Below are positions 1 through 64,000 of a DNA stretch of 64,000 nucleotides, piece by piece; the stretch's first letter is position 1, and every line of letters begins with the position of its first letter. Below the pieces are notes generated by a model. It saw nothing but the letters and a program-made list of their open reading frames with translations. It was not told the DNA's origin and did no database searches. Made by a program: the position numbers and the translations under genes. The DNA comes from Chrysophaeum taylorii (Eukaryota > Sar > Pelagophyceae > Pelagomonadales > Pelagomonadaceae). The DNA is taken from positions 289,066 through 353,065 of the forward strand of contig JAQMWT010000391.1 of the NCBI GenBank assembly GCA_029834535.1, written 5' to 3'.

Positions 1-567
1 GGTTTCGTCGACAGCTTGGCCAACACTTTGCCCATGGAGATGTTCTGCACCTCGAAAGCTCGCGAGTTACCACCGCTCGCGCCGGCCAGTTGCTGGGAAG
101 AGTACTATCGTTGCAAAAACAACACCGAAATTATTCCGTTCAATATGATGAAACTGCGGCCAGTGTTCCCTGGTCTGTGGGATCACAAACCACAATTATA
201 CACGCACCGCCGCAAAAGTTTCGTGCGGTTATTATTACAGCTTGTCCACAAGACAGGACATGACACGACAGGAGGGCAAGCGGCACAATGGGGTCAAGAA
301 GATCCACACCAAGTCTAAGAGGGAGATCGTGGGGCCCGCTGCGGCACAGTTCCGCCGACGAGAACGGACAGGGGCGATTGTCGCCCGGATGAATGGCACG
401 CAGAGGAGCATGGGCAGCACGCGGGACGCATCGAGTAGGAGGAACAATCACACAATAGCCGGCCGTGGTGGTGGCTCGTTCACGAATACAACGTCCGAAT
501 TGTCCAGTGTCCTGGGAGCGAGCGAAGCGAACCAAACAGCGAGTGGTGCTGGTTCTTTCTTTTTCTC
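1..567. other. No gene recognised
   Basis: Stretch downstream of the CFAP96-like gene. Open frames of 100-180 codons exist on both strands, but none shows a recognisable motif and they overlap one another in a GC-rich background, so I do not call a gene. A gene entering from the left edge cannot be excluded. Confidence 0.4.
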
Positions 568-1524
568 TCACGCGCGCAGGCGCATTGTGATGAGTGGTCG
601 AGTGACAGAAGAGCGCACGCCCGATGTCGGGCGAAAAGGTTTGCGGTCTTTGAGGTTGTGTGGAATCTCCTTGAACGCTTCTTTATCGGGTTGTCGTCGA
701 AGCGGGAGGACGGCGAGGCGACGCTCGCGGTCGTCGAACTGCTCGGGCACACTCTCCGGGAAGGGGCTGATCGTGCCGCTGTAGCCAGTCTTATTCGGGC
801 TGGTTGGGCGGAAGATCTTTCGCCCTGAAGAAGCCCGTTGGCCGCGGCTGTCTTCTTGCTTTGGAAGGACGCTATAGCAAGGTTGGGAATTGGCGCGGAT
901 GTTCGGATCGAAGAGGTCCGACCTTCTAGTGACGGACGAAAAGGGCCTCCTCTGGCCGACTCCATCGCGGTGAATCTTGTGCTCGACCTTGAGCATCTTG
1001 GTGTAGGCGTCGTAGTCGCTGCTGACGTACTCGATGTTTTGGCCGCCGATGAGCGTCCCCGAAACGCCGGCTCCGCCGCGCTTGGGTGGCACGATCTGAA
1101 TGTTGCGTCGCGAAGTGGCGTCGACGTCGATTTTTTTCTTCGGGCCTTGTGCCTTGTTGTTCGGCAAATACTCGATCCGTCCGGCGAACGTGCCCGCCGA
1201 GTCGCCGGGCGTCGACGAGCGCTTGGTCGGCGACGCGTACGCAAAGCCGTTGGGCGTGCGAAACTTGCGGCAGCCCGCCTGTCGGCTCTTGGCGAGGACT
1301 TTGTAGGTGTCCTGGTACGGGTCCTTGCCCTGGAGGTGCGAGGGCGTGTAATTGAGCGGCCCGTACCCGACTGTGTTGGCCGTTTGTCCTTTTTTTGGGG
1401 GCGCCGTCTGGAACTGGGGAGTCCCTTTGGCGCACCCGTGTTGGTAAGGGTTGCGCGGGGGGTCGAGGTACGGATCTCCGAGGCAGTTGAAGTCGGGTTT
1501 GGAGAACAAGTAGTCCATCGCCAT
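568..1524 (-). CDS. CFAP96: CFAP96-like (C4orf47/UPF0602) ciliary protein
   Basis: A 318-residue, Gly/Pro/Lys-rich protein with no membrane segment. It begins MAMDYLFSKPDF and carries many short 'GxGP', 'PPKKG' and 'KxFRPTS' loops spaced through its length, the style of axonemal microtubule-associated proteins. Length and N-terminal layout (short F/LGDPY-type segment, then repeated Gly/Pro/Lys loops) resemble the CFAP96 family, which in other eukaryotes associates with centrosomes and cilia. The start is the ATG at 1524. The frame stays open upstream into a repeat element ending at 1590, but that extension has no ATG and is not part of the gene. The repeat end lies only 65 bp before the start, so the promoter is short or repeat-derived. 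The family call is by eye; another flagellar loop-rich protein is possible. If right, the organism makes flagella. Confidence 0.55.
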   Translation of the reverse strand: MAMDYLFSKPDFNCLGDPYLDPPRNPYQHGCAKGTPQFQTAPPKKGQTANTVGYGPLNYTPSHLQGKDPYQDTYKVLAKSRQAGCRKFRTPNGFAYASPTKRSSTPGDSAGTFAGRIEYLPNNKAQGPKKKIDVDATSRRNIQIVPPKRGGAGVSGTLIGGQNIEYVSSDYDAYTKMLKVEHKIHRDGVGQRRPFSSVTRRSDLFDPNIRANSQPCYSVLPKQEDSRGQRASSGRKIFRPTSPNKTGYSGTISPFPESVPEQFDDRERRLAVLPLRRQPDKEAFKEIPHNLKDRKPFRPTSGVRSSVTRPLITMRLRA

Positions 1525-1961
1525 GCTGCGCGATTTCGTCAAGATACGTAACGAATAGCTTTTCTTGGTAGGATTGGGTTTAGGAGTAAACAAGTGCAGG
1601 CCAGTAAGTTCACCTAGTCCCAATCTCTAACCCCAGTAAGTTCACCTCGTCCCGTTACGTTCACCTGGTCAGTAAGTTCACCTAGTCCCAATCTCTAACC
1701 CCAGTAAGTTCGGCGTAAACCCACTCGTGCTCACACCCACTCACCCCACTGCTCGTCGCTCTCACCCCCGCCAATCCAAGCTGCTTTGATCCGCACGCGC
1801 CGCCAACCCTTGAGTTTACTCTAAAAACCCCAGTAAGTTCACCTGGTCCCAGTAAGTTCACCTGGTCACTCAGCTCACCTAGTCCCAATGTCCAACCCCA
1901 GTAATTTCACCTGGTCCCAGTAAGTTCACCTACAGTGCGCGTGTAGACGCCGGGAGGGGGC

Positions 1962-2520
1962 TTATCGGTATTGCGCAGCACGTGTGGGGTAGGGTGGAGT
2001 CGTCGACTCAGAAGAGCATATCCTCGGGGTTGCCGATCGACAGAGAGCCACGTAGAGCTGGACGTGACAGAAGACGGGCTTGGGCGAGAGGACGCCGACC
2101 TCGCGGGGCGTCTGGCCCTGGCTCTCGTTGATCGTTTGGCGTCGGCGGGCCTTAAGGGATACAGGTTGGAGGAGCCTCGGTGACACGACACGATCGATCA
2201 TGTATCTGGTACCGTTGCAGTGGCCGTGCGACGGGTCGAGGTTGCGAAGACTTTAAGCTCGCGATCAAAGTCAGCATGCCGTTGGTTGTCAGGGAGTTGA
2301 AAACTCGACTGTTAAGAGCAAGGCGTTGGCTTCCGACCCAACCTAGTCGGCCGAAAAGAACTCCGACGCCTCGTCTCCGGGAAAAAAAGGCCGCGGTCAT
2401 GCGCGCGTTGTCAGCATCGACAACATCGTTTCGACGGGGCGTGAGAATGGCGCGCTGAAAGAGCCGCCGCGGGTCGTGGAAACAGTCTGCGAGGTCGCCG
2501 TAGACGGCTTGGAGGATCAA
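1962..2520 (-). pseudogene. Decayed PIF1/Helitron helicase C-terminus in copy A
   Basis: Three frames must be combined to read the helicase. The first part has the RAILTPRRNDVVDADNAR block, which corresponds to the 'ILTPRNDDVDxIN' motif of PIF1/Helitron helicases. A second frame gives a block like 'LRNLDPxxGxCNGTR'. The third gives QTINESQGQTPREVG followed by KPVFCHVQLYVALCR, the superfamily 1 motif region that in Helitrons reads 'TINKSQGQT...PVFxHGQLYVALSR'. The frame changes make this copy non-functional. Only the C-terminal third of a helicase is present; no Rep domain is seen. Confidence 0.75.
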
Positions 2521-2588
2521 TGCCTGCCTGGCTCGCGGGCTTACCTGATCCTTACCCTAAATCGGGAGACAGACAGACAGACAAACAG

Positions 2589-3032
2589 CGCGGCGTGCCA
2601 CGCTCTCGCCCAAACATGCGCAGAGCGCATCGCTGCGCGAACCTGGGTGGCAAGCGGCTGCGCCAACTTCACAGAGGCAAAGGCGGCCCAAACTCGCCGC
2701 ATCTACCGTGAGTGGGGGGTCGCCAACGCATTAGGCCGGGCTCGCTGTGCCCTCACCGCCCTCACCCATGTCGCCGCCTCGGGGAACCCCACCCAGGCCG
2801 CCCGATCCCAGCAGGACGTCACCCTTCGTCGCACATACGTCCGGCGGCAGCATGCGTACGACCTACGGGCGGGGCCCGTCCTCTCTTCGCCTGCCCCACG
2901 CCTCGGCGATGACCCCGACTAGGTCCCGCGTACTTATCTCCGCCCGTCAGGCACATCCCTCAGACCCCACAAACCCACCCACATCCTTCATGCTCCCCCC
3001 ACACACCCCCCTCTTAGCAGTCGACATTTAAA
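2589..3032 (+). mobile_element. 5'-truncated LINE fragment (LINE copy 1)
   Basis: Carries the last ~110 codons of a LINE ORF (to the stop near 2922), a C-rich 3' UTR, and the family 3' end CAGTCGACATTTAAA, followed directly by GACAGACAAACAG. The same coding segment is found, longer, at 56955-58053 on the minus strand. The 5' junction also lies in a GACAGACAGACAAACAG tract, so the piece sits inside the microsatellite of Helitron-like copy A. Confidence 0.75.
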
Positions 3033-3274
3033 GACAGACAAACAGACAGACAAACATCTGTCGATTAGTAGTAAGGACTCAAAAAAGCTTAAAGGACGGA
3101 GGAGTCGAATGCGTTGATTAAAGCCGCTTAGATTATTGGCGGGGTGGAGCGCAAAGGGTTAGTGATTGGTGCGTAGTCTTAGAATTTGAAATCAAGGGGT
3201 AAGGCTTGCTCTAAGGGTAATAAGTAAGGGCATGACGGATGTAGCAAAAAAGACCAAAGGGATGCTGTATTGTC

Positions 3275-3442
3275 TTTAAATGTCGACTGCTAAGAGGGGG
3301 GTGTGTGTGGGGAGCATGAAGGATGTGGGTCGGTTTGTGGGGTATGAGGGATGTGCCCGAGGGGCGGAGATAAGTACGCGGGACCTAGTCGGGGACATCG
3401 CCGAGTCGTGGGGCAGGCGAAGAGAGGACGGGCCCCGCCCGT
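3275..3442 (-). mobile_element. 5'-truncated LINE fragment (LINE copy 2), inverted to copy 1
   Basis: Reverse-complement copy of the last ~168 bp of the LINE 3' region seen at 2868-3032, so the two form an inverted repeat around a ~240-bp centre. Read on the minus strand it ends ...CGACATTTAAA and is followed by GACA, as in other LINE copies. No matching target duplication was found at its 5' end. It lies just outside Helitron-like copy A. Confidence 0.7.
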
Positions 3443-3583
3443 CCCCTCGACAAGACGGTGGCGGGAGGTCTTAGGGGTAAACTCAAAGGTTGAGGGTAGA
3501 GCAGGCGCTGATAAAGCAGGTCAGATTGGCGGGGATCGGAGCGTCGAGCGGTAAGGAGAGCTGATTGTAGAGGACGACGCCGT

Positions 3584-3840
3584 AGGGTCGGATAAGAAAG
3601 TTCGTACGAGCCGTTAACTATGTCTCAGTTTGTACTAAGACATACTCAACGGATCGCTGAGCTATGTTCATTTGTACTCAAGCAGTATGTGCCGCCACGC
3701 CGCGAGATCGTCGCGATGGAATTAGTCCCCATAGTGAAGTCGGCATCCTTTCGTCCCCTCACGCAAAAAAAGGAAAAAGCCCACGCGTTGTAGGACCCGT
3801 CGTTGCGGCGCGGGCTAGTCTCGTTTTCTTATCCGACCCT
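3584..3840. mobile_element. MITE, copy 1 (257 bp, 16-bp terminal inverted repeats)
   Basis: Begins AGGGTCGGATAAGAAA and ends with its exact reverse complement. A near-identical 257-bp copy lies at 32956-33212. It has no coding capacity. No clear target duplication is visible at this copy beyond flanking TA bases. A non-autonomous DNA transposon fits the short length, perfect terminal inverted repeats and equal copy length. Confidence 0.85.
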
Positions 3841-3971
3841 ATTAATAATTGTCCGAGAAACCTACATTTGGGATTTTACAGCATTGTAGGCTGAACGTCA
3901 ATTAAGCGAAACGCGGCATGTATTGTTAGATTTAGGCGGAGGTTTGGGGGGAGTGTTAGGGGATACTGTGA

Positions 3972-5945
3972 ATGACGTCATCCATCCTCCATCCTCGGAC
4001 CCTAACGACGGCTGAGAGTGCAAGGAAGGACGTTAAGGGTAAGAGTGATGAAGGCACTATGAGCAAAGCCCTCGAAGATGACAGAGACGACGACGACAAA
4101 GACGCGCCCCAGAGCCCGGGACGATTTAGCGAGAGCGGCGACGGCAACAATGACGGGGACACCGCCACCGACTTGGATGCGGCGACCAACAACAAAACCG
4201 TCGAGGGGGGCGACGAGGAGGAGAAGAAGAAGAAGAAGAAGGAGACCATAACGAGAAAGACAACAAAGGCTGCGCCGGCGGCGCCTCAAATGGAACCGCG
4301 CGCACGGATTCCGGCGCCGCCAGGAAATATGATCGTGCTCACTCAGTTCGCAGGCCGCAGCATTGTTAAAAGCTATCGAGGGGAAGTGGATGGGCATCGC
4401 GTCGCGAACGATTTCGCGCGAAGGTCTCGACGTGGACACGGTGCTCACCCCCGACGGCGAGACCGGCGTGCACGCGCGTTCGTGTGCCGGCGTCCCCTAA
4501 AGCACCGCGCAGGTGTGCATCCGGTTCCAGGGCGACCGCGAGGACCCGTACTACGAACCAGTGCTGCGGTGCCTGCTCCGACACGGCGCTAGCCCTAACG
4601 TCAAGACGATGCGCGGCGCCACGCCAGCTCACTGCGCGGTAGGGGACATAGTTATTTTTTTTGCGTTGTTGTTGTTGTTGTTGTTGTCAAGGGTACTCTT
4701 CAGGCGAGCTACAATCTGACATCCGTCCTGAGCTTGCTCCACGAGTTTGGCGCCGACGTGGACGTCGAAGATAGAGAGGGCTACGCGCCGGCGCACATCT
4801 GCGCCGGGTGGGGCAAAACCGAGGCGCTCGAGTGGCTCCTCACCAAGGGGGGCGTCGGCGTGGAACGCGAGCACACCAACGGCATGTCGCTGGCGATGTT
4901 CGCCGCGACGGCCGGCCACCTCGACACGCTCAAATGCCTCAAGACGCTCGGCGCCAACCTCCGCAAGCCGTGCCGAATAGAACACGAGCTCATCCGGGGG
5001 CAACGCGTCATGGCCTCGGTGATGGCTATGGCGTTGTACGAGGGTCGCAACGACATCGCCGACTGGCTGGTGGCCGAGTGCGACATCGGCAAGCACGAGT
5101 CGGAGATCGTCGTGTGCTATTCGCCCGAGGACGAGGAGGCGGCCCTCGAGCGCGAGAGGTTGCTGTTCGACGCGCCCGACGAATCCACCTACTCGTCGTT
5201 CGGGTTTGCGGACGACGAAGAGGGCACGCCCGAAACCAAGGGCAAGTGGCCCGAGCCGCCGCGGAGTCCGCGCGTGGCCGCGGCGTGGCGCGACTTGGAC
5301 GAAAACGACGTCGTCGCCGACTGGCGAGAAGACAACTTTCCGGAGAAGATGCCGCCGCCGCCGCCGCCGCCGAGGCACGATTCCGACGAGCCGCCCCATC
5401 ACGATTACCCCTCGCCCGGCGGGGGCTTGGTCGACCGCGAAGACGCGAGTGAGGACGAGGATTCCGCTGCCGAGCGCGGCGCGTCGCCGCCGCGGCGCTA
5501 CGTTCCGCGCGTCGACGACACCATTTCCGACGACAAACCTGACGCCGCCTCCAAGCCGCCCGACCTCAGCTTGCCGCGCCGCATGCACCAGGTCTTTTCG
5601 CGCGTCGACTACGTGGGCCGCGACGACCTGCACGGCATGGCCGACACCGCGCAAGTGCGGGAGCCCGACGCGAGCTTGTTGAGCGCGACACACCCCGCAC
5701 TCTCCAGGGTTGACTACGTTGCTCGTGACGACGACCTCGATTCTCTCGACGACGTAGTCGACGACGACGACGACGACGAGCCCGCGGATGACTCCTCAGC
5801 GGCCAACACCACGGACGTACCGTGCCCGCCGCCTCCCAGTTCTCCGGTGGGAGACGCCGTCGTGCTGCCCGATGGCGAGGCGACGCCCATGGTGGAAGCG
5901 CCGGCGCCCGCCGTGCCCCCTGACCAGGACGATACTATCACGTGA
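3972..5945 (+). CDS. Ankyrin-repeat protein with acidic, disordered tails; short introns
   Basis: Ankyrin repeats are clear in 4513-5100: GATPAHCA, LLHEFGADVDVEDREGYAPAHICA and the following 'GHLDTLKCLKTLGAN' unit. The second of these spans an intron at 4639-4703 (65 nt, GTAGGG...TTCAG) that keeps phase 0 on both sides. A further intron at 4468-4512 (45 nt, GTGCAC...GCGCAG) removes an in-frame TAA at 4498. The N-terminal part (3972-4334) is Asp/Glu/Lys-rich with a poly-Lys run. Its join to the exon starting at 4354 is unresolved: a 19-nt gap would fix the frame, or translation may start at the ATG at 4390. The C-terminal ~280 residues are acidic and proline-rich with two similar 'SRVDYV.RDDL' motifs, likely disordered or docking. 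The role is probably protein-protein scaffolding; I recognise no catalytic domain. Confidence 0.75.
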
Positions 5946-6078
5946 TGCTTGCTTCTATTGAGGGCTGTTGTAATAAATAATAAATAAATAACCCTCCCGC
6001 GAGCGCGCCCCCTTTGTTCTCATTCCCGAACCCTCTTCCGCTCCCTTAGGGTTGACCTCCCAACCCTCCCGAGAAGAG

Positions 6079-6636
6079 ATGATGCTGATGCTGATGCTGG
6101 CGGTCGCCGCTGGCTTGCAAATCGCGTGGAGGCCGGGACAGGGGGGGCATCGACGAGGGGTGGCCGTAGAGATGGCGAAGAAAGGGAGGTTGAAGGAGCT
6201 GCGCGAGGCGTCGCGCGGAAAGAAAAATAAGAACCGGAAGAATCTCGTACGTGTACCCGGGATCAGTGCGCCGGCAGACGGCAAGCTGAAGGGCTGGGAG
6301 CTCGGAAACGAAAAGCGCGTGCGTCTGACCGCAGCGCGCGTAGGCCATAAGCTATACGCGATGGAGTCTTCGTGCAGCCGGTGCGGATGGGAGCTCGAAA
6401 AGGGATCCATCGTGGACGGATCCTCCGTTGCCTGCGCCCTCTGCGGCCAGTCCTACGCCCTCGCGACGGGGAAGCCGGGTGCGGTCGTCAACGAAAAAGG
6501 CTGGCTTGCCAATCTCGCTCGCAACGCCCCCACAACCAAGCCAGCGACGACGGCGAGGACGGTAAGCGCCGCCCTCCAGGGCGACGAAGTGTGGCTTGAC
6601 ATTTCTGGTTCCTCCCTTGCGCAGGACCTTGCGTGA
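6079..6636 (+). CDS. Rieske-like protein with a tetra-cysteine site, N-terminal targeting segment
   Basis: A 185-residue protein. Residues 1-18 are a hydrophobic, Met/Leu-rich signal-like segment, followed by a basic stretch (about 25-55) that could be a transit peptide. The core (about 75-135) has the order of a Rieske [2Fe-2S] domain, with the second loop CALCGQSYALATGKP matching the usual 'CPWHGWxFDLxTGxP'. The two expected His ligands are replaced, leaving Cys99, Cys102, Cys119 and Cys122. That pattern would suit a four-cysteine Fe-S or zinc site rather than a classical Rieske centre. The last bases hold GTAAGC (6562) and CCCTTGCGCAG (ending 6624), which could be a 63-nt in-frame intron, so the C-terminus may be 21 residues shorter. 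An earlier in-frame ATG at 6052 exists; 6079 is chosen because the signal segment starts there. A plastid location is inferred. Confidence 0.6.
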   Translation: MMLMLMLAVAAGLQIAWRPGQGGHRRGVAVEMAKKGRLKELREASRGKKNKNRKNLVRVPGISAPADGKLKGWELGNEKRVRLTAARVGHKLYAMESSCSRCGWELEKGSIVDGSSVACALCGQSYALATGKPGAVVNEKGWLANLARNAPTTKPATTARTVSAALQGDEVWLDISGSSLAQDLA

Positions 6637-6969
6637 TCCATTAATTATTACTGCGGCCTCGTCGACGAGGACGCGTGTTCCTTTTTTTGCAAGAGGAGGC
6701 GCGCCGCGCCGTGTGGTTACGAAAGGCTCGGAATCACGCCGGGAGGGAGGGAAATTATGCGAACAACGACGCCGCGATGCGTTGGCCCGCGACGCGGGCA
6801 ACGGTCGTCGTCGTCGAGCTGGTGTTTGGGCCATGCTGCGCCAAGAAACGAAACAAAAGTGTCTTTTATAGAGGTCATCATCACCAATGCGGCGGTCCCT
6901 GCGACGAGAAAAAATCGGCAGCTGATGGACATCCTCGCCGCTCGACGAGGACACTGCAGAAAAGACGAC

Positions 6970-7028
6970 GCTCAAATGCCGTCGAGCCGGAATTCGCGAG
7001 CTCAAATGCCGTCGAGCCGGAATTCGCG
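6970..7028. repeat. 30-bp tandem duplication
   Basis: The unit beginning GCTCAAATGCCGTCGAGCC occurs twice back to back with a period of 30 bp and is essentially identical in both copies. Confidence 0.9.
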
Positions 7029-7197
7029 CAGCGACGCGTCCCGATCACACTCCCTCCTCGTGCCGGCGACGTCCGCAGGCTTGATACTCCCACTCGAGCG
7101 CGTCGACGATGAGGAGAACGTCGTTCGGCGCCCCTTCCCCATTCCAGAAAAAAAAGACGGGTCCGCAGGTACGACTGGATGGACTCGCTTCCGCGCA

Positions 7198-7252
7198 GGA
7201 AGGAAGGAAGGAAGGAAGGAATCGCGCGGCGGCGGCGGCGGCGGCGGCGGCT
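7198..7252. repeat. (GAAG)n and (CGG)n simple repeats
   Basis: A run of GGAA/GAAG units from about 7198 is followed within 10 bp by a run of CGG triplets. Confidence 0.9.
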
Positions 7253-7266
7253 CATTAAAAGCCACC

Positions 7267-8721
7267 TTACGGCACCAACCGGTCATGATGTGCCCGAGCC
7301 TCTTCGGGCGTGGTAGGACCCGAACCACGGAAGGGCGCCTTGGTCTCTAAGACGGGGTCGAGAAGGCCGAACCTAAAGGGAAGGCCGAGGATGGCCTCGA
7401 GGGCGGCGGCCGCTTCGAGGAGGAGGGCGTCCTTGCCAGGGGCGGCGACGAGCTGGATGCCGACCGGGAGACCGTCGACGTCGCCGCAGGGGAGCACCAG
7501 GGCGGGGCAGCGGGTGATCGAAACGAGGGAGGTGGGGGCGAGCCACGCGCAATAATCCTCGAAAGGCGCATCCGCGAGAGTCGCGCCGTAGTGATGAACA
7601 GGGTAGCGAATGTTTTTGTCGAAGGGGAGGTCGAGCGTTGCCGGGGTGGCGAGGAGGTCAAAGTCGCGGAAGAAATCGTCGACGGCGGGCGATATTACGG
7701 TACGCGCGAGGCGACGCGCCTCGTCGGCGTCGCCCAGATCTGCCGCGCGAACGTTCCACTGAATCTCGGGCTTGAGTAGATGGTGGTCGGGGACTGCCTC
7801 GAACTTGACGGCAAATTTCTCAGCACGCAGCGCGTAGAAGCATCGTTTGGCCGTCGCGATCGGCCAAGGGTCGTCCTTCTCCGTCGCGGCGCCGCCGGCG
7901 AGCGCGTCGGCCGCGCGAGACGCGACGGCGACGAGGTCTTTGTGTACGGGACAGCCGAGCGTCGAGAAGGCCGTTCGAGTAAAGGTGGGTCTCCTCCGCG
8001 CGCCGCCTTCGGCGACGGCGCGCCACGACGTCGCTCGCGGCGCGATAGCGTCGAGGAAGAGACCGAGGTCCTGGACGTCGCGTGCCATGGGCCCGTCGAT
8101 CGAGTTGAGGTCAACGACGGGATCGAGGCCGCCCACGACCCCGGGCGTGGTGCGAAAGCCGCACACGCCGCAAAACGCCGCGGGCGTGCGCAGCGATCCC
8201 CCGAGGTCCGAACCGGTCGCGAGCCACGCCTGCCTGGACGCGAGGGCGGCCGCGGATCCGCCCGATGACCCCCCCGAGGTGCGGCGCACGTCGTAGGGAG
8301 TGCCCGTCGTCGGAAAGAGCCCGTTGAAGCACTGCGCGCCCGCGGCAAACTCGGGGACGTTCGTGAGGCCGCACGCGACGCCGCCGGCCGCCTCAAGGGC
8401 TTCCACGATCGGCGCGCTCGACGTCGCCACCCGGTCCTTGTACCCGACGAACCCCTCGGTGTGCGGCAGCCCCGCGACGGGTGTCGTCGCCTTGACGAGC
8501 ACGGGCAGCCCGCATAGCACCGACGAGGGCGACGCTTTGTGCCGCCGCGCGCGGTCGAAGCACTCGACGGGCGTCGACGCCACCACACTGTCGACGGCGG
8601 CCCGCCGCAGCGCGCACACCTCGACCAACTCCTCGACCGTCGTCCCGCCGGTGCGCAAGAGCTCGACGACCTCGCGCGCCGCAAGAGACGCGAGGCCCTC
8701 GTCTGGGGGTCGACGACGCAT
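7267..8721 (-). CDS. Amidase-signature family hydrolase
   Basis: A 484-residue protein with the full amidase signature: Lys77 in LPVLVKATTP, the Gly/Ser loop RRTSGGSSGGSAAALAS (cis-Ser 152/153) and the nucleophile Ser176 in TGSDLGGSLRTPA. This Ser-cisSer-Lys triad hydrolyses amide bonds; relatives include GatA, fatty-acid amide hydrolases and bacterial aliphatic amidases. The substrate cannot be told from sequence. The length is normal for the family. GatA is less likely because a GatA of a plastid or mitochondrion would carry a targeting sequence, which is not obvious, and the C-terminal half is divergent. The start is the ATG at 8721 (MRRRPPDEGL); the upstream open frame continues but lacks a better ATG and looks like leader. 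It is divergent from the gene at 9082. Confidence 0.85.
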   Translation of the reverse strand: MRRRPPDEGLASLAAREVVELLRTGGTTVEELVEVCALRRAAVDSVVASTPVECFDRARRHKASPSSVLCGLPVLVKATTPVAGLPHTEGFVGYKDRVATSSAPIVEALEAAGGVACGLTNVPEFAAGAQCFNGLFPTTGTPYDVRRTSGGSSGGSAAALASRQAWLATGSDLGGSLRTPAAFCGVCGFRTTPGVVGGLDPVVDLNSIDGPMARDVQDLGLFLDAIAPRATSWRAVAEGGARRRPTFTRTAFSTLGCPVHKDLVAVASRAADALAGGAATEKDDPWPIATAKRCFYALRAEKFAVKFEAVPDHHLLKPEIQWNVRAADLGDADEARRLARTVISPAVDDFFRDFDLLATPATLDLPFDKNIRYPVHHYGATLADAPFEDYCAWLAPTSLVSITRCPALVLPCGDVDGLPVGIQLVAAPGKDALLLEAAAALEAILGLPFRFGLLDPVLETKAPFRGSGPTTPEEARAHHDRLVP

Positions 8722-9081
8722 TGTAAGATGATCTGAAAGACCCTTCTTTTTTTTTCTTCTTTCTAGATCTTTCAATTCGTTTTTGTCGTCACGCATGGGA
8801 CGCACGTGGGTGGGAAAACGGATCTTTTTGGGAAGGTGCAGTTCTACGCAAGATTTTGTGGAGTGGGGCTTGCACCTGGCGCTCGCCGAAACCCAATACA
8901 TCTAGGCGCCTATAGCAATCACTGCAAGTTGCGTCCGCCAGAACAGTTTATTTGGCTGTTGCCGCAGGCCATGTACACAATCCCCAGTACACCAAAAGCT
9001 GCAGCTTTTGCATCGCGCGATCTATAGAAGCAGGACCGTTCCCCTCAAGACGGACATGGCGTCCATGTGTTGAGCTCGTCG
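8722..9081. promoter_or_regulatory. Divergent intergenic region between amidase and the 9082 gene
   Basis: A 360-bp gap between two start codons that point away from each other, so it must hold both promoters. It contains a pyrimidine-rich T run next to the amidase start. No TATA box is convincing. Confidence 0.4.
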
Positions 9082-9573
9082 ATGAGCCTTTTCCCGCCCC
9101 CCCGCCTGGCACGCTCCTATGCGACGACTCCAGAGGACTTCGTCGCCCGCCGCCGAGAAGCCGCCGACGCCATCCTTCGCCAGGTGAAGACGGCCTACTC
9201 GAATCTGCCCTTCAAGGGCCAGCCCTTGGTCCTGCCCGGAGGTATCGAGGTTGCCGACGACCTCTGGCGCTGCGAGCTCGAGGATCTCCTCGAGAACTTG
9301 GACGAGACAGAGCTCAAGGCCTTTTCGCTCGAGGAATGGCTCACGGCCAAGGTCGACGCCGAGGGCACGCCCTCGCAACGCGACGACCTCCGCAAGCTCC
9401 TCCGCAGCCTCGACGACCACTACGACATGGAAGACGACTTTCACTACGGCCTCCCGACCGACATCATGTCGGTCGTGCACCAGCCGCTCACAGAAATTGA
9501 GGTATATCGTGACCTCCCTGACATTGACATCGACGACGACGACGACGACGACGACAACGACGCCGAAAAGTAG
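9082..9573 (+). CDS. Conserved hypothetical protein, paralogue 1
   Basis: A 163-residue protein of unknown function. It shares an N-terminal motif MSLxPPPxxxRSxATT, then LPFKGxxLVLPGG, W...LE, 'LEEWLTAKVDAEGT' and (Y/E)YGxPxDIMSVVxQPLxEIxVYR with the gene at 10001-10516. The N-terminus, rich in Arg/Ser and without acids, resembles a mitochondrial presequence (RLARSYATT). The C-terminus is a poly-Asp tail (DDDDDDDDNDAEK). The middle is predicted mostly helical. The start is the ATG at 9082, which aligns with the paralogue's start. I do not recognise the family. Confidence 0.75.
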   Translation: MSLFPPPRLARSYATTPEDFVARRREAADAILRQVKTAYSNLPFKGQPLVLPGGIEVADDLWRCELEDLLENLDETELKAFSLEEWLTAKVDAEGTPSQRDDLRKLLRSLDDHYDMEDDFHYGLPTDIMSVVHQPLTEIEVYRDLPDIDIDDDDDDDDNDAEK

Positions 9574-10000
9574 ACCGCGCGCTTGACAGAGCGCACGAAC
9601 ACGCCGTCCCCCTCCTCCTTCTCATCCTCCTCGTCTGGATGTTGCTCTTGCTCCTGTCCGGCGATCACTTTCGCTCGACGGACACTTACGCATGCCTTCA
9701 AAATCCCCACCCGCCCCCAAAAAAGCCCGCGACATATTATGATCCTTGTGTCCCTGCGCGTTTCATTGCGCCATATGTGCCTAATTTCGGGACCTATTTC
9801 CACTGAAGGTGAATCAGAACGCGACGATGATGACAAAGGTGATCATTTAGTCGTTTACGATTACACGACGTAATGCCCAGCCGCGAATGCATCTTGCGTT
9901 GTCGTCATCGTCTTCTTAACAAGGAAAGGGAGAACTAATAAAAGGAAGCTATGGTGGCCTGCTGACACAACACCACACACATGCCGATAATGATGATGAT
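9574..10000. other. Convergent intergenic region, no gene seen
   Basis: A 427-bp gap between the 3' ends of the two paralogues. AT-richer than its neighbours; presumably both 3' UTRs and poly(A) signals. Confidence 0.5.
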
Positions 10001-10516
10001 TCACGGGGAGTCGAGCGGGGCCTCGGAGGAGTCGTCTTTTGTGGCGGGCTCGTCCTCTGCGTCGGGGACCGGGAGGTCCGAGATTGAGCGGTAGACAGGA
10101 ATCTCCCGGAGAGGCTGCTGGACGACCGACATGATGTCGTTCGGCATGCCTCCGTACTCGGAAACGATCTCGAAGGACTGCACCCGCTCGCGGGCCTCGA
10201 CCTCGTCGAGGTTGCGGAGGAGCTCGCGCAGCTTGTCCTTCTGGTCTTGGGTCCCCTCCAGCTCGACTTTGGCTTTGAGCCACTGCTCGAGGTTGAAGTC
10301 CTGAGACGCCGACAACTCGAGGTCGTCCTCGAGCGCGTCGCGCCACGTGTCCTCCGAAACAACCTCGCCACCGGGCAGCACTAGCCGGGGGCCCTTGAAC
10401 GGCAAGGTCGCGTAGGCACCGAGGACGCGCTGGGCGACCTCGGCTCCTTGGGTGCTCTTGGTGAATATCGTCGTAGTCGCATGAGACCTCGTCAACGGCG
10501 GGGGCAGCAAGCTCAT
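10001..10516 (-). CDS. Conserved hypothetical protein, paralogue 2
   Basis: A 171-residue protein, tail-to-tail with its paralogue at 9082-9573. It keeps the same blocks in the same order: MSLLPPPLTRSHATT, ATLPFKGPRLVLPGG, DTWRDALEDDLEL, FNLEQWLKAKVELEGT and YGGMPNDIMSVVQQPLREIPVYR. The acidic tail is replaced by a mixed Asp/Glu/Ser/Pro tail. The conserved motif YGxPxDIMSVVxQPLxEI is presumably the functional core, since flanking sequence has diverged well past nucleotide recognisability. Function is unknown; mitochondrial import is possible. Confidence 0.75.
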   Translation of the reverse strand: MSLLPPPLTRSHATTTIFTKSTQGAEVAQRVLGAYATLPFKGPRLVLPGGEVVSEDTWRDALEDDLELSASQDFNLEQWLKAKVELEGTQDQKDKLRELLRNLDEVEARERVQSFEIVSEYGGMPNDIMSVVQQPLREIPVYRSISDLPVPDAEDEPATKDDSSEAPLDSP

Positions 10517-12519
10517 AGCTCTCTAGTGTGGACGTCGCGTCCGGAGCTCTAGCACTCTGCTTTAGCCATTTCTCTTTCACTCTCGCTTGGGTGTCGGTCG
10601 TCGAGGCTAGGTCTCTCTTGTTGCTTCGAGATGGGTCGACGCCGTCTCAGCGACGTGCAGGCGGAGCGTTCCGTGCAATGTATCGCGTACGGTAAAAATG
10701 TGCCAAACTTGAAGAATGTTCGCTGAACGATGCGCTTGGAGACGGATACATGAAAGCATTGTGTTTGAGATACGATGAGATATTAAGCCGGGAAATGCAC
10801 CGGTAATTTGGTACAATGCAATAAGCAGTAGAATTTCTCCTTTTTGCGAAAGACGGAACAGGACGCCCAACAAGGGTTTAATATTATTTGCCTTAGGCCT
10901 CGAGACCTCTGCGTGCGCGCGAGCGCGTGCACTTGGTGGGGGCAGCGGACTACAAATAAAGTCGAGGTCAATCAAATGACAATGTCGGAGCGGCATACAT
11001 TCCAGTGCCCTGCGAAGAGCCCTCGATCGAATAAGAGGAATAGGCTGGACGCAGTCTCTAAAATTATAACGCTGCAGGTGGTTCGGTCCGTACAGGGTTT
11101 TTTTATCCGTCGTCCCAAGACTCAGCGTACGCGTTTCCGACGTCACCGTTTGATTTCTTTTTCTGAACCGTTAACCTACTGTCTACGAAAAAGCCGGAAA
11201 CTCTTGGGACCTCAACAAGCCCAGTACGAATGTACCGAATTATCCGGTTGCCGTTCAAACTGTTGCTATCGGAAAAAAAACACACGCACTTGAAGAAAAG
11301 ATGTTCGCGATGGAGAAGACAGCTGGAGAACCAACAGGTTGGTTGTCACGCGGGAGAGGCGAACCGACAACTGAGGACCTGGTTGGTGTCACACGGAAGG
11401 CATCGAGGCGCAGGATGAAGAGGGGAAATGAGAGCCGAGCTTGTCGCTTCTGAGGACATCCGTGGGGGCGCAGCTCTCGGCGCGTACCTTTTTTTCGTGG
11501 CTTTTGATGGCGCGACCTGCCTTGAGCACAAAAACCACCGAACCCAACGGACCAACTCATCGATTTCCCCGCATCCGGGGGATTTTCCGAGAAAGGCGGC
11601 TTGGTAGGGTAAGTTTTGAACTAACAACAAAGTTCTCCACACCGCTCGTAAAAACACTCGACCCAAGCCCGCTCGCTAAGTTCACGTGCACACCTGCAGC
11701 AGAGGCTGGCTGTGTTTTGAGCCGCAGTACTGCGCGATGACGCCGTATCGATCGACTTGCTCGGACTTGGAGCATCCAGGGAGCAAGGGCGGGCGTCCTC
11801 AGAGTGCGATACACGCCGACGTGTGCAAACCCCTGCGCTCACCATCTTCGGTGTGTCGAAGCAGAACAAAATGACCTCCTCCTCCCCAAATGGCGCGTCA
11901 TCGACCGCAACAGGTTCCCAAGATCGCTCCCATCGCCGAGCGCATCGACATGTTCACTATGCCAACGTCGAGCGCGCCTTGAGATGGCCATCAGGTTATC
12001 CACGCCATGGCCCGCCACTTTCTTCATACCTACACGGTCCACATGTTCCTCTTCGCCTTCATTAACCACCACCTCAACTATGCGTGCACCGCCGAGATTG
12101 GCAACTTGGTCCCGCAATGAGTTGCTCTCTCGAGGACGACGGCGCCGTCGCAAAAGATGGTGACGACGACGACGTCGTCGCGATCGTCGACGACCTCGCC
12201 GCCACTCCTGCCGACGACGGCGATTCCGCCTGCTCTGAAATACACATAAAGGCGCAGTTAAGATCGGCAAACACAACACCGGGAAGCACAAGCTTGACAC
12301 TTAGCCAGCCCCGCTAAATGTTTGTTTAACTCCTGAGCCCTCTCGCTCCTGTGCCTTCCCTTCCGCGTTTCCTCCTTCATGCTCCTGGCAGATAAGCTTT
12401 CTCTTCCTCCCCGTCCAATCTGGCTCTTCGAGCTCGAAGAGCCTCGGAGTTGCATCAGAATATTCTAGCACTTTTTAGAGCCTGATTGATGAGAGTCGCA
12501 TATAATCGCCATTATCCTA
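10517..12519. other. 2-kb stretch without a supported gene
   Basis: Between paralogue 2 and Helitron-like copy B. Several open frames of 100-180 codons overlap on both strands (for example near 10607-11146 and 11804-12163), but none has a recognisable domain or consistent codon use. From about 11880 to 12250 the sequence becomes GC-rich again and could hold an unrecognised or broken exon. Confidence 0.4.
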
Positions 12520-13514
12520 TCCTAACTACTAATCGACAGATGTTTGTCTGTCTGTCTGTTTGTCTCTTTGTCTGTTTGTCCCTCGATTTAGGGTAAGGAT
12601 CAGGTAGGCGCGAGAGTAAGGATCAGGTAGGCGCGAGAGCCAGACAGTGATCCTCCAAACCGTCTACGGCGACCTCGCAGACTATTTCCACGACCCGCGG
12701 CGGCTCTTTCAGCGCGCCATTCTCACGCCCCGTCGAAACGATGTTGTCGATGCTGACAACGCGCGCATGACCGCGGCCTTTTTTTCCCGGAGACGAGGCG
12801 TCGGAGTTCTTTTCGGGAGACTAGGCTGGGTCGGAAGACGACGCCTCGCTCTTTACAGTAGAGTTTTCAACTCCCTGACAACCAACGGCATGCTGACTTT
12901 GATCGCGAGCTTAATGTCTTCGCAACCTCGACCCGTCGCACGGCCACTGCAACGGTACCAGATACATGATCGATCGTGTCGTTGTCACCGAGGCTCCTCC
13001 AACCTGTATCGCTTAAGGCCCGCCTACGCCAAACGATCAACAAGAGCCAGGGCGCAGACGCCCCGCGAGGTCGGCGTCCTCTTGCCCACAAGCCCGTCTT
13101 CTGTCACGTCCAGCTCTACGTGGCTCTCTGTCGATCGGCAACCCCGAGGAGATATGCTCTTCTGAGTCGACGACTCCACCCTACCCCACACGTGCTGCGC
13201 AATACCGATAAGCCCCCTCACGGCGTCTACACGCGCACTGTAGGTGAACTTACTGGGACCAGGTGGACTTACTGGGGTTGGAGATTGGGACTAGGTGAGC
13301 TGAGTGACCAGGTGAACTTATTGGGACCAGGTGAACTTACTGGGGTTATTAGAGTAAACTCAAGGGTTGGCGGCGCGTGCGGATTGGATTGGCGGGGGTG
13401 AGAGCGACGAGCTCGAAGGAGAGTGGGGTGAGTGGGTGTGAGCACGAGTGGGTTTACGCCGAACTTACTGGGGTTAGAGATTGGGACTAGGTGAACTTAC
13501 TGGCCTGCACTTGT
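12520..13514 (+). mobile_element. Helitron-like element, copy B (no insertion)
   Basis: The simplest copy (995 bp) and the reference for the family: TCCTAACTACTAATCGACAG, an uninterrupted TGTC/TGTT tract, CCCTCGATTTAGGG, a duplicated TAAGGATCAGGTAGGCGCGAGAG unit, the decayed helicase, the GGTGAACTTACTGG minisatellite and the end GGCCTGCACTTGT. Neither end is inverted relative to the other, and no target duplication is visible. The 5' TC start suits Helitrons; the 3' end lacks the classical CTRR, so a Helentron-type or derived end is likelier. Confidence 0.75.
12647..13165 (+). pseudogene. Decayed PIF1/Helitron helicase C-terminus in copy B
   Basis: Same segment and same order of frame changes as in copies A, C, D and E: RAILTPRRNDVVDADNAR in one frame, the CNGTR-type block in another and QTINKSQG in a third. 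This copy has an extra-base variant after the SQG block (SQGADAPRG). Shared lesions mean the copies descend from an already broken master. Confidence 0.75.
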
Positions 13515-14574
13515 TATAATAATAATTTTAACCATACGACGTTGGGGCGAGATGCGAGAGAAACGAGGCGCGCGGCGGCAAGAGGCTGCTTTGCGGCAGG
13601 GGTGGCGCCGGGAAGGCACCTACCTGGAGCCAGGCGTGCGGAGCTCGGGCGGGGAACCCGCGCGACGACGAATGAGCGGTCCGCAGGAGCGAACGAAAGG
13701 CGGGGGAACGACGGGCGGCAGCGAGGGGCTCGTGGTGTCGGACGTGGAAATATTCGTAAAATAAAAACACACGACGGTGGGGGTACTGTAGTAATGTGAA
13801 AAGGGGGGGGGGGGTGGGGTGGTAAGCTGATTTGGCTGCGAAAAACCGACATTTTGCGCCGCCGCCGCCCGAGTTGGCGGCCACACGAAACAACAACACA
13901 CCTAGGTAGCTCCAGCAACGCGATTCTGATCCTTTGCGTCTTGGGATAATAATCATATATCTAGATAGGTAGTTGGTCCCGGTTCTCGCAAGGATTGCCC
14001 ACTTCTTTCCCTTGCAATAATAATAATAATTTGATCATGAATCCCTTGGTTGTTGGTTCCCAAAGCCCCCGGCAGCACCAACTCGAAGCCACTCGAAGCC
14101 GCAGTCCGCGGGTCTCATTTTGTAGAGTAGATAAGATGCCGGCGGAAAAAGACGAGTGGTGCCGCGGTGATGAACCGTCCCTACGACGGATCATCAGGAA
14201 GAGGAGGAGAGGTCGTTGATGTTGCGTGGCGCGCCGATAATGTGATGTGGACTTGATCCAAAAAAAAGCACGCGGAGAGATGGACGGGCCCTTGGACCTC
14301 GAACAAAATAATCTCGAAGGGCGCAACAACAAGAAGAAGGAGATGGCAATTTTGCAGGAAAGGATGAGCAGGGGGTGCGAGGGTGGTGGCAACAAGAAAG
14401 GCGGGAGAGCGCGTCGTCCCTTCCTTTCGGCAAAGGCCGCGCGTCGCTCTCGAGAGACGACGGCGACGAAGGGTGGGCACCACCCTAGCATGGTGTACAC
14501 ACAAAAGTAGAAGAAGAAGAAGAAGAAGAAGAGCGCACGTTCTGTTTTTTTTTTTTTTGTTTTTCTAAGCGGAG
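13515..14574. other. 1.06-kb intergenic stretch, no gene seen
   Basis: Contains a G run near 13803, an ATA/AAT run near 14019, a (AAG)n run at about 14510-14531 and a poly-T run at about 14546. Open frames are short and of simple composition. Presumably the 3' flank of the large gene that ends at 14575. Confidence 0.5.
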
Positions 14575-17500
14575 TCAGGCGGCGGCGGCGGCGGCGTCAA
14601 TACGGTCGTGGTCGAGGGGGGTATCGGGGGAACGGTCGGCGGCGGCGTCTTCGGGCGTCGGGGCGGCGAGGTCGAGGAGCTGCTCGAGGCCGGCGCGCGA
14701 GATGTCGAAGGCCCTCGCGACGATGTCAGCGGGGAAGCCGTTGCCGAGGGCGGAAAAGACGCGACGCTCGCGGGCGCCGAGAGGTTTGGAAGAAGAAGAA
14801 GAAGAAGAAGAGGCGTTGTTTCTCGAGGAGGGGTCGCGGGGATGGTCTGCCACGAGGTCGAGGAATTTGCGTCTGTCGACGGCCGTGTGGAGGTGGGGGC
14901 ATTGTCGCGCGAAGAGGCGGGCGGCCGATTTGAGGGACAAGGGGCCGACGTGGACGACCGACTCGGTCGCGCCCGATTCTAGAGCGAGGTGCGCCTTTCT
15001 AAAGAGGGGCGTGCGCGAGGTGAGGAGGACGCAGACGGTCCGGGCCTCGTCGAAGAGCTGGTTGAGCATGATGCGGAACTGCGCCTTGTCGACGGCCTCG
15101 ACGCCGTCGAGGACGAGGAGGCAGCGCGCGTGTCGGAGGACCTCGATCGGAGAGGTGGTCGCGGTCGTCGCGGCGGCATTGGCGGCACGACCGTCGTCGT
15201 CGTCGTCGTCGGTTTCGTCGGTTTCAGGCTTGTGCTTTCTCCGGCGCGCCGTCTTTCCGGCGGCCGCGCGGAACACGTCGCGGAGACCCGTCTCGAGTTC
15301 GTCGACGGTCGCCGCGCCGTGGAGGCGGAGGTAGACGATGCCGTCCGGGAAGAAGCGTCTTTCGGCCGCGTAGCGGGCGACGGCCGCGACGAGGGCCGAC
15401 TTGCCGACGCCGGTGTGTCCGACGATCGAGACGAGCTTGCGCTTGGCGGAAAGCTTGTCGACGACGCGGTATATGTCGACCTGGCGGCCGAGGAAGTCGT
15501 CGGGCGGAGGCGGTGGGGGCGGGAGGCCGGCCGCGTAGCGGCGGCGGTAGGCGCGGCGGCCGCGCGCGACCTCGTGGCTGCTCGAGAGGCCGCCGCGGTC
15601 GGCAAACGAGTTCGAGGAGGCGTCGGCGTCGTCGTGCTCGGGGGGCCACGAGGGGGGCGGGAGGGGCCGAATCCTCCTCGAGCCGCGGCGGCGGCGGCGC
15701 TCGTCGGCGATGCGCGGGAACACGGGAACGTCGTGGTCGCCGGTTTCCGGCAGGAGCTCGAATTTGCGCGCGATGGCGCTCGCGCGGCTCGAAATCGCGT
15801 CGCTGACGCTCGAGCTCCTCGCCCGCACGGCCTCGGAGGCGGCCGCGCTGCTGGGGTGGTGCTGCGCGCGCGGGGCGTTGTTGGTCTTTCGACGCTGCTC
15901 GTCGTCGTCGGCCGAGGCGTTGACGTAGGGCGAGGCCGCGACGGCCTCGACGCCGACGGAGAAGGCGTTGCCGACCGTGTCGCCGACCGACAAGGCGAGG
16001 TAAAAGGCCTGGGTAAAGGCGAGGGCGGCGCTGTCGAGGAGGGCCGTGTCGAGGGCGACGGCGACGACGTGCGGGACGCCCGCCTCGACGAAGGCGAGGG
16101 CCGCGTTTCTCGAGTGGCAGGCGCACACGAAGACCAGGCGCGGGCGGCGGGATTCGGCGTCGTCGCCGGCGTTGACGAGCTTGGAGATGCCGCTCGGGGT
16201 GACGGGCTGGAGACCTCCGCGGCCGTCCTCGAAGGTGAGGGCCTGGGGGTGACCGTGCCCCGAGAAGTGGAGAATTTGGCACCGGCCGAGGGTGACGTAG
16301 GTCCGGAGGCGCTCGGTGGTCGCGACGTCGAACCGCACCCGGACGCCGTTCCGGTTCTTGCGCGCGGCGTCCAAGGCCGTCGCGATCGCCTCGCGCTCCG
16401 AGTCAAAGTCGAGGGGTTCGATCGGGTGGAGCCCGTGGCGCGCGTCCTGCCACGCGAGGGGCGACGCGAACAGCGCGCACACCGAATACTTCTCCTCGCT
16501 CCTCCTCGGCGCGCGCCGCTTCTCGTTGCTGCGGTGGTGGTAAAGCACCTCGTCTCCCGTCGTCCGCCTCCTTTTCTTTTTCCAATCCTCCTCGTCCTCG
16601 GTCGACTCGTCCTCCGACGACGACGTCGTCGGCGACGCGTCGGGCCGACGCCTGCCGTCTTCCGGTCGCCGTTCCGTCTCCTCCTCGGCGCTCCGCACGA
16701 GGTCGCCTTCGCTCGCGCACCGAAGCGTTCTCGCTGCTGCCGCCTCGACGGCCGCGACGACGACGGGAACGCTCGTCGCGCGCTGCGCGAGGGGCCTCCG
16801 GTCGACCTCGGGCGTCGGCTCGGGCGACGCCGTCGTCGCGAAGACGACGCGCGTCGCCTCGACGGCGGCCGCGACAACTTGCGCGCTCGCCTCCGTCGCG
16901 CTACTGGTGGTCGTCGCGGTTGCTGTCGTCGCGCGCTCCGAGGAACTCCGACGCAGAAAGTGTCGTCGCGCGGCCGCGCGCTTCACTCTTCGGGCCCGGT
17001 TCCGCCGGAGCTCGTCCCGGATGTTCTGGACGTCCTCCTTCGCCGCGTGGTTCCCCTCGCCGATCCGCACGAACGAGAGCCGCGAGAGGCCATCTTCCGC
17101 CTCCTCGTCGTCGTCGTTTCCACCACCACCACCACCACCACCAACCGAAGAGCGATGGGCACCCCCCCCCCCCTCCTCCTCCTCTTCCTCCTCCTCCTCG
17201 AGAAAAGCGAGCGGATCCTCGCGCCGCCGCCGGTACCGCCGGCGCAACAGTTCCTCCTCGGAGGGCGGCTTTGAGGAGGAGGAGGCGGCGGCGGCGACGA
17301 CGGCGGCGGGGGGGTCCTCGACCGACTGGGACCGCGGCGCGAGCGAGGGCATCGGCGGATACATCTTGCCGCGCTCCGTGTCCGACTCCGACTCGTGCGC
17401 GGCAAACTCCTCGTCGTTATTCTCGCGGACGCGCGGCGGCCTCAGCTCGGGAAGCGCGCCGTGCGCGGCCGCGCGCGCCTCGACGAGCCCGAACAAAAGC

Positions 17501-20500
17501 TCCTTGGCCGCGTCGCTCTGGAGGCGGCAGTTCCGGAGATCGAGCTCTTCGAGCTGCCCCGGCGACTTGGCGAGGGAGCGGAGCGCCGCGTTAAGGGACG
17601 TGAGCGCGCCGATCGCGCACGGCGGGCCGAGGGCCGAGTTCTCGAGCGAGAGCCCGCGGAGCGACGACGACCGCGTCGCCGCGCCGTTGTCGACCATCGC
17701 GTTCAGCAGTTTGGCGGCCGCGCGCGGCCCGAGGCCGTTCCCGGCGAGCGACAGGTACCGGAAAGGCGCGCCGCAGAACAGCGCGCCGGCGTACGTCTTG
17801 GCGGGCATCGACACCCCCCGTTTTATGTTAATGTTGTTAACGTTGTTGTTGCTGCTGGGGGGGGGCTCGTCGAGGTCGGCCGCGTCGGCGGCGGATTCGC
17901 GCGCGAGCGCGTCGATCGTGCGCGCGGCAAAGGCCCCGAGGTTGTTGCACGAGACGTCGAGCGACGTCACGCTCGCGTCCTTCCGGTCGAGCGCGGTCAA
18001 CACGCTCGAGACGCCCGCGTCGCCCAGCCGGTTTCCCGAGAGGTCGAGCCACCGGAGCGATCGCGTCACCGCGCTCGACGCGTCGAACGGCGGCGGCACG
18101 GCCGGGGAGGCCACGCAGGTCCGGAGGTACGCGACGAGCGTGTTGAAGTCGTCGGGGCGCAGGTGCTCGTGGTTGATGACCGCGAGCAGAGACAGCGACG
18201 GCCCGCCGATCGCAACGGCCGTCGAGGGGATCGCCCGCGCCGCGTCCTTGGGCGCCGCCTGGTGCTCGTCGGCGAGCTGGAGGAGCTCCTTGACCGCGCG
18301 CGCGCGCCGTTCCTCGGCCGTCCGCAGCAATATCCCCAAGATCTGGAGCGCCTCGCGGCCGAGCATTCGGTCGAGCGTCACCGCGCGGATCGTCGCCGGA
18401 AGCGCGCCCACGAGGTAGGCGAGGTTCGTCGAGAACGAGGGCGAGAAGAGGTCGTCGGCCGCGTCGGCCGCGCCCCCCCCGAAAAACCCGCCCGGGCCGC
18501 CCCGCGACGGACACTCGCCCGCCTCGACCTGCGCGGGCGTGCAGACGACGGGGTTTTTGCTCCGGGAAAACGCGAGCGACTCGATCGCTGGGAGCTTGGC
18601 GAGGCACGACTCGAGCGAGTCCTGGAACTCGCCCGCGAACCGCCCGTCCTGGAACAACAGAGCCCACCGCCGCTCCTGCTTGAACTGGTGGTGCGTCTCG
18701 ATCACGCGCGCGAGCACGCGCGCCTCGCGCCGGAAGCTAAAGTACTGCCGCGACGGTAGCGCGAGCACCCTGGTCGACCGCGGCGACCACGTCGTGCTCC
18801 CGCCCGGAACCCGGTGAAGCGGCGCGACTCGCCGCTGCTCGAGCTGGCTCGGAAAGTGCAGCCGCAGGTGCCGCGACAGCCGCGCCGGGAGCTCCCCGTT
18901 GTCGGCCGCCGCCCGGATCGCCTCCATCTCCGCCTCGGACGGCCCGCCCAAAAACAACCTCGGTTTCTTCCTCCCCGCGGCGGCGGCCGCGGCGGCCGCG
19001 GCGGCGGCGCCAAACAGCTTGCCGCCGCCGCCGCCCAGCGACGACAGCCGCTTGCTGATATTCCGACGACCCCGCGTAACGTCGTCCAGCTCCTCGTCGA
19101 GCGCCTGCTCCGCGACCTTGAAAGCCCACCACTCGGGCAGCCTGCGCGCCGCCGACCAGATCGACTGCCACGCGCGGTTCTCGCCGAGCAGCTCCTCCTC
19201 GGCCGGCACCGGCGAGCTCCCGTCCATCGATCCCTGCTTGGAGCGGTGCAGCGCGCGCCGGAACGCCCGCGTCAGCTGCCCCCCGCCCGACCGTCGACGC
19301 GGCGTCTCCTCGCCCGCGCGCGAGGACGACGACGACGCCGCCGCCGCCGCCTTGGCGGCCGACGGGTCAGACTTCTTGCGCCGCGGCATCGTCGAAGCAA
19401 CGCCATCACGGGGCTGCTCGTGTTCCTCCTCGGCCGTCTCCTTCTCGGTAGTCGCCGTCGTCGTCGTCGTCGTCGACTTGCGCGAGACGCGCACCTCGAC
19501 GACCCCGCCGCCGATGTTCCGTCGCGCCGCCCCGTCGTCCTCGGCCTCGAGCGAGCTCCCGCGCGAGACGAGCCCGCCGGCGTCTCCGCACTCGGACCGG
19601 TCCATCTCGACGACGCGGTGCGCGCTCGGCGTCGCGTCGTATGGCGCGAGCGGCGAGACCCGGCCCTCGGCCTTGAGGTGGTGGCCGCCGCCGCCCTCGA
19701 CCACGCCGCCGCCGCCGTCGTCGTCGACCGGGGGCGTCGAGGCGCAGAGAAAAAACGAGGGCGCGTGCTGGACGGTGGTCGAGTCGGCGGCGGCGGCCGC
19801 GGCGGCGGCGGCGGCCGCGGCCTGCTGCGAGGTCCCCGCCGCCGCCGCCGCGGCGTGACGCTCGCGCGGGGCCGTGCTCGCGCTCCGGTGACGGGCGCGC
19901 GGAGGCAGGTCGTAGTCGTCGGTGCCGACGTCGGCGGACGCGCAACGAAAGAGGCCGCCCGGGCGCGCGAGCGGATTAGCCGAGGAGAAGACCTTGCGCA
20001 CGGTGCCGCGAACGGCGTTGTAAATGGGGTGCGGCGGCGGGTCCCCCCCCCAATGATGGTGGTGGTCGTGGTGGACGGAGGGCTCGGACGTTCCTCTCGC
20101 GTGTCTCGCGGGGGCCTGCCGGACGACGGCGGCGTCCTCGAGCTCGTCGTCGTCGGTGGGCTCGTCGTCGTCGTCGTCGTCGTCGTCGGTGGAGGAGTCG
20201 AGGTTCTCCAAGAGGACGGGGTCGGGACCCAGCGGGGGCGGCCAGGCGGCGGCGAGGGCACGCGCGTAGTCGGCGTGGAGGAGGTCCTGGAGCTCGAGGG
20301 CGCGGCGCATCGCGAACCATTCCTCGAGGAGCTTGTCGTCGTTGCCGCAGAGCTGGAGGTCGCGCGCGCCGCCCTCAAAGCCGAGCGTGACGAGCGCGAC
20401 CTCGGCGAGCGCGCGGAGCTGGGGCGAGGCGCCGCGCGCGTCGATCGCGATGCACAGGATGCACCGGAGGGCCCCGCCGACGAGGGGCGCGCGGAGCGGC

Positions 20501-23500
20501 TCGGCAAAGGCGAGGGCCTTGACGACGCGCACGGCCTCGTACAAGAGCTGCTCACTCGCGTCCGAGCCGTCGAGGAGCTGCTCGTGATCACCCTGGAGGT
20601 GGTCGTCCTGATGATCGTCGTCGAGTCCGTCGGATGATCGCGGATGCTTTTTTTCGGGGCGGTCGCGGAGGCCGCGCGAGACCGAGGCCGAGTCGAGGGC
20701 GTCGAGGGCGACGTCGACGATGGCGGCCGCGGCGGCGGCCGCGTCGTCGATCTCGATGATGTCGTCGTCGAGGGTCGGGAGGCGCGCGGGGGCCGTGAGG
20801 AGGGGGGTCGCGATCGAGGCGATGGCGCGCATCGCGTAGGCGCGGAGGGGGGCCGCGCGAGAGCGCGCGAGGCGGACGAGCACGGGCGTCGCGCCGTGGC
20901 GCCACGCGAGACGCGAGGCGAGCTCGCCGCGCGAGGCGACGTTCGAGAGCACAAAGGCGACGTGCGTGAGCTCGGCGACGATCGCGTCCGAGGCCGTCAG
21001 CCTCGGGGGCCCCGGCGGGTCGTCGAGGAGCGCGTCGTTGAGGGGGACGGCCGCGTCGTCGAGGCAGAGGCGGACGAGCGCGTCGACGGGCGCGGGCGCG
21101 CGGAGGCGCGCGTTCCCCGATCGTCGTCGCGCGTCGGCCGGGTCGTCGTCGTCGTCGTCGTCGCCGCCGCCGCCGTCGTCGAGGCGCGTCGGCAGCGGGA
21201 CCTCGGCGGCCTCGAAGAAGCAGTGCCAGCGGTCGGCGCCGCAGCCCCGCTCGTCGTCGGTGAGAAGGGCTAGCCCGCGGACGGCGCGCGCGCGAAGCGA
21301 GGAGCCCGGCGCGGCGAGGCACGCGACCGCCGTCAGGAGCGGGACCGCGCCGTTGTCGACCACGAGGGCGCCGACGCGCATGCCGTCGCTCGCCGCCGGC
21401 TGCGCGGGGATTTCGACGACGGCGGCGGCGGGCTCGGTCGCGGACGCGGGCGGGTCGTCGTGGTTGCGCCGGCGCTTGCTGCGCGCCTCGGCGAGGAAGC
21501 CCGCGGCGTCGTCGTCGGCCAGCGCCGCCGTCGTCTCCTCGGGCGGCAGGAGCTCCGTCTCGGGGACGAGGGTCGCCGCGGGCGGCGGCAAGACGCGGTC
21601 GGTGAGCTTGGCGACGTCCGAGCAGAATATGACCTCGAGCGCGAGCTCGGAGAGCGCGAGGATGGCCGTCTCGGCGAGCGAGGCGGCGGCGGCGGCGCGC
21701 GGCGGCGCCCGGAGGTCGCGGACGGCGCGCGCGACGATGTCGATGAGCGCGCGGACGCCGCCCGCTGCCACGACGGCCGCGCGGTTCGGGGGTCGCGAGA
21801 CGAGCGCGGCGAGCGCGGCGACGACGTGGACGCGGACGGTCGACACGGGCGCGCTCGCGAGCGGGACCATCGCCTCGAGCGCGCCCGCCGGGGCCGTGAC
21901 GCGCGCGTCCATCCAGCCGCGCGTGTGGACGTCGGGGACCTTGAGGGTGGCCGAGAGCGAGGCCATGGCGCCGCTCAGGGGCGGCTCGTCGTCCCAGCCC
22001 GCCGGCGTGAGCTTCTTGGACGCGCCGCACACCGACGAGAGCGCGTTCGTCGCGTGACGGTGGAGCTCGGAACACGGCCTCGACCGGAGCCACGTCGCGA
22101 GCACGCCGAGCGCGCCGCGCTCCACGAGGGGCGGACGCGCCGCGGGCAGCTGGGCGAGGTTCGCGATGGCGAACGCCACCAGCGCGCGCTCGCCGCCGTC
22201 GACCGCCTCGCCGACGTTTTTGGTCTCTCGACACCCGACGGCCGCGTCGCACGCGACGTCCACGAGCGCGTCGACCGTGCGCCGCGCGAGCGCCGCGCGC
22301 CGCGCCGCGCACGACGACGAGGACGAGGACGACGACGAGGACGAGCCCTCGCCGCCCCCGAGCCGAGGCCCCTCGTCCTCCACCTCCTCCTCCTCGCCCT
22401 CGTCCTCCGTGCCGCGACTGCGCGCGTCGTCGTCGTCGTACGCCGCCGCGCGATGATGCGAGCCGCCCGACGACCGCCGCCGCCTTAAAGGTGGCCTGTT
22501 GCCGCGCGCCGCGGGCGACGTCTGCTGCTGCTGCTGCCACGCGAGCGACGACGAGGACGTCTCCTCCGCCGACGGCGACTTGCGGAGGAGCCCCGCGCGC
22601 CCGTGCGCCCACGACCGCGGCCGGCCTCGCGGCGCGCGCCGCGCGGGCGACGACGCCCCGCTCGCGGCGTCTTCGAGGAAGTGCGCGCGGCTCGCGAAAT
22701 CCTCGGCCGCTGCGGCGAGGTCGTGGACGTCCCCGACCCAGCCCTGCTGCAGCAGCACGGTGAAGTGCGCCACCGCGACCGCCACCGCGCGCGTGTCTCC
22801 GTCCTCGGCGTCGCGCTGGCGCGCGAGCACGAGCCGCAGCGCGCCCAGGAGCCTGGGCGCGTGCTTGAGGAGGGCCGTCGGCTCGTGCTCGGCCGGGATG
22901 AGGGCCGCGATCGCCGTCGCCGCCGCGAGCTGGACCTCCGCCTCGCCGCGCGTCGCCGCGGCCGCGAACGTCGTCGCCAAAGCGCCCAGAGCGCCCAGCG
23001 ACGCCGCGTCGCGCAAAGCCGACGGCGAGTCCAGCCGGAACGTGTCTCGCAGCCGCGTCGCCGCCTCGTACCGCGTCCGCCGGTCGTGAGACCGCAGCGC
23101 GTTCATGTCGAACACCAACGCCCGCTGCGACGCGCGGCTCTCCTCCTCCTTGGCATCCTCGAACTTGCTCTCCTCCCTCGGACCCTCGTCGCCCGAGGAC
23201 GACGACGCCTCCGGCACCGCGATCCCCGACCGCCGCAGCACCGCCGCCGACCGCTCGTACAGACTCACCAGCTGCTCGAGCGACCCCTTCTCCACCGCGC
23301 GATGCGACCGCTCCTTCTCGATCTCGGCCACTAAGCGACGCGTCATCGACGCGCACTTACGAGACACGTCCGCCACGAAGTCCAACGTCACCAACTCCTG
23401 CGCCACCCTCGACGACGACGACGACGACGCCGACGACGATAACTCCTCCTCCGAAGGTGCCTGCACGCCCTGGTCAAGCAGCTCCGTCAGAAGCTGGACC

Positions 23501-23674
23501 GTTTCGTTCAGGTGCTGCAGGTCTGCCTCGTCCATCGGCAGCACGCGCTCCTCGCGCGACTTCTCGAGAGCCTGAACAAACATCTCAACCTCACACATCC
23601 CATCCACGCACCAGCTGAAACGACACCTCGTCGTCGAGCATCGTCAGGCTCGACAAATCGATGTCTTCCGTCAT
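14575..23674 (-). CDS. Giant NLR-like protein: ARM repeats, RI-type LRRs, CHAT protease, P-loop NTPase
   Basis: About 3019 residues if a 40-nt intron (23572-23611, GTGCGT...TTCAG) joins a 21-residue first exon (ATG at 23674) to the main exon. Domains by position: helical N-terminus (1-140); armadillo/HEAT-like helices (about 170-1250) broken by low-complexity Asp/Ser/Ala loops; ribonuclease-inhibitor-type LRRs (about 1860-2035, e.g. LRWLDLSGNRLGDAGVSSVL); a CHAT caspase-fold domain (about 2380-2600) with HFSGHG (His2460) and CACHSRNA (Cys2506); a NTPase with Walker A GHTGVGKS (2739-2746), Walker B CLLVLDG (about 2840) and an LLTSR sensor-like motif; and a short helical C-terminus. CHAT domains are cysteine proteases; the LRR and NTPase parts suggest a signal-gated switch as in NLR proteins. 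A death or defence role is inference. If the intron is not used, the first ATG in the long frame is at 23607. Confidence 0.85.
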
Positions 23675-25186
23675 GTCGCGATTCCCATCGATGTGAGAAA
23701 AATATACATACTCAAACACCTCTTGTTTTTGTAGAGAGAGAGCCCAACATACTTAACCTCATTCAAACGGACTCCAACGGCTTCTTTCTTTATGACAACA
23801 ACAATAAGAACTCGTCGTCGGGGAAGCTTTATTTGCCGCCAGAACCGCGACGACGACGACACCTCAAGCGTCTTCCTTCTTCTTCGAGGTTTTGTATTTC
23901 TCTTTTCACGGATTATGGGTGGGTGCCGCGGTTCACAGGTTGGTGGTCTCTAGCAATGGAGTCTTCTTAGTTGACCTAGCGAAGAATATGAGAGATTTCC
24001 AAAAGCGTTGCTCGCAAAAAGCCTGTCGACGCCGGATTTTTTTTTTTTTGACACCGTGATCTGCGCCATCCGCAACGAGTCCAGATCAATCTGACGTTGG
24101 AGCTCCGGAACTCGTCGACGCATTTGTTGTCTGGGACGCAGTGCTCGCGACGGGCTGGAGTCTCCGAAGCGGAGGGACATACGTACGGGGGGAAGTAGAT
24201 GATGGAGCCTGCCACCGTCAGAGCCCCATCGTGTTCTTACTTTGGCCTCCGAACACACCAACTTCCCTGATACCATCGGGTGGCACGGGTCGTCGGCGGC
24301 CGCAGTTTTCTTCTTGCGACGAACGCGTCGGAAGTGTTTGCTTCGGTCGGGGATATTTTGTTTCGATTTCATTTGCTTGGAGAAGTCACCTCCTCGGGAC
24401 AAGTCACCCGGTCTTTTTCTGCCGAGAGAGTTTGAGACGTGTCTTGCAGCTGTATTGTGCCTTTGAGGGAAGGCAAAAAGGAGAGACCGCCCTTCTGCCC
24501 AACGCGAGCATTCGTCTTAAAAAGAAATACGGCGGCGAAAGTGCGCGCCTCGGATGTAACGTTTCAGCTAGCTGTGTACGGTTTAATGCGATGACCCACG
24601 ATGCGCTTCGCGTGCAGCCAGGCGGAACGATCCTGGTCGTCAATACCAAAAAAGAGCAGGCCGAGATAATATGGTGAAACAAACAGGTTCTGTTTTTCTG
24701 TGGCAAAGATTGTAGAGTGCATTCCCTCCACCACCGACAGCGGTGGCCACCACCTATTGGCAATGCGGCCCGACAGAGAGAACTCCTCTATTTATATGCT
24801 CGACACCAATATGGTCAAGCACGGACGACGCCGCCGCGAGTGCGATCTGATCTCCGAGGGATGCGCGACGAGTTCTTTCTTTCTTTCTTTCTTTCTATGA
24901 AAGCAGCACGTTCGCAATGTCGCTTTTAAAGACTCGTCGTCGGTGAGCCGCGATGGGTAGGGAAACACCATGGTCATCAAGGCTACACACGAGGTTGCGG
25001 AGAAGAAGACGCAAGAGAAACTTCAGGACGTCAGGTGGGCAGCCAACCGCAGGCCTACGTGCTCGAGCCCGGATGATGAAAGGACGCGGTGCGGGTCAAC
25101 AATTATAGCGCGCGCGGCGTCTCGCACCACGACGGAAAGAGCGAAAGAAAAAGTGCGATAATACTAGGTTAATACCTAGCGTGGTG
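23675..25186. other. 1.5-kb intergenic stretch, no supported gene
   Basis: Upstream of the giant NLR-like gene and downstream of the NIPA-like gene. It contains a (TTTC)n run at about 24874-24896. An open frame of 178 codons at 24141-24677 (+) has no motif and mixed composition; I leave it uncalled. Confidence 0.4.
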
Positions 25187-26730
25187 TCAACATGAAAGCC
25201 TCAAGGCCGGGGCGTCGTGTGGAGAAAGGCCCGCCGTAAAGGTCGTTGACGAGGAGGCAGCCTCGGCGGCGGCCGAGTCCCAGGATTTGCAGGGCGGGGC
25301 GCCGCCGACGAGGCCCGGAGGGGGGCGGGGCACCGAGAGGGTCCCACGATGGCGCGAGGCTGCCCCGAATTCGAGCGAGGTATCGTCGTTGTCGTCGCGT
25401 TTCTGGTCCTCGGCGAAGTCGGGCGGGCGTCTTCGGCGTTGTTTTGGCGACGGGCGGAAAGGGTTCTCTTCATCGAGACCCACCGGCGCGCGGAGGTCGT
25501 CGTCGACGTGGTCGGCCGCGGTGAGGACGACGCCGGCAACAGTGCAGGCGAGGCCAACGCCGTAGGCGATGATGTTCGCGGGGCTCACCGCGGGGTTCGA
25601 GAGCTCGAGGTAGCCAAAGTCGTCGTAGACAAAGACGCCGCAGGCGGCGTTGGCGGCTATCGCGAGCGACTGGTAGACGGGCATGAAGAGGCCCGCGTGG
25701 TAGGCGGTCAGACTCGCGCTGACGGCGCGGAGCTTCAGGGACACGAGCACCGGCACGGCGAGAAGGACGACCCAACACGCGGGCTCGGCGAAGAAGGCGT
25801 CCCCCGCGTAGAACAGAGACACCTCGACGAGTCCTTTGACGGCGACGTGCGCCCACGCCGAGGCGAGCGCCGAGCCCAGCGCCGCCAGTCCGAGCCCGGA
25901 TCGCCGGCGTGCGAGAACGGCGGCCGCGAGCGAAAAGGCAGCGATCGATGCGGTCGACGGCGACGCGTAAAGTCGCGCCAGAGCGGGACCGCTGAGGCCG
26001 CCCGCGTCGTCGAGCCGCGCGCCTACCAGCGCGATTGCGGGACCTACCACCATCAACGCGAGCGCGACAGCTCGGGGCCTGCGCCGCACGTCGCACGCCG
26101 CGCCCTTCTCCTCGACGCGCGAAGCGACCGCGCTGGACTCGTCGTAATCGTCAAAATCGTCGTCGTCGTTTCTCGCGGAGAACCGCGATGCTGCCAACAG
26201 CGCCTCGTCGCTCCGCATTTCCTTGGGATCGTCTTCGCGCTGCTGGGTGAAGCATCCGTTAAACGCCGTGCGCAGCGCCGTCGCGAACGCCGCGAGCGGC
26301 GCCTGCGTGCCTGCGAGGCGCTCGAAATACGAGAGATAAGGAAGCGACGCGACGCACTCTGGGGCAACATCGCGTCGCCGATCACGCCCGACACGGCGCC
26401 GCAGACCACGCACAGCACGCCCAAGTACACCGCCGCGCGCGTCTCGTAGTAGGCCCGCCCCGTTGAAAACGGCTCCAAGCCTGGAGCCCAAAGTCGGCTT
26501 TTAAATCATCAGAGGTTGAGGTGGTGCGCGCGTCTCTCACCGCGATTCTCGCGCCGCGCGCGTTGCCGAGCCCAATTCTGCAGCGATAAACCCAAAGTGC
26601 TTATCGCGGCACCCAGGGCCGCGTTCACAACGCCGAGCCGCCCGAGCCGCGTGCCCTCATCGCGACGACCGTCCACCAGCAGCAGCAGCAGCATGAGGGC
26701 ACAACCCAACGGAACTAGTGAAACGTGCAA
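25187..26730 (-). CDS. NIPA-like multi-pass membrane protein (DMT superfamily), three exons
   Basis: Exons 26730-26541, 26480-26358 and 26310-25187, joined by introns of 60 nt (GTGAGA...CTCCAG) and 47 nt (GTGCGT...CTCGCAG); both joins keep frame and give about 478 residues. Helices appear at 'LGAAISTLGLSLQNW', 'YLGVLCVVCGAVSGVIGDA', and six or so more hydrophobic segments in the third exon up to GVGLACTVAGVVLTA. The segment GVFVYDDFGYLELSNP followed by a last helix resembles the end of NIPA magnesium transporters and other DMT-superfamily proteins. A large acidic loop (QQREDDPKE...DDDDFDDYDE) divides the helices after the third. The C-terminal ~120 residues are cytosolic-type and disordered. 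Function as a Mg2+ transporter is inferred. The N-terminal Met could be at 26730 or 26694; either overlaps the start of the divergent gene. Confidence 0.65.
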
Positions 26731-29062
26731 TGCTTACAACGACGATATGGTGGAGGCAAGCGCCGAGGAGCTTTTGGAGGACGAACAGGATGCGAAGATA
26801 CGGTTCATTCAGAAGGCATTCCGCTCCCGCCGAGCGCGATGCGTGGTGCGCGAGCTCGTCGCCGCGCTCTTCGTCAAGGAGTACGATAACGACGCAGGTT
26901 CCTTTGTCTATCGAAACAAGAGGACGGGCGTCAAGCAGCGCACCAAGCCGCTGGCACTGGGCGACACCGACTTGCCGGATCCCAAAATTTACCACGCACC
27001 CAAGGGCTACCTCGCGGTGCCGTCGGCGTTTCGGCAATTCGCGCTCGTCGTGCACTGCACCGACTTCCAACACGAAAAACTCCCAAATTTGCCGCCGTGC
27101 GCGACGAACGACTACGAGGCGCTGCGCGACGTTCTCGTGAACCCCTATCTTGCAAAGTTTCGGCCGGAAGACTGCATCTTCGCGCACAACCCCACGACCA
27201 CGTCTTTGATGTCGAACATGGAGACGTTGCGAGATCTCGTCCGCGACTCGAAAGATTCCGGATCTGCGGACGCAAAGCCGACGCTGGAGGCGTCGTCGCT
27301 CTTCGTGTATGTGTGCACTCACGTCATGCAGGTCACCAAGGGATCGAACCGGGGTGCCTACTTTTGTTTCGCCGACACCAACGCGTCGAACGTGAGACAG
27401 CTGCGACGAACCGCGTTGTCCCTCGGACAGTTCTGCGAGGCGGTCGCGAACATTCCTTGCCGCGACAAGATGGTCGTTCTCGACTGCGCGCACCGCAACC
27501 GCCCCAAAGAAACTTTCTTTAAGGTCATGGTGCTCTACCCGCCATCCAACCTCTACCGCGCCGTCGCTCGCCGATGCGACTGTCACGTTCTCGGTTCCTG
27601 CGAGTTGGGGAGTGGCGTCCGTGCTAAAACGGCAGCAGAGTCCGACGACGACGACGCGCTATTGCCATCATCTCCTGTTTTTCGCGATGGCGCGCCTCCT
27701 AACACCGAGAAAGCACACGAAGCCCCTGAAGAGAAGGAACAGACGTGCCATCTTCTTCTCTGTACGAGTCGCGATGTAACGTCCGAACGGCGCGGCTGCT
27801 CGAATCCCGCGCGCGCACAAGACGAGCCAACCAAGTCCTTCAGCCCTCCTCGAAAAAGCATTCTCCCGGCAATGCGCATGGAGGAAGATAGCGACGGTAA
27901 GTTTCGCGTGCTTGACGAGCTCGATTTGATCAGAAATTGGCCGCGCTTCGTCCGAGAGCGGACGAAAGAGTACGTCGCGTCGGCGTTGGCCCGTCGACGC
28001 GCGCGAGCGACGTCGCGCCGCGAGAGGGCGACGGAGCAACAACGGCTCGCGAATTACGAAGTTGCACTCTACGGCGCCACACACTCGTGTTTTTGCGGCG
28101 CCGTCGTCAGCGCCCTTGGTGGTCGGGCTGCCAAACTGCCCGAGCTGCGGATTACGGCGAGGATGATCAACGCAGACGTCTGCCGAGACGTCCAGCGCTC
28201 GGTCGAGGAAAGACGCGCAAAAATAACTTTGTTGCCGGCTCTCGACGCACCATTGCCACCGATGACGACGCAGCCTGTGGCGCAAACACCGCAAACGGAA
28301 GCCGGACCCACGTCGTCCGAACGGCACACCTCCGTGAGCTGCGTGCCTTCAGTGCCACCGCCGCCGTTTCCGCCGCGAGCCGTTAAGGTGCGAGATCGCA
28401 CCGCGCTTCTGACCTGGGACAATCCAGTTTTCTCTGGCGCGCCGCCCATCGAGTACGAACTTCAGTCGCGCGGCACTGCCAAGTACGACTCGCGAGAGTG
28501 GGCGCCGTGCGGCTCGTTCGCCACCATCACCGCGAACCGCTTCCAAGCTCCCCACCTCGTGCCCGGCTTGGCCGTACGCTTTCGGGTCCGCGCGAAGAAC
28601 TACGGCGGTTGGGGCGACTGGTCCGAGCCCTCGGACCACGTCGTCCCGATCGAGAAGCCGCTGCGGGGTGTGGCCGCCGACATGCGCCGCGCAGCCATCA
28701 ACGGTTTGCCTTGCGTCCTCCAGTCAATGCGAGACAAAGCCACCATCAGGCAGGCGCAGAAGCTTGGCGCTTGGCAGCTCGTCGCGTGGGCCACCAAGCA
28801 CCGTGGGTTCAAGCGGGCCGGTCTCGCCAGAGAATGCGCACGAGTCATCATGGATGCCATGCGCACCTTTGCCCTCGATGCTGAGATGCAAGCAAAGGGC
28901 TGCCTCTTGCTCGGCTGGTGCTTTCACAGACACGACGACGTTGCGCGAGATGTCCAGTTCGCAGCCAGCGAGATTGTCGATGTCGCGTGCTCCAATTTTC
29001 CTAATGACGTCGCCGTCATCAACAACGCCGTGTGGGCGAGACGTGCCTGGCTCGGCGATTGA
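26693..29062 (+). CDS. IQ / caspase-like (C14 fold) / FN3 multidomain protein
   Basis: A 789-residue intronless protein. It has an IQ-like calmodulin-binding motif (IQKAFRSRRARCVV, about 40), a short WW-like segment (FVYRNKRTGVKQRTKP, about 70) and a caspase-fold p20-like domain at about 115-290. That domain has the order of metacaspase/paracaspase domains: LPPCATNDYEALRDVL, a VYVCTH strand ending in His210, and VVLDCAHRN with Cys265. After a Ser/Pro linker and a basic helical region comes a fibronectin type III domain (about 560-655: PPRAVKVRDRTALLTWDNP...YELQSRG...VRFRVRAKNYGGWGDWSEPS), then a helical ARM-like C-terminus. His and Cys are at the catalytic positions, but the usual 'GHG' is 'THV', so activity is uncertain. 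Calcium/calmodulin control is inference. The start is the ATG at 26693; 26516 and 26747 are alternatives. Confidence 0.7.
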   Translation: MRAQPNGTSETCNAYNDDMVEASAEELLEDEQDAKIRFIQKAFRSRRARCVVRELVAALFVKEYDNDAGSFVYRNKRTGVKQRTKPLALGDTDLPDPKIYHAPKGYLAVPSAFRQFALVVHCTDFQHEKLPNLPPCATNDYEALRDVLVNPYLAKFRPEDCIFAHNPTTTSLMSNMETLRDLVRDSKDSGSADAKPTLEASSLFVYVCTHVMQVTKGSNRGAYFCFADTNASNVRQLRRTALSLGQFCEAVANIPCRDKMVVLDCAHRNRPKETFFKVMVLYPPSNLYRAVARRCDCHVLGSCELGSGVRAKTAAESDDDDALLPSSPVFRDGAPPNTEKAHEAPEEKEQTCHLLLCTSRDVTSERRGCSNPARAQDEPTKSFSPPRKSILPAMRMEEDSDGKFRVLDELDLIRNWPRFVRERTKEYVASALARRRARATSRRERATEQQRLANYEVALYGATHSCFCGAVVSALGGRAAKLPELRITARMINADVCRDVQRSVEERRAKITLLPALDAPLPPMTTQPVAQTPQTEAGPTSSERHTSVSCVPSVPPPPFPPRAVKVRDRTALLTWDNPVFSGAPPIEYELQSRGTAKYDSREWAPCGSFATITANRFQAPHLVPGLAVRFRVRAKNYGGWGDWSEPSDHVVPIEKPLRGVAADMRRAAINGLPCVLQSMRDKATIRQAQKLGAWQLVAWATKHRGFKRAGLARECARVIMDAMRTFALDAEMQAKGCLLLGWCFHRHDDVARDVQFAASEIVDVACSNFPNDVAVINNAVWARRAWLGD

Positions 29063-29726
29063 AACGACAACGTAGAATGCCGACTCCAATCAGGAGAGCA
29101 TGCTGGGTGTCGTGCACTCAGCTCGTGTGGTCGCGGAAATGCGTTCATACGGGCCCCCAGCAGCACTTGATGGGAATCGTTCGTCGAGGTTGGAACAGAC
29201 GGGTAAATTCCGGCGAACGCTGCGCTTTATTCCACGGGAACGCATGCGTTTGACTCAGCGGCGCTTAGTCGTAAACGGCGACAAGCACGATATGTTCATC
29301 GTCGCGCGCTGATTCGAACAAGAGGGTGGTTTCGCTCTGAGGCGAAGACGCGCAAGCATGCCAGTGTTATGTCTACTCACACGCGAGTGCGGCTCGACGT
29401 CGCTGATGGTCGAGGCTTTCGCGGGCAAGTGGGCAGCGGCGATGAAGCTTGCTTACGCAGCGAATGTGGATTTCTCTTATTAAATGGGGTGGTCGCGTCC
29501 GCGCCCACGCACCAAATTCCACGGCCGGCGCCCTGGTCGGCAGACGACACCGAGTCCACTAAGAGTGCCGACTCACTATTCTCACCGAAGACGCCGCAGC
29601 CCCGACGTAGGCAGCAGCGCCCCAAGTCGCTAGATTTTTCTCGAAGACCCCTCGTTCGTATCCGAGCGCCGTGCTCGCTGCGTATATAGTTATTAGTTAC
29701 TCACCGGCGCGCGAAATTCTCAAGCG
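29063..29726. other. Convergent intergenic region, no gene seen
   Basis: A 664-bp gap between the 3' ends of the caspase-like gene and RPC6. Short open frames only. A TATATAG at about 29683 has no gene start next to it. Confidence 0.5.
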
Positions 29727-30608
29727 TCACCATGCACCCTGCTCTGCCGGCACAGCCGTAAGCCACTTGTCCAAGTAGATGCAGTTGGTTGGGGAGACGA
29801 GGCCGTTTGGGGTACAGCGATCTCGGACCGGGCAGGTGCCGCAGGGCATTTGGGTGAGGGAGTTGAGCTCGGTGGCCGGCTTGGCGATTTTGTAGAGCAT
29901 CGATTTCGTGGCAGCTTTGCGCTGGTGGGCCTCGACCTCCTCGAGTTTGAGGTCGAAGACGAGCGAGTTGACGACGTATCTTACATCATCGAGCTCGAGC
30001 TTGACGGTGGAGATGCCGATCTTGCCGAGGGCGTCGGCGATTTCCTCGATGCCGACAGGCTGCATTTCGCCGACGAACTTGATGATGAACTTTTGCATGG
30101 CGTCGACAAAGCCCGAGTCGAACTCCTGGTCGGTGTACCAAGGTCCCCCGCTCACTTCCCGCGTAGGCTCGAGCTCGTACGCCATATAGAGCTTCTTCGT
30201 CTTTTGCTGCACGGACTTAACCGTCTTGACGAGCTTGCGCGCCTCGAGGACCTTCAGCGCCTTGTTCAACGTCTGCTGCTGCAGGTTTGTCGCATTCTTG
30301 ATGTCGCGCAGCCACACGCCCGTATTGCTCGCTTTTTGCACCACTTGGAGAACGAGCAACTGTTCGCTCGTCAACTCGCTCAATCGCTCGGCCTCCGCCT
30401 CGTCGCGGAGCTTGTACGTCAACCGATCCGTTCCCTCGACCTTGAAGAGCTCCATTCGATTCGCACCCAGTAATTCGTTTATGATCGGTGGCAGACACTT
30501 GAATTCCTCGCTCGAAAACCTCGCCTTGAGCTCGTCGTTCGACACCCCGTCTGCGCTATTCTTCATTATTGCGATAAACTCCTCTTTCACGCGCTTCGCG
30601 AGCGACAT
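29727..30608 (-). CDS. POLR3F: RNA polymerase III subunit RPC6 (RPC34/POLR3F)
   Basis: A 293-residue protein with the tandem winged-helix layout of RPC6. The first winged helix covers about 1-80 (MSLAKRVKEEF...KVEGTDRLTYKLRD); the second covers about 90-165 (QLLVLQVVQKASNTGVWLRDIKNAT...LQQQTLNKALKVLEARKLVKTVK). Next come the conserved GGPWYTDQEFDSGFVDAM segment and a C-terminal four-cysteine motif (MPCGTCPVRDRCTPNG...TNC) that in this family holds an iron-sulphur cluster. RPC6 sits in the RPC3-RPC6-RPC7 subcomplex that opens promoters at tRNA and 5S genes. Length is a little under the animal and yeast proteins. The start is the ATG at 30608; the open frame upstream runs into Helitron-like copy C, which ends 161 bp before the start. 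Confidence 0.95.
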   Translation of the reverse strand: MSLAKRVKEEFIAIMKNSADGVSNDELKARFSSEEFKCLPPIINELLGANRMELFKVEGTDRLTYKLRDEAEAERLSELTSEQLLVLQVVQKASNTGVWLRDIKNATNLQQQTLNKALKVLEARKLVKTVKSVQQKTKKLYMAYELEPTREVSGGPWYTDQEFDSGFVDAMQKFIIKFVGEMQPVGIEEIADALGKIGISTVKLELDDVRYVVNSLVFDLKLEEVEAHQRKAATKSMLYKIAKPATELNSLTQMPCGTCPVRDRCTPNGLVSPTNCIYLDKWLTAVPAEQGAW

Positions 30609-30769
30609 TGCTGTTTGTGCAGACCGGGCGCCCGCTTTTTCGAGACGACGCGAATGTCCGAGATATCGTTTACGGGGTAAGGATAGATAATTCGTTCCTT
30701 TCTGGTGGGCTGTTGATCTTGTTTGATCTCCGGAGCCCCGGCCTAAAGCCAACTGTGTATTAGAACAAC

Positions 30770-31832
30770 ACAAGTGCAGGCCAGTAAGTTCACCTAGTCC
30801 CAATCTCTAACCCCAGTAAGTTCACCTGGTCCCAGTAAGTTCACCTGGTTAGTAAGTTCACCTAGTCCAAATCTCTAACCCCAGTAAGTTCGGCGTAAAC
30901 CCACTCGTGCTCACACCACTCCTTCGAGCTCGTCGCTGTCGCCTCCGCCAATCTAAGCTGCTTCGATCCGCTTACGCCGCTAACCTTTCAGTTTACTCTA
31001 AAACCCCCAGTAAGTTCATCTGGTCCCAGTAAGTTCACCTGGTCACTATATTCACCTAATCCCAATCTCCAACCCCAGTAAATTCACCTGGTCCCAGCAA
31101 GTTCACCTATAGTGCGCGTGTAGACGCCGGGAGGGGGCTTATCGGTATTGCGCAGCACGTGTGGGGTAGGGTGGAGTCGTCGACTCAGAAGAGCATATCC
31201 TCGGGGTTGCCGATCGACAGAGAGCCACGTAGAGCTGGACGTGACAGAAGACGGGCTTGGGCAAGAGGACGCCGACCTCGCGGGGCGTCTGGCCCTGGCT
31301 CTTGGTGATCGTTTGGCGTCGGTGGGGCTTGAGGGATACAGGTTGGAGGAGCCTCGGTGACACGACACGATCGATCATGTATCTGGTACCGTTGCAGTGG
31401 CCGTGCGACGGGTCGAGGTTGCGAAGACATTAAGCTCGCGATCAAAGTCAGCATGCCGTTGGTTGTCAGGGAGTTGAAAACTCTACTGTAAAGAGCGAGG
31501 CGTCGTCTTCCGACCCAACCTAGTCGGCCGAAAAGAACTCCGACGCCTCGTCTTCGGGAAAAAAAGGCCGCGGTCATGCGCGCGTTGTCAGCATCGACAA
31601 CATCGTTTCGACGGGGCGTGAGAATGGCGCGCTGAAAGAGCCGCCGCGGGTCGTGGAAATAGTCTGCGAGGTCGCCGTAGACGGCTTGGAGGATCACTGT
31701 CTGGCTCTCGTGCCTACCTGATCCTTACTCTCGCGCCTACCTGATCCTTACCCTAAATCGAGGGACAAACAGACAAACAGACAAACAAACAAACAGACAG
31801 ACAGACAAACATCTGTCGATTAGTAGTTAGGA
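30770..31832 (-). mobile_element. Helitron-like element, copy C (first of a head-to-tail pair)
   Basis: Element-sense 5' end TCCTAACTACTAATCGACAG at 31832, 3' end GGCCTGCACTTGT at 30770. It has no LINE insertion: the tract reads GACA/AACA without a break on the plus strand (about 31764-31810). Its 5' end abuts the 3' end of copy D, sharing a single base. Confidence 0.8.
31139..31697 (-). pseudogene. Decayed PIF1/Helitron helicase C-terminus in copy C
   Basis: Same broken helicase segment as in copy A, with RAILTPRRNDVVDADNAR at its start and QTITKSQGQTPREVG near its end, in different frames. Confidence 0.75.
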
Positions 31833-32032
31833 CAAGTGCAGGCCAGTAAGTTCATCTAGTCCCAATCTCTAACCCCAGTAAGTTCACCTGGTCCCAGTAA
31901 GTTCACCTAGTCCCAATCTCTAACCCCAGTAAGTTCACCTGGTCCCAGTAAGTTCACCTGGTCCCAATCTCTAACCCCAGCAAATTCGGGGTAAACCCAA
32001 TCTCTAACCCCAGTAACTTCGGCGTAAACCCA

Positions 32033-32077
32033 CCCCCACAAACCCACCCACATCCTTCATGCTCCCCACACACCCAC
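32033..32077. mobile_element. Internal scrap of LINE 3' UTR inside the minisatellite of copy D
   Basis: About 45 bp matching the LINE 3' UTR (ACCCACCCACATCCTTCATG...) but lacking the LINE 3' end, replacing the part of the minisatellite where the other copies have a CACTCGTGCTCACACC segment. Short shared AAACCCAC sequence at the edges suggests template switching or gene conversion rather than insertion. Confidence 0.55.
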
Positions 32078-32286
32078 TCTCCTTTGAGCTCGTCGCTCTC
32101 ACCCCCGCCAATCAAGCTGCTTTGATCCGCACACGCCGCTAAGCTTTGAGTTTACTCTAACAGCCCCAGTAAGTTCACACTTGGTCTCAGTAAGTTCACC
32201 TGGTCACTAACTTCACCTTGTCCCAATCTCTAACCCCAGTAAGTTCACCTGGTTCCAGTAAGTTCACCTGGTCCCAGTAAGTTAAC

Positions 32287-32880
32287 CTATAGTGCGCGTG
32301 TAGACGCCGGGAGGGGTCTTATCGGTATTGCGCGGCACGTGTGGGGTAGGGTGGAGTCGTCGACCCAGAAGAGGATATCCTCGGGGTTGCCGATCGACAG
32401 AGAGCCACGTAGAGCTGGACGTGACAGAAGACGGGCTTGTGGGCAAGAGGACGCCGACCTCGCGGGGCGTCTGGCCCTGGCTCTTGTTGATCGTTTGGCG
32501 TAGGCGGGCCTTAAGGGATACAGGTTGGAGGAGCCTCGGTGACAACGACACGATCGATCATGTATCTGGTACCGTTGCAGTGGCCGTGCGACGGGTCGAG
32601 GTTGCGAAGACTTTAAGCTCGCGATCAAAGTCAGCATGCCGTTGGTTGTCAGGGAGTTGAAAACTCGACTGTAAAGAGCGAGGCGTCGGCTTCCGACCCA
32701 ACCTAGTCGGCCGAAAAGAACTCCGACGCCTCGTCTCCGGGAAAAAAAGGCCGCGGTCACGCGCGCGTTGTCAGCATCGACAACATCGTTTCGACGGGGC
32801 GTGAGAATGGCGCGCTGAAAGAGCCGCCGCGGGTCGTGGAAATAGTCTGAGAGGTCGCCGTAGACGGCTTTGAGGATCAA
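32287..32880 (-). pseudogene. Decayed PIF1/Helitron helicase C-terminus in copy D
   Basis: Same segment as in the other copies, with RAILTPRRNDVVDADNAR near its start and QTINKSQGQTPREVG in another frame. One extra-base variant is shared with copy B (TSPSSVTSS frame), which suggests B and D are closer to each other than to A and C. Confidence 0.75.
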
Positions 32881-32930
32881 TGCCTGGCTCGCGGGCCTAC
32901 CTGATCCTTACCCTAGATCGGGGGACAAAC

Positions 32931-33235
32931 TCCCCACACACACCCCCCTCTTAGCAGGGTCGGATAAGAAAGTTCGTACGAGCCGTTAACTATGTTTCAG
33001 TTTGTAATAAGACATACTCAACGGATCGCTGAGCTATGTTCATTTGTACTCAAGCAGTATGTGCCGCCACGCCGCGAGATCGTCGCGATGGAACTAGTCC
33101 CCATAGTGAAGTCGGCATCCTTTCGTCCCCTCACGCAAAAAGAGGAAAAAGCCCACGCGTTGTAGGACCCGTCGTTGCGGCGCGGGCTAGTCTCGTTTTC
33201 TTATCCGACCCTACTCTTAGCAGTCGACATTTAAA
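32931..33235 (+). mobile_element. 5'-truncated LINE fragment (LINE copy 3), split by MITE copy 2
   Basis: Only about 50 bp of LINE 3' end (TCCCCACACACACCCCCCTC...TTAGCAGTCGACATTTAAA), preceded by GGGGACAAAC and followed by GACAAACAGAC. The MITE at 32956-33212 interrupts it. Confidence 0.7.
32956..33212. mobile_element. MITE, copy 2 (257 bp)
   Basis: Same length and only a handful of base differences from copy 1 at 3584-3840, with the same AGGGTCGGATAAGAAA terminal inverted repeats. It lies inside LINE copy 3: CTCTTAGC precedes the element and is repeated one base after its end, so the target duplication is 8 bp (or 9 with one mismatch). That length suits hAT or Mutator-type transposases. Confidence 0.85.
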
Positions 33236-33246
33236 GACAAACAGAC

Positions 33247-33437
33247 CGGCGGCAGCATGCGTACGACCTACGGGCGGGGCCCGTCCTCTCTTCGCCTGCC
33301 CCACGCCTCGGCGATGACCCCGAATAGGTCCCGCGTACTTATCTCCGCCCGTCAGGCACATCCCTCATACCCCACAAACCCACCCACATCCTTCATGCTC
33401 CCCACACACACCCCCCTCTTAGCAGTCGACATTTAAA
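33247..33437 (+). mobile_element. 5'-truncated LINE fragment (LINE copy 4)
   Basis: Begins CGGCGGCAGCATGCGTACG (last ~30 codons of the LINE ORF) and ends CAGTCGACATTTAAA, then GACAAACAGACAAACAG. It is inserted into the GACA/AACA tail of LINE copy 3, in the same orientation, giving a LINE-LINE tandem. Confidence 0.7.
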
Positions 33438-33638
33438 GACAAACAGACAAACAGACAAACAGACAGACAGACAAACATCTGTCGATTAGTAGTAAGGACA
33501 ATCCAGGGGGGAGCACGGCGACGGAGCTTATCCGAATCCCAGATGGGGCCGGGACTTGAAACAGCCCGCTGTGGCTGCTATGTAAATTCTTAGGGCAAAT
33601 GCGGTGAGTGAGTGGGGCATCTGATTCGCAGACACGGA

Positions 33639-36600
33639 TCATAGCGCAGCCGTAGCAGGCTTTCTGCGGCTGCGGCCGCCACGGGCGCGCCGAACGCCGG
33701 GGGTGTCAGATGGGAGACGAGTGCTGTTGTCTAGTTGTTGCGGTCGCGACCAGTTTTCACGGCCCGCTTCCAGGTTGGCATGAAGAAGGTGTTTGACGAG
33801 AGCTGCGACGTGGGACAAACAAAGCTCCGCGGGGATGGCCTTGGCTAGCTCGCCCTCGTCAAATTGGAGCCGGGGCGACCATATGAGTTCGGCGTATTGG
33901 TCGAGAGGGAATTCCGGTTGAATATTGGCTGCCTTCGCGGCGTCGAAATCTGAGGTGAGGTAGCGTCGGATGAAGCGTTTGAACGCGCCAACTAAGGAGT
34001 CAAGGCAGTCAAATTCGTGCGCTAACTTGAGAAGTGGAGCAGCATCGGCTTCGGCAAGGTCTTCTGCGAAGCGGGGATCCAGGACGTGCACGACGTCGAC
34101 GGACACAATATCCTCAAACACCTCGAAGAGGGCTTCAACCCTCGCTAGGGTCTCACCGTGGAGCTCGTCAGGAATCGCAGCTAGGAGCTCGAGTGAGGAA
34201 AATGTCTTGATGAAGTGGTCTAGCCGCGTATCGGTGATAGTAGCACCTTGAATCGTCATAGGACTCTCAATGGAGCGGTAGATAATGGCTTCCAGCGCCG
34301 ATAGCACAGACGATGCGATGACTGGGTCCGAAAGCGTGTCGTCCTGACGTAGACGGGCAATTAAGGACGCTGGTAGCGCTTGCTGTGGATACCTCGCCCT
34401 GAAGTCGTGCATGAGTCGTCTGGTGTTGTGGAAGGCCTCGCCCTTAAAAACGAACGGTACCAGGGCCTCACTCTCGTAATCAATTCGGACACAGTTGTGG
34501 AACACATCCGAAAACGCGTGCTCGAGGCCCGCAAAATCGCAGTACAGTGCCGTGCCCCCAGTCTGGCGCCGAAGTGGGCTCATGCAGAATTTGGACATTT
34601 TAAGCCGGAGTGCGTTGGGATCGCACACGAGCACATCATTGTCACAGATATCCTGGAGCCGCTTCTCCTCCGGAGGTGTCTGGCCCAAGGCATCTCTCGC
34701 GTGTCGAAGAACGTTGTTCTGGATACTGCCAAGAAACTGGAGCATGGACAACAGCTCGCATCTCCGTGTTAGAATACCGTGGACAAGCGCGTGCTGGACG
34801 TCGGCCCTCGTCGCGGCACCGAATTTGGGGAGGTCGGCGAGCCGGTGAATTTTCGTCTCGGTACAGTTTGTGTCGACGCGGATCGTCCAATTGCAAGCTT
34901 CGCCCACGGCATTCCACGCGGTGACGAACTGTTGATACGACTCGTGAAGTTCGACACCGTGCCTTTGACGGTGCTCGGCCAATAGCCATTGTACGTCCTT
35001 GACGGCGCATCCTCCTTCACGGAGCTCAGCTTGCTCTCGAGTGACAGCGCGGTCCCAATACTTCCGCAGCGTCTCAGTCCATTTGAGCAGGGGTAGGATG
35101 TTGCGAACCAGACCGATCTTTGGCAATCCTGATTCCTCGTCCGAAGGCGCAAGTTCGCGGAAGCAATAAGCCAGAAGCCGGAAATTTTGCGGGTTATCCT
35201 TATTCTCCTTGAAGGTGCGATAGATCGCCTCGAATGTCGGAACGCAGGTGAGACGGAAAAGCAGCCCTGGGTTGGGCCACTCGGGCTCCGCCTCAGCGAG
35301 AGCCGCCTCAACCCCAACTGGTGATGTCTCTCCAACCGCAAATCCACGTTTCCAGTGCTCCATGGCTACCGCCACCGATGGAACGCGCTGCTCGTAGCAC
35401 GCTTGAAACTGGCGCTCCCAGTCACGCCGAGCCGCTGCTGTCTCTAAACCTTTTCCAGCGTTGACGACTGGCAATTTTTCAGAGAGCATGCCGTGAATCA
35501 CGAATGCCGCATCATCAATGGCACAACCCAGGATGTTGCTGAGTAGGCCGAGGTCCACGATTACCCGAGCCCAGCATGCCGCCGCATCCCCGTGTAGCAA
35601 GCTTTGAGCATATCCTTTGTCGTCTTTGACAACACAACCAGCAAGGCCAGCGACATGTACGAGGATGTGCAGTATACGAAACGTCGCCGGCGTCAATTGA
35701 CGGACGGTGTAGTTGCGATCATCGAGCGCGGTGTCGCTGTGGGGACAGTAAGAAGCTTTTTCTAACATAGCATCGACGTCAACATAGTGCTGGTCGATGC
35801 GAGTCTGACCCGAACTGATCGTGTGGCTGGGACCTCCGCGCTGGTTTCCAATGTCGAGACCGCATTCTGGACATATTCCCGTATTATTAGTCTCCCCGCA
35901 CTCACCAATAAGGTACGTGTAGCCGCAAGAACATCGATATCGGGTTACATTCTCGTGCCTGAAGGCGCCGAGGCTCTCGACAGACTCGTCTGACGCGCTC
36001 GCCAGGATAAACGTGCTTGCAGCATCGCTGGGTCGCAATGCATAGAGCGCGAAGATATCACCAACGCCCTCCGGCCTTTGGAGTGTTCGACCCAGCACGG
36101 CAACAACAAGGCTTGCGATGATGACGCTCTCCATTGTAGATTCGGTTCCCAGCCGCAACAACTCTGATTGGTTCTCACCAAAAAGCGCTTCGAAGCTGTC
36201 CACTGTTAAGGCATCGTTGCAAAAGTACTCGTTGAGTCTTTTCAAAAGGTATTGGCGAAGTTGTGCCGAAGGCTCCCGCGCCAAATACACTGTCGTTGTC
36301 GCGCCATATAGGAGTGAATAAGTCGTGACATCGTAAACAGCGCAATCTCTCCCTCGAGCCCATGCATCTATGAGGTTTTTCGCTTTGACGTAGTCCTCGC
36401 CGTACACCAAGAACGGATCGTAGCCAAGGCGAGACTGGATTTGGTCAGGCCAAGGAAGATTGAGTCCATGGAAGCAACCGAGAATATCTTTGAGGTCACC
36501 GCGGAGGCAGCGATCCTGGAGCTGAGAGAAGACTACTCGCTTCTTGAGCTCTTTGAGCAGGTAAATGACGAGGGCGTCCCTGACTCGAGAACCAGTGTCC

Positions 36601-39600
36601 ACCGAGGCAAGAGCCGTACGCGAGGCTTCGACTGCATGCGCAAGATCGCCGACACCAACAAACTGTTCCTCATTACAAACACCACGAGCGACGGCAGCGA
36701 GGATCGCTTTAGCCAAGCCAGCCGAATAGACGACACGGAGGACATCGATTGTGCCGGCGTCTCGCGCCGCTTCGTTCAGGTTGATCACACATTGCGACAG
36801 GTTGCTTCTGGCACATAGCAGCAACCGTGCCTCGTCCTCAGGTCGAGCCAGACTGGTGTAAATAACGTCGCAGATAATCGCCATCTGCCAGGAACCGAGC
36901 TCGAAGTCGAGTCTGGGATATGCCCTGCGGTACCTGGCATGGACCTCTCGGGAACAACGGACGAAGGGGTCATCGTCGTCCTCAAGACCGTCATCCTCAA
37001 ATTCTTCAAAATCGCGCAACCTTTCCAAGAGCGTTTGGACGAGGTTGCCCAGTATTGGCATGACTGGTACATCATCGGTCCAAGGATATTCAGCCAGAAG
37101 AAGATTGAGCAACATCACCGCACGAGGCTCGTGACCCTGAGAGTTTTTTTCCTCGTCAGTCTCAAGCACTGCCTGGAAGAGATATCCGGCGAATGCATCG
37201 ATAGCCCGGCCTTGTGCCGAGTCAATACATGCCGGGTCACCACGCTTCCAGTCCATGATACTTCTAGCCAGTCCTTCAAGCTGTCCGTTTGATGCAAAGC
37301 CATCAAGCGAGCCTTCATTTAGGATGCCAATTTCATGGAGCATGGCCACACCCAGTCCGCCGTGAGGGAGAACAACGTTCTTGATGAAAAGTAACGTTGT
37401 GTACAGCGCGACACGCAGATCCTCTGTCGCGAAGCCAGCCCACTCCTGGCCCTCGTAGAAGCGCGAGAGCGCCAGATTCTGACGCTGCACCTTTTTGGCA
37501 TGCCGCGTCCAGGTCACGAAAGGGTCCAAATCTATCTGCTGCTTGTCGCCTGATTTCTCTATGATTTGACGAAGCTCACCAAGATGGTGGCGCGTCTTGC
37601 CATTAACGAGGCTGACGACGAGACCCGTAGTCGAACCAGCACGCTCGACGTCCTTAGCTAACAGTACAACGTCGAGGTCGCTTGCTGCATCGAAAACCTC
37701 GCGCACGGAAGCAGTCGCAAGATGCAGGTCGGCCGGGTGCTCGGCCGTGGCGAACAGTTTCCACGGCAATAATTGCTCCAACAGTGCCTCGATACCTGGG
37801 TTGCTACGCCTCCTTCCTTTTATATAATCATCGCGAAGCATGGACTTGACGTCCTCGAAGTACAGTTTCCCGTTCACTCGCCACAACTGATTTAGACAAT
37901 CCACTCGATATTCTGGCAAATGTGGCGCACCTGCGGCAAATTCTCGAGCGCGCTCTGCAAGGCCCGCTTGCCACTCTTTAGCATCGTCGTCATCCCTGAA
38001 TGTAGCGGTGGACATTTGATGCCAACATTGATCCTGATCTAACACATATTCGTAGTCCTCGGAAACCGGCACAGTGCCATCTCCACCAACCGTGAACTGG
38101 GTAGGCTCAGAAGGTTGAAGCGCTCGATCAATGGCCACAACGCATAAAGGATGAGATGCGAGAAACGGGACGAGGAATTTGTCACGGAATGTGCGCCAGG
38201 AGAGGTTGCGCGACGGCTCATCGTCGGGTTTCGTGCGTCTTCGAGCTATGTCGCAGATAAACGTGTCAGTAGCGCCTCCCTCTAGAAGGTCGCGGATCAA
38301 TTTGGAGAGCGGCCACTTCAGGGAGCCATAATGCGACTTGGAGACATCGAAGCAGCCGAGCCCAGTGGCGACTTCTTCGCCGAAGCATGCCTTGTCGAGT
38401 GCGAAGACTGTTCGCAACTCGTCCCAGTCAGCACCATTGGCAAGGAGCGCAAGGACGGAGTCGCGATCGAGGTAATAGAAGAGCTTTGCTAGTGAACAGC
38501 GAATGGCTTCCTCGAGACGGGACGCCACCGCGGCGGCCAGCGTACCAGCCTCGATGAGAACTTGGGGATTTGATGCAAGAGTCGCGACCCAATCGTTCCC
38601 GACGGCCTGGAGATCGCGCTGGACGTGGATCTGGAGGTCGTCCATTACAACCGTGGAGTCGCGCATCGTCTTGGTGACCCTGTCTATATACTTTGACACA
38701 TCAAGGTGGCTCGGATAGGTCATATGGCGCATCGCTGGTTCCAGCTGAATTTCAAGAAAGCCCCTTAGCCGGCTTTGCAGTGTATCGATAAGGCTTGCAC
38801 GCCGCGCCGTGTCAAGCATCACAAAATCTTCGAGCCGTCCGTTCAGGCAGTCGATCATAACTTGGTCCCAGCCACACATAAACGACGGCCGCCACGCTCG
38901 CAAGTTCGATGAGAATCGCCGAGGGATGTGCATCACAAGAGCCTGCCGCTTTACAGGAACCAGAGTCGTTGCCGCCTGCGGAGATGCCCGAAACTCGGCC
39001 TCATGAGTGGTCATGAGGTGCCGGCAAAGCGTGATGTGCTCAGCGTGGCGAACGACGTCGCAGCGCACAAGGAGAAACGCCTTGTTGGGCGCCTGCCAGA
39101 ATTTTTGGATGGCATTTTCTAGAGCATCAGCCTTTTTGAAGTCGCCACAGAAGACCTCGACTACCTCATCCCGGATGGACGTCGGTATGATCGAAGAGCA
39201 CGGTGTCGCGACACTGCTGTGGGTCAGCACGACTATTGGATCCACAACTCGGGGGATCTCCGCCTTGACCTCTTCGACACCATTGCTTTCATCTCTCGCA
39301 TCCGGAAAATTTGCGGTTTGTCGCAGACACTGCCATATGTTTGCATGTGACGTGTCAGCGAAGTATGCATCGGCGAGCTTGTCACACCGGGCTTGCCCAT
39401 CAAGGGAGGCAGAAGCAAATCTTGAATAACACATGCGGACAATGTCGTCCGCTGAAAAGGCGCGAGTAATTGTGATCTGACACGCATTGACCACCGTCTC
39501 ATCGTCGTTATGATCGTTTTCCTCGCGGCGAGTGGACTCAGCTGCAACCGCAGAGACCACGATCGACGCGGCGGATCCCCCGTGCAAAACATCACTCAGG

Positions 39601-42600
39601 GACCACCTGACCCCAGTGACCTCGCAGTCAGCCGCGGCGGTGGCCCAGTCCTGCACGATGACAAGCTGACGGCGACCAGCAGGGGTAAGCACATCCTCGT
39701 ATTGGAGGAATTGCTTTTCGAATCGGTTTAGAAAAGGTGGGTCGGTCATGGCCTCCTCGATGCTTGCCTCGTCAACAAGGACGATGCATCGGAAGTTGTC
39801 GGCCACAAAGGTCATTGGGTTGGAGTCCGCACCGAGCGCAACGCGACAGTTGCGGCGTCCGCCGACAACAGTGTAATGCTGGTTGAGCATGTCGTATAGG
39901 GCGCCATAGATCATGTCATGGTCCTTCAAGATGAGCTGCCGACCAGACTCCATGCACAACATGATGCGGTTCAGCATCTGGTACGAATACTCCTCGCACC
40001 GATCATCAGGGAAAGACGAGCCAATCATGACTAGCGCTGTCGGCTGGAGGAGGCAACAATGTTGCAGTACCGAAGCGGCCGTGTCACCTTCAGCAACAAG
40101 CATCAGATGTCGGGCATGCTCATCTGCTATATTTTCACGCACGAGGGTGAGAATGGGTGGAAGTGGGCTTGGCCACGGGGCCGAGTTGTAGTGCTTAAGG
40201 AAAGTTTTTTCAGCAGCACGATGACCCACGCCTGGGCAGAACTTTGCGGGCAAACCACCAAAGTTGCGGACAACAGCCAGTGCGAGTGCGTCGTCGTTAA
40301 ACAAGGGTGTCTCCTTCGCTGACCTGCCAATGCATTTAAAGAGACTCCAAAGATCACGCAGGCCGTAGAAGTCTTTTGTCTTATTCTGCTCAGCAAAAGA
40401 CGCAAGGAAAGCGACGTAAGCGCGTGCGACCTTCGTGATGCGGGTTTTGATGGGACGAGACACATCTTCGAGCCCGAGGATTTCTGAGACGATGACAATT
40501 CCCGTCTCAATGAGATCTGACTCCTCCGAATCTGGGCGGTTGAGCGTAATAGCCTGGGAGACGCATTCGCGTGAGTTTTATTCGTGGCAGTGGTTCACAG
40601 CATATCAATCACAATAATACGCGTTTTACTGCTGTTAACAGACAAACCGCGTGAGAAATGCATGTTGTCAAATAGGAATGTGTGACATGCACAGACGGAC
40701 AGGCAACAAGACAGATGCGCCATCGACACACAGACATGTCGCCAAATTGCTGATCAGAAAGCAAGAACTCTGGTGATAACCCTGTTCATTTTGCTAGCAT
40801 CAAGGGCCCAATTTGAGATGCCAACGACAGAATAAGGAAGCTCAGCCTGACCCGTAAAGGCGTCCATCTCGAGAGTTCGGTGTAGGACTTTAAGCGGGTT
40901 GTGACGCGAAACCTCCGCGAGTCCGACCTCGTCCAGGAGTACGACCGGCAACACATTTGCCTCATCCATGAGTTTGCGGGCCTTATCAAAGACACGCTCG
41001 ATGCCCTCCGACTTTGAATCCTCAGAGCCCTGGTATGGAATGAGCATGATCCGCGGTTTGGTCCGGAAATCAGGATCGTGAGCATCAGGACCACGAAGCG
41101 TCGCATTTATGATGTGAATGGCGAGCGACTTCCCGCAGCCTGGCTTGCCAACAAGGAAGATGGGAATCCTGTTCAAGATAGAGACAAAGAGCGCAAAAAC
41201 ATTCTCAAGAATAGCCTCGTTCGGGGCGATGCCAGCTGTGGCTGACGGCTCCATTCTTGCGAAATATTTTAGCTGCTCGGACCGAAGGACTTCGCGTATC
41301 CAGCTTTCGTCGACATCGCGGGGCCACACTTGGGCGATGGCTTCACGATACTCACAGCGGTCTTCTGCAGTCGCCAACCGCGAGTGATAGCAGTGGGTAA
41401 ACGCGAGAAGGATGGCGCTCTCCCGGTTGTCGGGTTCGTTCGTTTTCGTTTTCCAAAGGAGCCATCGACGTGCCCGCGGATTCGGACGACTTTTACAGTC
41501 TTCAAAAAAAAATATGAGAAGCTTTTTCAAGCGGCGAATGTCGCGGAGGCTGACACTTTGTGCAGCCTCTTTGGCTTTGATGAAATTCTGCGAGACCATC
41601 GTCAGCCGAATGATGAGTGCGTCTTCGCTCTCATCCCGGCCAATGCCCTGGATTATAGATTTTATATAGCGCTCTTCATCGAGATCGGTCAGCGAGCCGA
41701 AATCCCAAACGTAATCGAGGAGGGTCGCTGGCAACGGGTTGACGCGGTAGACAAGACGCCTCATGGGATCCGACCGGTGTTTGAACCGGTGCATGCGGTG
41801 ATCATCGGTGCTTAAGCCCGTGGACTCGACATTGCGGGTGCGAGTTCGGTACGGGTTCACAGCAACAACAAAGCGTAGGCGCGAGTCAAGAGTGCGGCCA
41901 AGGAGACGTCGCTGGCAGACGATTTCACTGATAAGATCGAGCTCGTCGCACGTGTTGGCTTCATCGAAAAGACACCAGACAGTCTCCCCTCCAGAACGCG
42001 CCGCCGCTTCTGACTCCTCGACGAACTCAATAATATCCTTCTCGCAGACGCCCGCATGAATATCCTTGACCTTGACATTTTCAAGAAGAACGTTTGATCT
42101 CGATGCCAGAAACTTAAAGAGCGAAGTCTTGCCGCATCCTGTCTCGCCCATTATGACAACCGCGACGCCAGCCTCGATGCGAAGGTGGATCAGGACCATT
42201 TTGAGGAAATTGTCAACCGTCACAATGTAGTCATCTATCGTTGTCGGTGCGTCATGCGAGGATTCGCGAACGATCCTGTCAAGTTTGGTAACGAGCTCAT
42301 CGGAGGACAAGCTGTGGTAGTCCTCGAGCTTCTCTCGTGCCATCTGCCAGTAGACTTCGCGGACGTGAGCGGGGACATCATCTGGATTGCGGTAAAGTAG
42401 CCCAAGGCCACCACCCTTCTGGAGTATAAGCAGCACATGCCTGGACTGCCCCCAAGCAATCATCTGGGACATGCGCTCTGCGACTAGTTCGATTTCCTTC
42501 TCGGGCGTCATACCGCGCTCGTTCTCGGTCTGCGCATGGTGAGCAGCGCCAACAGTGCGTACTGCAAATGTGCGAGCCGTATTCACGATGTTGTGCAAAA

Positions 42601-45600
42601 CCTGTTTTCGATAGTCGTGGCACTCGTTCAAAATGGGCTCGAGTGCAACGGGCAAAAAGAAATCGGATGACGTAAAGGTCACAAGCTGCGTCGCAAGGAC
42701 ACGAACGAAGGTATCAACGGCTCGGTACGAGGGGTCCGCGAACTGTTGGTTGCAATTAGGGCAGAGAAAATAGCGCCGCAGCAATACTGCGCACTCGGCA
42801 GCATCAAGCGGTTCCGCAGCCACGGCAGTGTCGGCACCGCGGCCGTTGAAGGAAAGAAAAGTCCGGTTTCCGGCTGGGTCCTCGAGAAGCTTGAGATAGT
42901 TGCAAACCAGCTGGACATCACTCGCGATGTCACGCGGGACGTCAAGCCGGCCAAGATCGTCCCAGCTAAGGTAAATTGTGTCAAAGAGTTCGCATATGCC
43001 GCCCTCCGCTTCGCGCAAAACCCCAGCGGCTGAATTGGACATTTCGATGCACACGAGATTGCAGGGAACGAAGGCAACCGAAACATCGGCGAGGACGTCT
43101 CCGAAGACAAGACCAAAAAGCGTCAGCTCGAAGAGTAAGATTTCAGCGAGACGTGAATCCGAACACCGACCCAGCTCGATGTGCAGACAAGTTTCGCCAA
43201 AAGCTAAAGGAAGCGCGGCGAGCTTCTGGGCAAAGTCTGCACGATCAAGCTTGCCTGAGAGCGGCATTTTGACGACGGTCAGATTCCGGGCTCGGGCCAT
43301 GGCTTCAATGTGTACCGACTTGCCGCCGCCAGAGCGGTCAGATCGCACAACCACGACCTGGGTCGTAGCGCCGCAACGATGCGGCGCCGCTGCAGTGAGG
43401 TGGGCTTGTATGCGTTCCCGGAGTACATTGGTAGGCTGCGGCTTGATGAGTTGACGCTCGACGCTATCGGCAAACTCCTGCATTATGGGCAATAGTCCGC
43501 CGGTATGGCGCGCTGAACACAAAAGTGCCAGCGTGTGGCCACCGGTGCACATTTTCCCCTGGTACAGTTGTGCCCGTGCTGTTTCGACAAGACACCTGTG
43601 AACTGCATCGTCGAGCTCATCGACGGCTACGGCACAGAAAGTCCGAGCTGCGATTGTTGTGGTGCCTGAAATATTGAAAGCCCGATGCACAAAGGACTCG
43701 ACCTCCATGGCTGTCGTCGCTCGCGAACAGAAAAGGATCTGGTTTCGCCGAGGAAAAGCCTCATCGGCGAAGATCGTGAGCACACATGGGAGCATCGCAT
43801 TGTCGTCATACGCTTGGACCACAAGTCGCGCCGGCGCAACGTCCTCCACACGTATTGTTGCGTTTGTGAAGCTCTCGCCAAGGAAGTGGCCGACGCGTTG
43901 CAGGAGCCACTGAGCGTACCCGTCGTTTGCGCTGCGCTCGAGCGTGTGCTGGCGATCAGCAAGGAGCTTAGCGAGAAGGTCATATATCTGTTCGCGGTCT
44001 GTACGATGACCATCTTGGGTCGACGCTACCTCGTCGGCCGCGAGTGTGGCGCACAATTCTACCGCCTTTGGATCATCAACGTCTACGGCTTTGGCCAGGT
44101 TGCCTATGGGTTCGTGCTTCAGCTCGACCTCGAGGCGGCTGCGCCAGGCTTTCGCCAGTAACCGGGGTGCCGTTTCCATTTCAAAGTAATGCTGTCGTGG
44201 CGCGTCCTCTGCGTTCCACACGCGATTATCTTTGTCGTCATCACCTGCCGTTTGCTCGACTAGATCGTCAAGGTTGAGGTCGCACGGGGCGGCGAAGCGA
44301 AGAAGGTTGAGTCCGCCTTGAGAATAACGACCAGCGATGATAAAATGTAGTAGTACGGCAAGCTGGCGCGAGCACACCATGCTGAGGTAGTAGAACTCGG
44401 TGCGCTCGCGTTCGAGCGCGGTGGACCAAGCAGTCATCTCAGCCTCGACTGCAGCACGTGCGGCTCGAAGATCAGCAAGGGAGGCATAGCTTCGATTGTA
44501 GCTTCGATAATGGTCGTCGAGGCAACCTTGAGCGTTGAGGCAGGTAACGAGGTCGCAGACAGCCAGGGCCTCGTCGACGACGACAACAAAGTCTCGCATG
44601 ATGTGACGCTCGTTATTCCCGCTACTCTTGTTCGATGCTCGCGGGTCGAGACCATGAGAGGCGGCGTAAAGGAGAGCACGGCTGCGATTGTCGCGGAGCG
44701 CGGCCTCTAGAACGACAGTCGGCTGGACTGCGGTGAGCTTGTCGTGGATGTGGTGATAAGCAGGCGCTGCAGTACTAATGGTGGCGAAGCATGTGCAGCG
44801 GCCAGCACTCGATGTCTTGAAATGCAGGGAAACGTCTTGCATGATGGCAAGAATGACCTCGCGCGTCGTGGCTTCGCGGTTGGCAGTCCGATCCCAGAGA
44901 CCTCTCAGGCCGTGGGCGTTTAATGCGCAATGCGTGGTGATATCGCAGAGTTCATCGCGGATTTTGGGGTCGGAGACAACTTTGCGAATCTCGTTCAAAA
45001 AAAGTAAAGCGTGGGTATGGGGTGGGCACTTATCAAGAACAGGACCGATTACCTCGTTGAGCCTGACGAAGTTGGCGACAGCGCGCTCGTTGACAAGACT
45101 GCCGTCGCCCTCCTCGACCGAATAAACCAGGTCCCGGAGGTCTGTGCGACCGCGCTCCTGCGTTTCCCGAAGCAAACTGATAAGCGCCGCTCCTTGGCGC
45201 GAGCCGAGCGTGTTAGCTAGGGGCAGTGCGTCGGCGTAGCTCCCGAGTGCGGCATCAAGGCTTCGTGAAGCGTTGATGAGTTCTGAAAGGTGGGCGGCAT
45301 CCGGATGCGCCTGGCATCGGCTCAGCACCGTCATCGATTTGCGAATTGGATCGGTGGAATCAAGTTCTAGGCCAAAGCTCGCAATAAGTTGGTCTAGCCG
45401 ATTCGATGTGTCCAAAATCTGGTTCAGCCGCAGAAAGTCGGACACGGCTTCCTTGACGTGCTGGCCGACGGTTGCCGCGCCAACCTCGCCAAGATATTCG
45501 AATTCGCGCTGGAGCGAGTCTCCAAGCTCGCCGCTGAGCTCAGTGAGCTGCGCGACCGTGCAGTCGGGTGGGTCGCTGCCAAGTTTGCCGATGACGTTCT

Positions 45601-48139
45601 CGAGATTTTCCAGCGCCATACTCGCGGTCGTCGCAAGGGATGGCTGGTCTTCTTGTTCGCTGCGATCATAGCGCTTGATAACCTGGGCCCAGCGGCCTAG
45701 ACATGGATCGACATTCTTCTCGCGGAACGTGTCGCGCCAGATGAGGATGAAAACATGCGACTGCGCGAGCGGGGCGAGTATTCGCGCTGCGCCGCGGATC
45801 GTTTCGTCGAATACCCCCCAGTAAGCCGACTCAGAGTCGGAGACGGCACGCTTGGGTGCGGTGTCGAGCTCGCGACTCATGCGGGAGGCGCATTCGAAGA
45901 GCTCTCCACGGTTGAGAAGCACGTCCCCAAAGGCGTCTATGCACACCAGCAGCTCGTGGTCGAGTGTGAATCGAATCATTGCCTGGATTTCCTGCTGCTC
46001 GCGAAGCGCTAGGACGGTGGCTCTCGGGTTAATTGTACCGGATTCTTGGAGCATCGTCTCGAGCTGCTGCTCGGCGTCGTTCCTCCGCATGAGCGCGTTG
46101 ACCTCGGTGAACGTGCACTCGCCATTGGCGACGCGGTCAACGAGCGTGTGAAGCTCGTTCTTGAAATGTTGGATCAAGGGCGCGTCCCTGACGCGAGCAC
46201 CGTACTGGTGCAGTAGTCGGCACCAGAAAGCCCCGGTCTCCGTGCCAGCAACATGTTCGAGACGCTCGCTTCGCGTCGGTTGCACGATCAGATATTTGTC
46301 CTCAAAAAGTGCTGTCAAGAGCGTCGGCACGGCGACCGTCGCTACCACGTCCGACGCTGCAACATGTGAGTCGCCAGACGATTCCCCAGAAAGACGCTGC
46401 CAAAGCCAGAGGATGCTGTCGCTTGATGATGCGAAAGCGCGGAAATGTTTCCATAGTGCGCGACGAATCGCTTCGACAACCTGTTGCCGGTATTCGTCAG
46501 CCTCACCTTCTGCGACGAAAACACCGTCAAGGCGTCGGACACCACCAATGACCTCTTCGCGATGGGCCTCGTCGGCCAGGACGCTGTCGGCCGCGGCCCA
46601 AAGACACTCGCGCAGCCGTTGTCTACCATCCGTCTTGACCAAAGCGGAACGGAGCGCTCGACACGCGAGAGTTAGGTCGAAGTGCGCACGCGTCTGGTTC
46701 GTGGCCATCAACGCGGAACGATAGCTGCCAATTCCCAAAGTCCCGCGCGCAGAAGCACGAGACCGCAACCAGTTTTCCATAGCGGCCTTCACACTGTCGT
46801 CGCCGTCAAGACCCGACAGTTCGGTGACCAAGACAAGGAACGCGTCACACGGCACAGTCGAGACGGAACTTGCTTCGAGCACAGCCAACTTTTCGTCCCG
46901 ACCCAACACCGACTCACAGCCGCACGCAATGGCGTCGAGGTCATCATCTCTCGAGGGTGACGTCGCCGCTTTCTGAGCGCGGGCAAAAAAGGCGTGGCGA
47001 AAATAATCACGGAGCACGGCAGGGACGGGGTCGTGCCCGTTCCAATCGAAGACAAAGTGGTGGATGGCCTCGTCGAAAGCATTGACAACGTCGTTGGTGG
47101 ACCTCGATCTTCGCTGCGATCGTCGCCGACGGACAACGGTTCCTACATCGAGGGATGTGGTGTTGGCGTAGGCCCTAGTCCATCGTGACTGGAGGACCAA
47201 GGCAAGCGCGCCCAACGTTGGAGCGGCGTGAACGAAGAAACACAGCACTCGCTCCTGTTCACCCTCGCGAAAGTTCGACTCGACGAAGAGCGTGTTTGAC
47301 GCTGCGTCAAGCGCCGCAGTGAACTCGTCGGCGCGGTTCCCGGCGATCCGCGGCGGAGCCTCGTCTGGAATCCTCCCACTGCGGCGCCAAACGGCCACCG
47401 AGAGTCGCAAGTCGACAGCGCCGCGCACCAGGTATTCGGCTACGGTGAAAAAAATGTTGTCGGGCAGTCGTTCGAGCGTCTCGAAGTCGTGACGCAGATG
47501 GTCGCGTAGGGCGGTGACAGCATGCGCCTCGATAATAACATTGGGGGTCGCTCGCAAGAGGGCCCCGAGTACGACAAAGGTCGTTATCGGCGCGGTTAAA
47601 GCGGTCCGGGCGATGACGCGCGCGGCCTCGTCGTACGCTCGGGTGACCTCACCGCGTTTCGACAAAAAGCGCACCTTGCGAATTGCAACAGCCGCTAATC
47701 TCGCGGCGTTCATCGAGCCCAGAGACTTCCCGCAACAGACTCCCTCGAGGAAAAGTGCGAGCCGAGTGCTGGCTGGCACGTTCAAGTCTTTCGCAACGAT
47801 CGCCGACGCCGCATTTCTCTCGAAGTGGAGTTCGAAGTTGAAACAGGCTTTGCCGCGGTCGAAGGCGAACGATCCACTCGTGACCGCATCGTCGAGAAAA
47901 CGGTTCGCATGGGTAGGCTTAAGGACGATTTTCGCCGCGGGTGTGGGCGAGGCCTTGATAGTGACTCTGACCACGAGAATATGCGGGATGTCGGGGGCCA
48001 GCCGAATCATCTCGAAGCTGGCCTTGTCGACGAAAAGGTAGGCCGAGAGCTGTGGCGCCGTCTTGGGCAACGTCAGATACACCGTCTTCTCCTCCTCCAA
48101 GTAGGACGGAGCGGACCGTGTTGGGAGCGAGAACGACAT
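33639..48139 (-). CDS. RNF213: RNF213-like giant AAA+ protein with RZ finger, no RING seen
   Basis: Two long frames (48139-40781 and 40553-33639) join across a 227-nt intron (40554-40780, GTTATC...CTCCCAG). The join is phase 0 and runs through a motif that continues naturally, LDASKMNR then AITLNRPDSEE, giving about 4757 residues, near the size of animal RNF213. AAA units: one with a GGGKS P-loop (about 1600), MGETGCGKTS (about 1997-2006) with CLFDEAN as Walker B, and VGKPGCGKS (about 2330-2338) with VVLLDEVGLAE. A zinc finger of RZ type lies at 3994-4017: Cys3994, Cys3996, Tyr3998 (where the family has His), Cys4014, Cys4017. No RING was found between the AAA ring and the RZ finger. RNF213 is an AAA+ E3 ligase acting on lipid droplets and intracellular bacteria in animals; the role here is inferred. 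Without splicing, the first frame would stop at 40754. Confidence 0.85.
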
Positions 48140-48238
48140 ACTCACGAGCTACTCGACGTCGTGTCCGACACACACGACTTCCAACAGATACCCAACGGTC
48201 ATAGAACTTTTCTTTCGACCGCAATAAAACGTCCGTTG

Positions 48239-48247
48239 GATATATAC
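48239..48247 (-). promoter_or_regulatory. TATA-like box upstream of the RNF213-like gene
   Basis: GGTATATATCC on the minus strand, about 100 bp before the ATG at 48139, at a distance that would suit a short 5' UTR. By eye only. Confidence 0.35.
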
Positions 48248-48330
48248 CAATATCGTTGAATTACGAACTTTTTCTTGCGGAGATTATCCGGAACCTTCGC
48301 CTTTTGATGGAATCCGACACCTGTTCGTTA

Positions 48331-48390
48331 ACCCACCCACATCCTTCATGCTTCCCACACACACCCCCCTCTTAGCAGTCGACATTTAAA
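48331..48390 (+). mobile_element. 60-bp 5'-truncated LINE insertion with a 15-bp target-site duplication (LINE copy 5)
   Basis: Carries only the last 60 bp of the LINE 3' UTR, ending CAGTCGACATTTAAA. It is flanked by perfect copies of GACACCTGTTCGTTA (48316-48330 and 48391-48405). Strong 5' truncation with a long target duplication is the signature of target-primed reverse transcription. The target again starts with GACA. Confidence 0.9.
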
Positions 48391-48423
48391 GACACCTGTT
48401 CGTTACCCGGACGGGCCGATGGG

Positions 48424-48577
48424 AAGGCGAAACGATCGCAGTGGGACGGGTTATGGCCGGGGGGACGCAGAATGAAAAGTTAACGACGAGATGGTTCTCA
48501 AAGGCGAAACGATCGCAGTGGGACGGGTTATGGCCGGGGGGACGCAGAATGAAAAGTTAACGACGAGATGGTTCTCA
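48424..48577. repeat. Perfect 77-bp tandem duplication
   Basis: The unit starting AAGGCGAAACGATCGCAGTG occurs twice (48424-48500 and 48501-48577) with no difference, so it is recent. It starts only 18 bp after the LINE insertion's target duplication. Confidence 0.95.
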
Positions 48578-50294
48578 GTCAAATCGTGGTCTCCGCGTCG
48601 CACAGCGACAGGCGTCAACTCGCCCATGGCGCTCCTTTCTGTGCCCCTCGTCTGAAAGCCCTGTGATTCTGATCCTGTGCGCCAACGGCGTTGGGATTAG
48701 CCTGCGCCGTAACACTGGGCTGGCCTCTAGTTAGTAAGTTAATTAGTTGCAGTAGTTTGTTAGTCAGGTCACGAAGAAGCGAGCCTTCGGCACCATCATC
48801 AGCGCATCAAGTGCCATCACACTACACCGGCACCGGCGTTCTTCCGAGCCTGGATAAGAAGGCACCGATAATGAGCTTGTTAGGTTTGTTCGGTAGTAAG
48901 TCAGCTAGTTAGATCATCACAGATGTGATCAACAATGCGTAGCGTTTTCGATGTGACCAACCACGCCGACAAGCCCGACAAGCATGTTGTGTGAAACGAA
49001 AAACAGGCAATATGAGAAAAAACGAGACAAGAGAAGAACCAACGAATGGCAGGACCATAAGTCCGAATGCGGCTCCTTTTAAACTCCCACTACTTGAACA
49101 CACCAAGTGAGCTTATATGTCGTAAACAGAGCCGGAGCAGCAAAATCAATAAGGCGTTTGCTAGACGGCCCGTCTTATTTGGTGGCTGTGTGTTGTCATT
49201 GCGGCGTTGTCCTTCTCTACATTGCGCATTGCATGTTGCGTCTCCCCGTCACCTCTCCCCATGATCGGTCTCTTCGTTTCTCTTCAATTCTTTCATAAAA
49301 AAAAATGTAGCGGCCATGCCATGGCCACAAAATCAGAGAAGCTCTCTAAGATTTACTCGCGGATTCAGTAAAGCAGCACCCGGAGTTTCGAGGATCGAGT
49401 CAACTGGTTATCCGCAACACGAATGCGCACGCCTTCTCGGTGCTTTGAGGTGCACGGACGACGACGCCTTTTTCCGCTTTGAGACTCTGGTCCCGTTTGG
49501 CGTTGGCGGCGCATACTTAATAGTGTGCCTTTGCTCGCTCTGGTGCCCGGAGCATAATCCACAGGCTATGGGGCCACTTGGGCGCGCCCAAGTCGCCATC
49601 ATGGCTTTTTCCATGTCGACCCGCTTCTGGGAAACTACCAAGAGCCCACCTCATTGACTACAACGTCGGACGTGGTTGCGCCGGGGTCGCGTTGATCGTT
49701 CACGCAGGGCGGCGTGGAGGAACCGAGATGAACCGCAGCCGGTACGTCGCACTCTCAGGTCAAACCAACCACTGTGTCGAGCGCGTGACGTTGCGGGAGC
49801 TGGACTGGCGCCAGGGCACCCTCGACGTGAACGTGTGCTGAACACGCTTGTTCTGAACAGTGCTAGCTTGGCACGGGCGCGAGCATGTATAGATTACGAG
49901 GTGTGATGGCCCGCCCTTTGCACCCAACCGGAGGAGGGAGTCGTTGTGTTTGATGCCAAGAACGTTTGAAAAACGCGTCTCGCGTCTGTCATGCTCTCAC
50001 CATTGGTGGCAACTGGCCCCGCGATGGACATCCATTTGCACGTTGGGAGCTCCAAGAAACTCTCCACTCGTATGCCATCGTTTCCAGCAATTACATGCAT
50101 ATCGTGGAACTCGACTGGTCAGCAGTAGTGCTCATGGTATCCACTGAGCTTCGGAATTGATGGTCGCCTTCATCGGCCAAGAAACTGAGCCATCGTCCGG
50201 ACGGATTTTGTTCATGCTTCATAAATGCCCGCAGACGCGTCGTGTCGCGCCGCCTTAAATTCACGTGATGCCAAGGAGCACATGTATCCAAAGA
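48578..50294. other. 1.7-kb stretch without a supported gene
   Basis: Lower GC than the flanking genes. Short open frames occur on the plus strand (for example 49316-49657 and 49578-49841), one ending ALIVHAGRRGGTEMNRSRYV. I recognise no family in them; they could be remnants of an old insertion. Confidence 0.4.
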
Positions 50295-51203
50295 TCAAAA
50301 ACCAGCGTTGAGGAGCTTGGAGAAGGCGCGCGCAAAAACGCGTGCGAATCGAGTTTCATCGCGCGCGAAGATCTCTACGTACTTGTGGTATCGGTCGTCG
50401 AGGACCAGTGCGACATCGGTTGGGATGAACGCGGCCGCTCCCCGTTCGATCGTGCCGTCTTCCCAGCGCAAGAGCTGCACAAAGTAGGAATTATCGAAGG
50501 TGTCAGGCGCCGTCGCCACGAAGGGCAAACGTACCGGCGCGGCCTCGAGGCATGCCCGGGTCAGATTGCGCAAGCAGGGCTTGGACATGCCCAGCAACGA
50601 GACGTGGCGACCGAGCGTGTGCGCGCCCATCAGAGCCACCGTCTCCTCGTCCGAGAAGCCGAGCCTCCGACCAAAGAATCGGCGAATGCCCACCGTCGAG
50701 AGGCCGGGCGACGGCAACGCGGTTCGCACGACGTCGCGCTCGTTGCCCGAACCGATGGGGTGCCGGAGGAATCGTGCGTCAGCCTCGCTCGCGTCGCGCC
50801 GGCCCAACCGCACCGGCACGATGGGTCCGCCCGCGGCCGCGAGCGCCTCGGCTGCCGCGAGCGCGATCGCGTCTGCCGTCGAGAGATGGCCGCAAAGCTC
50901 CTCGACCACCGCGAGCGGCACGGCGAGCCCCACATTCTCTGGGTCCTGGAGTTCGTATCGTACGGAGCCGTTGGGTCTGCCGCGCACGGAATCGTGGAAC
51001 GCAAGGCGGACGAGCTTGCCTGCCAAACCCGGCTCCGCGGCGATCGCCTCGCGCACGCGCTGCCGCACGCGATGTTCCTCGGCTACGGTGCTCACCGCCG
51101 CGCGCGCGCGCTGCCGTACCCGACCTTCCTCGGGTACGATGCTCACCGCCGCGAGCTCGAGGCTCGCGCGACGCGAGAGGCCGACGAGCACCCACAGGAA
51201 CAT
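50295..51203 (-). CDS. Haem peroxidase of the plant/fungal/bacterial superfamily (class I-like), secretory or targeted
   Basis: A 302-residue protein. A hydrophobic start (MFLWVLVGLS) reads as a signal or anchor. Residues 21-60 contain two similar charged repeats (VPEEGRVRQRARAAVSTVAE, then EEHRVRQRVREAI). The peroxidase core has the distal site VRLAFHDS (Arg66, His70), the proximal site LMGAHTLGRH (His195), the DNSYFVQLL block and, near the end, FIPTDVALVLDD with YVEIFARDE, which match class I enzymes such as ascorbate and cytochrome c peroxidases. It would reduce H2O2 with a small donor or cytochrome; which donor cannot be told. The distal Trp of ascorbate peroxidases is Phe69 here. Plastid or ER location is inferred from the N-terminus. 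Confidence 0.85.
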   Translation of the reverse strand: MFLWVLVGLSRRASLELAAVSIVPEEGRVRQRARAAVSTVAEEHRVRQRVREAIAAEPGLAGKLVRLAFHDSVRGRPNGSVRYELQDPENVGLAVPLAVVEELCGHLSTADAIALAAAEALAAAGGPIVPVRLGRRDASEADARFLRHPIGSGNERDVVRTALPSPGLSTVGIRRFFGRRLGFSDEETVALMGAHTLGRHVSLLGMSKPCLRNLTRACLEAAPVRLPFVATAPDTFDNSYFVQLLRWEDGTIERGAAAFIPTDVALVLDDRYHKYVEIFARDETRFARVFARAFSKLLNAGF

Positions 51204-52766
51204 ATGCAGCTAGCTGCAAATGCAACCCCTGAAACCCCTCAAATGCCAGCTAGTAGTTAGTAGCGCCATGCAAACAAACCGACTCCGAGGCGGTGGGTGC
51301 TGGTGGCGCGGCTGCTTGCACGCGCGAGGCTGCCCTTTACGCGGTGTAGGTGGCAATCGCGCGACAAGTTTTCTGTCGACGAAGCTGATCGCCGTGCGAC
51401 AAACTACACGACTAGTCGACGTGCTCGGTTGAAGTCTGCTCTGCTATCTCGAGAGAGCCACGTATCAACGCGCGAGGGCGACTCGTGTTCGTGATACCCT
51501 TGACGTTTCTATCCAGGACGCCCAGATTGAATTCAGCGGATCCATGACGAACATGTCTTCCACACTTATGGGGGCAATAAGATCCTGGAGCGAAAAAGGA
51601 ACATTGCGTGTTAGTTGCCGCCCGGTTGCTTTGCTGATCGTGCTGCCGAGTTTGGCAAAGCAGATGGTCGCAAATAATAAAAACCGCGGCAGAGACTGTG
51701 TCAATTTTGGCCTTCGGTGGCGACGTTGTTTTTGTGCGGGGTGATCAGCTACGTCGCTCTTACACGGCGTCTTCAAATCATCCATGACAATGATAGGTTG
51801 CTGAGCATCTCGCAAAATCGCATCCACGCCGGCACCGTGTGACTCACATCCTTTTGCGAGAATAGGGCAGCAGACCATCTCGACTTCCCTTGTTCGACAG
51901 AGGCACCGGCATCGCGCCACATGTCGTCATGTTCCGTCGCCCGCTATCGCGACCGGCAACTCGATTGGCATGGGGCAGGGGCATTCGTTGTGCGCACTCT
52001 TCTGCACGACGACCTCGGCTACATCTTGCTTTGGAGCACGTGCCTATAGGAGGAAGACATCCATTCCGGTAAAGCCAGCCGCAGGTCCGACGCAAAGACG
52101 TTCATACAATATTGGTCGAACGATTCGGCATCTGCCTCGTCTAATACCTTGCCAACGTCGAGAGAGAAAAGCCGGACGTCGGCGCAGTTTGCAGTCACCG
52201 AGGCCGCGCGGCCTTCCTTTCGAAGTCCAGGAGGCCAACAGGCGCACCATCGTGAGCGTGGACGTGAGATCGAAGTCATCTTCACCGCATGGCGCAAGCG
52301 TGATCGAAAGGCTCGGAGACGCGGCGAGAGTCCTTTACAAAAACGATGATAGGCTGGTAGACACTGCTGACCCGGTGTCCCCGGCAAAGAGTCGGGTGGT
52401 GGCACGGATGGATACTCCGGCTGGCCTTGTTTCCTGTAATGGCAGCGTTATTACAGCGTTATTGAATGCCTCCCTACACGCACACATTTTCTGTCTTAGC
52501 TGCCTCTCGCCACCGAGTTTCGCGCCGGCCCGCCGTGTATCTCTTCGCCTGCGACGAAGCTCCCGGCTAAAACGCGAGAATATGCATCTTATATGTTAGG
52601 TATTCTTGCGCCCGTCATAAAGTTTCTAGGAAAGTAGAAGCGCGTCAAAGGAGATGATGCCTAATGTTCGGCACCACGTTTGATTAGTTTTTCCACAGCA
52701 CTGTCGAAGATGGCAAGCATTGTGAGAATTAAACGGATCGTTAGCCCTCCAGGCTCAGGAGGCCGG
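51204..52766. other. 1.56-kb stretch without a supported gene
   Basis: Minus-strand open frames of 151 codons (51465-51920) and 128 codons (52019-52405) have moderately protein-like composition but no motif that I recognise and no clear splice join. They may be a decayed or unrecognised gene. Confidence 0.4.
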
Positions 52767-53150
52767 TTATTCCTCCGGCTCGTCGAGGTTGAACGCGATA
52801 AGTTCGACGTCGTACGTGAGCGTAGCGTTGGGGGGAATTACCGGTAGGTAGCCCTCTGCCCCGAATGCAAGCGACGGCGGAACCGTGATCGTGGACATTT
52901 GACCCGCGCTCATCTTGGCGATGGCTTGCTCGAGGCCCGGGATAAGCTGACCGGCACCTATTTTGAAGAGCAAGGGTCGCGCGCGAGATCGCGACGAGTC
53001 AAAAAGTGTTCCATCGGCTAGGCGCGCCTCGTAGTGGATACGGCAAGTTGCGCCTGGTTGGGGGTAGTTTGTCGCATCTCCTGGCCTCGTCGTCTTGACG
53101 AGGACTTGATTCTTTTCGCGTTCACCGCCACCCTGTTGTCGGCGTGCCAT
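52767..53150 (-). CDS. FKBP-type peptidyl-prolyl isomerase
   Basis: A 127-residue single-domain FKBP. The family blocks are in order: CRIHYEARLADGTLFDSSRSR, LLFKIGAGQLIPGLEQAIAKM, GQMSTITVPPSLAFGAEGY and IPPNATLTYDVELIAF. Such enzymes isomerise Xaa-Pro bonds. The pocket Trp found in FKBP12 (the 'GWE' position) is Leu here, as in many plastid and divergent FKBPs, which may weaken FK506 binding. A basic N-terminus (MARRQQGGGEREKNQ) without a hydrophobic stretch suggests the cytosol or nucleus. The start codon lies 103 bp from the divergent AlkB-like gene. Confidence 0.95.
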   Translation of the reverse strand: MARRQQGGGEREKNQVLVKTTRPGDATNYPQPGATCRIHYEARLADGTLFDSSRSRARPLLFKIGAGQLIPGLEQAIAKMSAGQMSTITVPPSLAFGAEGYLPVIPPNATLTYDVELIAFNLDEPEE

Positions 53151-53253
53151 CGTTTCCGTGCGAAGGACGCATATGGGCGTTACTACTTTCCTATCGTTAC
53201 TATCCCTATCGCCCCCCCCTCAGTCGACCCCTGGCAGGTTATTAAGTCGGACG
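53151..53253. promoter_or_regulatory. Compact bidirectional promoter between FKBP and AlkB-like genes
   Basis: Only 103 bp separate the two start codons, so promoter elements must be shared or overlap. No TATA box is evident. Confidence 0.45.
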
Positions 53254-54447
53254 ATGTCTCGGCGCTTGTCTCATCGGTGCGTGACGGAGCCCGAGAAGTT
53301 AAAAATGAACCCCGGGGAGTTGAAGTCGATGTTCGAGAAGCGAGAGTGCCGTGTCGTTGCGTCGAAGATCGTGGTTCCGTCGGCAGAGGAGGTCAAGGAC
53401 GAGAGCAAGGTGTTCGTGACCTTGGATGCGGGGAATGTGGTTGGGCGCGTGCTCATAAACAACGCGCTCTCGACGGCAGAGGAGGAGAGGTTGATCGAGT
53501 GGGTGGAGAAGGAGCTGAACTCGGACCTGTGGCGCCAATACCAGGGGAGGGGGATCGATCCCGCGACTGGCAACAAGGAGGTGACCGCTTCGGGGACCGT
53601 CGAGCGCGTCGACGTGGCCGAGGTGGCGTACAAGCTCGAGGGCGAGGCAGACCTTCTCGCGCGGCTTTTTGATGATACGATGCCGTACGCGAAGATGGTG
53701 TTGGAGGTGCTGAGAGAACGCGTGCACGATATCCTCGACAAGGCCGACGCGCGCGAGGACGACGACGAGGACGCCGTCGCCAAGAACTCGCCGGTAACCA
53801 ACGGCACGATTTCTGACAAGGCGCTCGCTCACGACCGCGAAAGCGGCGGTCCTCTTTCGGCGTCGGAGCGCTTGGCGACTGTTCGCGAGTTCCTCCGCGA
53901 GCACTGGGATCGACCGGAAGCGCTGCAGGTGACAAAGTATTACGCCGACAAGGACTCTGGTTTGGCCCAGCACTTTGATAGCCGGGCGTGCTACGGCGCG
54001 ATCGCCACGGCGAGCCTGCGCCACCCGTGCACGCTCGTGATGCAGCGCAAGAATACCAAATTTTTTCAGGAATCGAGACTCTTGCTCCACCCTCGCTCGA
54101 TCTACGTGCTCACGGGACCGAGCCGGGGCGACTGTACCGACCCCGACGACACAACCCGCAACCACGCGCGCTGTCCATGCTGTTGGACTCACGGTATCCA
54201 GGCCATGGCCAAGGGCACCTTTTCCCACCGCTTCGACTGCTCCCCAGAGGCCAGGGCCCTCCGCCGTGTCGGCATCACCATCCGCTCCCTGACGCCGGGC
54301 GCCAAGGACCGAGCGCGACGGGAGTCGGGGATCCGGGGCGAGGGAAAGCGCCCCGTTGTCGTCGTCGACAGGGGACGTCCCTCGAGGGGGGAGGGGGGGA
54401 ACAAGACCCCCAACAAGCGCTGTCGGCGTTCGACTCTAAGAGGATGA
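53254..54447 (+). CDS. AlkB-like 2-oxoglutarate/Fe(II) dioxygenase
   Basis: A 397-residue intronless protein. The double-stranded beta-helix core is in the second half: LQVTKYYADKDSGLAQHFDS gives the metal-binding HxD (His-Phe-Asp), followed by ATASLRHPCTLVMQR and RSIYVLTGPSRGD. The distal His is probably in KGTFSHRFD, and the 2-oxoglutarate Arg in RRVGITIRSLTPG. This order matches AlkB-family dealkylases that remove methyl groups from nucleic acids or proteins. An N-terminal 'GRVLINNALSTAEEERLIEWVEKEL' segment matches the usual AlkB entry helix. A long acidic insertion (REDDDEDAVAKN...) and a Cys-rich loop (DCTDPDD...CPCCWTHG) are unusual. The basic tail suits nucleic acid binding. The start is the ATG at 53254; 53305 is possible. 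Confidence 0.85.
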   Translation: MSRRLSHRCVTEPEKLKMNPGELKSMFEKRECRVVASKIVVPSAEEVKDESKVFVTLDAGNVVGRVLINNALSTAEEERLIEWVEKELNSDLWRQYQGRGIDPATGNKEVTASGTVERVDVAEVAYKLEGEADLLARLFDDTMPYAKMVLEVLRERVHDILDKADAREDDDEDAVAKNSPVTNGTISDKALAHDRESGGPLSASERLATVREFLREHWDRPEALQVTKYYADKDSGLAQHFDSRACYGAIATASLRHPCTLVMQRKNTKFFQESRLLLHPRSIYVLTGPSRGDCTDPDDTTRNHARCPCCWTHGIQAMAKGTFSHRFDCSPEARALRRVGITIRSLTPGAKDRARRESGIRGEGKRPVVVVDRGRPSRGEGGNKTPNKRCRRSTLRG

Positions 54448-54506
54448 TGATAAAGGTTGGTTACCCTAGCGTTCTTGTAAAGTGTGGGGAACCAGAAGCA
54501 TCGTTG

Positions 54507-55816
54507 ATGAACGCACGAACGACGTTGTGGAGCCTGCCGAACACGGCGTTCGGGATCGGGATGGGCGTGGGCGGGAACGCCATATTGTGGCGAACGATTT
54601 CGGACACGCGGTTCACGGACAAGGTGTTGGGGCACGAGGGAAATTGGGCATTCTGGGTTGTGGGCCTCGCCATATGGTGCGTGTTGCTGGTGCTCCTCGT
54701 TGCGAAGGTTGTTTGCTATCCGCGGTTCGCGTCTCGCGAATGGCATCATCCGACGCGGTGCTACTTCTTCTTCGCGCCGCACCTCGCGCTTGTCATGCTC
54801 GCAATCGCGACGCCGGCGTCGCTCGAGACCCGGCTTCGCGCCGCGCGCACTTCCGCCTGGCTCGTCTCGTGCGTACTCCAGGTCGGCCTCGCCCTCGTCG
54901 TCTACACGCGATGGATGTTCAGTCCCGTCGACGGGGATGTCGGTCACGCGAGCCCGCCGTACCTCCTCTCGACCGTTGGGTGGCCGCTCCTGTGCGTGCT
55001 CGCGCAGATACTAGACCTCGAACGTCGCTGGAATTTCGACCTCCCTTCGTGCCTCTTTGGGATCGGCGCCGTCTGGTACGCTCTCGCCTTCATCGCGATC
55101 ATGCACACCATGCACGAGCATCAGCACAACAAGGGCGCGCCCGTCTTGTTTCTCATCGTTGCCCCGCCGAGCGTGATGGCCGTCGCGCTCGCCAACTTCA
55201 ACGATGGCGCCTTCGGTCGCGCCTCGAGCGCGGTTTTCGGCTTTTGCGTCTTCATGCTCCTCCTGCTCTTGCGACTCGGACCCAAGCTCCTCGCTAGGCC
55301 CGAAACCCTCGGCGTGTGCGCCTATCGTCGTTCGTCGTCGCACGTTGGTTTCGCCGCAGGTATTGGGCCTACGTCTTTCCGCTCGCCGCTCTCGCGACCG
55401 CCTCGATCCGGTTCGCGAGCACCTACGACACCCAGGTCGCGCGGATCCTCGCGTGGATCCTCGTGGGCGTCTCCACGGCCGCCATCATCACAGTCAGCTG
55501 CCGCATGTCAGTTCACATCTACGCCGTCGCGACGGGACGCGCCTTCTGGAACGACCCTCTCATGGACCGCGCCCTCGACGCCGCCGCCGCTTCCTCCTCG
55601 GGGAAGCCGAGACGATGCGACGGTTTAATCTTCTTTCGCTCGCCCTGCGCGTGCCTTTTCGTCGCTGCATCGTCTCTCCGCGGGCGCGCAGCTTCGTCCG
55701 AGAAGGAGGAGAACCACGCTAGCATTTTAGAAGATAAGATCGTCGTGCCCCATGATCCCACGAAGGACGACGACTCTCCTCCCACACCCGCAGGGTGGAG
55801 TACGTGCCTTGCGTAA
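54507..55816 (+). CDS. SLAC1/TDT-family anion channel-like membrane protein, one short intron
   Basis: Two exons, 54507-55315 and 55360-55816, joined by a 44-nt intron (GTGCGC...GCCGCAG) with phase 2, giving about 420 residues. Helices: a first one with NTAFGIGMGVGGNAILW, then roughly nine more to IAWILVGVSTAAIITVS. PVLFLIVAPPSVMAVALANFND and, across the splice, YWAYVFPLAALATASIRFA resemble the conserved core of the tellurite-resistance/dicarboxylate (TDT) family to which guard-cell SLAC1 belongs. It would carry chloride, nitrate or malate across a membrane; substrate is inferred. The C-terminal ~85 residues are hydrophilic. The frame is open back to ATGs at 54444/54447, overlapping the AlkB-like stop; I chose 54507 as the first Met next to the helices. 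Confidence 0.75.
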
Positions 55817-55959
55817 TAAATAAAGAAATAAATAGATAAATAACTTCTTGAAGAAGAGGAAGCAAGAGAAGACAATGCCTCTATTTTCACGCGGCAGCGC
55901 TTCCATTCAACGCAGGGATAACACTATTATGAATTTTTTGTTGCCCGACCACCACGATG

Positions 55960-56706
55960 TTACTTCCCAGCCGGCACCAGGAGGTCATTGTTCTTCTTGT
56001 TGGCGCCGATCTGAGAAATCTTCTTGACGAGGTTACCGATGAACTGCAAGATACGAAATTGGATAGACGGTTTGTAGGGCTGGCACTCGGGGATGGGAAG
56101 GGCGTTACCGGTGCCCCACAAATAGCCGAAAGCGCCCCCGAGACCTCCCGTGTTTCCCTGGCGTCGATCGATGACGTAAAAGCCGAGCTCCTTGACCTTG
56201 CCTTCCTCGTTGATGTCGAGGTGAAAGCACTGCGGGGGGAGTATAAGTCGTTTGTTGGTAGGTTTCTTGCCCATGATGGGGCCGGTGTTGGTCCCCGTGG
56301 ACCTAGAGTGAAACCAGACGCGGTAGGGCTCGAAAGGATCGACGCGAAACAAATGAAACTGTGGCATGATGTCCGGGAAGGCAACCTCTAGATCGAAAGT
56401 GGACAGCGCTTCAAGGTACTCGTCCTTGCCGATGGGTCCGACAAACGCAGCCACGAACTCGAAGTCGTCGGCCAAGCACGCACCGTCGTCTTTCGTGCCG
56501 ATGCCCGCCTTGAGAGCCTCCTTCGCCTTGGCCAGCACCGTCTCCGGCGACAGGGGGAACGACGACTGGGCGAAGAGTGCCTTCTCGTCGATCTCCGTCT
56601 GCCACGTCGAGCTGCGTCGCTCGAAGGTGTCGGCGCGGTGGTGCCGCTGGGCGACCTGCTGGAACGCGAGCGCGGCGGGCAAGACGGCAAGTACCACGTT
56701 GGCCAT
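55960..56706 (-). CDS. Plastid-targeted SnoaL/NTF2-like protein of unknown function
   Basis: A 248-residue protein. The N-terminus MANVVLAVLPAALAFQQ is a signal peptide ending in an ALAF-type site with Phe at +1, the mark of bipartite plastid precursors in heterokont and cryptophyte-type algae. The mature part has LADDFEFVAAFVGPIGKDEYLEAL, then 'RVWFHSRSTGTNTGPIMGKKPTNKRLILPP' and FHLDINEEGKVKELGFYVIDR, the layout of SnoaL/NTF2-like alpha+beta barrels. The C-terminus ends with a helical amphipathic stretch, IQFRILQFIGNLVKKI. NTF2-like domains bind small ligands; I cannot say which. The start is the ATG at 56706; an upstream in-frame extension to 56763 would hide the signal peptide. It is the best single clue to the organism's type. 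Confidence 0.7.
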   Translation of the reverse strand: MANVVLAVLPAALAFQQVAQRHHRADTFERRSSTWQTEIDEKALFAQSSFPLSPETVLAKAKEALKAGIGTKDDGACLADDFEFVAAFVGPIGKDEYLEALSTFDLEVAFPDIMPQFHLFRVDPFEPYRVWFHSRSTGTNTGPIMGKKPTNKRLILPPQCFHLDINEEGKVKELGFYVIDRRQGNTGGLGGAFGYLWGTGNALPIPECQPYKPSIQFRILQFIGNLVKKISQIGANKKNNDLLVPAGK

Positions 56707-56842
56707 TTCTTTCTTTGACGTGGACTGTGTCACGTCACGTATTAAAACAAGGGGAAATCGCAATTAGGGCAAGGGCGGATTAGTTAGATCCGACTATTCC
56801 TAACTACTAATCGACAGATGTTTGTTTGTTTGTCTGTCTGTC

Positions 56843-58053
56843 TTTAAATGTCGACTGTTAAGAGGGGGGGGTGTGTGTGGGGAGCATGAAGGATGTGGGT
56901 GGGTTTGTGGGGTAGGAGGGATGTGCCTGACGGGCGGAGATAAGTACGCGGGACCTAGTCGGGGTCATCGCCGAGGCGTGGGGCAGGCGAAGAGAGGACG
57001 GGCCCCGCCCGTAGGTCGTACGCATGCTGCCGCCGGACGTATGTGCGACGAAGGGTGACGTCCTGCTGGGATCGGGCGGCCTGGGCGGGGTTCCCCGAGG
57101 CGGCGACATGGGTGAGGGCGGTGAGGGCACAGCGAGCCCGGCCTAATGCGTTGGCGATCCCCCACTCACGGTAGATGCGGCGAGTTTGGGCCGCCTTTGC
57201 CTCTGTGAAGTTGGCGCAGCCGCTTGTCACCCAGGTTCGCGCAGCGATGCGCTCTGCGCATGTTTGGGCGAGAGCGTGGCACGCCGCGCTGGCCTCACCG
57301 AAGGCACCAAAGACGAGGCCGGCGACGGTGCCGTAGCTACGTAGCCGCTGTTCGACAGGGCCCAAGAAGCCAGGCGGTGGTGCTGTACCCGGCTGGGGGA
57401 TGATGGCGTCGATGCCGCGGGCGTGAGCGAGGTATTCGGAGTGGACTTGCGCTGCGCGCCGATCGACAGGCGACGGGTGGGAGGGATGGAGGGCGTGGGC
57501 GGTGTACAACGAACCCCAAGCGAGGGTTTTGATATCGTAGAGTTGCTCCTTGTTGTCGAGCGTGGTGAGGATGTCTGGGACGACTTGACGTCGGGCGAGA
57601 TTGCCTCGGTACCGGCCGTAGAGGCGCGTGCGAATGGTAGGGGCGACGACGTCAGCAAAGATGCCGAAAACCTCGGACAGGGCTGGGATGCCGGCCTCTT
57701 TGACGCTGCCGTGGACGCAGTCGAGCTGGCCGTCATGCCAGGTGGTCCGCGCTCCTCCGCGGTTGACAAGGTTGGCCTGCGTGAGAAGCACCTTGCCGTG
57801 AGCGTCGAGAACGACGTCAGTGCCCAGAATGCGAGTGCCCACGAGGCCCAAACAAGCTGGAGAGGGGTAGCCAAAGTACTGGGCACACATCTCAGCCCAG
57901 CAGCGGTTGGGGATTTGAAGGCCAGAGCTGGGCCACGAGCTGATGAACGTGGTCGAGAAGCGATCCCATGAGGACGCCGCTACTCGAAGTGCTTCGGTGA
58001 TGGGAAGGGTGGCCGCAAGGCGCTGGAGTGCAGTGGCCCGAGCTGTCTCGCGC
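56843..58053 (-). mobile_element. 5'-truncated LINE (LINE copy 6), longest piece in the window
   Basis: On the minus strand it ends CAGTCGACATTTAAA... (with one base change, TTAACAGTCGAC) and is followed by GACAGACAGACAAACA. About 1.2 kb long, with most of an ORF C-terminus. The 5' cut lies at about 58053 next to TTGTCTGTCTGTC. Confidence 0.8.
56955..58053 (-). pseudogene. LINE ORF C-terminal part with candidate PD-(D/E)XK nuclease
   Basis: An open frame of about 366 codons with no start of its own (the frame is open to the truncation point). It reads through 'LPITEALRVAASSWDRFSTT', WFG-like EMCAQYFGYPSP, HGKVLLTQANLVNRGG and then GRYRGNLARRQVVPDILTT with QLYDIKTLAWGSLYT. The spacing VPD...YDIKT matches the PD-(D/E)XK nuclease core, in the place where CRE/R2/NeSL-type LINEs have their restriction-like endonuclease. 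After this come PVDRRAAQVHSEYLAHA and a helical C-terminus. Reverse transcriptase itself would be upstream and is not in the window. LINE placement follows from the insertion features; the nuclease call is by eye. Confidence 0.65.
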
Positions 58054-58066
58054 TTGTCTGTCTGTC

Positions 58067-58103
58067 TTTAAATGTCGACTGCTAAGAGGGGGGGGTGTGT
58101 GTG
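58067..58103 (-). mobile_element. Very short LINE 3' fragment (LINE copy 7)
   Basis: TTTAAATGTCGACTGCTAAG followed by a G run and GTGTGTGTG: the last ~37 bp of the LINE in reverse complement, next to TTGTCTGTCTGTC. It lies beside copy 6 in the same orientation. Confidence 0.65.
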
Positions 58104-58180
58104 TCAGTCCCTCGATTTAGGGTAAGGATCAGGTAGGCGCGAGAGTAAGGATCAGGTAGGCGCGAGAGCCAGACAGTGAT

Positions 58181-58700
58181 CCTCCAAGCCGTCTACGGCG
58201 ACCTCGCAGACTATTTCCACGACCCGCGGCGGCTCTTTCAGCGCGCCATTCTCACGCCCCGTCGAAACGATGTTGTCGATGCTGACAACGCGCGCATGAC
58301 CGCGGCCTTTTTTTCCCGGAGACGAGGCGTCGGAGTTCTTTTCGGCTGACTAGGCTGGGTCGGAAGACGACGCCTCGCTCTTTACAGTAGAGTTTTCAAC
58401 TCCCTGACAACCAACGGCACGCTGACTTTGATCGCGAGCTTAAAGTCTTCGCAACCTCGACCCGTCGCACGGCCACTGCAACGGTACCAGATACATGATC
58501 TATCGTGTCGTTGTCACCGAGGCTCCTCCAACCTGTATCGCTTAAGGCCCGCCTACGCCAAACGATCAACAAGAGCCAGGGCCAGACGCCCCGCGAGGTC
58601 GGCGTCCTCTTTCCCAAGCCCGTCTTCTGCCACGTCCAGCTCTACGTGGCTCTCTGTCGATCGGCATCCCCGAGGATATACTCATCTGGGTCGACGACTC
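58181..58700 (+). pseudogene. Decayed PIF1/Helitron helicase C-terminus in copy E
   Basis: Same broken helicase segment as the other four copies, with an added in-frame TGA near 58347 in the first frame. QTINKSQGQTPREVGVLFP and KPVFCHVQLYVALCR are read in another frame. Confidence 0.75.
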
Positions 58701-59099
58701 CACCCTACCCCACACGTGCTGCGCAATACCGATAAGCCCCCTCCCGGCGTCTACACGCGCACTGTAGGTGAACTTACTGGGACCAGGTGAACTTACTGGG
58801 GTTTGAGATTTGGACTAGGTGAACTTAGTGACCAGGTGAACTTACTGGGACCAAGCGAACTTACTGGGGTTTTTAGAGTGAACGCAAAGGCTAGCGGCGT
58901 GTACGGATCAAAGCGCCTTGGATTGGCGGAGGTGAGAGCGACGAGCTCGAAGGAGAGTGGGGTGAGTGGGTGTGAGCACGAGTGGGCTTACGCCGAACTT
59001 ACTGGGGTTAGAGATTGGGACTAGGTGAACTTACTGGGTTTAGGTGAACTTACTGGGGTTAGAGATTGGGATTAGGTGAACTTACTGGCCTGCACTTGT

Positions 59100-59348
59100 C
59101 CATGGTTTAATTAGAGCTTCATGACGACTTAGTTGGGGCAACGTCGATTGTGAGGAAGCTATGACACTTACCCCTGCACCACGTATCCAGTATCCCTACG
59201 TCATTCCCTTATCGCTAGTCTAACGCCCCATTCCTGTTGTAACATGGCAGCAGGTGTTCTCCACGGTCGAGCCTCTGCTTGACTTCGTGGCGACTCCTCC
59301 TCGGCTTCAGTTCATTGCTACGTGTTCGGTTCGTTATCGTCTAACATG
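59100..59348. other. Region between copy E and the copia gag start
   Basis: May hold the 5' LTR and leader of the copia element, but no terminal repeat partner is visible because the element's 3' end lies at or beyond the window edge. Confidence 0.35.
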
Positions 59349-60830
59349 TCCTCGATCGAAATTAAAGATAGCAAGCTTTCGCAAAAACTTGGTTCCTTCA
59401 GCGGTGAGCGACATCTTTTTCACCAATGGACCCGGCGCCTGGAAAACATGATCATTTCCACCGGCGATCGCATTATCTTGACCAACGACTTTTGGACCAG
59501 CATTTCTGCCTGTGGCTGCTCTGAAGAAGAATTTGGTGTTAAGCAGCAACGTTGGTACTCTGCACTGTTCATGGCCCTTCCCATGCATGATACTGATCGT
59601 GCGGATATCCGTGAAAACCGCGATATGAACTTCACGCGGCTTTACAAGCGCATTACCGATGTTTACATGGGCCATGGGGATCGTGTCGCTCAGTCTGCAA
59701 TTGCTTCCTTGCATTCCTTGGTATGCAACAATATCGATGAACTATGAGTCTTTTCTTAACAAGTTCATCACTGGTGTTCAAGTTGCTCGGCATCATCAAG
59801 ATTTCCCTGACACTCTTGCATTGCATTTGCTTCAGACGAAAATCCCCGACTCGATATTGTCTAAGGATCTCATTGCACTTGACCCTAAACTGCGCACATA
59901 TGATGGTTTCGTTGATCGCCTCAACAGTAAAGTTTTCGATTATCTTCAGACCAAGTCTGCGCTTGTCCATGCTACGCTCCGTGAGAGTCCCCGCCATCGT
60001 GAACGTTGCAACTTTTGCGGTCGTACCAACCATCCTTCTGATAAATGCCTTCATCGTCTCAATGCTTTGCGCTCCCAACAACGTTCTAGCCCTCGCCCAT
60101 CTTTTCGCCCATCTTTCCGTTCCCGTGGTTCTTTCCATCGCAAGCGCCCACGCCCTACTGACCTTTGTCACTTTTGTGGTATTCCTGGCCATCACCAGAA
60201 GGACTGTCGTAAGCGCCAGCGCTATTTGCTCTCACAAGCCGCCGCCCGCCCTCGCCCTCGGCCTCAATACCCACCACGATCCAATCCCCACTACCCACCT
60301 CGACTCAATCCCCAATACCCACCTCGACCCCATCCACCATTCTACCAAAACTATCTTTCCGCCCCCATCCCACTCTTGCCCCCATCTCAACCCTCTCCGC
60401 CGCTTCTTGCGTTGCCACCCTCCACCACACCCTCTGTCCCACCTTCCACCGCCATCTCCCCTCCTGACCCATCTCTTTCTGCACCCACCTACCCGTCTTT
60501 CAATTACCATCTTCTTTCTATCTCCTCCTCCATTCATCAAGTCCTTTCCTCCACCAATGCCCTTACCGCTCTGCTCACCGCTCGTGAGCGCGACTACCTG
60601 CACAGCAACAACCTTCGCCTCGTCGTCTACGATACCGGCGCAAACGTCAATCTCTTCAATTCTTCTGCTGGTTTCACTGACCTTGACAACACTCAACAGC
60701 ACTCAATCACTTCTGCTATCGGCACTGGCTCTGTTTCTGGTTCTGGCACTGCTCACTTAACGTTTCCTTCAGTTGGTCCTCTCGACAATCGTGGTCTTCC
60801 TTCTCCTGCACCCACTCTCTCCGCCCTCAT
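59349..60830 (+). pseudogene. Copia gag and protease region
   Basis: Gag begins at the ATG at 59349 and shifts frame near 59742, either as a mutation or a programmed site. Two CCHC zinc knuckles follow (CNFCGRTNHPSDKC and CHFCGIPGHHQKDC) at 60004-60200; having two is uncommon but known in copia elements. A proline-rich linker leads to the aspartic protease motif VVYDTGANVNLF at about 60625. The frame is lost again near 60830. Confidence 0.85.
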
Positions 60831-62663
60831 GGTATCCATGTCGCGTTCCCGCATACCCTCATTTCTCCTGGCCTTGGTGACAAACGGATTCTTTCGGATC
60901 ATGACCTTGAGCAAGTTGGTTACGATTGTCATGCGATTCAGGATGTTGGCCCTGCTCATCCGCAACGCATTTTACGTCACCGTCAAGCGCATCACGTTAT
61001 TCCCCTGCTTCGTCGCTGTGGTCTTCTTCTGATCGTCTGTTGGATCGGCAATACGACCGCTGCGCCCTACGCGGACTTCGTTTCACCTTTTGTGGCATTT
61101 TCTTCTTGCCCTCGCGTACATGACCCTTGTGCGTTTCCCGTTGTGTCTCAACGCACTCAACTTACCTTCGACCTTTGGCATGCTCGTCTTGGTCACTATA
61201 GTCCCTCTTATATCCGACGTTTGTCTTCTCTCGCTGTTGGCGCACCGCTTTTCCCGAGCTCCGCGTCTCTTTCTTTTTGTCCTGCTTGTGCTCTAGGTAA
61301 AATGCATGCTGCGCATGTTGGCCAACGTAAAGCACATGCCTCCACTTCCACCTCGCTTCCTGCCTCCGAGCCTTTGTCTTGTCCACGTGACGTTGCGCCC
61401 TATCTTATTATCCACGCCGATCTCATGTTCACCGGCATCCCTTCCTTCATTTATCAAGACCGAGCCACCCTCACGTTTGTCGATGATCATACGCGCCGCC
61501 GCACACGTTACTTTGCTCCACGACACGATGCCCTTACGAACGCTTGTCAACTCGAACTTTTTCTGTCTACCGTGGTTCACCCATTTGGATATCGTATTGC
61601 CCTCATCTACACCGATCGCGACCGCTCTCTTATGGGCCAATTCGAAACCTTCTGTCTGGGCAACAACATCGCTCTCAAACGTGCTCCTGCAGCTCAGTCC
61701 AAAACTTCACAGGCGCACGCTTTTTCTGGTGGTGTGGAACGCTCTCATCGCGCAACTGCTGATATTACTCGCACTCTTTTGGTGCATGCGCACCGTCCAC
61801 CTGATTTTTGGCGTTGGGCCATGGAAACGGCTGACTTCATCTCTGAGCGCATGCCAAACACCTCTAACCCTGGTTACATGACGCCATATGAAATGCTACA
61901 TGAAACTCTCCCCCGTGTCGATTTTCTTCGTGTTTGGGGCTGTCCTGCTGCAATTCTTACTGGCGACAAATGGCCTACCAAAGCTATTACAGGCATCTTC
62001 ATTGGGTATCCCTCTGCCGGCCCTGGATATCGCGTATTGCTTCAACGCGCCACTGGTCCCGTCATCCACACTTCGATTGACGTTGTTTTTGACGAAAATT
62101 TTGCTATGCGTATGTCTCTGTCCTCTCAACCCCTTCCTCCGCCTCTTGTGGATTCTCGTTTTCCTGACTTATTTTATTATGACCCTCGTTTATCTTCCGC
62201 TGTTGCTCCCTTGTCTCCTGTTTTTGATGCTCAGGAGCCGGCCTTATCGGGACTGATCACCCCTGAAACAATACCACAACCGTCAACGGACAATACGAAA
62301 CGTGCACCATTACGTCGCGCCAAACGGGGCCGACCGCGCAAAGTCGACCAAAGCGCATTACAAACCACTCAACCAACGAACTTTCATTCTGGCGTTTGTC
62401 CACAACGCAATGTCGATTCTGTTTCCTCCTGTCACAATGTCGATTCTGTTTCCTCTGTCGCTTCTGTTTCCTCCTGTCACTCTTTGTGTGTCTCTTATTC
62501 TAGCTTTCGTTTGTTAGTTCATTATGTCTTCCTTCCCCTTTGTCTAGCTAACACCCTTGTTGATCCCCATGCACATGTTTATTACTCTGCTTCCGAAGAA
62601 ACCTCTCAGAATTCATACATCTTCCACCCATTTACGCGAAGCTTTAGCTCAGACAAATCCTGA
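60831..62663 (+). pseudogene. Copia integrase region
   Basis: The GAG-pre-integrase segment has HARLGHYS and CPACALGK (zinc-binding HHCC). The integrase core follows with HADLMF, IYTDRDRSLM and the Glu in GGVERSHRATADITR, consistent with the DDE triad, then the usual NTSNPGYMTPYEML and WGCPA blocks. This is the longest intact frame of the element (from about 61092). Confidence 0.85.
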
Positions 62664-63740
62664 GCGTCCTGGCTGGTTGCAAGCCATCGCCAAGGAATAT
62701 CATTCCCTCGGTCAGCTTGGTTGCTGGGATGTTGTTCGCGTTCCTTCGACTTTTTCTGGCAACATCTGTACCCTCAAGTGGATCCTCCGCAAGAAGTACG
62801 ACTCTGGCCGCTTCAAATCGCAAAAGGCTCGCCTCGTTGTCCGCGGTTACACCCAGGTTCACGGCGTTGATTATCACGACGTCTACTCGCCGGTTGCTAA
62901 CATCGTCATCGTCACAATACGTGTCTTTCTACCTTGAGCCTTTGTCGCTGTTCATGACTGGGATTTGCATAAGTTGGATGTCAGCCCCGCTTTTATCCAA
63001 GCTCCCATTGACGAAGACATCTATGTCTGACCACCCGAAGGCTATGCTCCTCGCCAACCCACCGATGGTTCCAAGATCGTTTACAAGCTCCGTCGCTCTT
63101 GGTATGGTTGCAAACAAGCTTGTCATAATTGGTGGCTTTATTTGGAACGCTTCCTTGTCAATGATTGTGGCTTCGTCCGCGGATCTGGTGACACTTGCCA
63201 TTACAAGCTCGTGCTTAATTCTACCGTTGTCCTACGTCTCGTTCTTGTCGTTGATGATCTTCTTGTGGCGCACCCTCGTCATTGCCTTGGCCATTACCAA
63301 GCCTTCTTCCTACGTTTCCGAACCTTCACTGACGTCAACGAGCTTGCTCTCACCACTTACGTTGGTCTTCGCATTACGCGTGACCGCCCTCGACGCACGC
63401 TCACTCTTGACCAATCCCATGCTATCCGTGAAATCCTTACCGAACATCGCTTCATCATAGTAACCCGAGCTGACTCCCGCTCCTCAACGGTTCTCAGGAT
63501 CTTGCCCTTATTCTCGGTCGCGATTCTACCCTTCGTCTCTGTGGTTATTCCGAGTCCAGCTGGGCCGACGACCCTCATGACGCCACTCCACTACTGGTTT
63601 TTGTTTTCTCCTTGCTGGCTCTATGATAGCCTACTGCTCCCGCTCGCAGTACCTCCTCGCCCGCTCTTCTTTTGAAGCTGAATTGCTCGCTCTTTACGCC
63701 GCTACTCTGAGCTCTCTTGGCTTCTCAAACTTTTTGATGA
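62600..63740 (+). pseudogene. Copia reverse transcriptase and RNase H, broken
   Basis: RT begins with REALAQTNPERPGWLQAI and KWILRKKYDSGRFKSQKARLV, then shifts frame near 62930 and has an in-frame stop near 63028. The catalytic YVDD box appears as VVDD (about 63250). RNase H is recognised by YCSRSQYLLARSSFEAELLAL near 63640, in yet another frame. It cannot make a working enzyme as it stands. Confidence 0.85.
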
Positions 63741-64000
63741 CTTTGATCTCCCTCGTCACGGTGCCATGTCATGTCGATAAACAGCCGGAGGCCGCACGCG
63801 GGGGTCAAGTCCTGTCTCCACTGTCGCACGCGCGCACCCCAGCCATATTGATTTCGCTTTTTACAGCAGCCCTCGCCCTCCCGCCGAATCCATCGCAACC
63901 CATCATTGATCTCCCAACACATTCCTCGTCTTGACACACCGTAGCGATTTTTTCACCCTCTGTACAGGAATCTCCTCCCTTCCCTCCGGCCTTCGGCTCG

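Follow-up and report, generated by a model that had tools for sequence, protein, structure and literature searches.

A very abundant retrotransposon of Chrysophaeum taylorii has GACA as its almost exclusive landing sequence. Microsatellite-preferring LINEs with its type of nuclease are known; what is new here is the four-base target, together with insertions that are mostly very short and that stack in tandem at their own junctions. No GACA-specific LINE was found among the titles and abstract openings of the literature searched. To our knowledge, target reading is understood in only a few restriction-like-endonuclease LINEs, above all in R2, whose rDNA target is long, and a LINE that lands at GACA is a good case for how such elements pick their landing sites. 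Its natural junctions number in the thousands, many of the inserts being short and their duplications intact, and could yield site preference at single-base level, with the AACA units next to GACA as a built-in control. Further, a four-base target without a fixed upstream base is relevant to LINEs studied as insertion tools.

LINE pieces and Helitron-like repeats in the window

Within the window, that is, the whole 64-kb stretch of DNA analyzed, CAGTCGACATTTAAA was found exactly seven times (expectation from shuffling, 0.04), at every place where the initial annotation had located a shared LINE 3' end, and GACA stands right behind TTTAAA in 7/7 copies, as had also been claimed. In line with that description, five of the seven pieces lie inside the (GACA/AACA)n tracts of Helitron-like copies A, D and E, LINE-LINE tandems are present both in D and in E, and the tracts of copies B and C hold no LINE. 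The features are as follows:

1590..3078, + strand: Helitron-like repeat copy A, with one LINE insertion
2589..3032, + strand: 5'-truncated LINE piece in the tract of copy A, ending in CAGTCGACATTTAAA and then GACAGACAAACA
3275..3442, − strand: 5'-truncated LINE piece, non-tract, with GACAATACAG coming next
12520..13514, − strand: Helitron-like repeat copy B, tract without LINE
12541..12580, − strand: (GACA/AACA)n tract of copy B, without LINE
30770..31832, + strand: Helitron-like (HINE-like) repeat copy C, ~1063 bp, tract without LINE
31764..31811, + strand: (GACA/AACA)n tract of copy C, unbroken
31832..33499, + strand: Helitron-like repeat copy D, with two LINE insertions, head-to-tail with C
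32931..32956, + strand: left part (26 bp) of a LINE piece in the tract of copy D, interrupted by an inverted-repeat element
32957..33213, + strand: 257-bp terminal-inverted-repeat element nested inside the copy-D LINE piece
33214..33235, + strand: right part (22 bp) of that LINE piece in the tract of copy D, starting with the 9-bp repeat CTCTTAGCA
33247..33437, + strand: second LINE piece of copy D, in tandem with the split piece
48316..48330, + strand: 5' copy of the target-site duplication of the 48331 LINE copy, GACACCTGTTCGTTA
48331..48390, + strand: LINE insertion of 60 bp, non-tract
48391..48405, + strand: 3' copy of the same duplication, GACACCTGTTCGTTA
56798..59101, − strand: Helitron-like repeat copy E, with two LINE insertions
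56843..58053, − strand: LINE piece of 1.2 kb in the tract of copy E
56955..58067, − strand: open frame of 370 aa, the C-terminal part of the LINE protein, with PD-X12-D-x-K
58067..58103, − strand: LINE piece of 37 bp, in tandem with the 56843..58053 piece

One entry had to be revised: 32931-33235, previously taken as a single piece, consists of two bits separated by the 257-bp element, with CTCTTAGCA repeated on both sides of it (32948-32956 and 33214-33222), while its junction between LINE and GACA stands. The 15-bp duplication already noted for the 48331 copy, GACACCTGTTCGTTA, starts with GACA and matches perfectly on either side; for the piece at 3275-3442, a script search found no target duplication. 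Across the genome copies inspected, the fixed 3' end, varying 5' truncation and target-site duplications expected of LINEs were seen. No Rfam match was obtained in the window at gathering scores.

GACA at junctions and in target-site duplications

The initial annotation had proposed sequence-specific target priming on GACA and a genome-wide check of the bases after TTTAAA. Run as a count over the 70.8 Mb genome, this check supported the proposal: GACA lies directly behind 2264 of 2564 exact copies of the CAGTCGACATTTAAA end (88%), compared with 0.43% of window positions per strand. Only eight of the first 100 listed copies lack GACA at the junction and all eight are within one change of it (GACG twice, GACT twice, GACC, GCCA, AACA, and GACA behind one extra A).

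GACA is preferred over AACA at tract junctions. The first unit behind a tract insertion is GACA in 66/67 cases and AACA in 1/67, whereas units 2-8 comprise 140 GACA vs. 163 AACA (46% GACA). Most insertions were thus found at one unit of a simple repeat, in fixed phase and orientation, as in microsatellite-specific LINEs. The microsatellite of one transposon is a regular home for another. A single GACA nevertheless suffices as target: 60 of 129 sampled rows were not tract-like, many of them at a lone GACA, 14 of the 60 coming from loci chosen as GACAT. The earlier view of the Helitron-like family as a landing platform therefore holds for a common platform, not for an exclusive one.

If GACA instead merely closed the element (3' end TTTAAAGACA) and its targets were random, GACA behind 88% of copies would be accounted for all the same, as would three junctions with an extra GACA or GA, described below. 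This reading, with GACA as the element's own tail and varied targets, had been raised at the outset and does not hold, since GACA also starts the 5' duplication copy, which lies outside the element. Twenty-six duplications of 7-16 bp were curated, all from sites outside tracts, and 22 of them start with GACA; moreover, the duplications GACACCTGTTCGTTA in the window and GACATAGAAAGAGC at C340 are perfect on both sides. We consider GACA as no more than the element's end, with random targets, very improbable, contradicted as it already is by these sites.

In the subset drawn from lists not restricted to GACA, 13/16 duplications start with GACA, for which the rough chance tail is near 1e-28 at 0.43% per site. 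AC occupies positions +2 and +3 in 26/26, including the four with another start (L049 AACT, L074 GACG, L079 CACC and L100b AACT), and none of the pre-nick bases is fixed. GACA start in 22/26 and AC in all 26 therefore indicate that GACA belonged to the target and was present there before insertion. With regard to the 60 non-tract rows, no duplication was found in 17 (in four of these, the 5' side lay beyond the stretch examined) and a duplication of 6 bp only in another four.

Three nested insertions (L001, L043 and L097) start precisely where an older copy has its TTTAAA|GACA junction, and two copies of another repeat each took up an insertion at the same GACATCATACC, one of 669 bp (L086) and one of 37 bp (L113). 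Instead of repeated insertion, the main origin of tract copies might have been recombination, slippage or rolling-circle amplification of LINE-bearing repeats, since the Helitron-like repeat occurs in ~1 kb head-to-tail arrays and two near-identical contigs differ by one 110-bp LINE unit. However, truncation points vary among the copies inspected, the window holds filled and empty tracts side by side, and the same GACA rule applies at non-tract sites, which amplification cannot explain; we judge it improbable as the main source. Some tandem copies may have come from recombination, perhaps including the 110-bp contig difference; L017/L018 was discarded as a filled/empty site pair, as recombination accounts for it equally well.

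The LINE protein

The search for a full-length element and its reverse transcriptase, suggested in the initial annotation, yielded a long copy of 4.37 kb (L069) that carries one coding frame of 1396 aa. For the reverse transcriptase, a weak RVT_1 match below the Pfam cut-off was obtained (E 0.0029; 17.8 bits vs. 29.6), spanning profile positions 8-193 of 205, and the motifs GGQQGDP and MDDG are visible in the protein. C-terminal restriction-like endonucleases of LINEs have a motif spacing of PD-X12-14-D, and a corresponding endonuclease-like PD-X12-D-x-K is located at residue 1190 of the frame. A PD-(D/E)xK type nuclease is described as a mark of restriction-like-endonuclease LINEs (PMC4640811). 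The element is likely to be a non-LTR retrotransposon whose single protein very probably combines a diverged reverse transcriptase with a C-terminal restriction-like endonuclease.

Searches of the full-length frame against Pfam gave no match, the nuclease-motif region corresponded to no Pfam family, and PDB sequence searches with the LINE protein returned no match, R2 included. The strong RVT_1 matches of the genome (150 of 611 candidates scored) do not visibly form part of this family: many of those inspected have a YADD frame, and the LINE protein gave no tblastn match to them. Profile comparison of the protein with eight of these strong matches and three reverse transcriptases of contig C696 yielded nothing significant. 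Among viral contigs, the search for relatives gave one pattern match and none that was confirmed.

Proposed mechanism and known systems

Junction GACA, duplication GACA, the choice of GACA over AACA, stacking and 5' truncation are all seen in the copies. As a whole, they are likely to reflect a restriction-like-endonuclease LINE that nicks at GACA, inserts by target priming, stacks, and uses the Helitron-like tract as a platform. The endonuclease would nick the strand complementary to GACA, directly behind ...TGTC, and the 3' end of the nick would prime reverse transcription, starting at the TTTAAA end of the element; copying would usually stop after some tens of bases. The cut in the other strand would lie 7-16 bases off, so that the insert is flanked by a duplication starting with GACA. 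Because the GACA beyond TTTAAA stays intact, every 3' junction would be a fresh landing site, and copies would pile up head to tail, in one orientation, at renewed GACA junctions. With its tract close to one end, the abundant Helitron-like repeat of 1.06 kb would offer many GACA units and hence a platform, with whatever advantage this may bring.

The template RNA probably has GACA just past TTTAAA, with pairing to the nicked strand as a possible aid. Three junctions contain letters that the target did not supply (an extra GACA in L098, an extra GACA ahead of AACTTC in L100b and an extra GA ahead of CACCC in L079), and the RNA therefore probably ends in GACA too. The same junctions would suit targeting by RNA pairing, in which the nuclease has little specificity and only nicks that pair with a GACA tail (own or tract read-through) are extended. 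L100b fits a primer GTT paired with AAC of a GACAAAC tail, and the choice of GACA over AACA in tracts could equally stem from the RNA. Yet L049 joins TTTAAA straight to the target AACTAACT, without any GACA, so insertion can at times do without such pairing, and AC stands at +2/+3 even where GACA is absent. Moreover, the GACA that lies upstream within the element itself (in GTCGACATTT) was rejected as a start of copying, with one copy for each of the two junctions searched vs. 2264. Targeting by pairing seems rather unlikely.

Returning to a nuclease that reads the target, we tentatively envisage a double key, which is possible, if short of probable: the endonuclease would read GAC, and transcripts of tract copies running on into GACA would pair with the nicked strand. 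TTTAAA|GACA would keep both keys, making the microsatellite a renewable, stacking home. A structured RNA 3' end was also considered and dropped, given that the last 115 nt form a less stable fold than most shuffled versions (z 1.60; 196/200 shuffles at least as stable).

The present LINE resembles microsatellite-specific LINEs (some HERO families, Togen, and Dong with target TAA) in its probable restriction-like-endonuclease type and simple-repeat insertion, but differs in that its unit is GACA, a lone GACA serves too, and GACA is told from AACA. It would share target priming at a nick with the R2 elements of 28S rDNA; R2, however, uses an upstream motif via N-terminal DNA-binding domains, while the constraint in the present LINE is confined to roughly four bases at the nick. 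Insertion into simple repeats by restriction-like-endonuclease LINEs is reported for some HERO families and for Togen at (TG)n (PMC4640811). For R2, RNA continuing into the target is described as able to pair with the nicked strand, which sharpens the start and is not required (PMC10499050).

The landing repeat itself resembles Helentron/HINE elements such as DINE-1 and Cg_HINE: it is short and abundant, forms arrays, and has internal tandem repeats and a GTCY-type tetranucleotide microsatellite near one end. HINEs are described as carrying microsatellites, GTCY tracts in the case of oyster Cg_HINE (PMC4067079, PMC7492417). When subterminal inverted repeats and a 3' palindrome were looked for between 30600 and 33600, three inverted pairs of at least 14 bases were detected, one formed by both arms of the nested element and two linking the repeat with a LINE piece. 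Rep/helicase genes are present in the genome.

GACA at the LINE 3' junctions

A sequence search of the window located the seven CAGTCGACATTTAAA ends of the LINE, a 5'-truncated family closing in TTTAAA, where the initial annotation had placed them, with GACA directly after 7/7, as had also been claimed; the 15-bp duplication described at the 48331 copy is perfect, with GACA as its first bases. The piece at 32931–33235 does contain LINE sequence, but not as one piece, consisting of 26-bp and 22-bp LINE bits split by a 257-bp inverted-repeat element. Two copies of this element, 98% identical, were found in the window:

32957–33213, inverted-repeat element GGGTCGGATAAGAAA..., inside the LINE piece, flanked on both sides by 9-bp repeats CTCTTAGCA
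3584–3841, second copy of the inverted-repeat element

In addition, a 77-bp perfect tandem duplication (48424–48577) lies immediately downstream of the 48331 LINE insertion, and a copia-like LTR element remnant (gag_pre-integrs and SH3_retrovirus) occupies 61092–62663.

The genome-wide count of GACA at LINE 3' junctions that had been proposed was performed on the genome containing the window (70.8 Mb, 697 contigs). The 15-base LINE end has 2564 exact copies, and GACA was attached to 2264 of these (88.3%), compared to a background in the window of 0.43% of positions per strand at which GACA starts. In one set of fetched loci, enriched for long and clustered copies, GACA was present at 54 of 56 distinct junctions. 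Exact GACA was absent in 8 of the first 100 copies listed; all eight were fetched and read (GACG twice, GACT twice, GACC, GCCA, AACA, and GACA after an extra A), and all were at most one change from GACA. Most of them are presumably GACA sites that have since changed. The GACG at locus L074, however, is probably the original target, since it is itself duplicated.

From the fetched loci and the window, 129 distinct 3' junctions were gathered: 69 tract-like and 60 other, 14 of the latter from loci picked by GACAT. At the 67 junctions with at least three NACA units after the LINE end, not all independent as many tract copies are clustered, the first unit was GACA in 66 and AACA in 1, while at units 2 to 8 there were 140 GACA against 163 AACA, or 95 against 102 when only interior units are counted. 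By itself, this first-unit preference could also reflect GACA supplied by the RNA.

Target-site duplications outside the tracts

Among the 60 non-tract rows, 26 formed a curated set, with a duplication of 7–16 bp lying clear of LINEs, Helitron-like repeats and long tracts; L119 was admitted by eye, with one mismatch and seven filler bases, and L020 and L084 are partly nested. Excluded were 13 duplications inside LINE, Helitron-like repeat or long tract, 4 of only 6 bp, and 17 rows in which none was found, the 5' side being absent from the fetched stretch in 4 of these. The 5' copy of the duplication, which lies outside the element, started with GACA at 22 of the 26 sites, the others being:

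L049, AACTAACTAACTT
L074, GACGTATGG
L079, CACCCGAAGAGCTT
L100b, AACTTCCCTTTATAGA

Sixteen of the 26 duplications stem from lists not restricted to GACA and, although non-GACA copies are over-represented there (from the first 100 listed, all 8 were taken, and GACA copies only in part), 13 of the 16 start with GACA. The remaining 10 were found via GACA or GACAT on the 3' side; were GACA to come from the RNA alone, selecting them in this way would not make it any likelier in the 5' copy. Duplication positions +2 and +3 were A and C at 26/26 sites, with G at +1 in 23 and A at +4 in 22. No base upstream of the nick was fixed, with A mildly over-represented at −3 (14/26) and A or T at −1 (21/26). 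With 22/26 duplications and 2264/2564 junctions, the sequence-specific target priming on GACA put forward in the initial annotation is right in substance.

RNA end, target recognition and encoded protein

Extra letters between TTTAAA and the duplication, GACA in L098 and L100b and GA in L079, were not supplied by the target, as seen from the 5' sides of these loci. The simplest reading is that the template RNA extends beyond TTTAAA into GACA, and in L100b into GACAAAC, which matches what the tract would give. In L049, the target follows TTTAAA immediately, with no added letters, and the element's internal GACA hardly serves as a start (one copy for each of two junctions searched). For these reasons, we assign the leading part in target choice to recognition by the nuclease, with RNA pairing in a helping role; optional pairing of RNA with the target has a precedent in the R2 literature (PMC10499050).

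A 4371-bp LINE copy bounded by GACAGAAG repeats, within locus L069 (C526:76000–83000), contains a 1396-aa frame. Its RVT_1 match is weak and under the cut-off (E 0.0029), yet spans the domain, and a PD-X12-D-x-K motif lies within the last 210 residues. The 370-aa C-terminal part had 112 scored matches in the genome, and the top ones were 99–100% identical to the window copy, which suggests recent activity of the family. Separately, contig C696 (58 kb), with at least eight RVT_1 matches among the matches listed, may represent an organelle genome that carries group II introns.

Landing repeat, stacking and shared targets

Restriction-like-endonuclease LINEs preferring microsatellites are already known (PMC4640811); unusual here are the four-base target, which thousands of natural junctions make readable, and the fact that the microsatellite of another transposon serves as a home that renews itself. 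That transposon is represented by:

30770–31832, Helitron-like repeat copy C, ~1063 bp, running from ACAAGTGCAGGCC to the (GACA/AACA)n tract followed by ACATCTGTCGATTAGTAGTWAGGA

The repeat's end has 2549 exact genome copies, many of which, among 100 listed, are spaced ~1 kb in arrays. On contigs C1, C5 and C7, satellite-like head-to-tail arrays with many steps of 1.0–1.07 kb were observed. On the opposite strand the tract is GTCY-type, like the tracts described for Helentron/HINE elements (PMC7492417 and PMC4067079). Helitron Rep domains gave 40 matches in the genome.

Insertions exactly on an older TTTAAA/GACA junction were found in L001, L043 and L097, the nested one in L043 with a 17-bp duplication (GACAGACAGACTCGTCA), and the LINE–LINE tandems of Helitron-like copies D and E fit such events. 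L017 and L018 (contigs C25 and C521, perhaps haplotypes) are near-identical and differ by one 110-bp LINE unit within a tract, for which insertion and recombination are both possible. Insert length was taken from 38 copies of L071–L100 whose 5' end could be read. The median was 72 bp, which leans short as copies with a 5' end beyond the short fetched stretches were excluded, and the minimum was 15, as short as the search pattern allows.

Two insertions, of 669 bp (L086) and 37 bp (L113), share the target GACATCATACC in copies of another repeat, and L114, whose 5' side lies outside the fetched stretch, has a similar 3' flank. In this further family, the same GACA was used in at least two copies.
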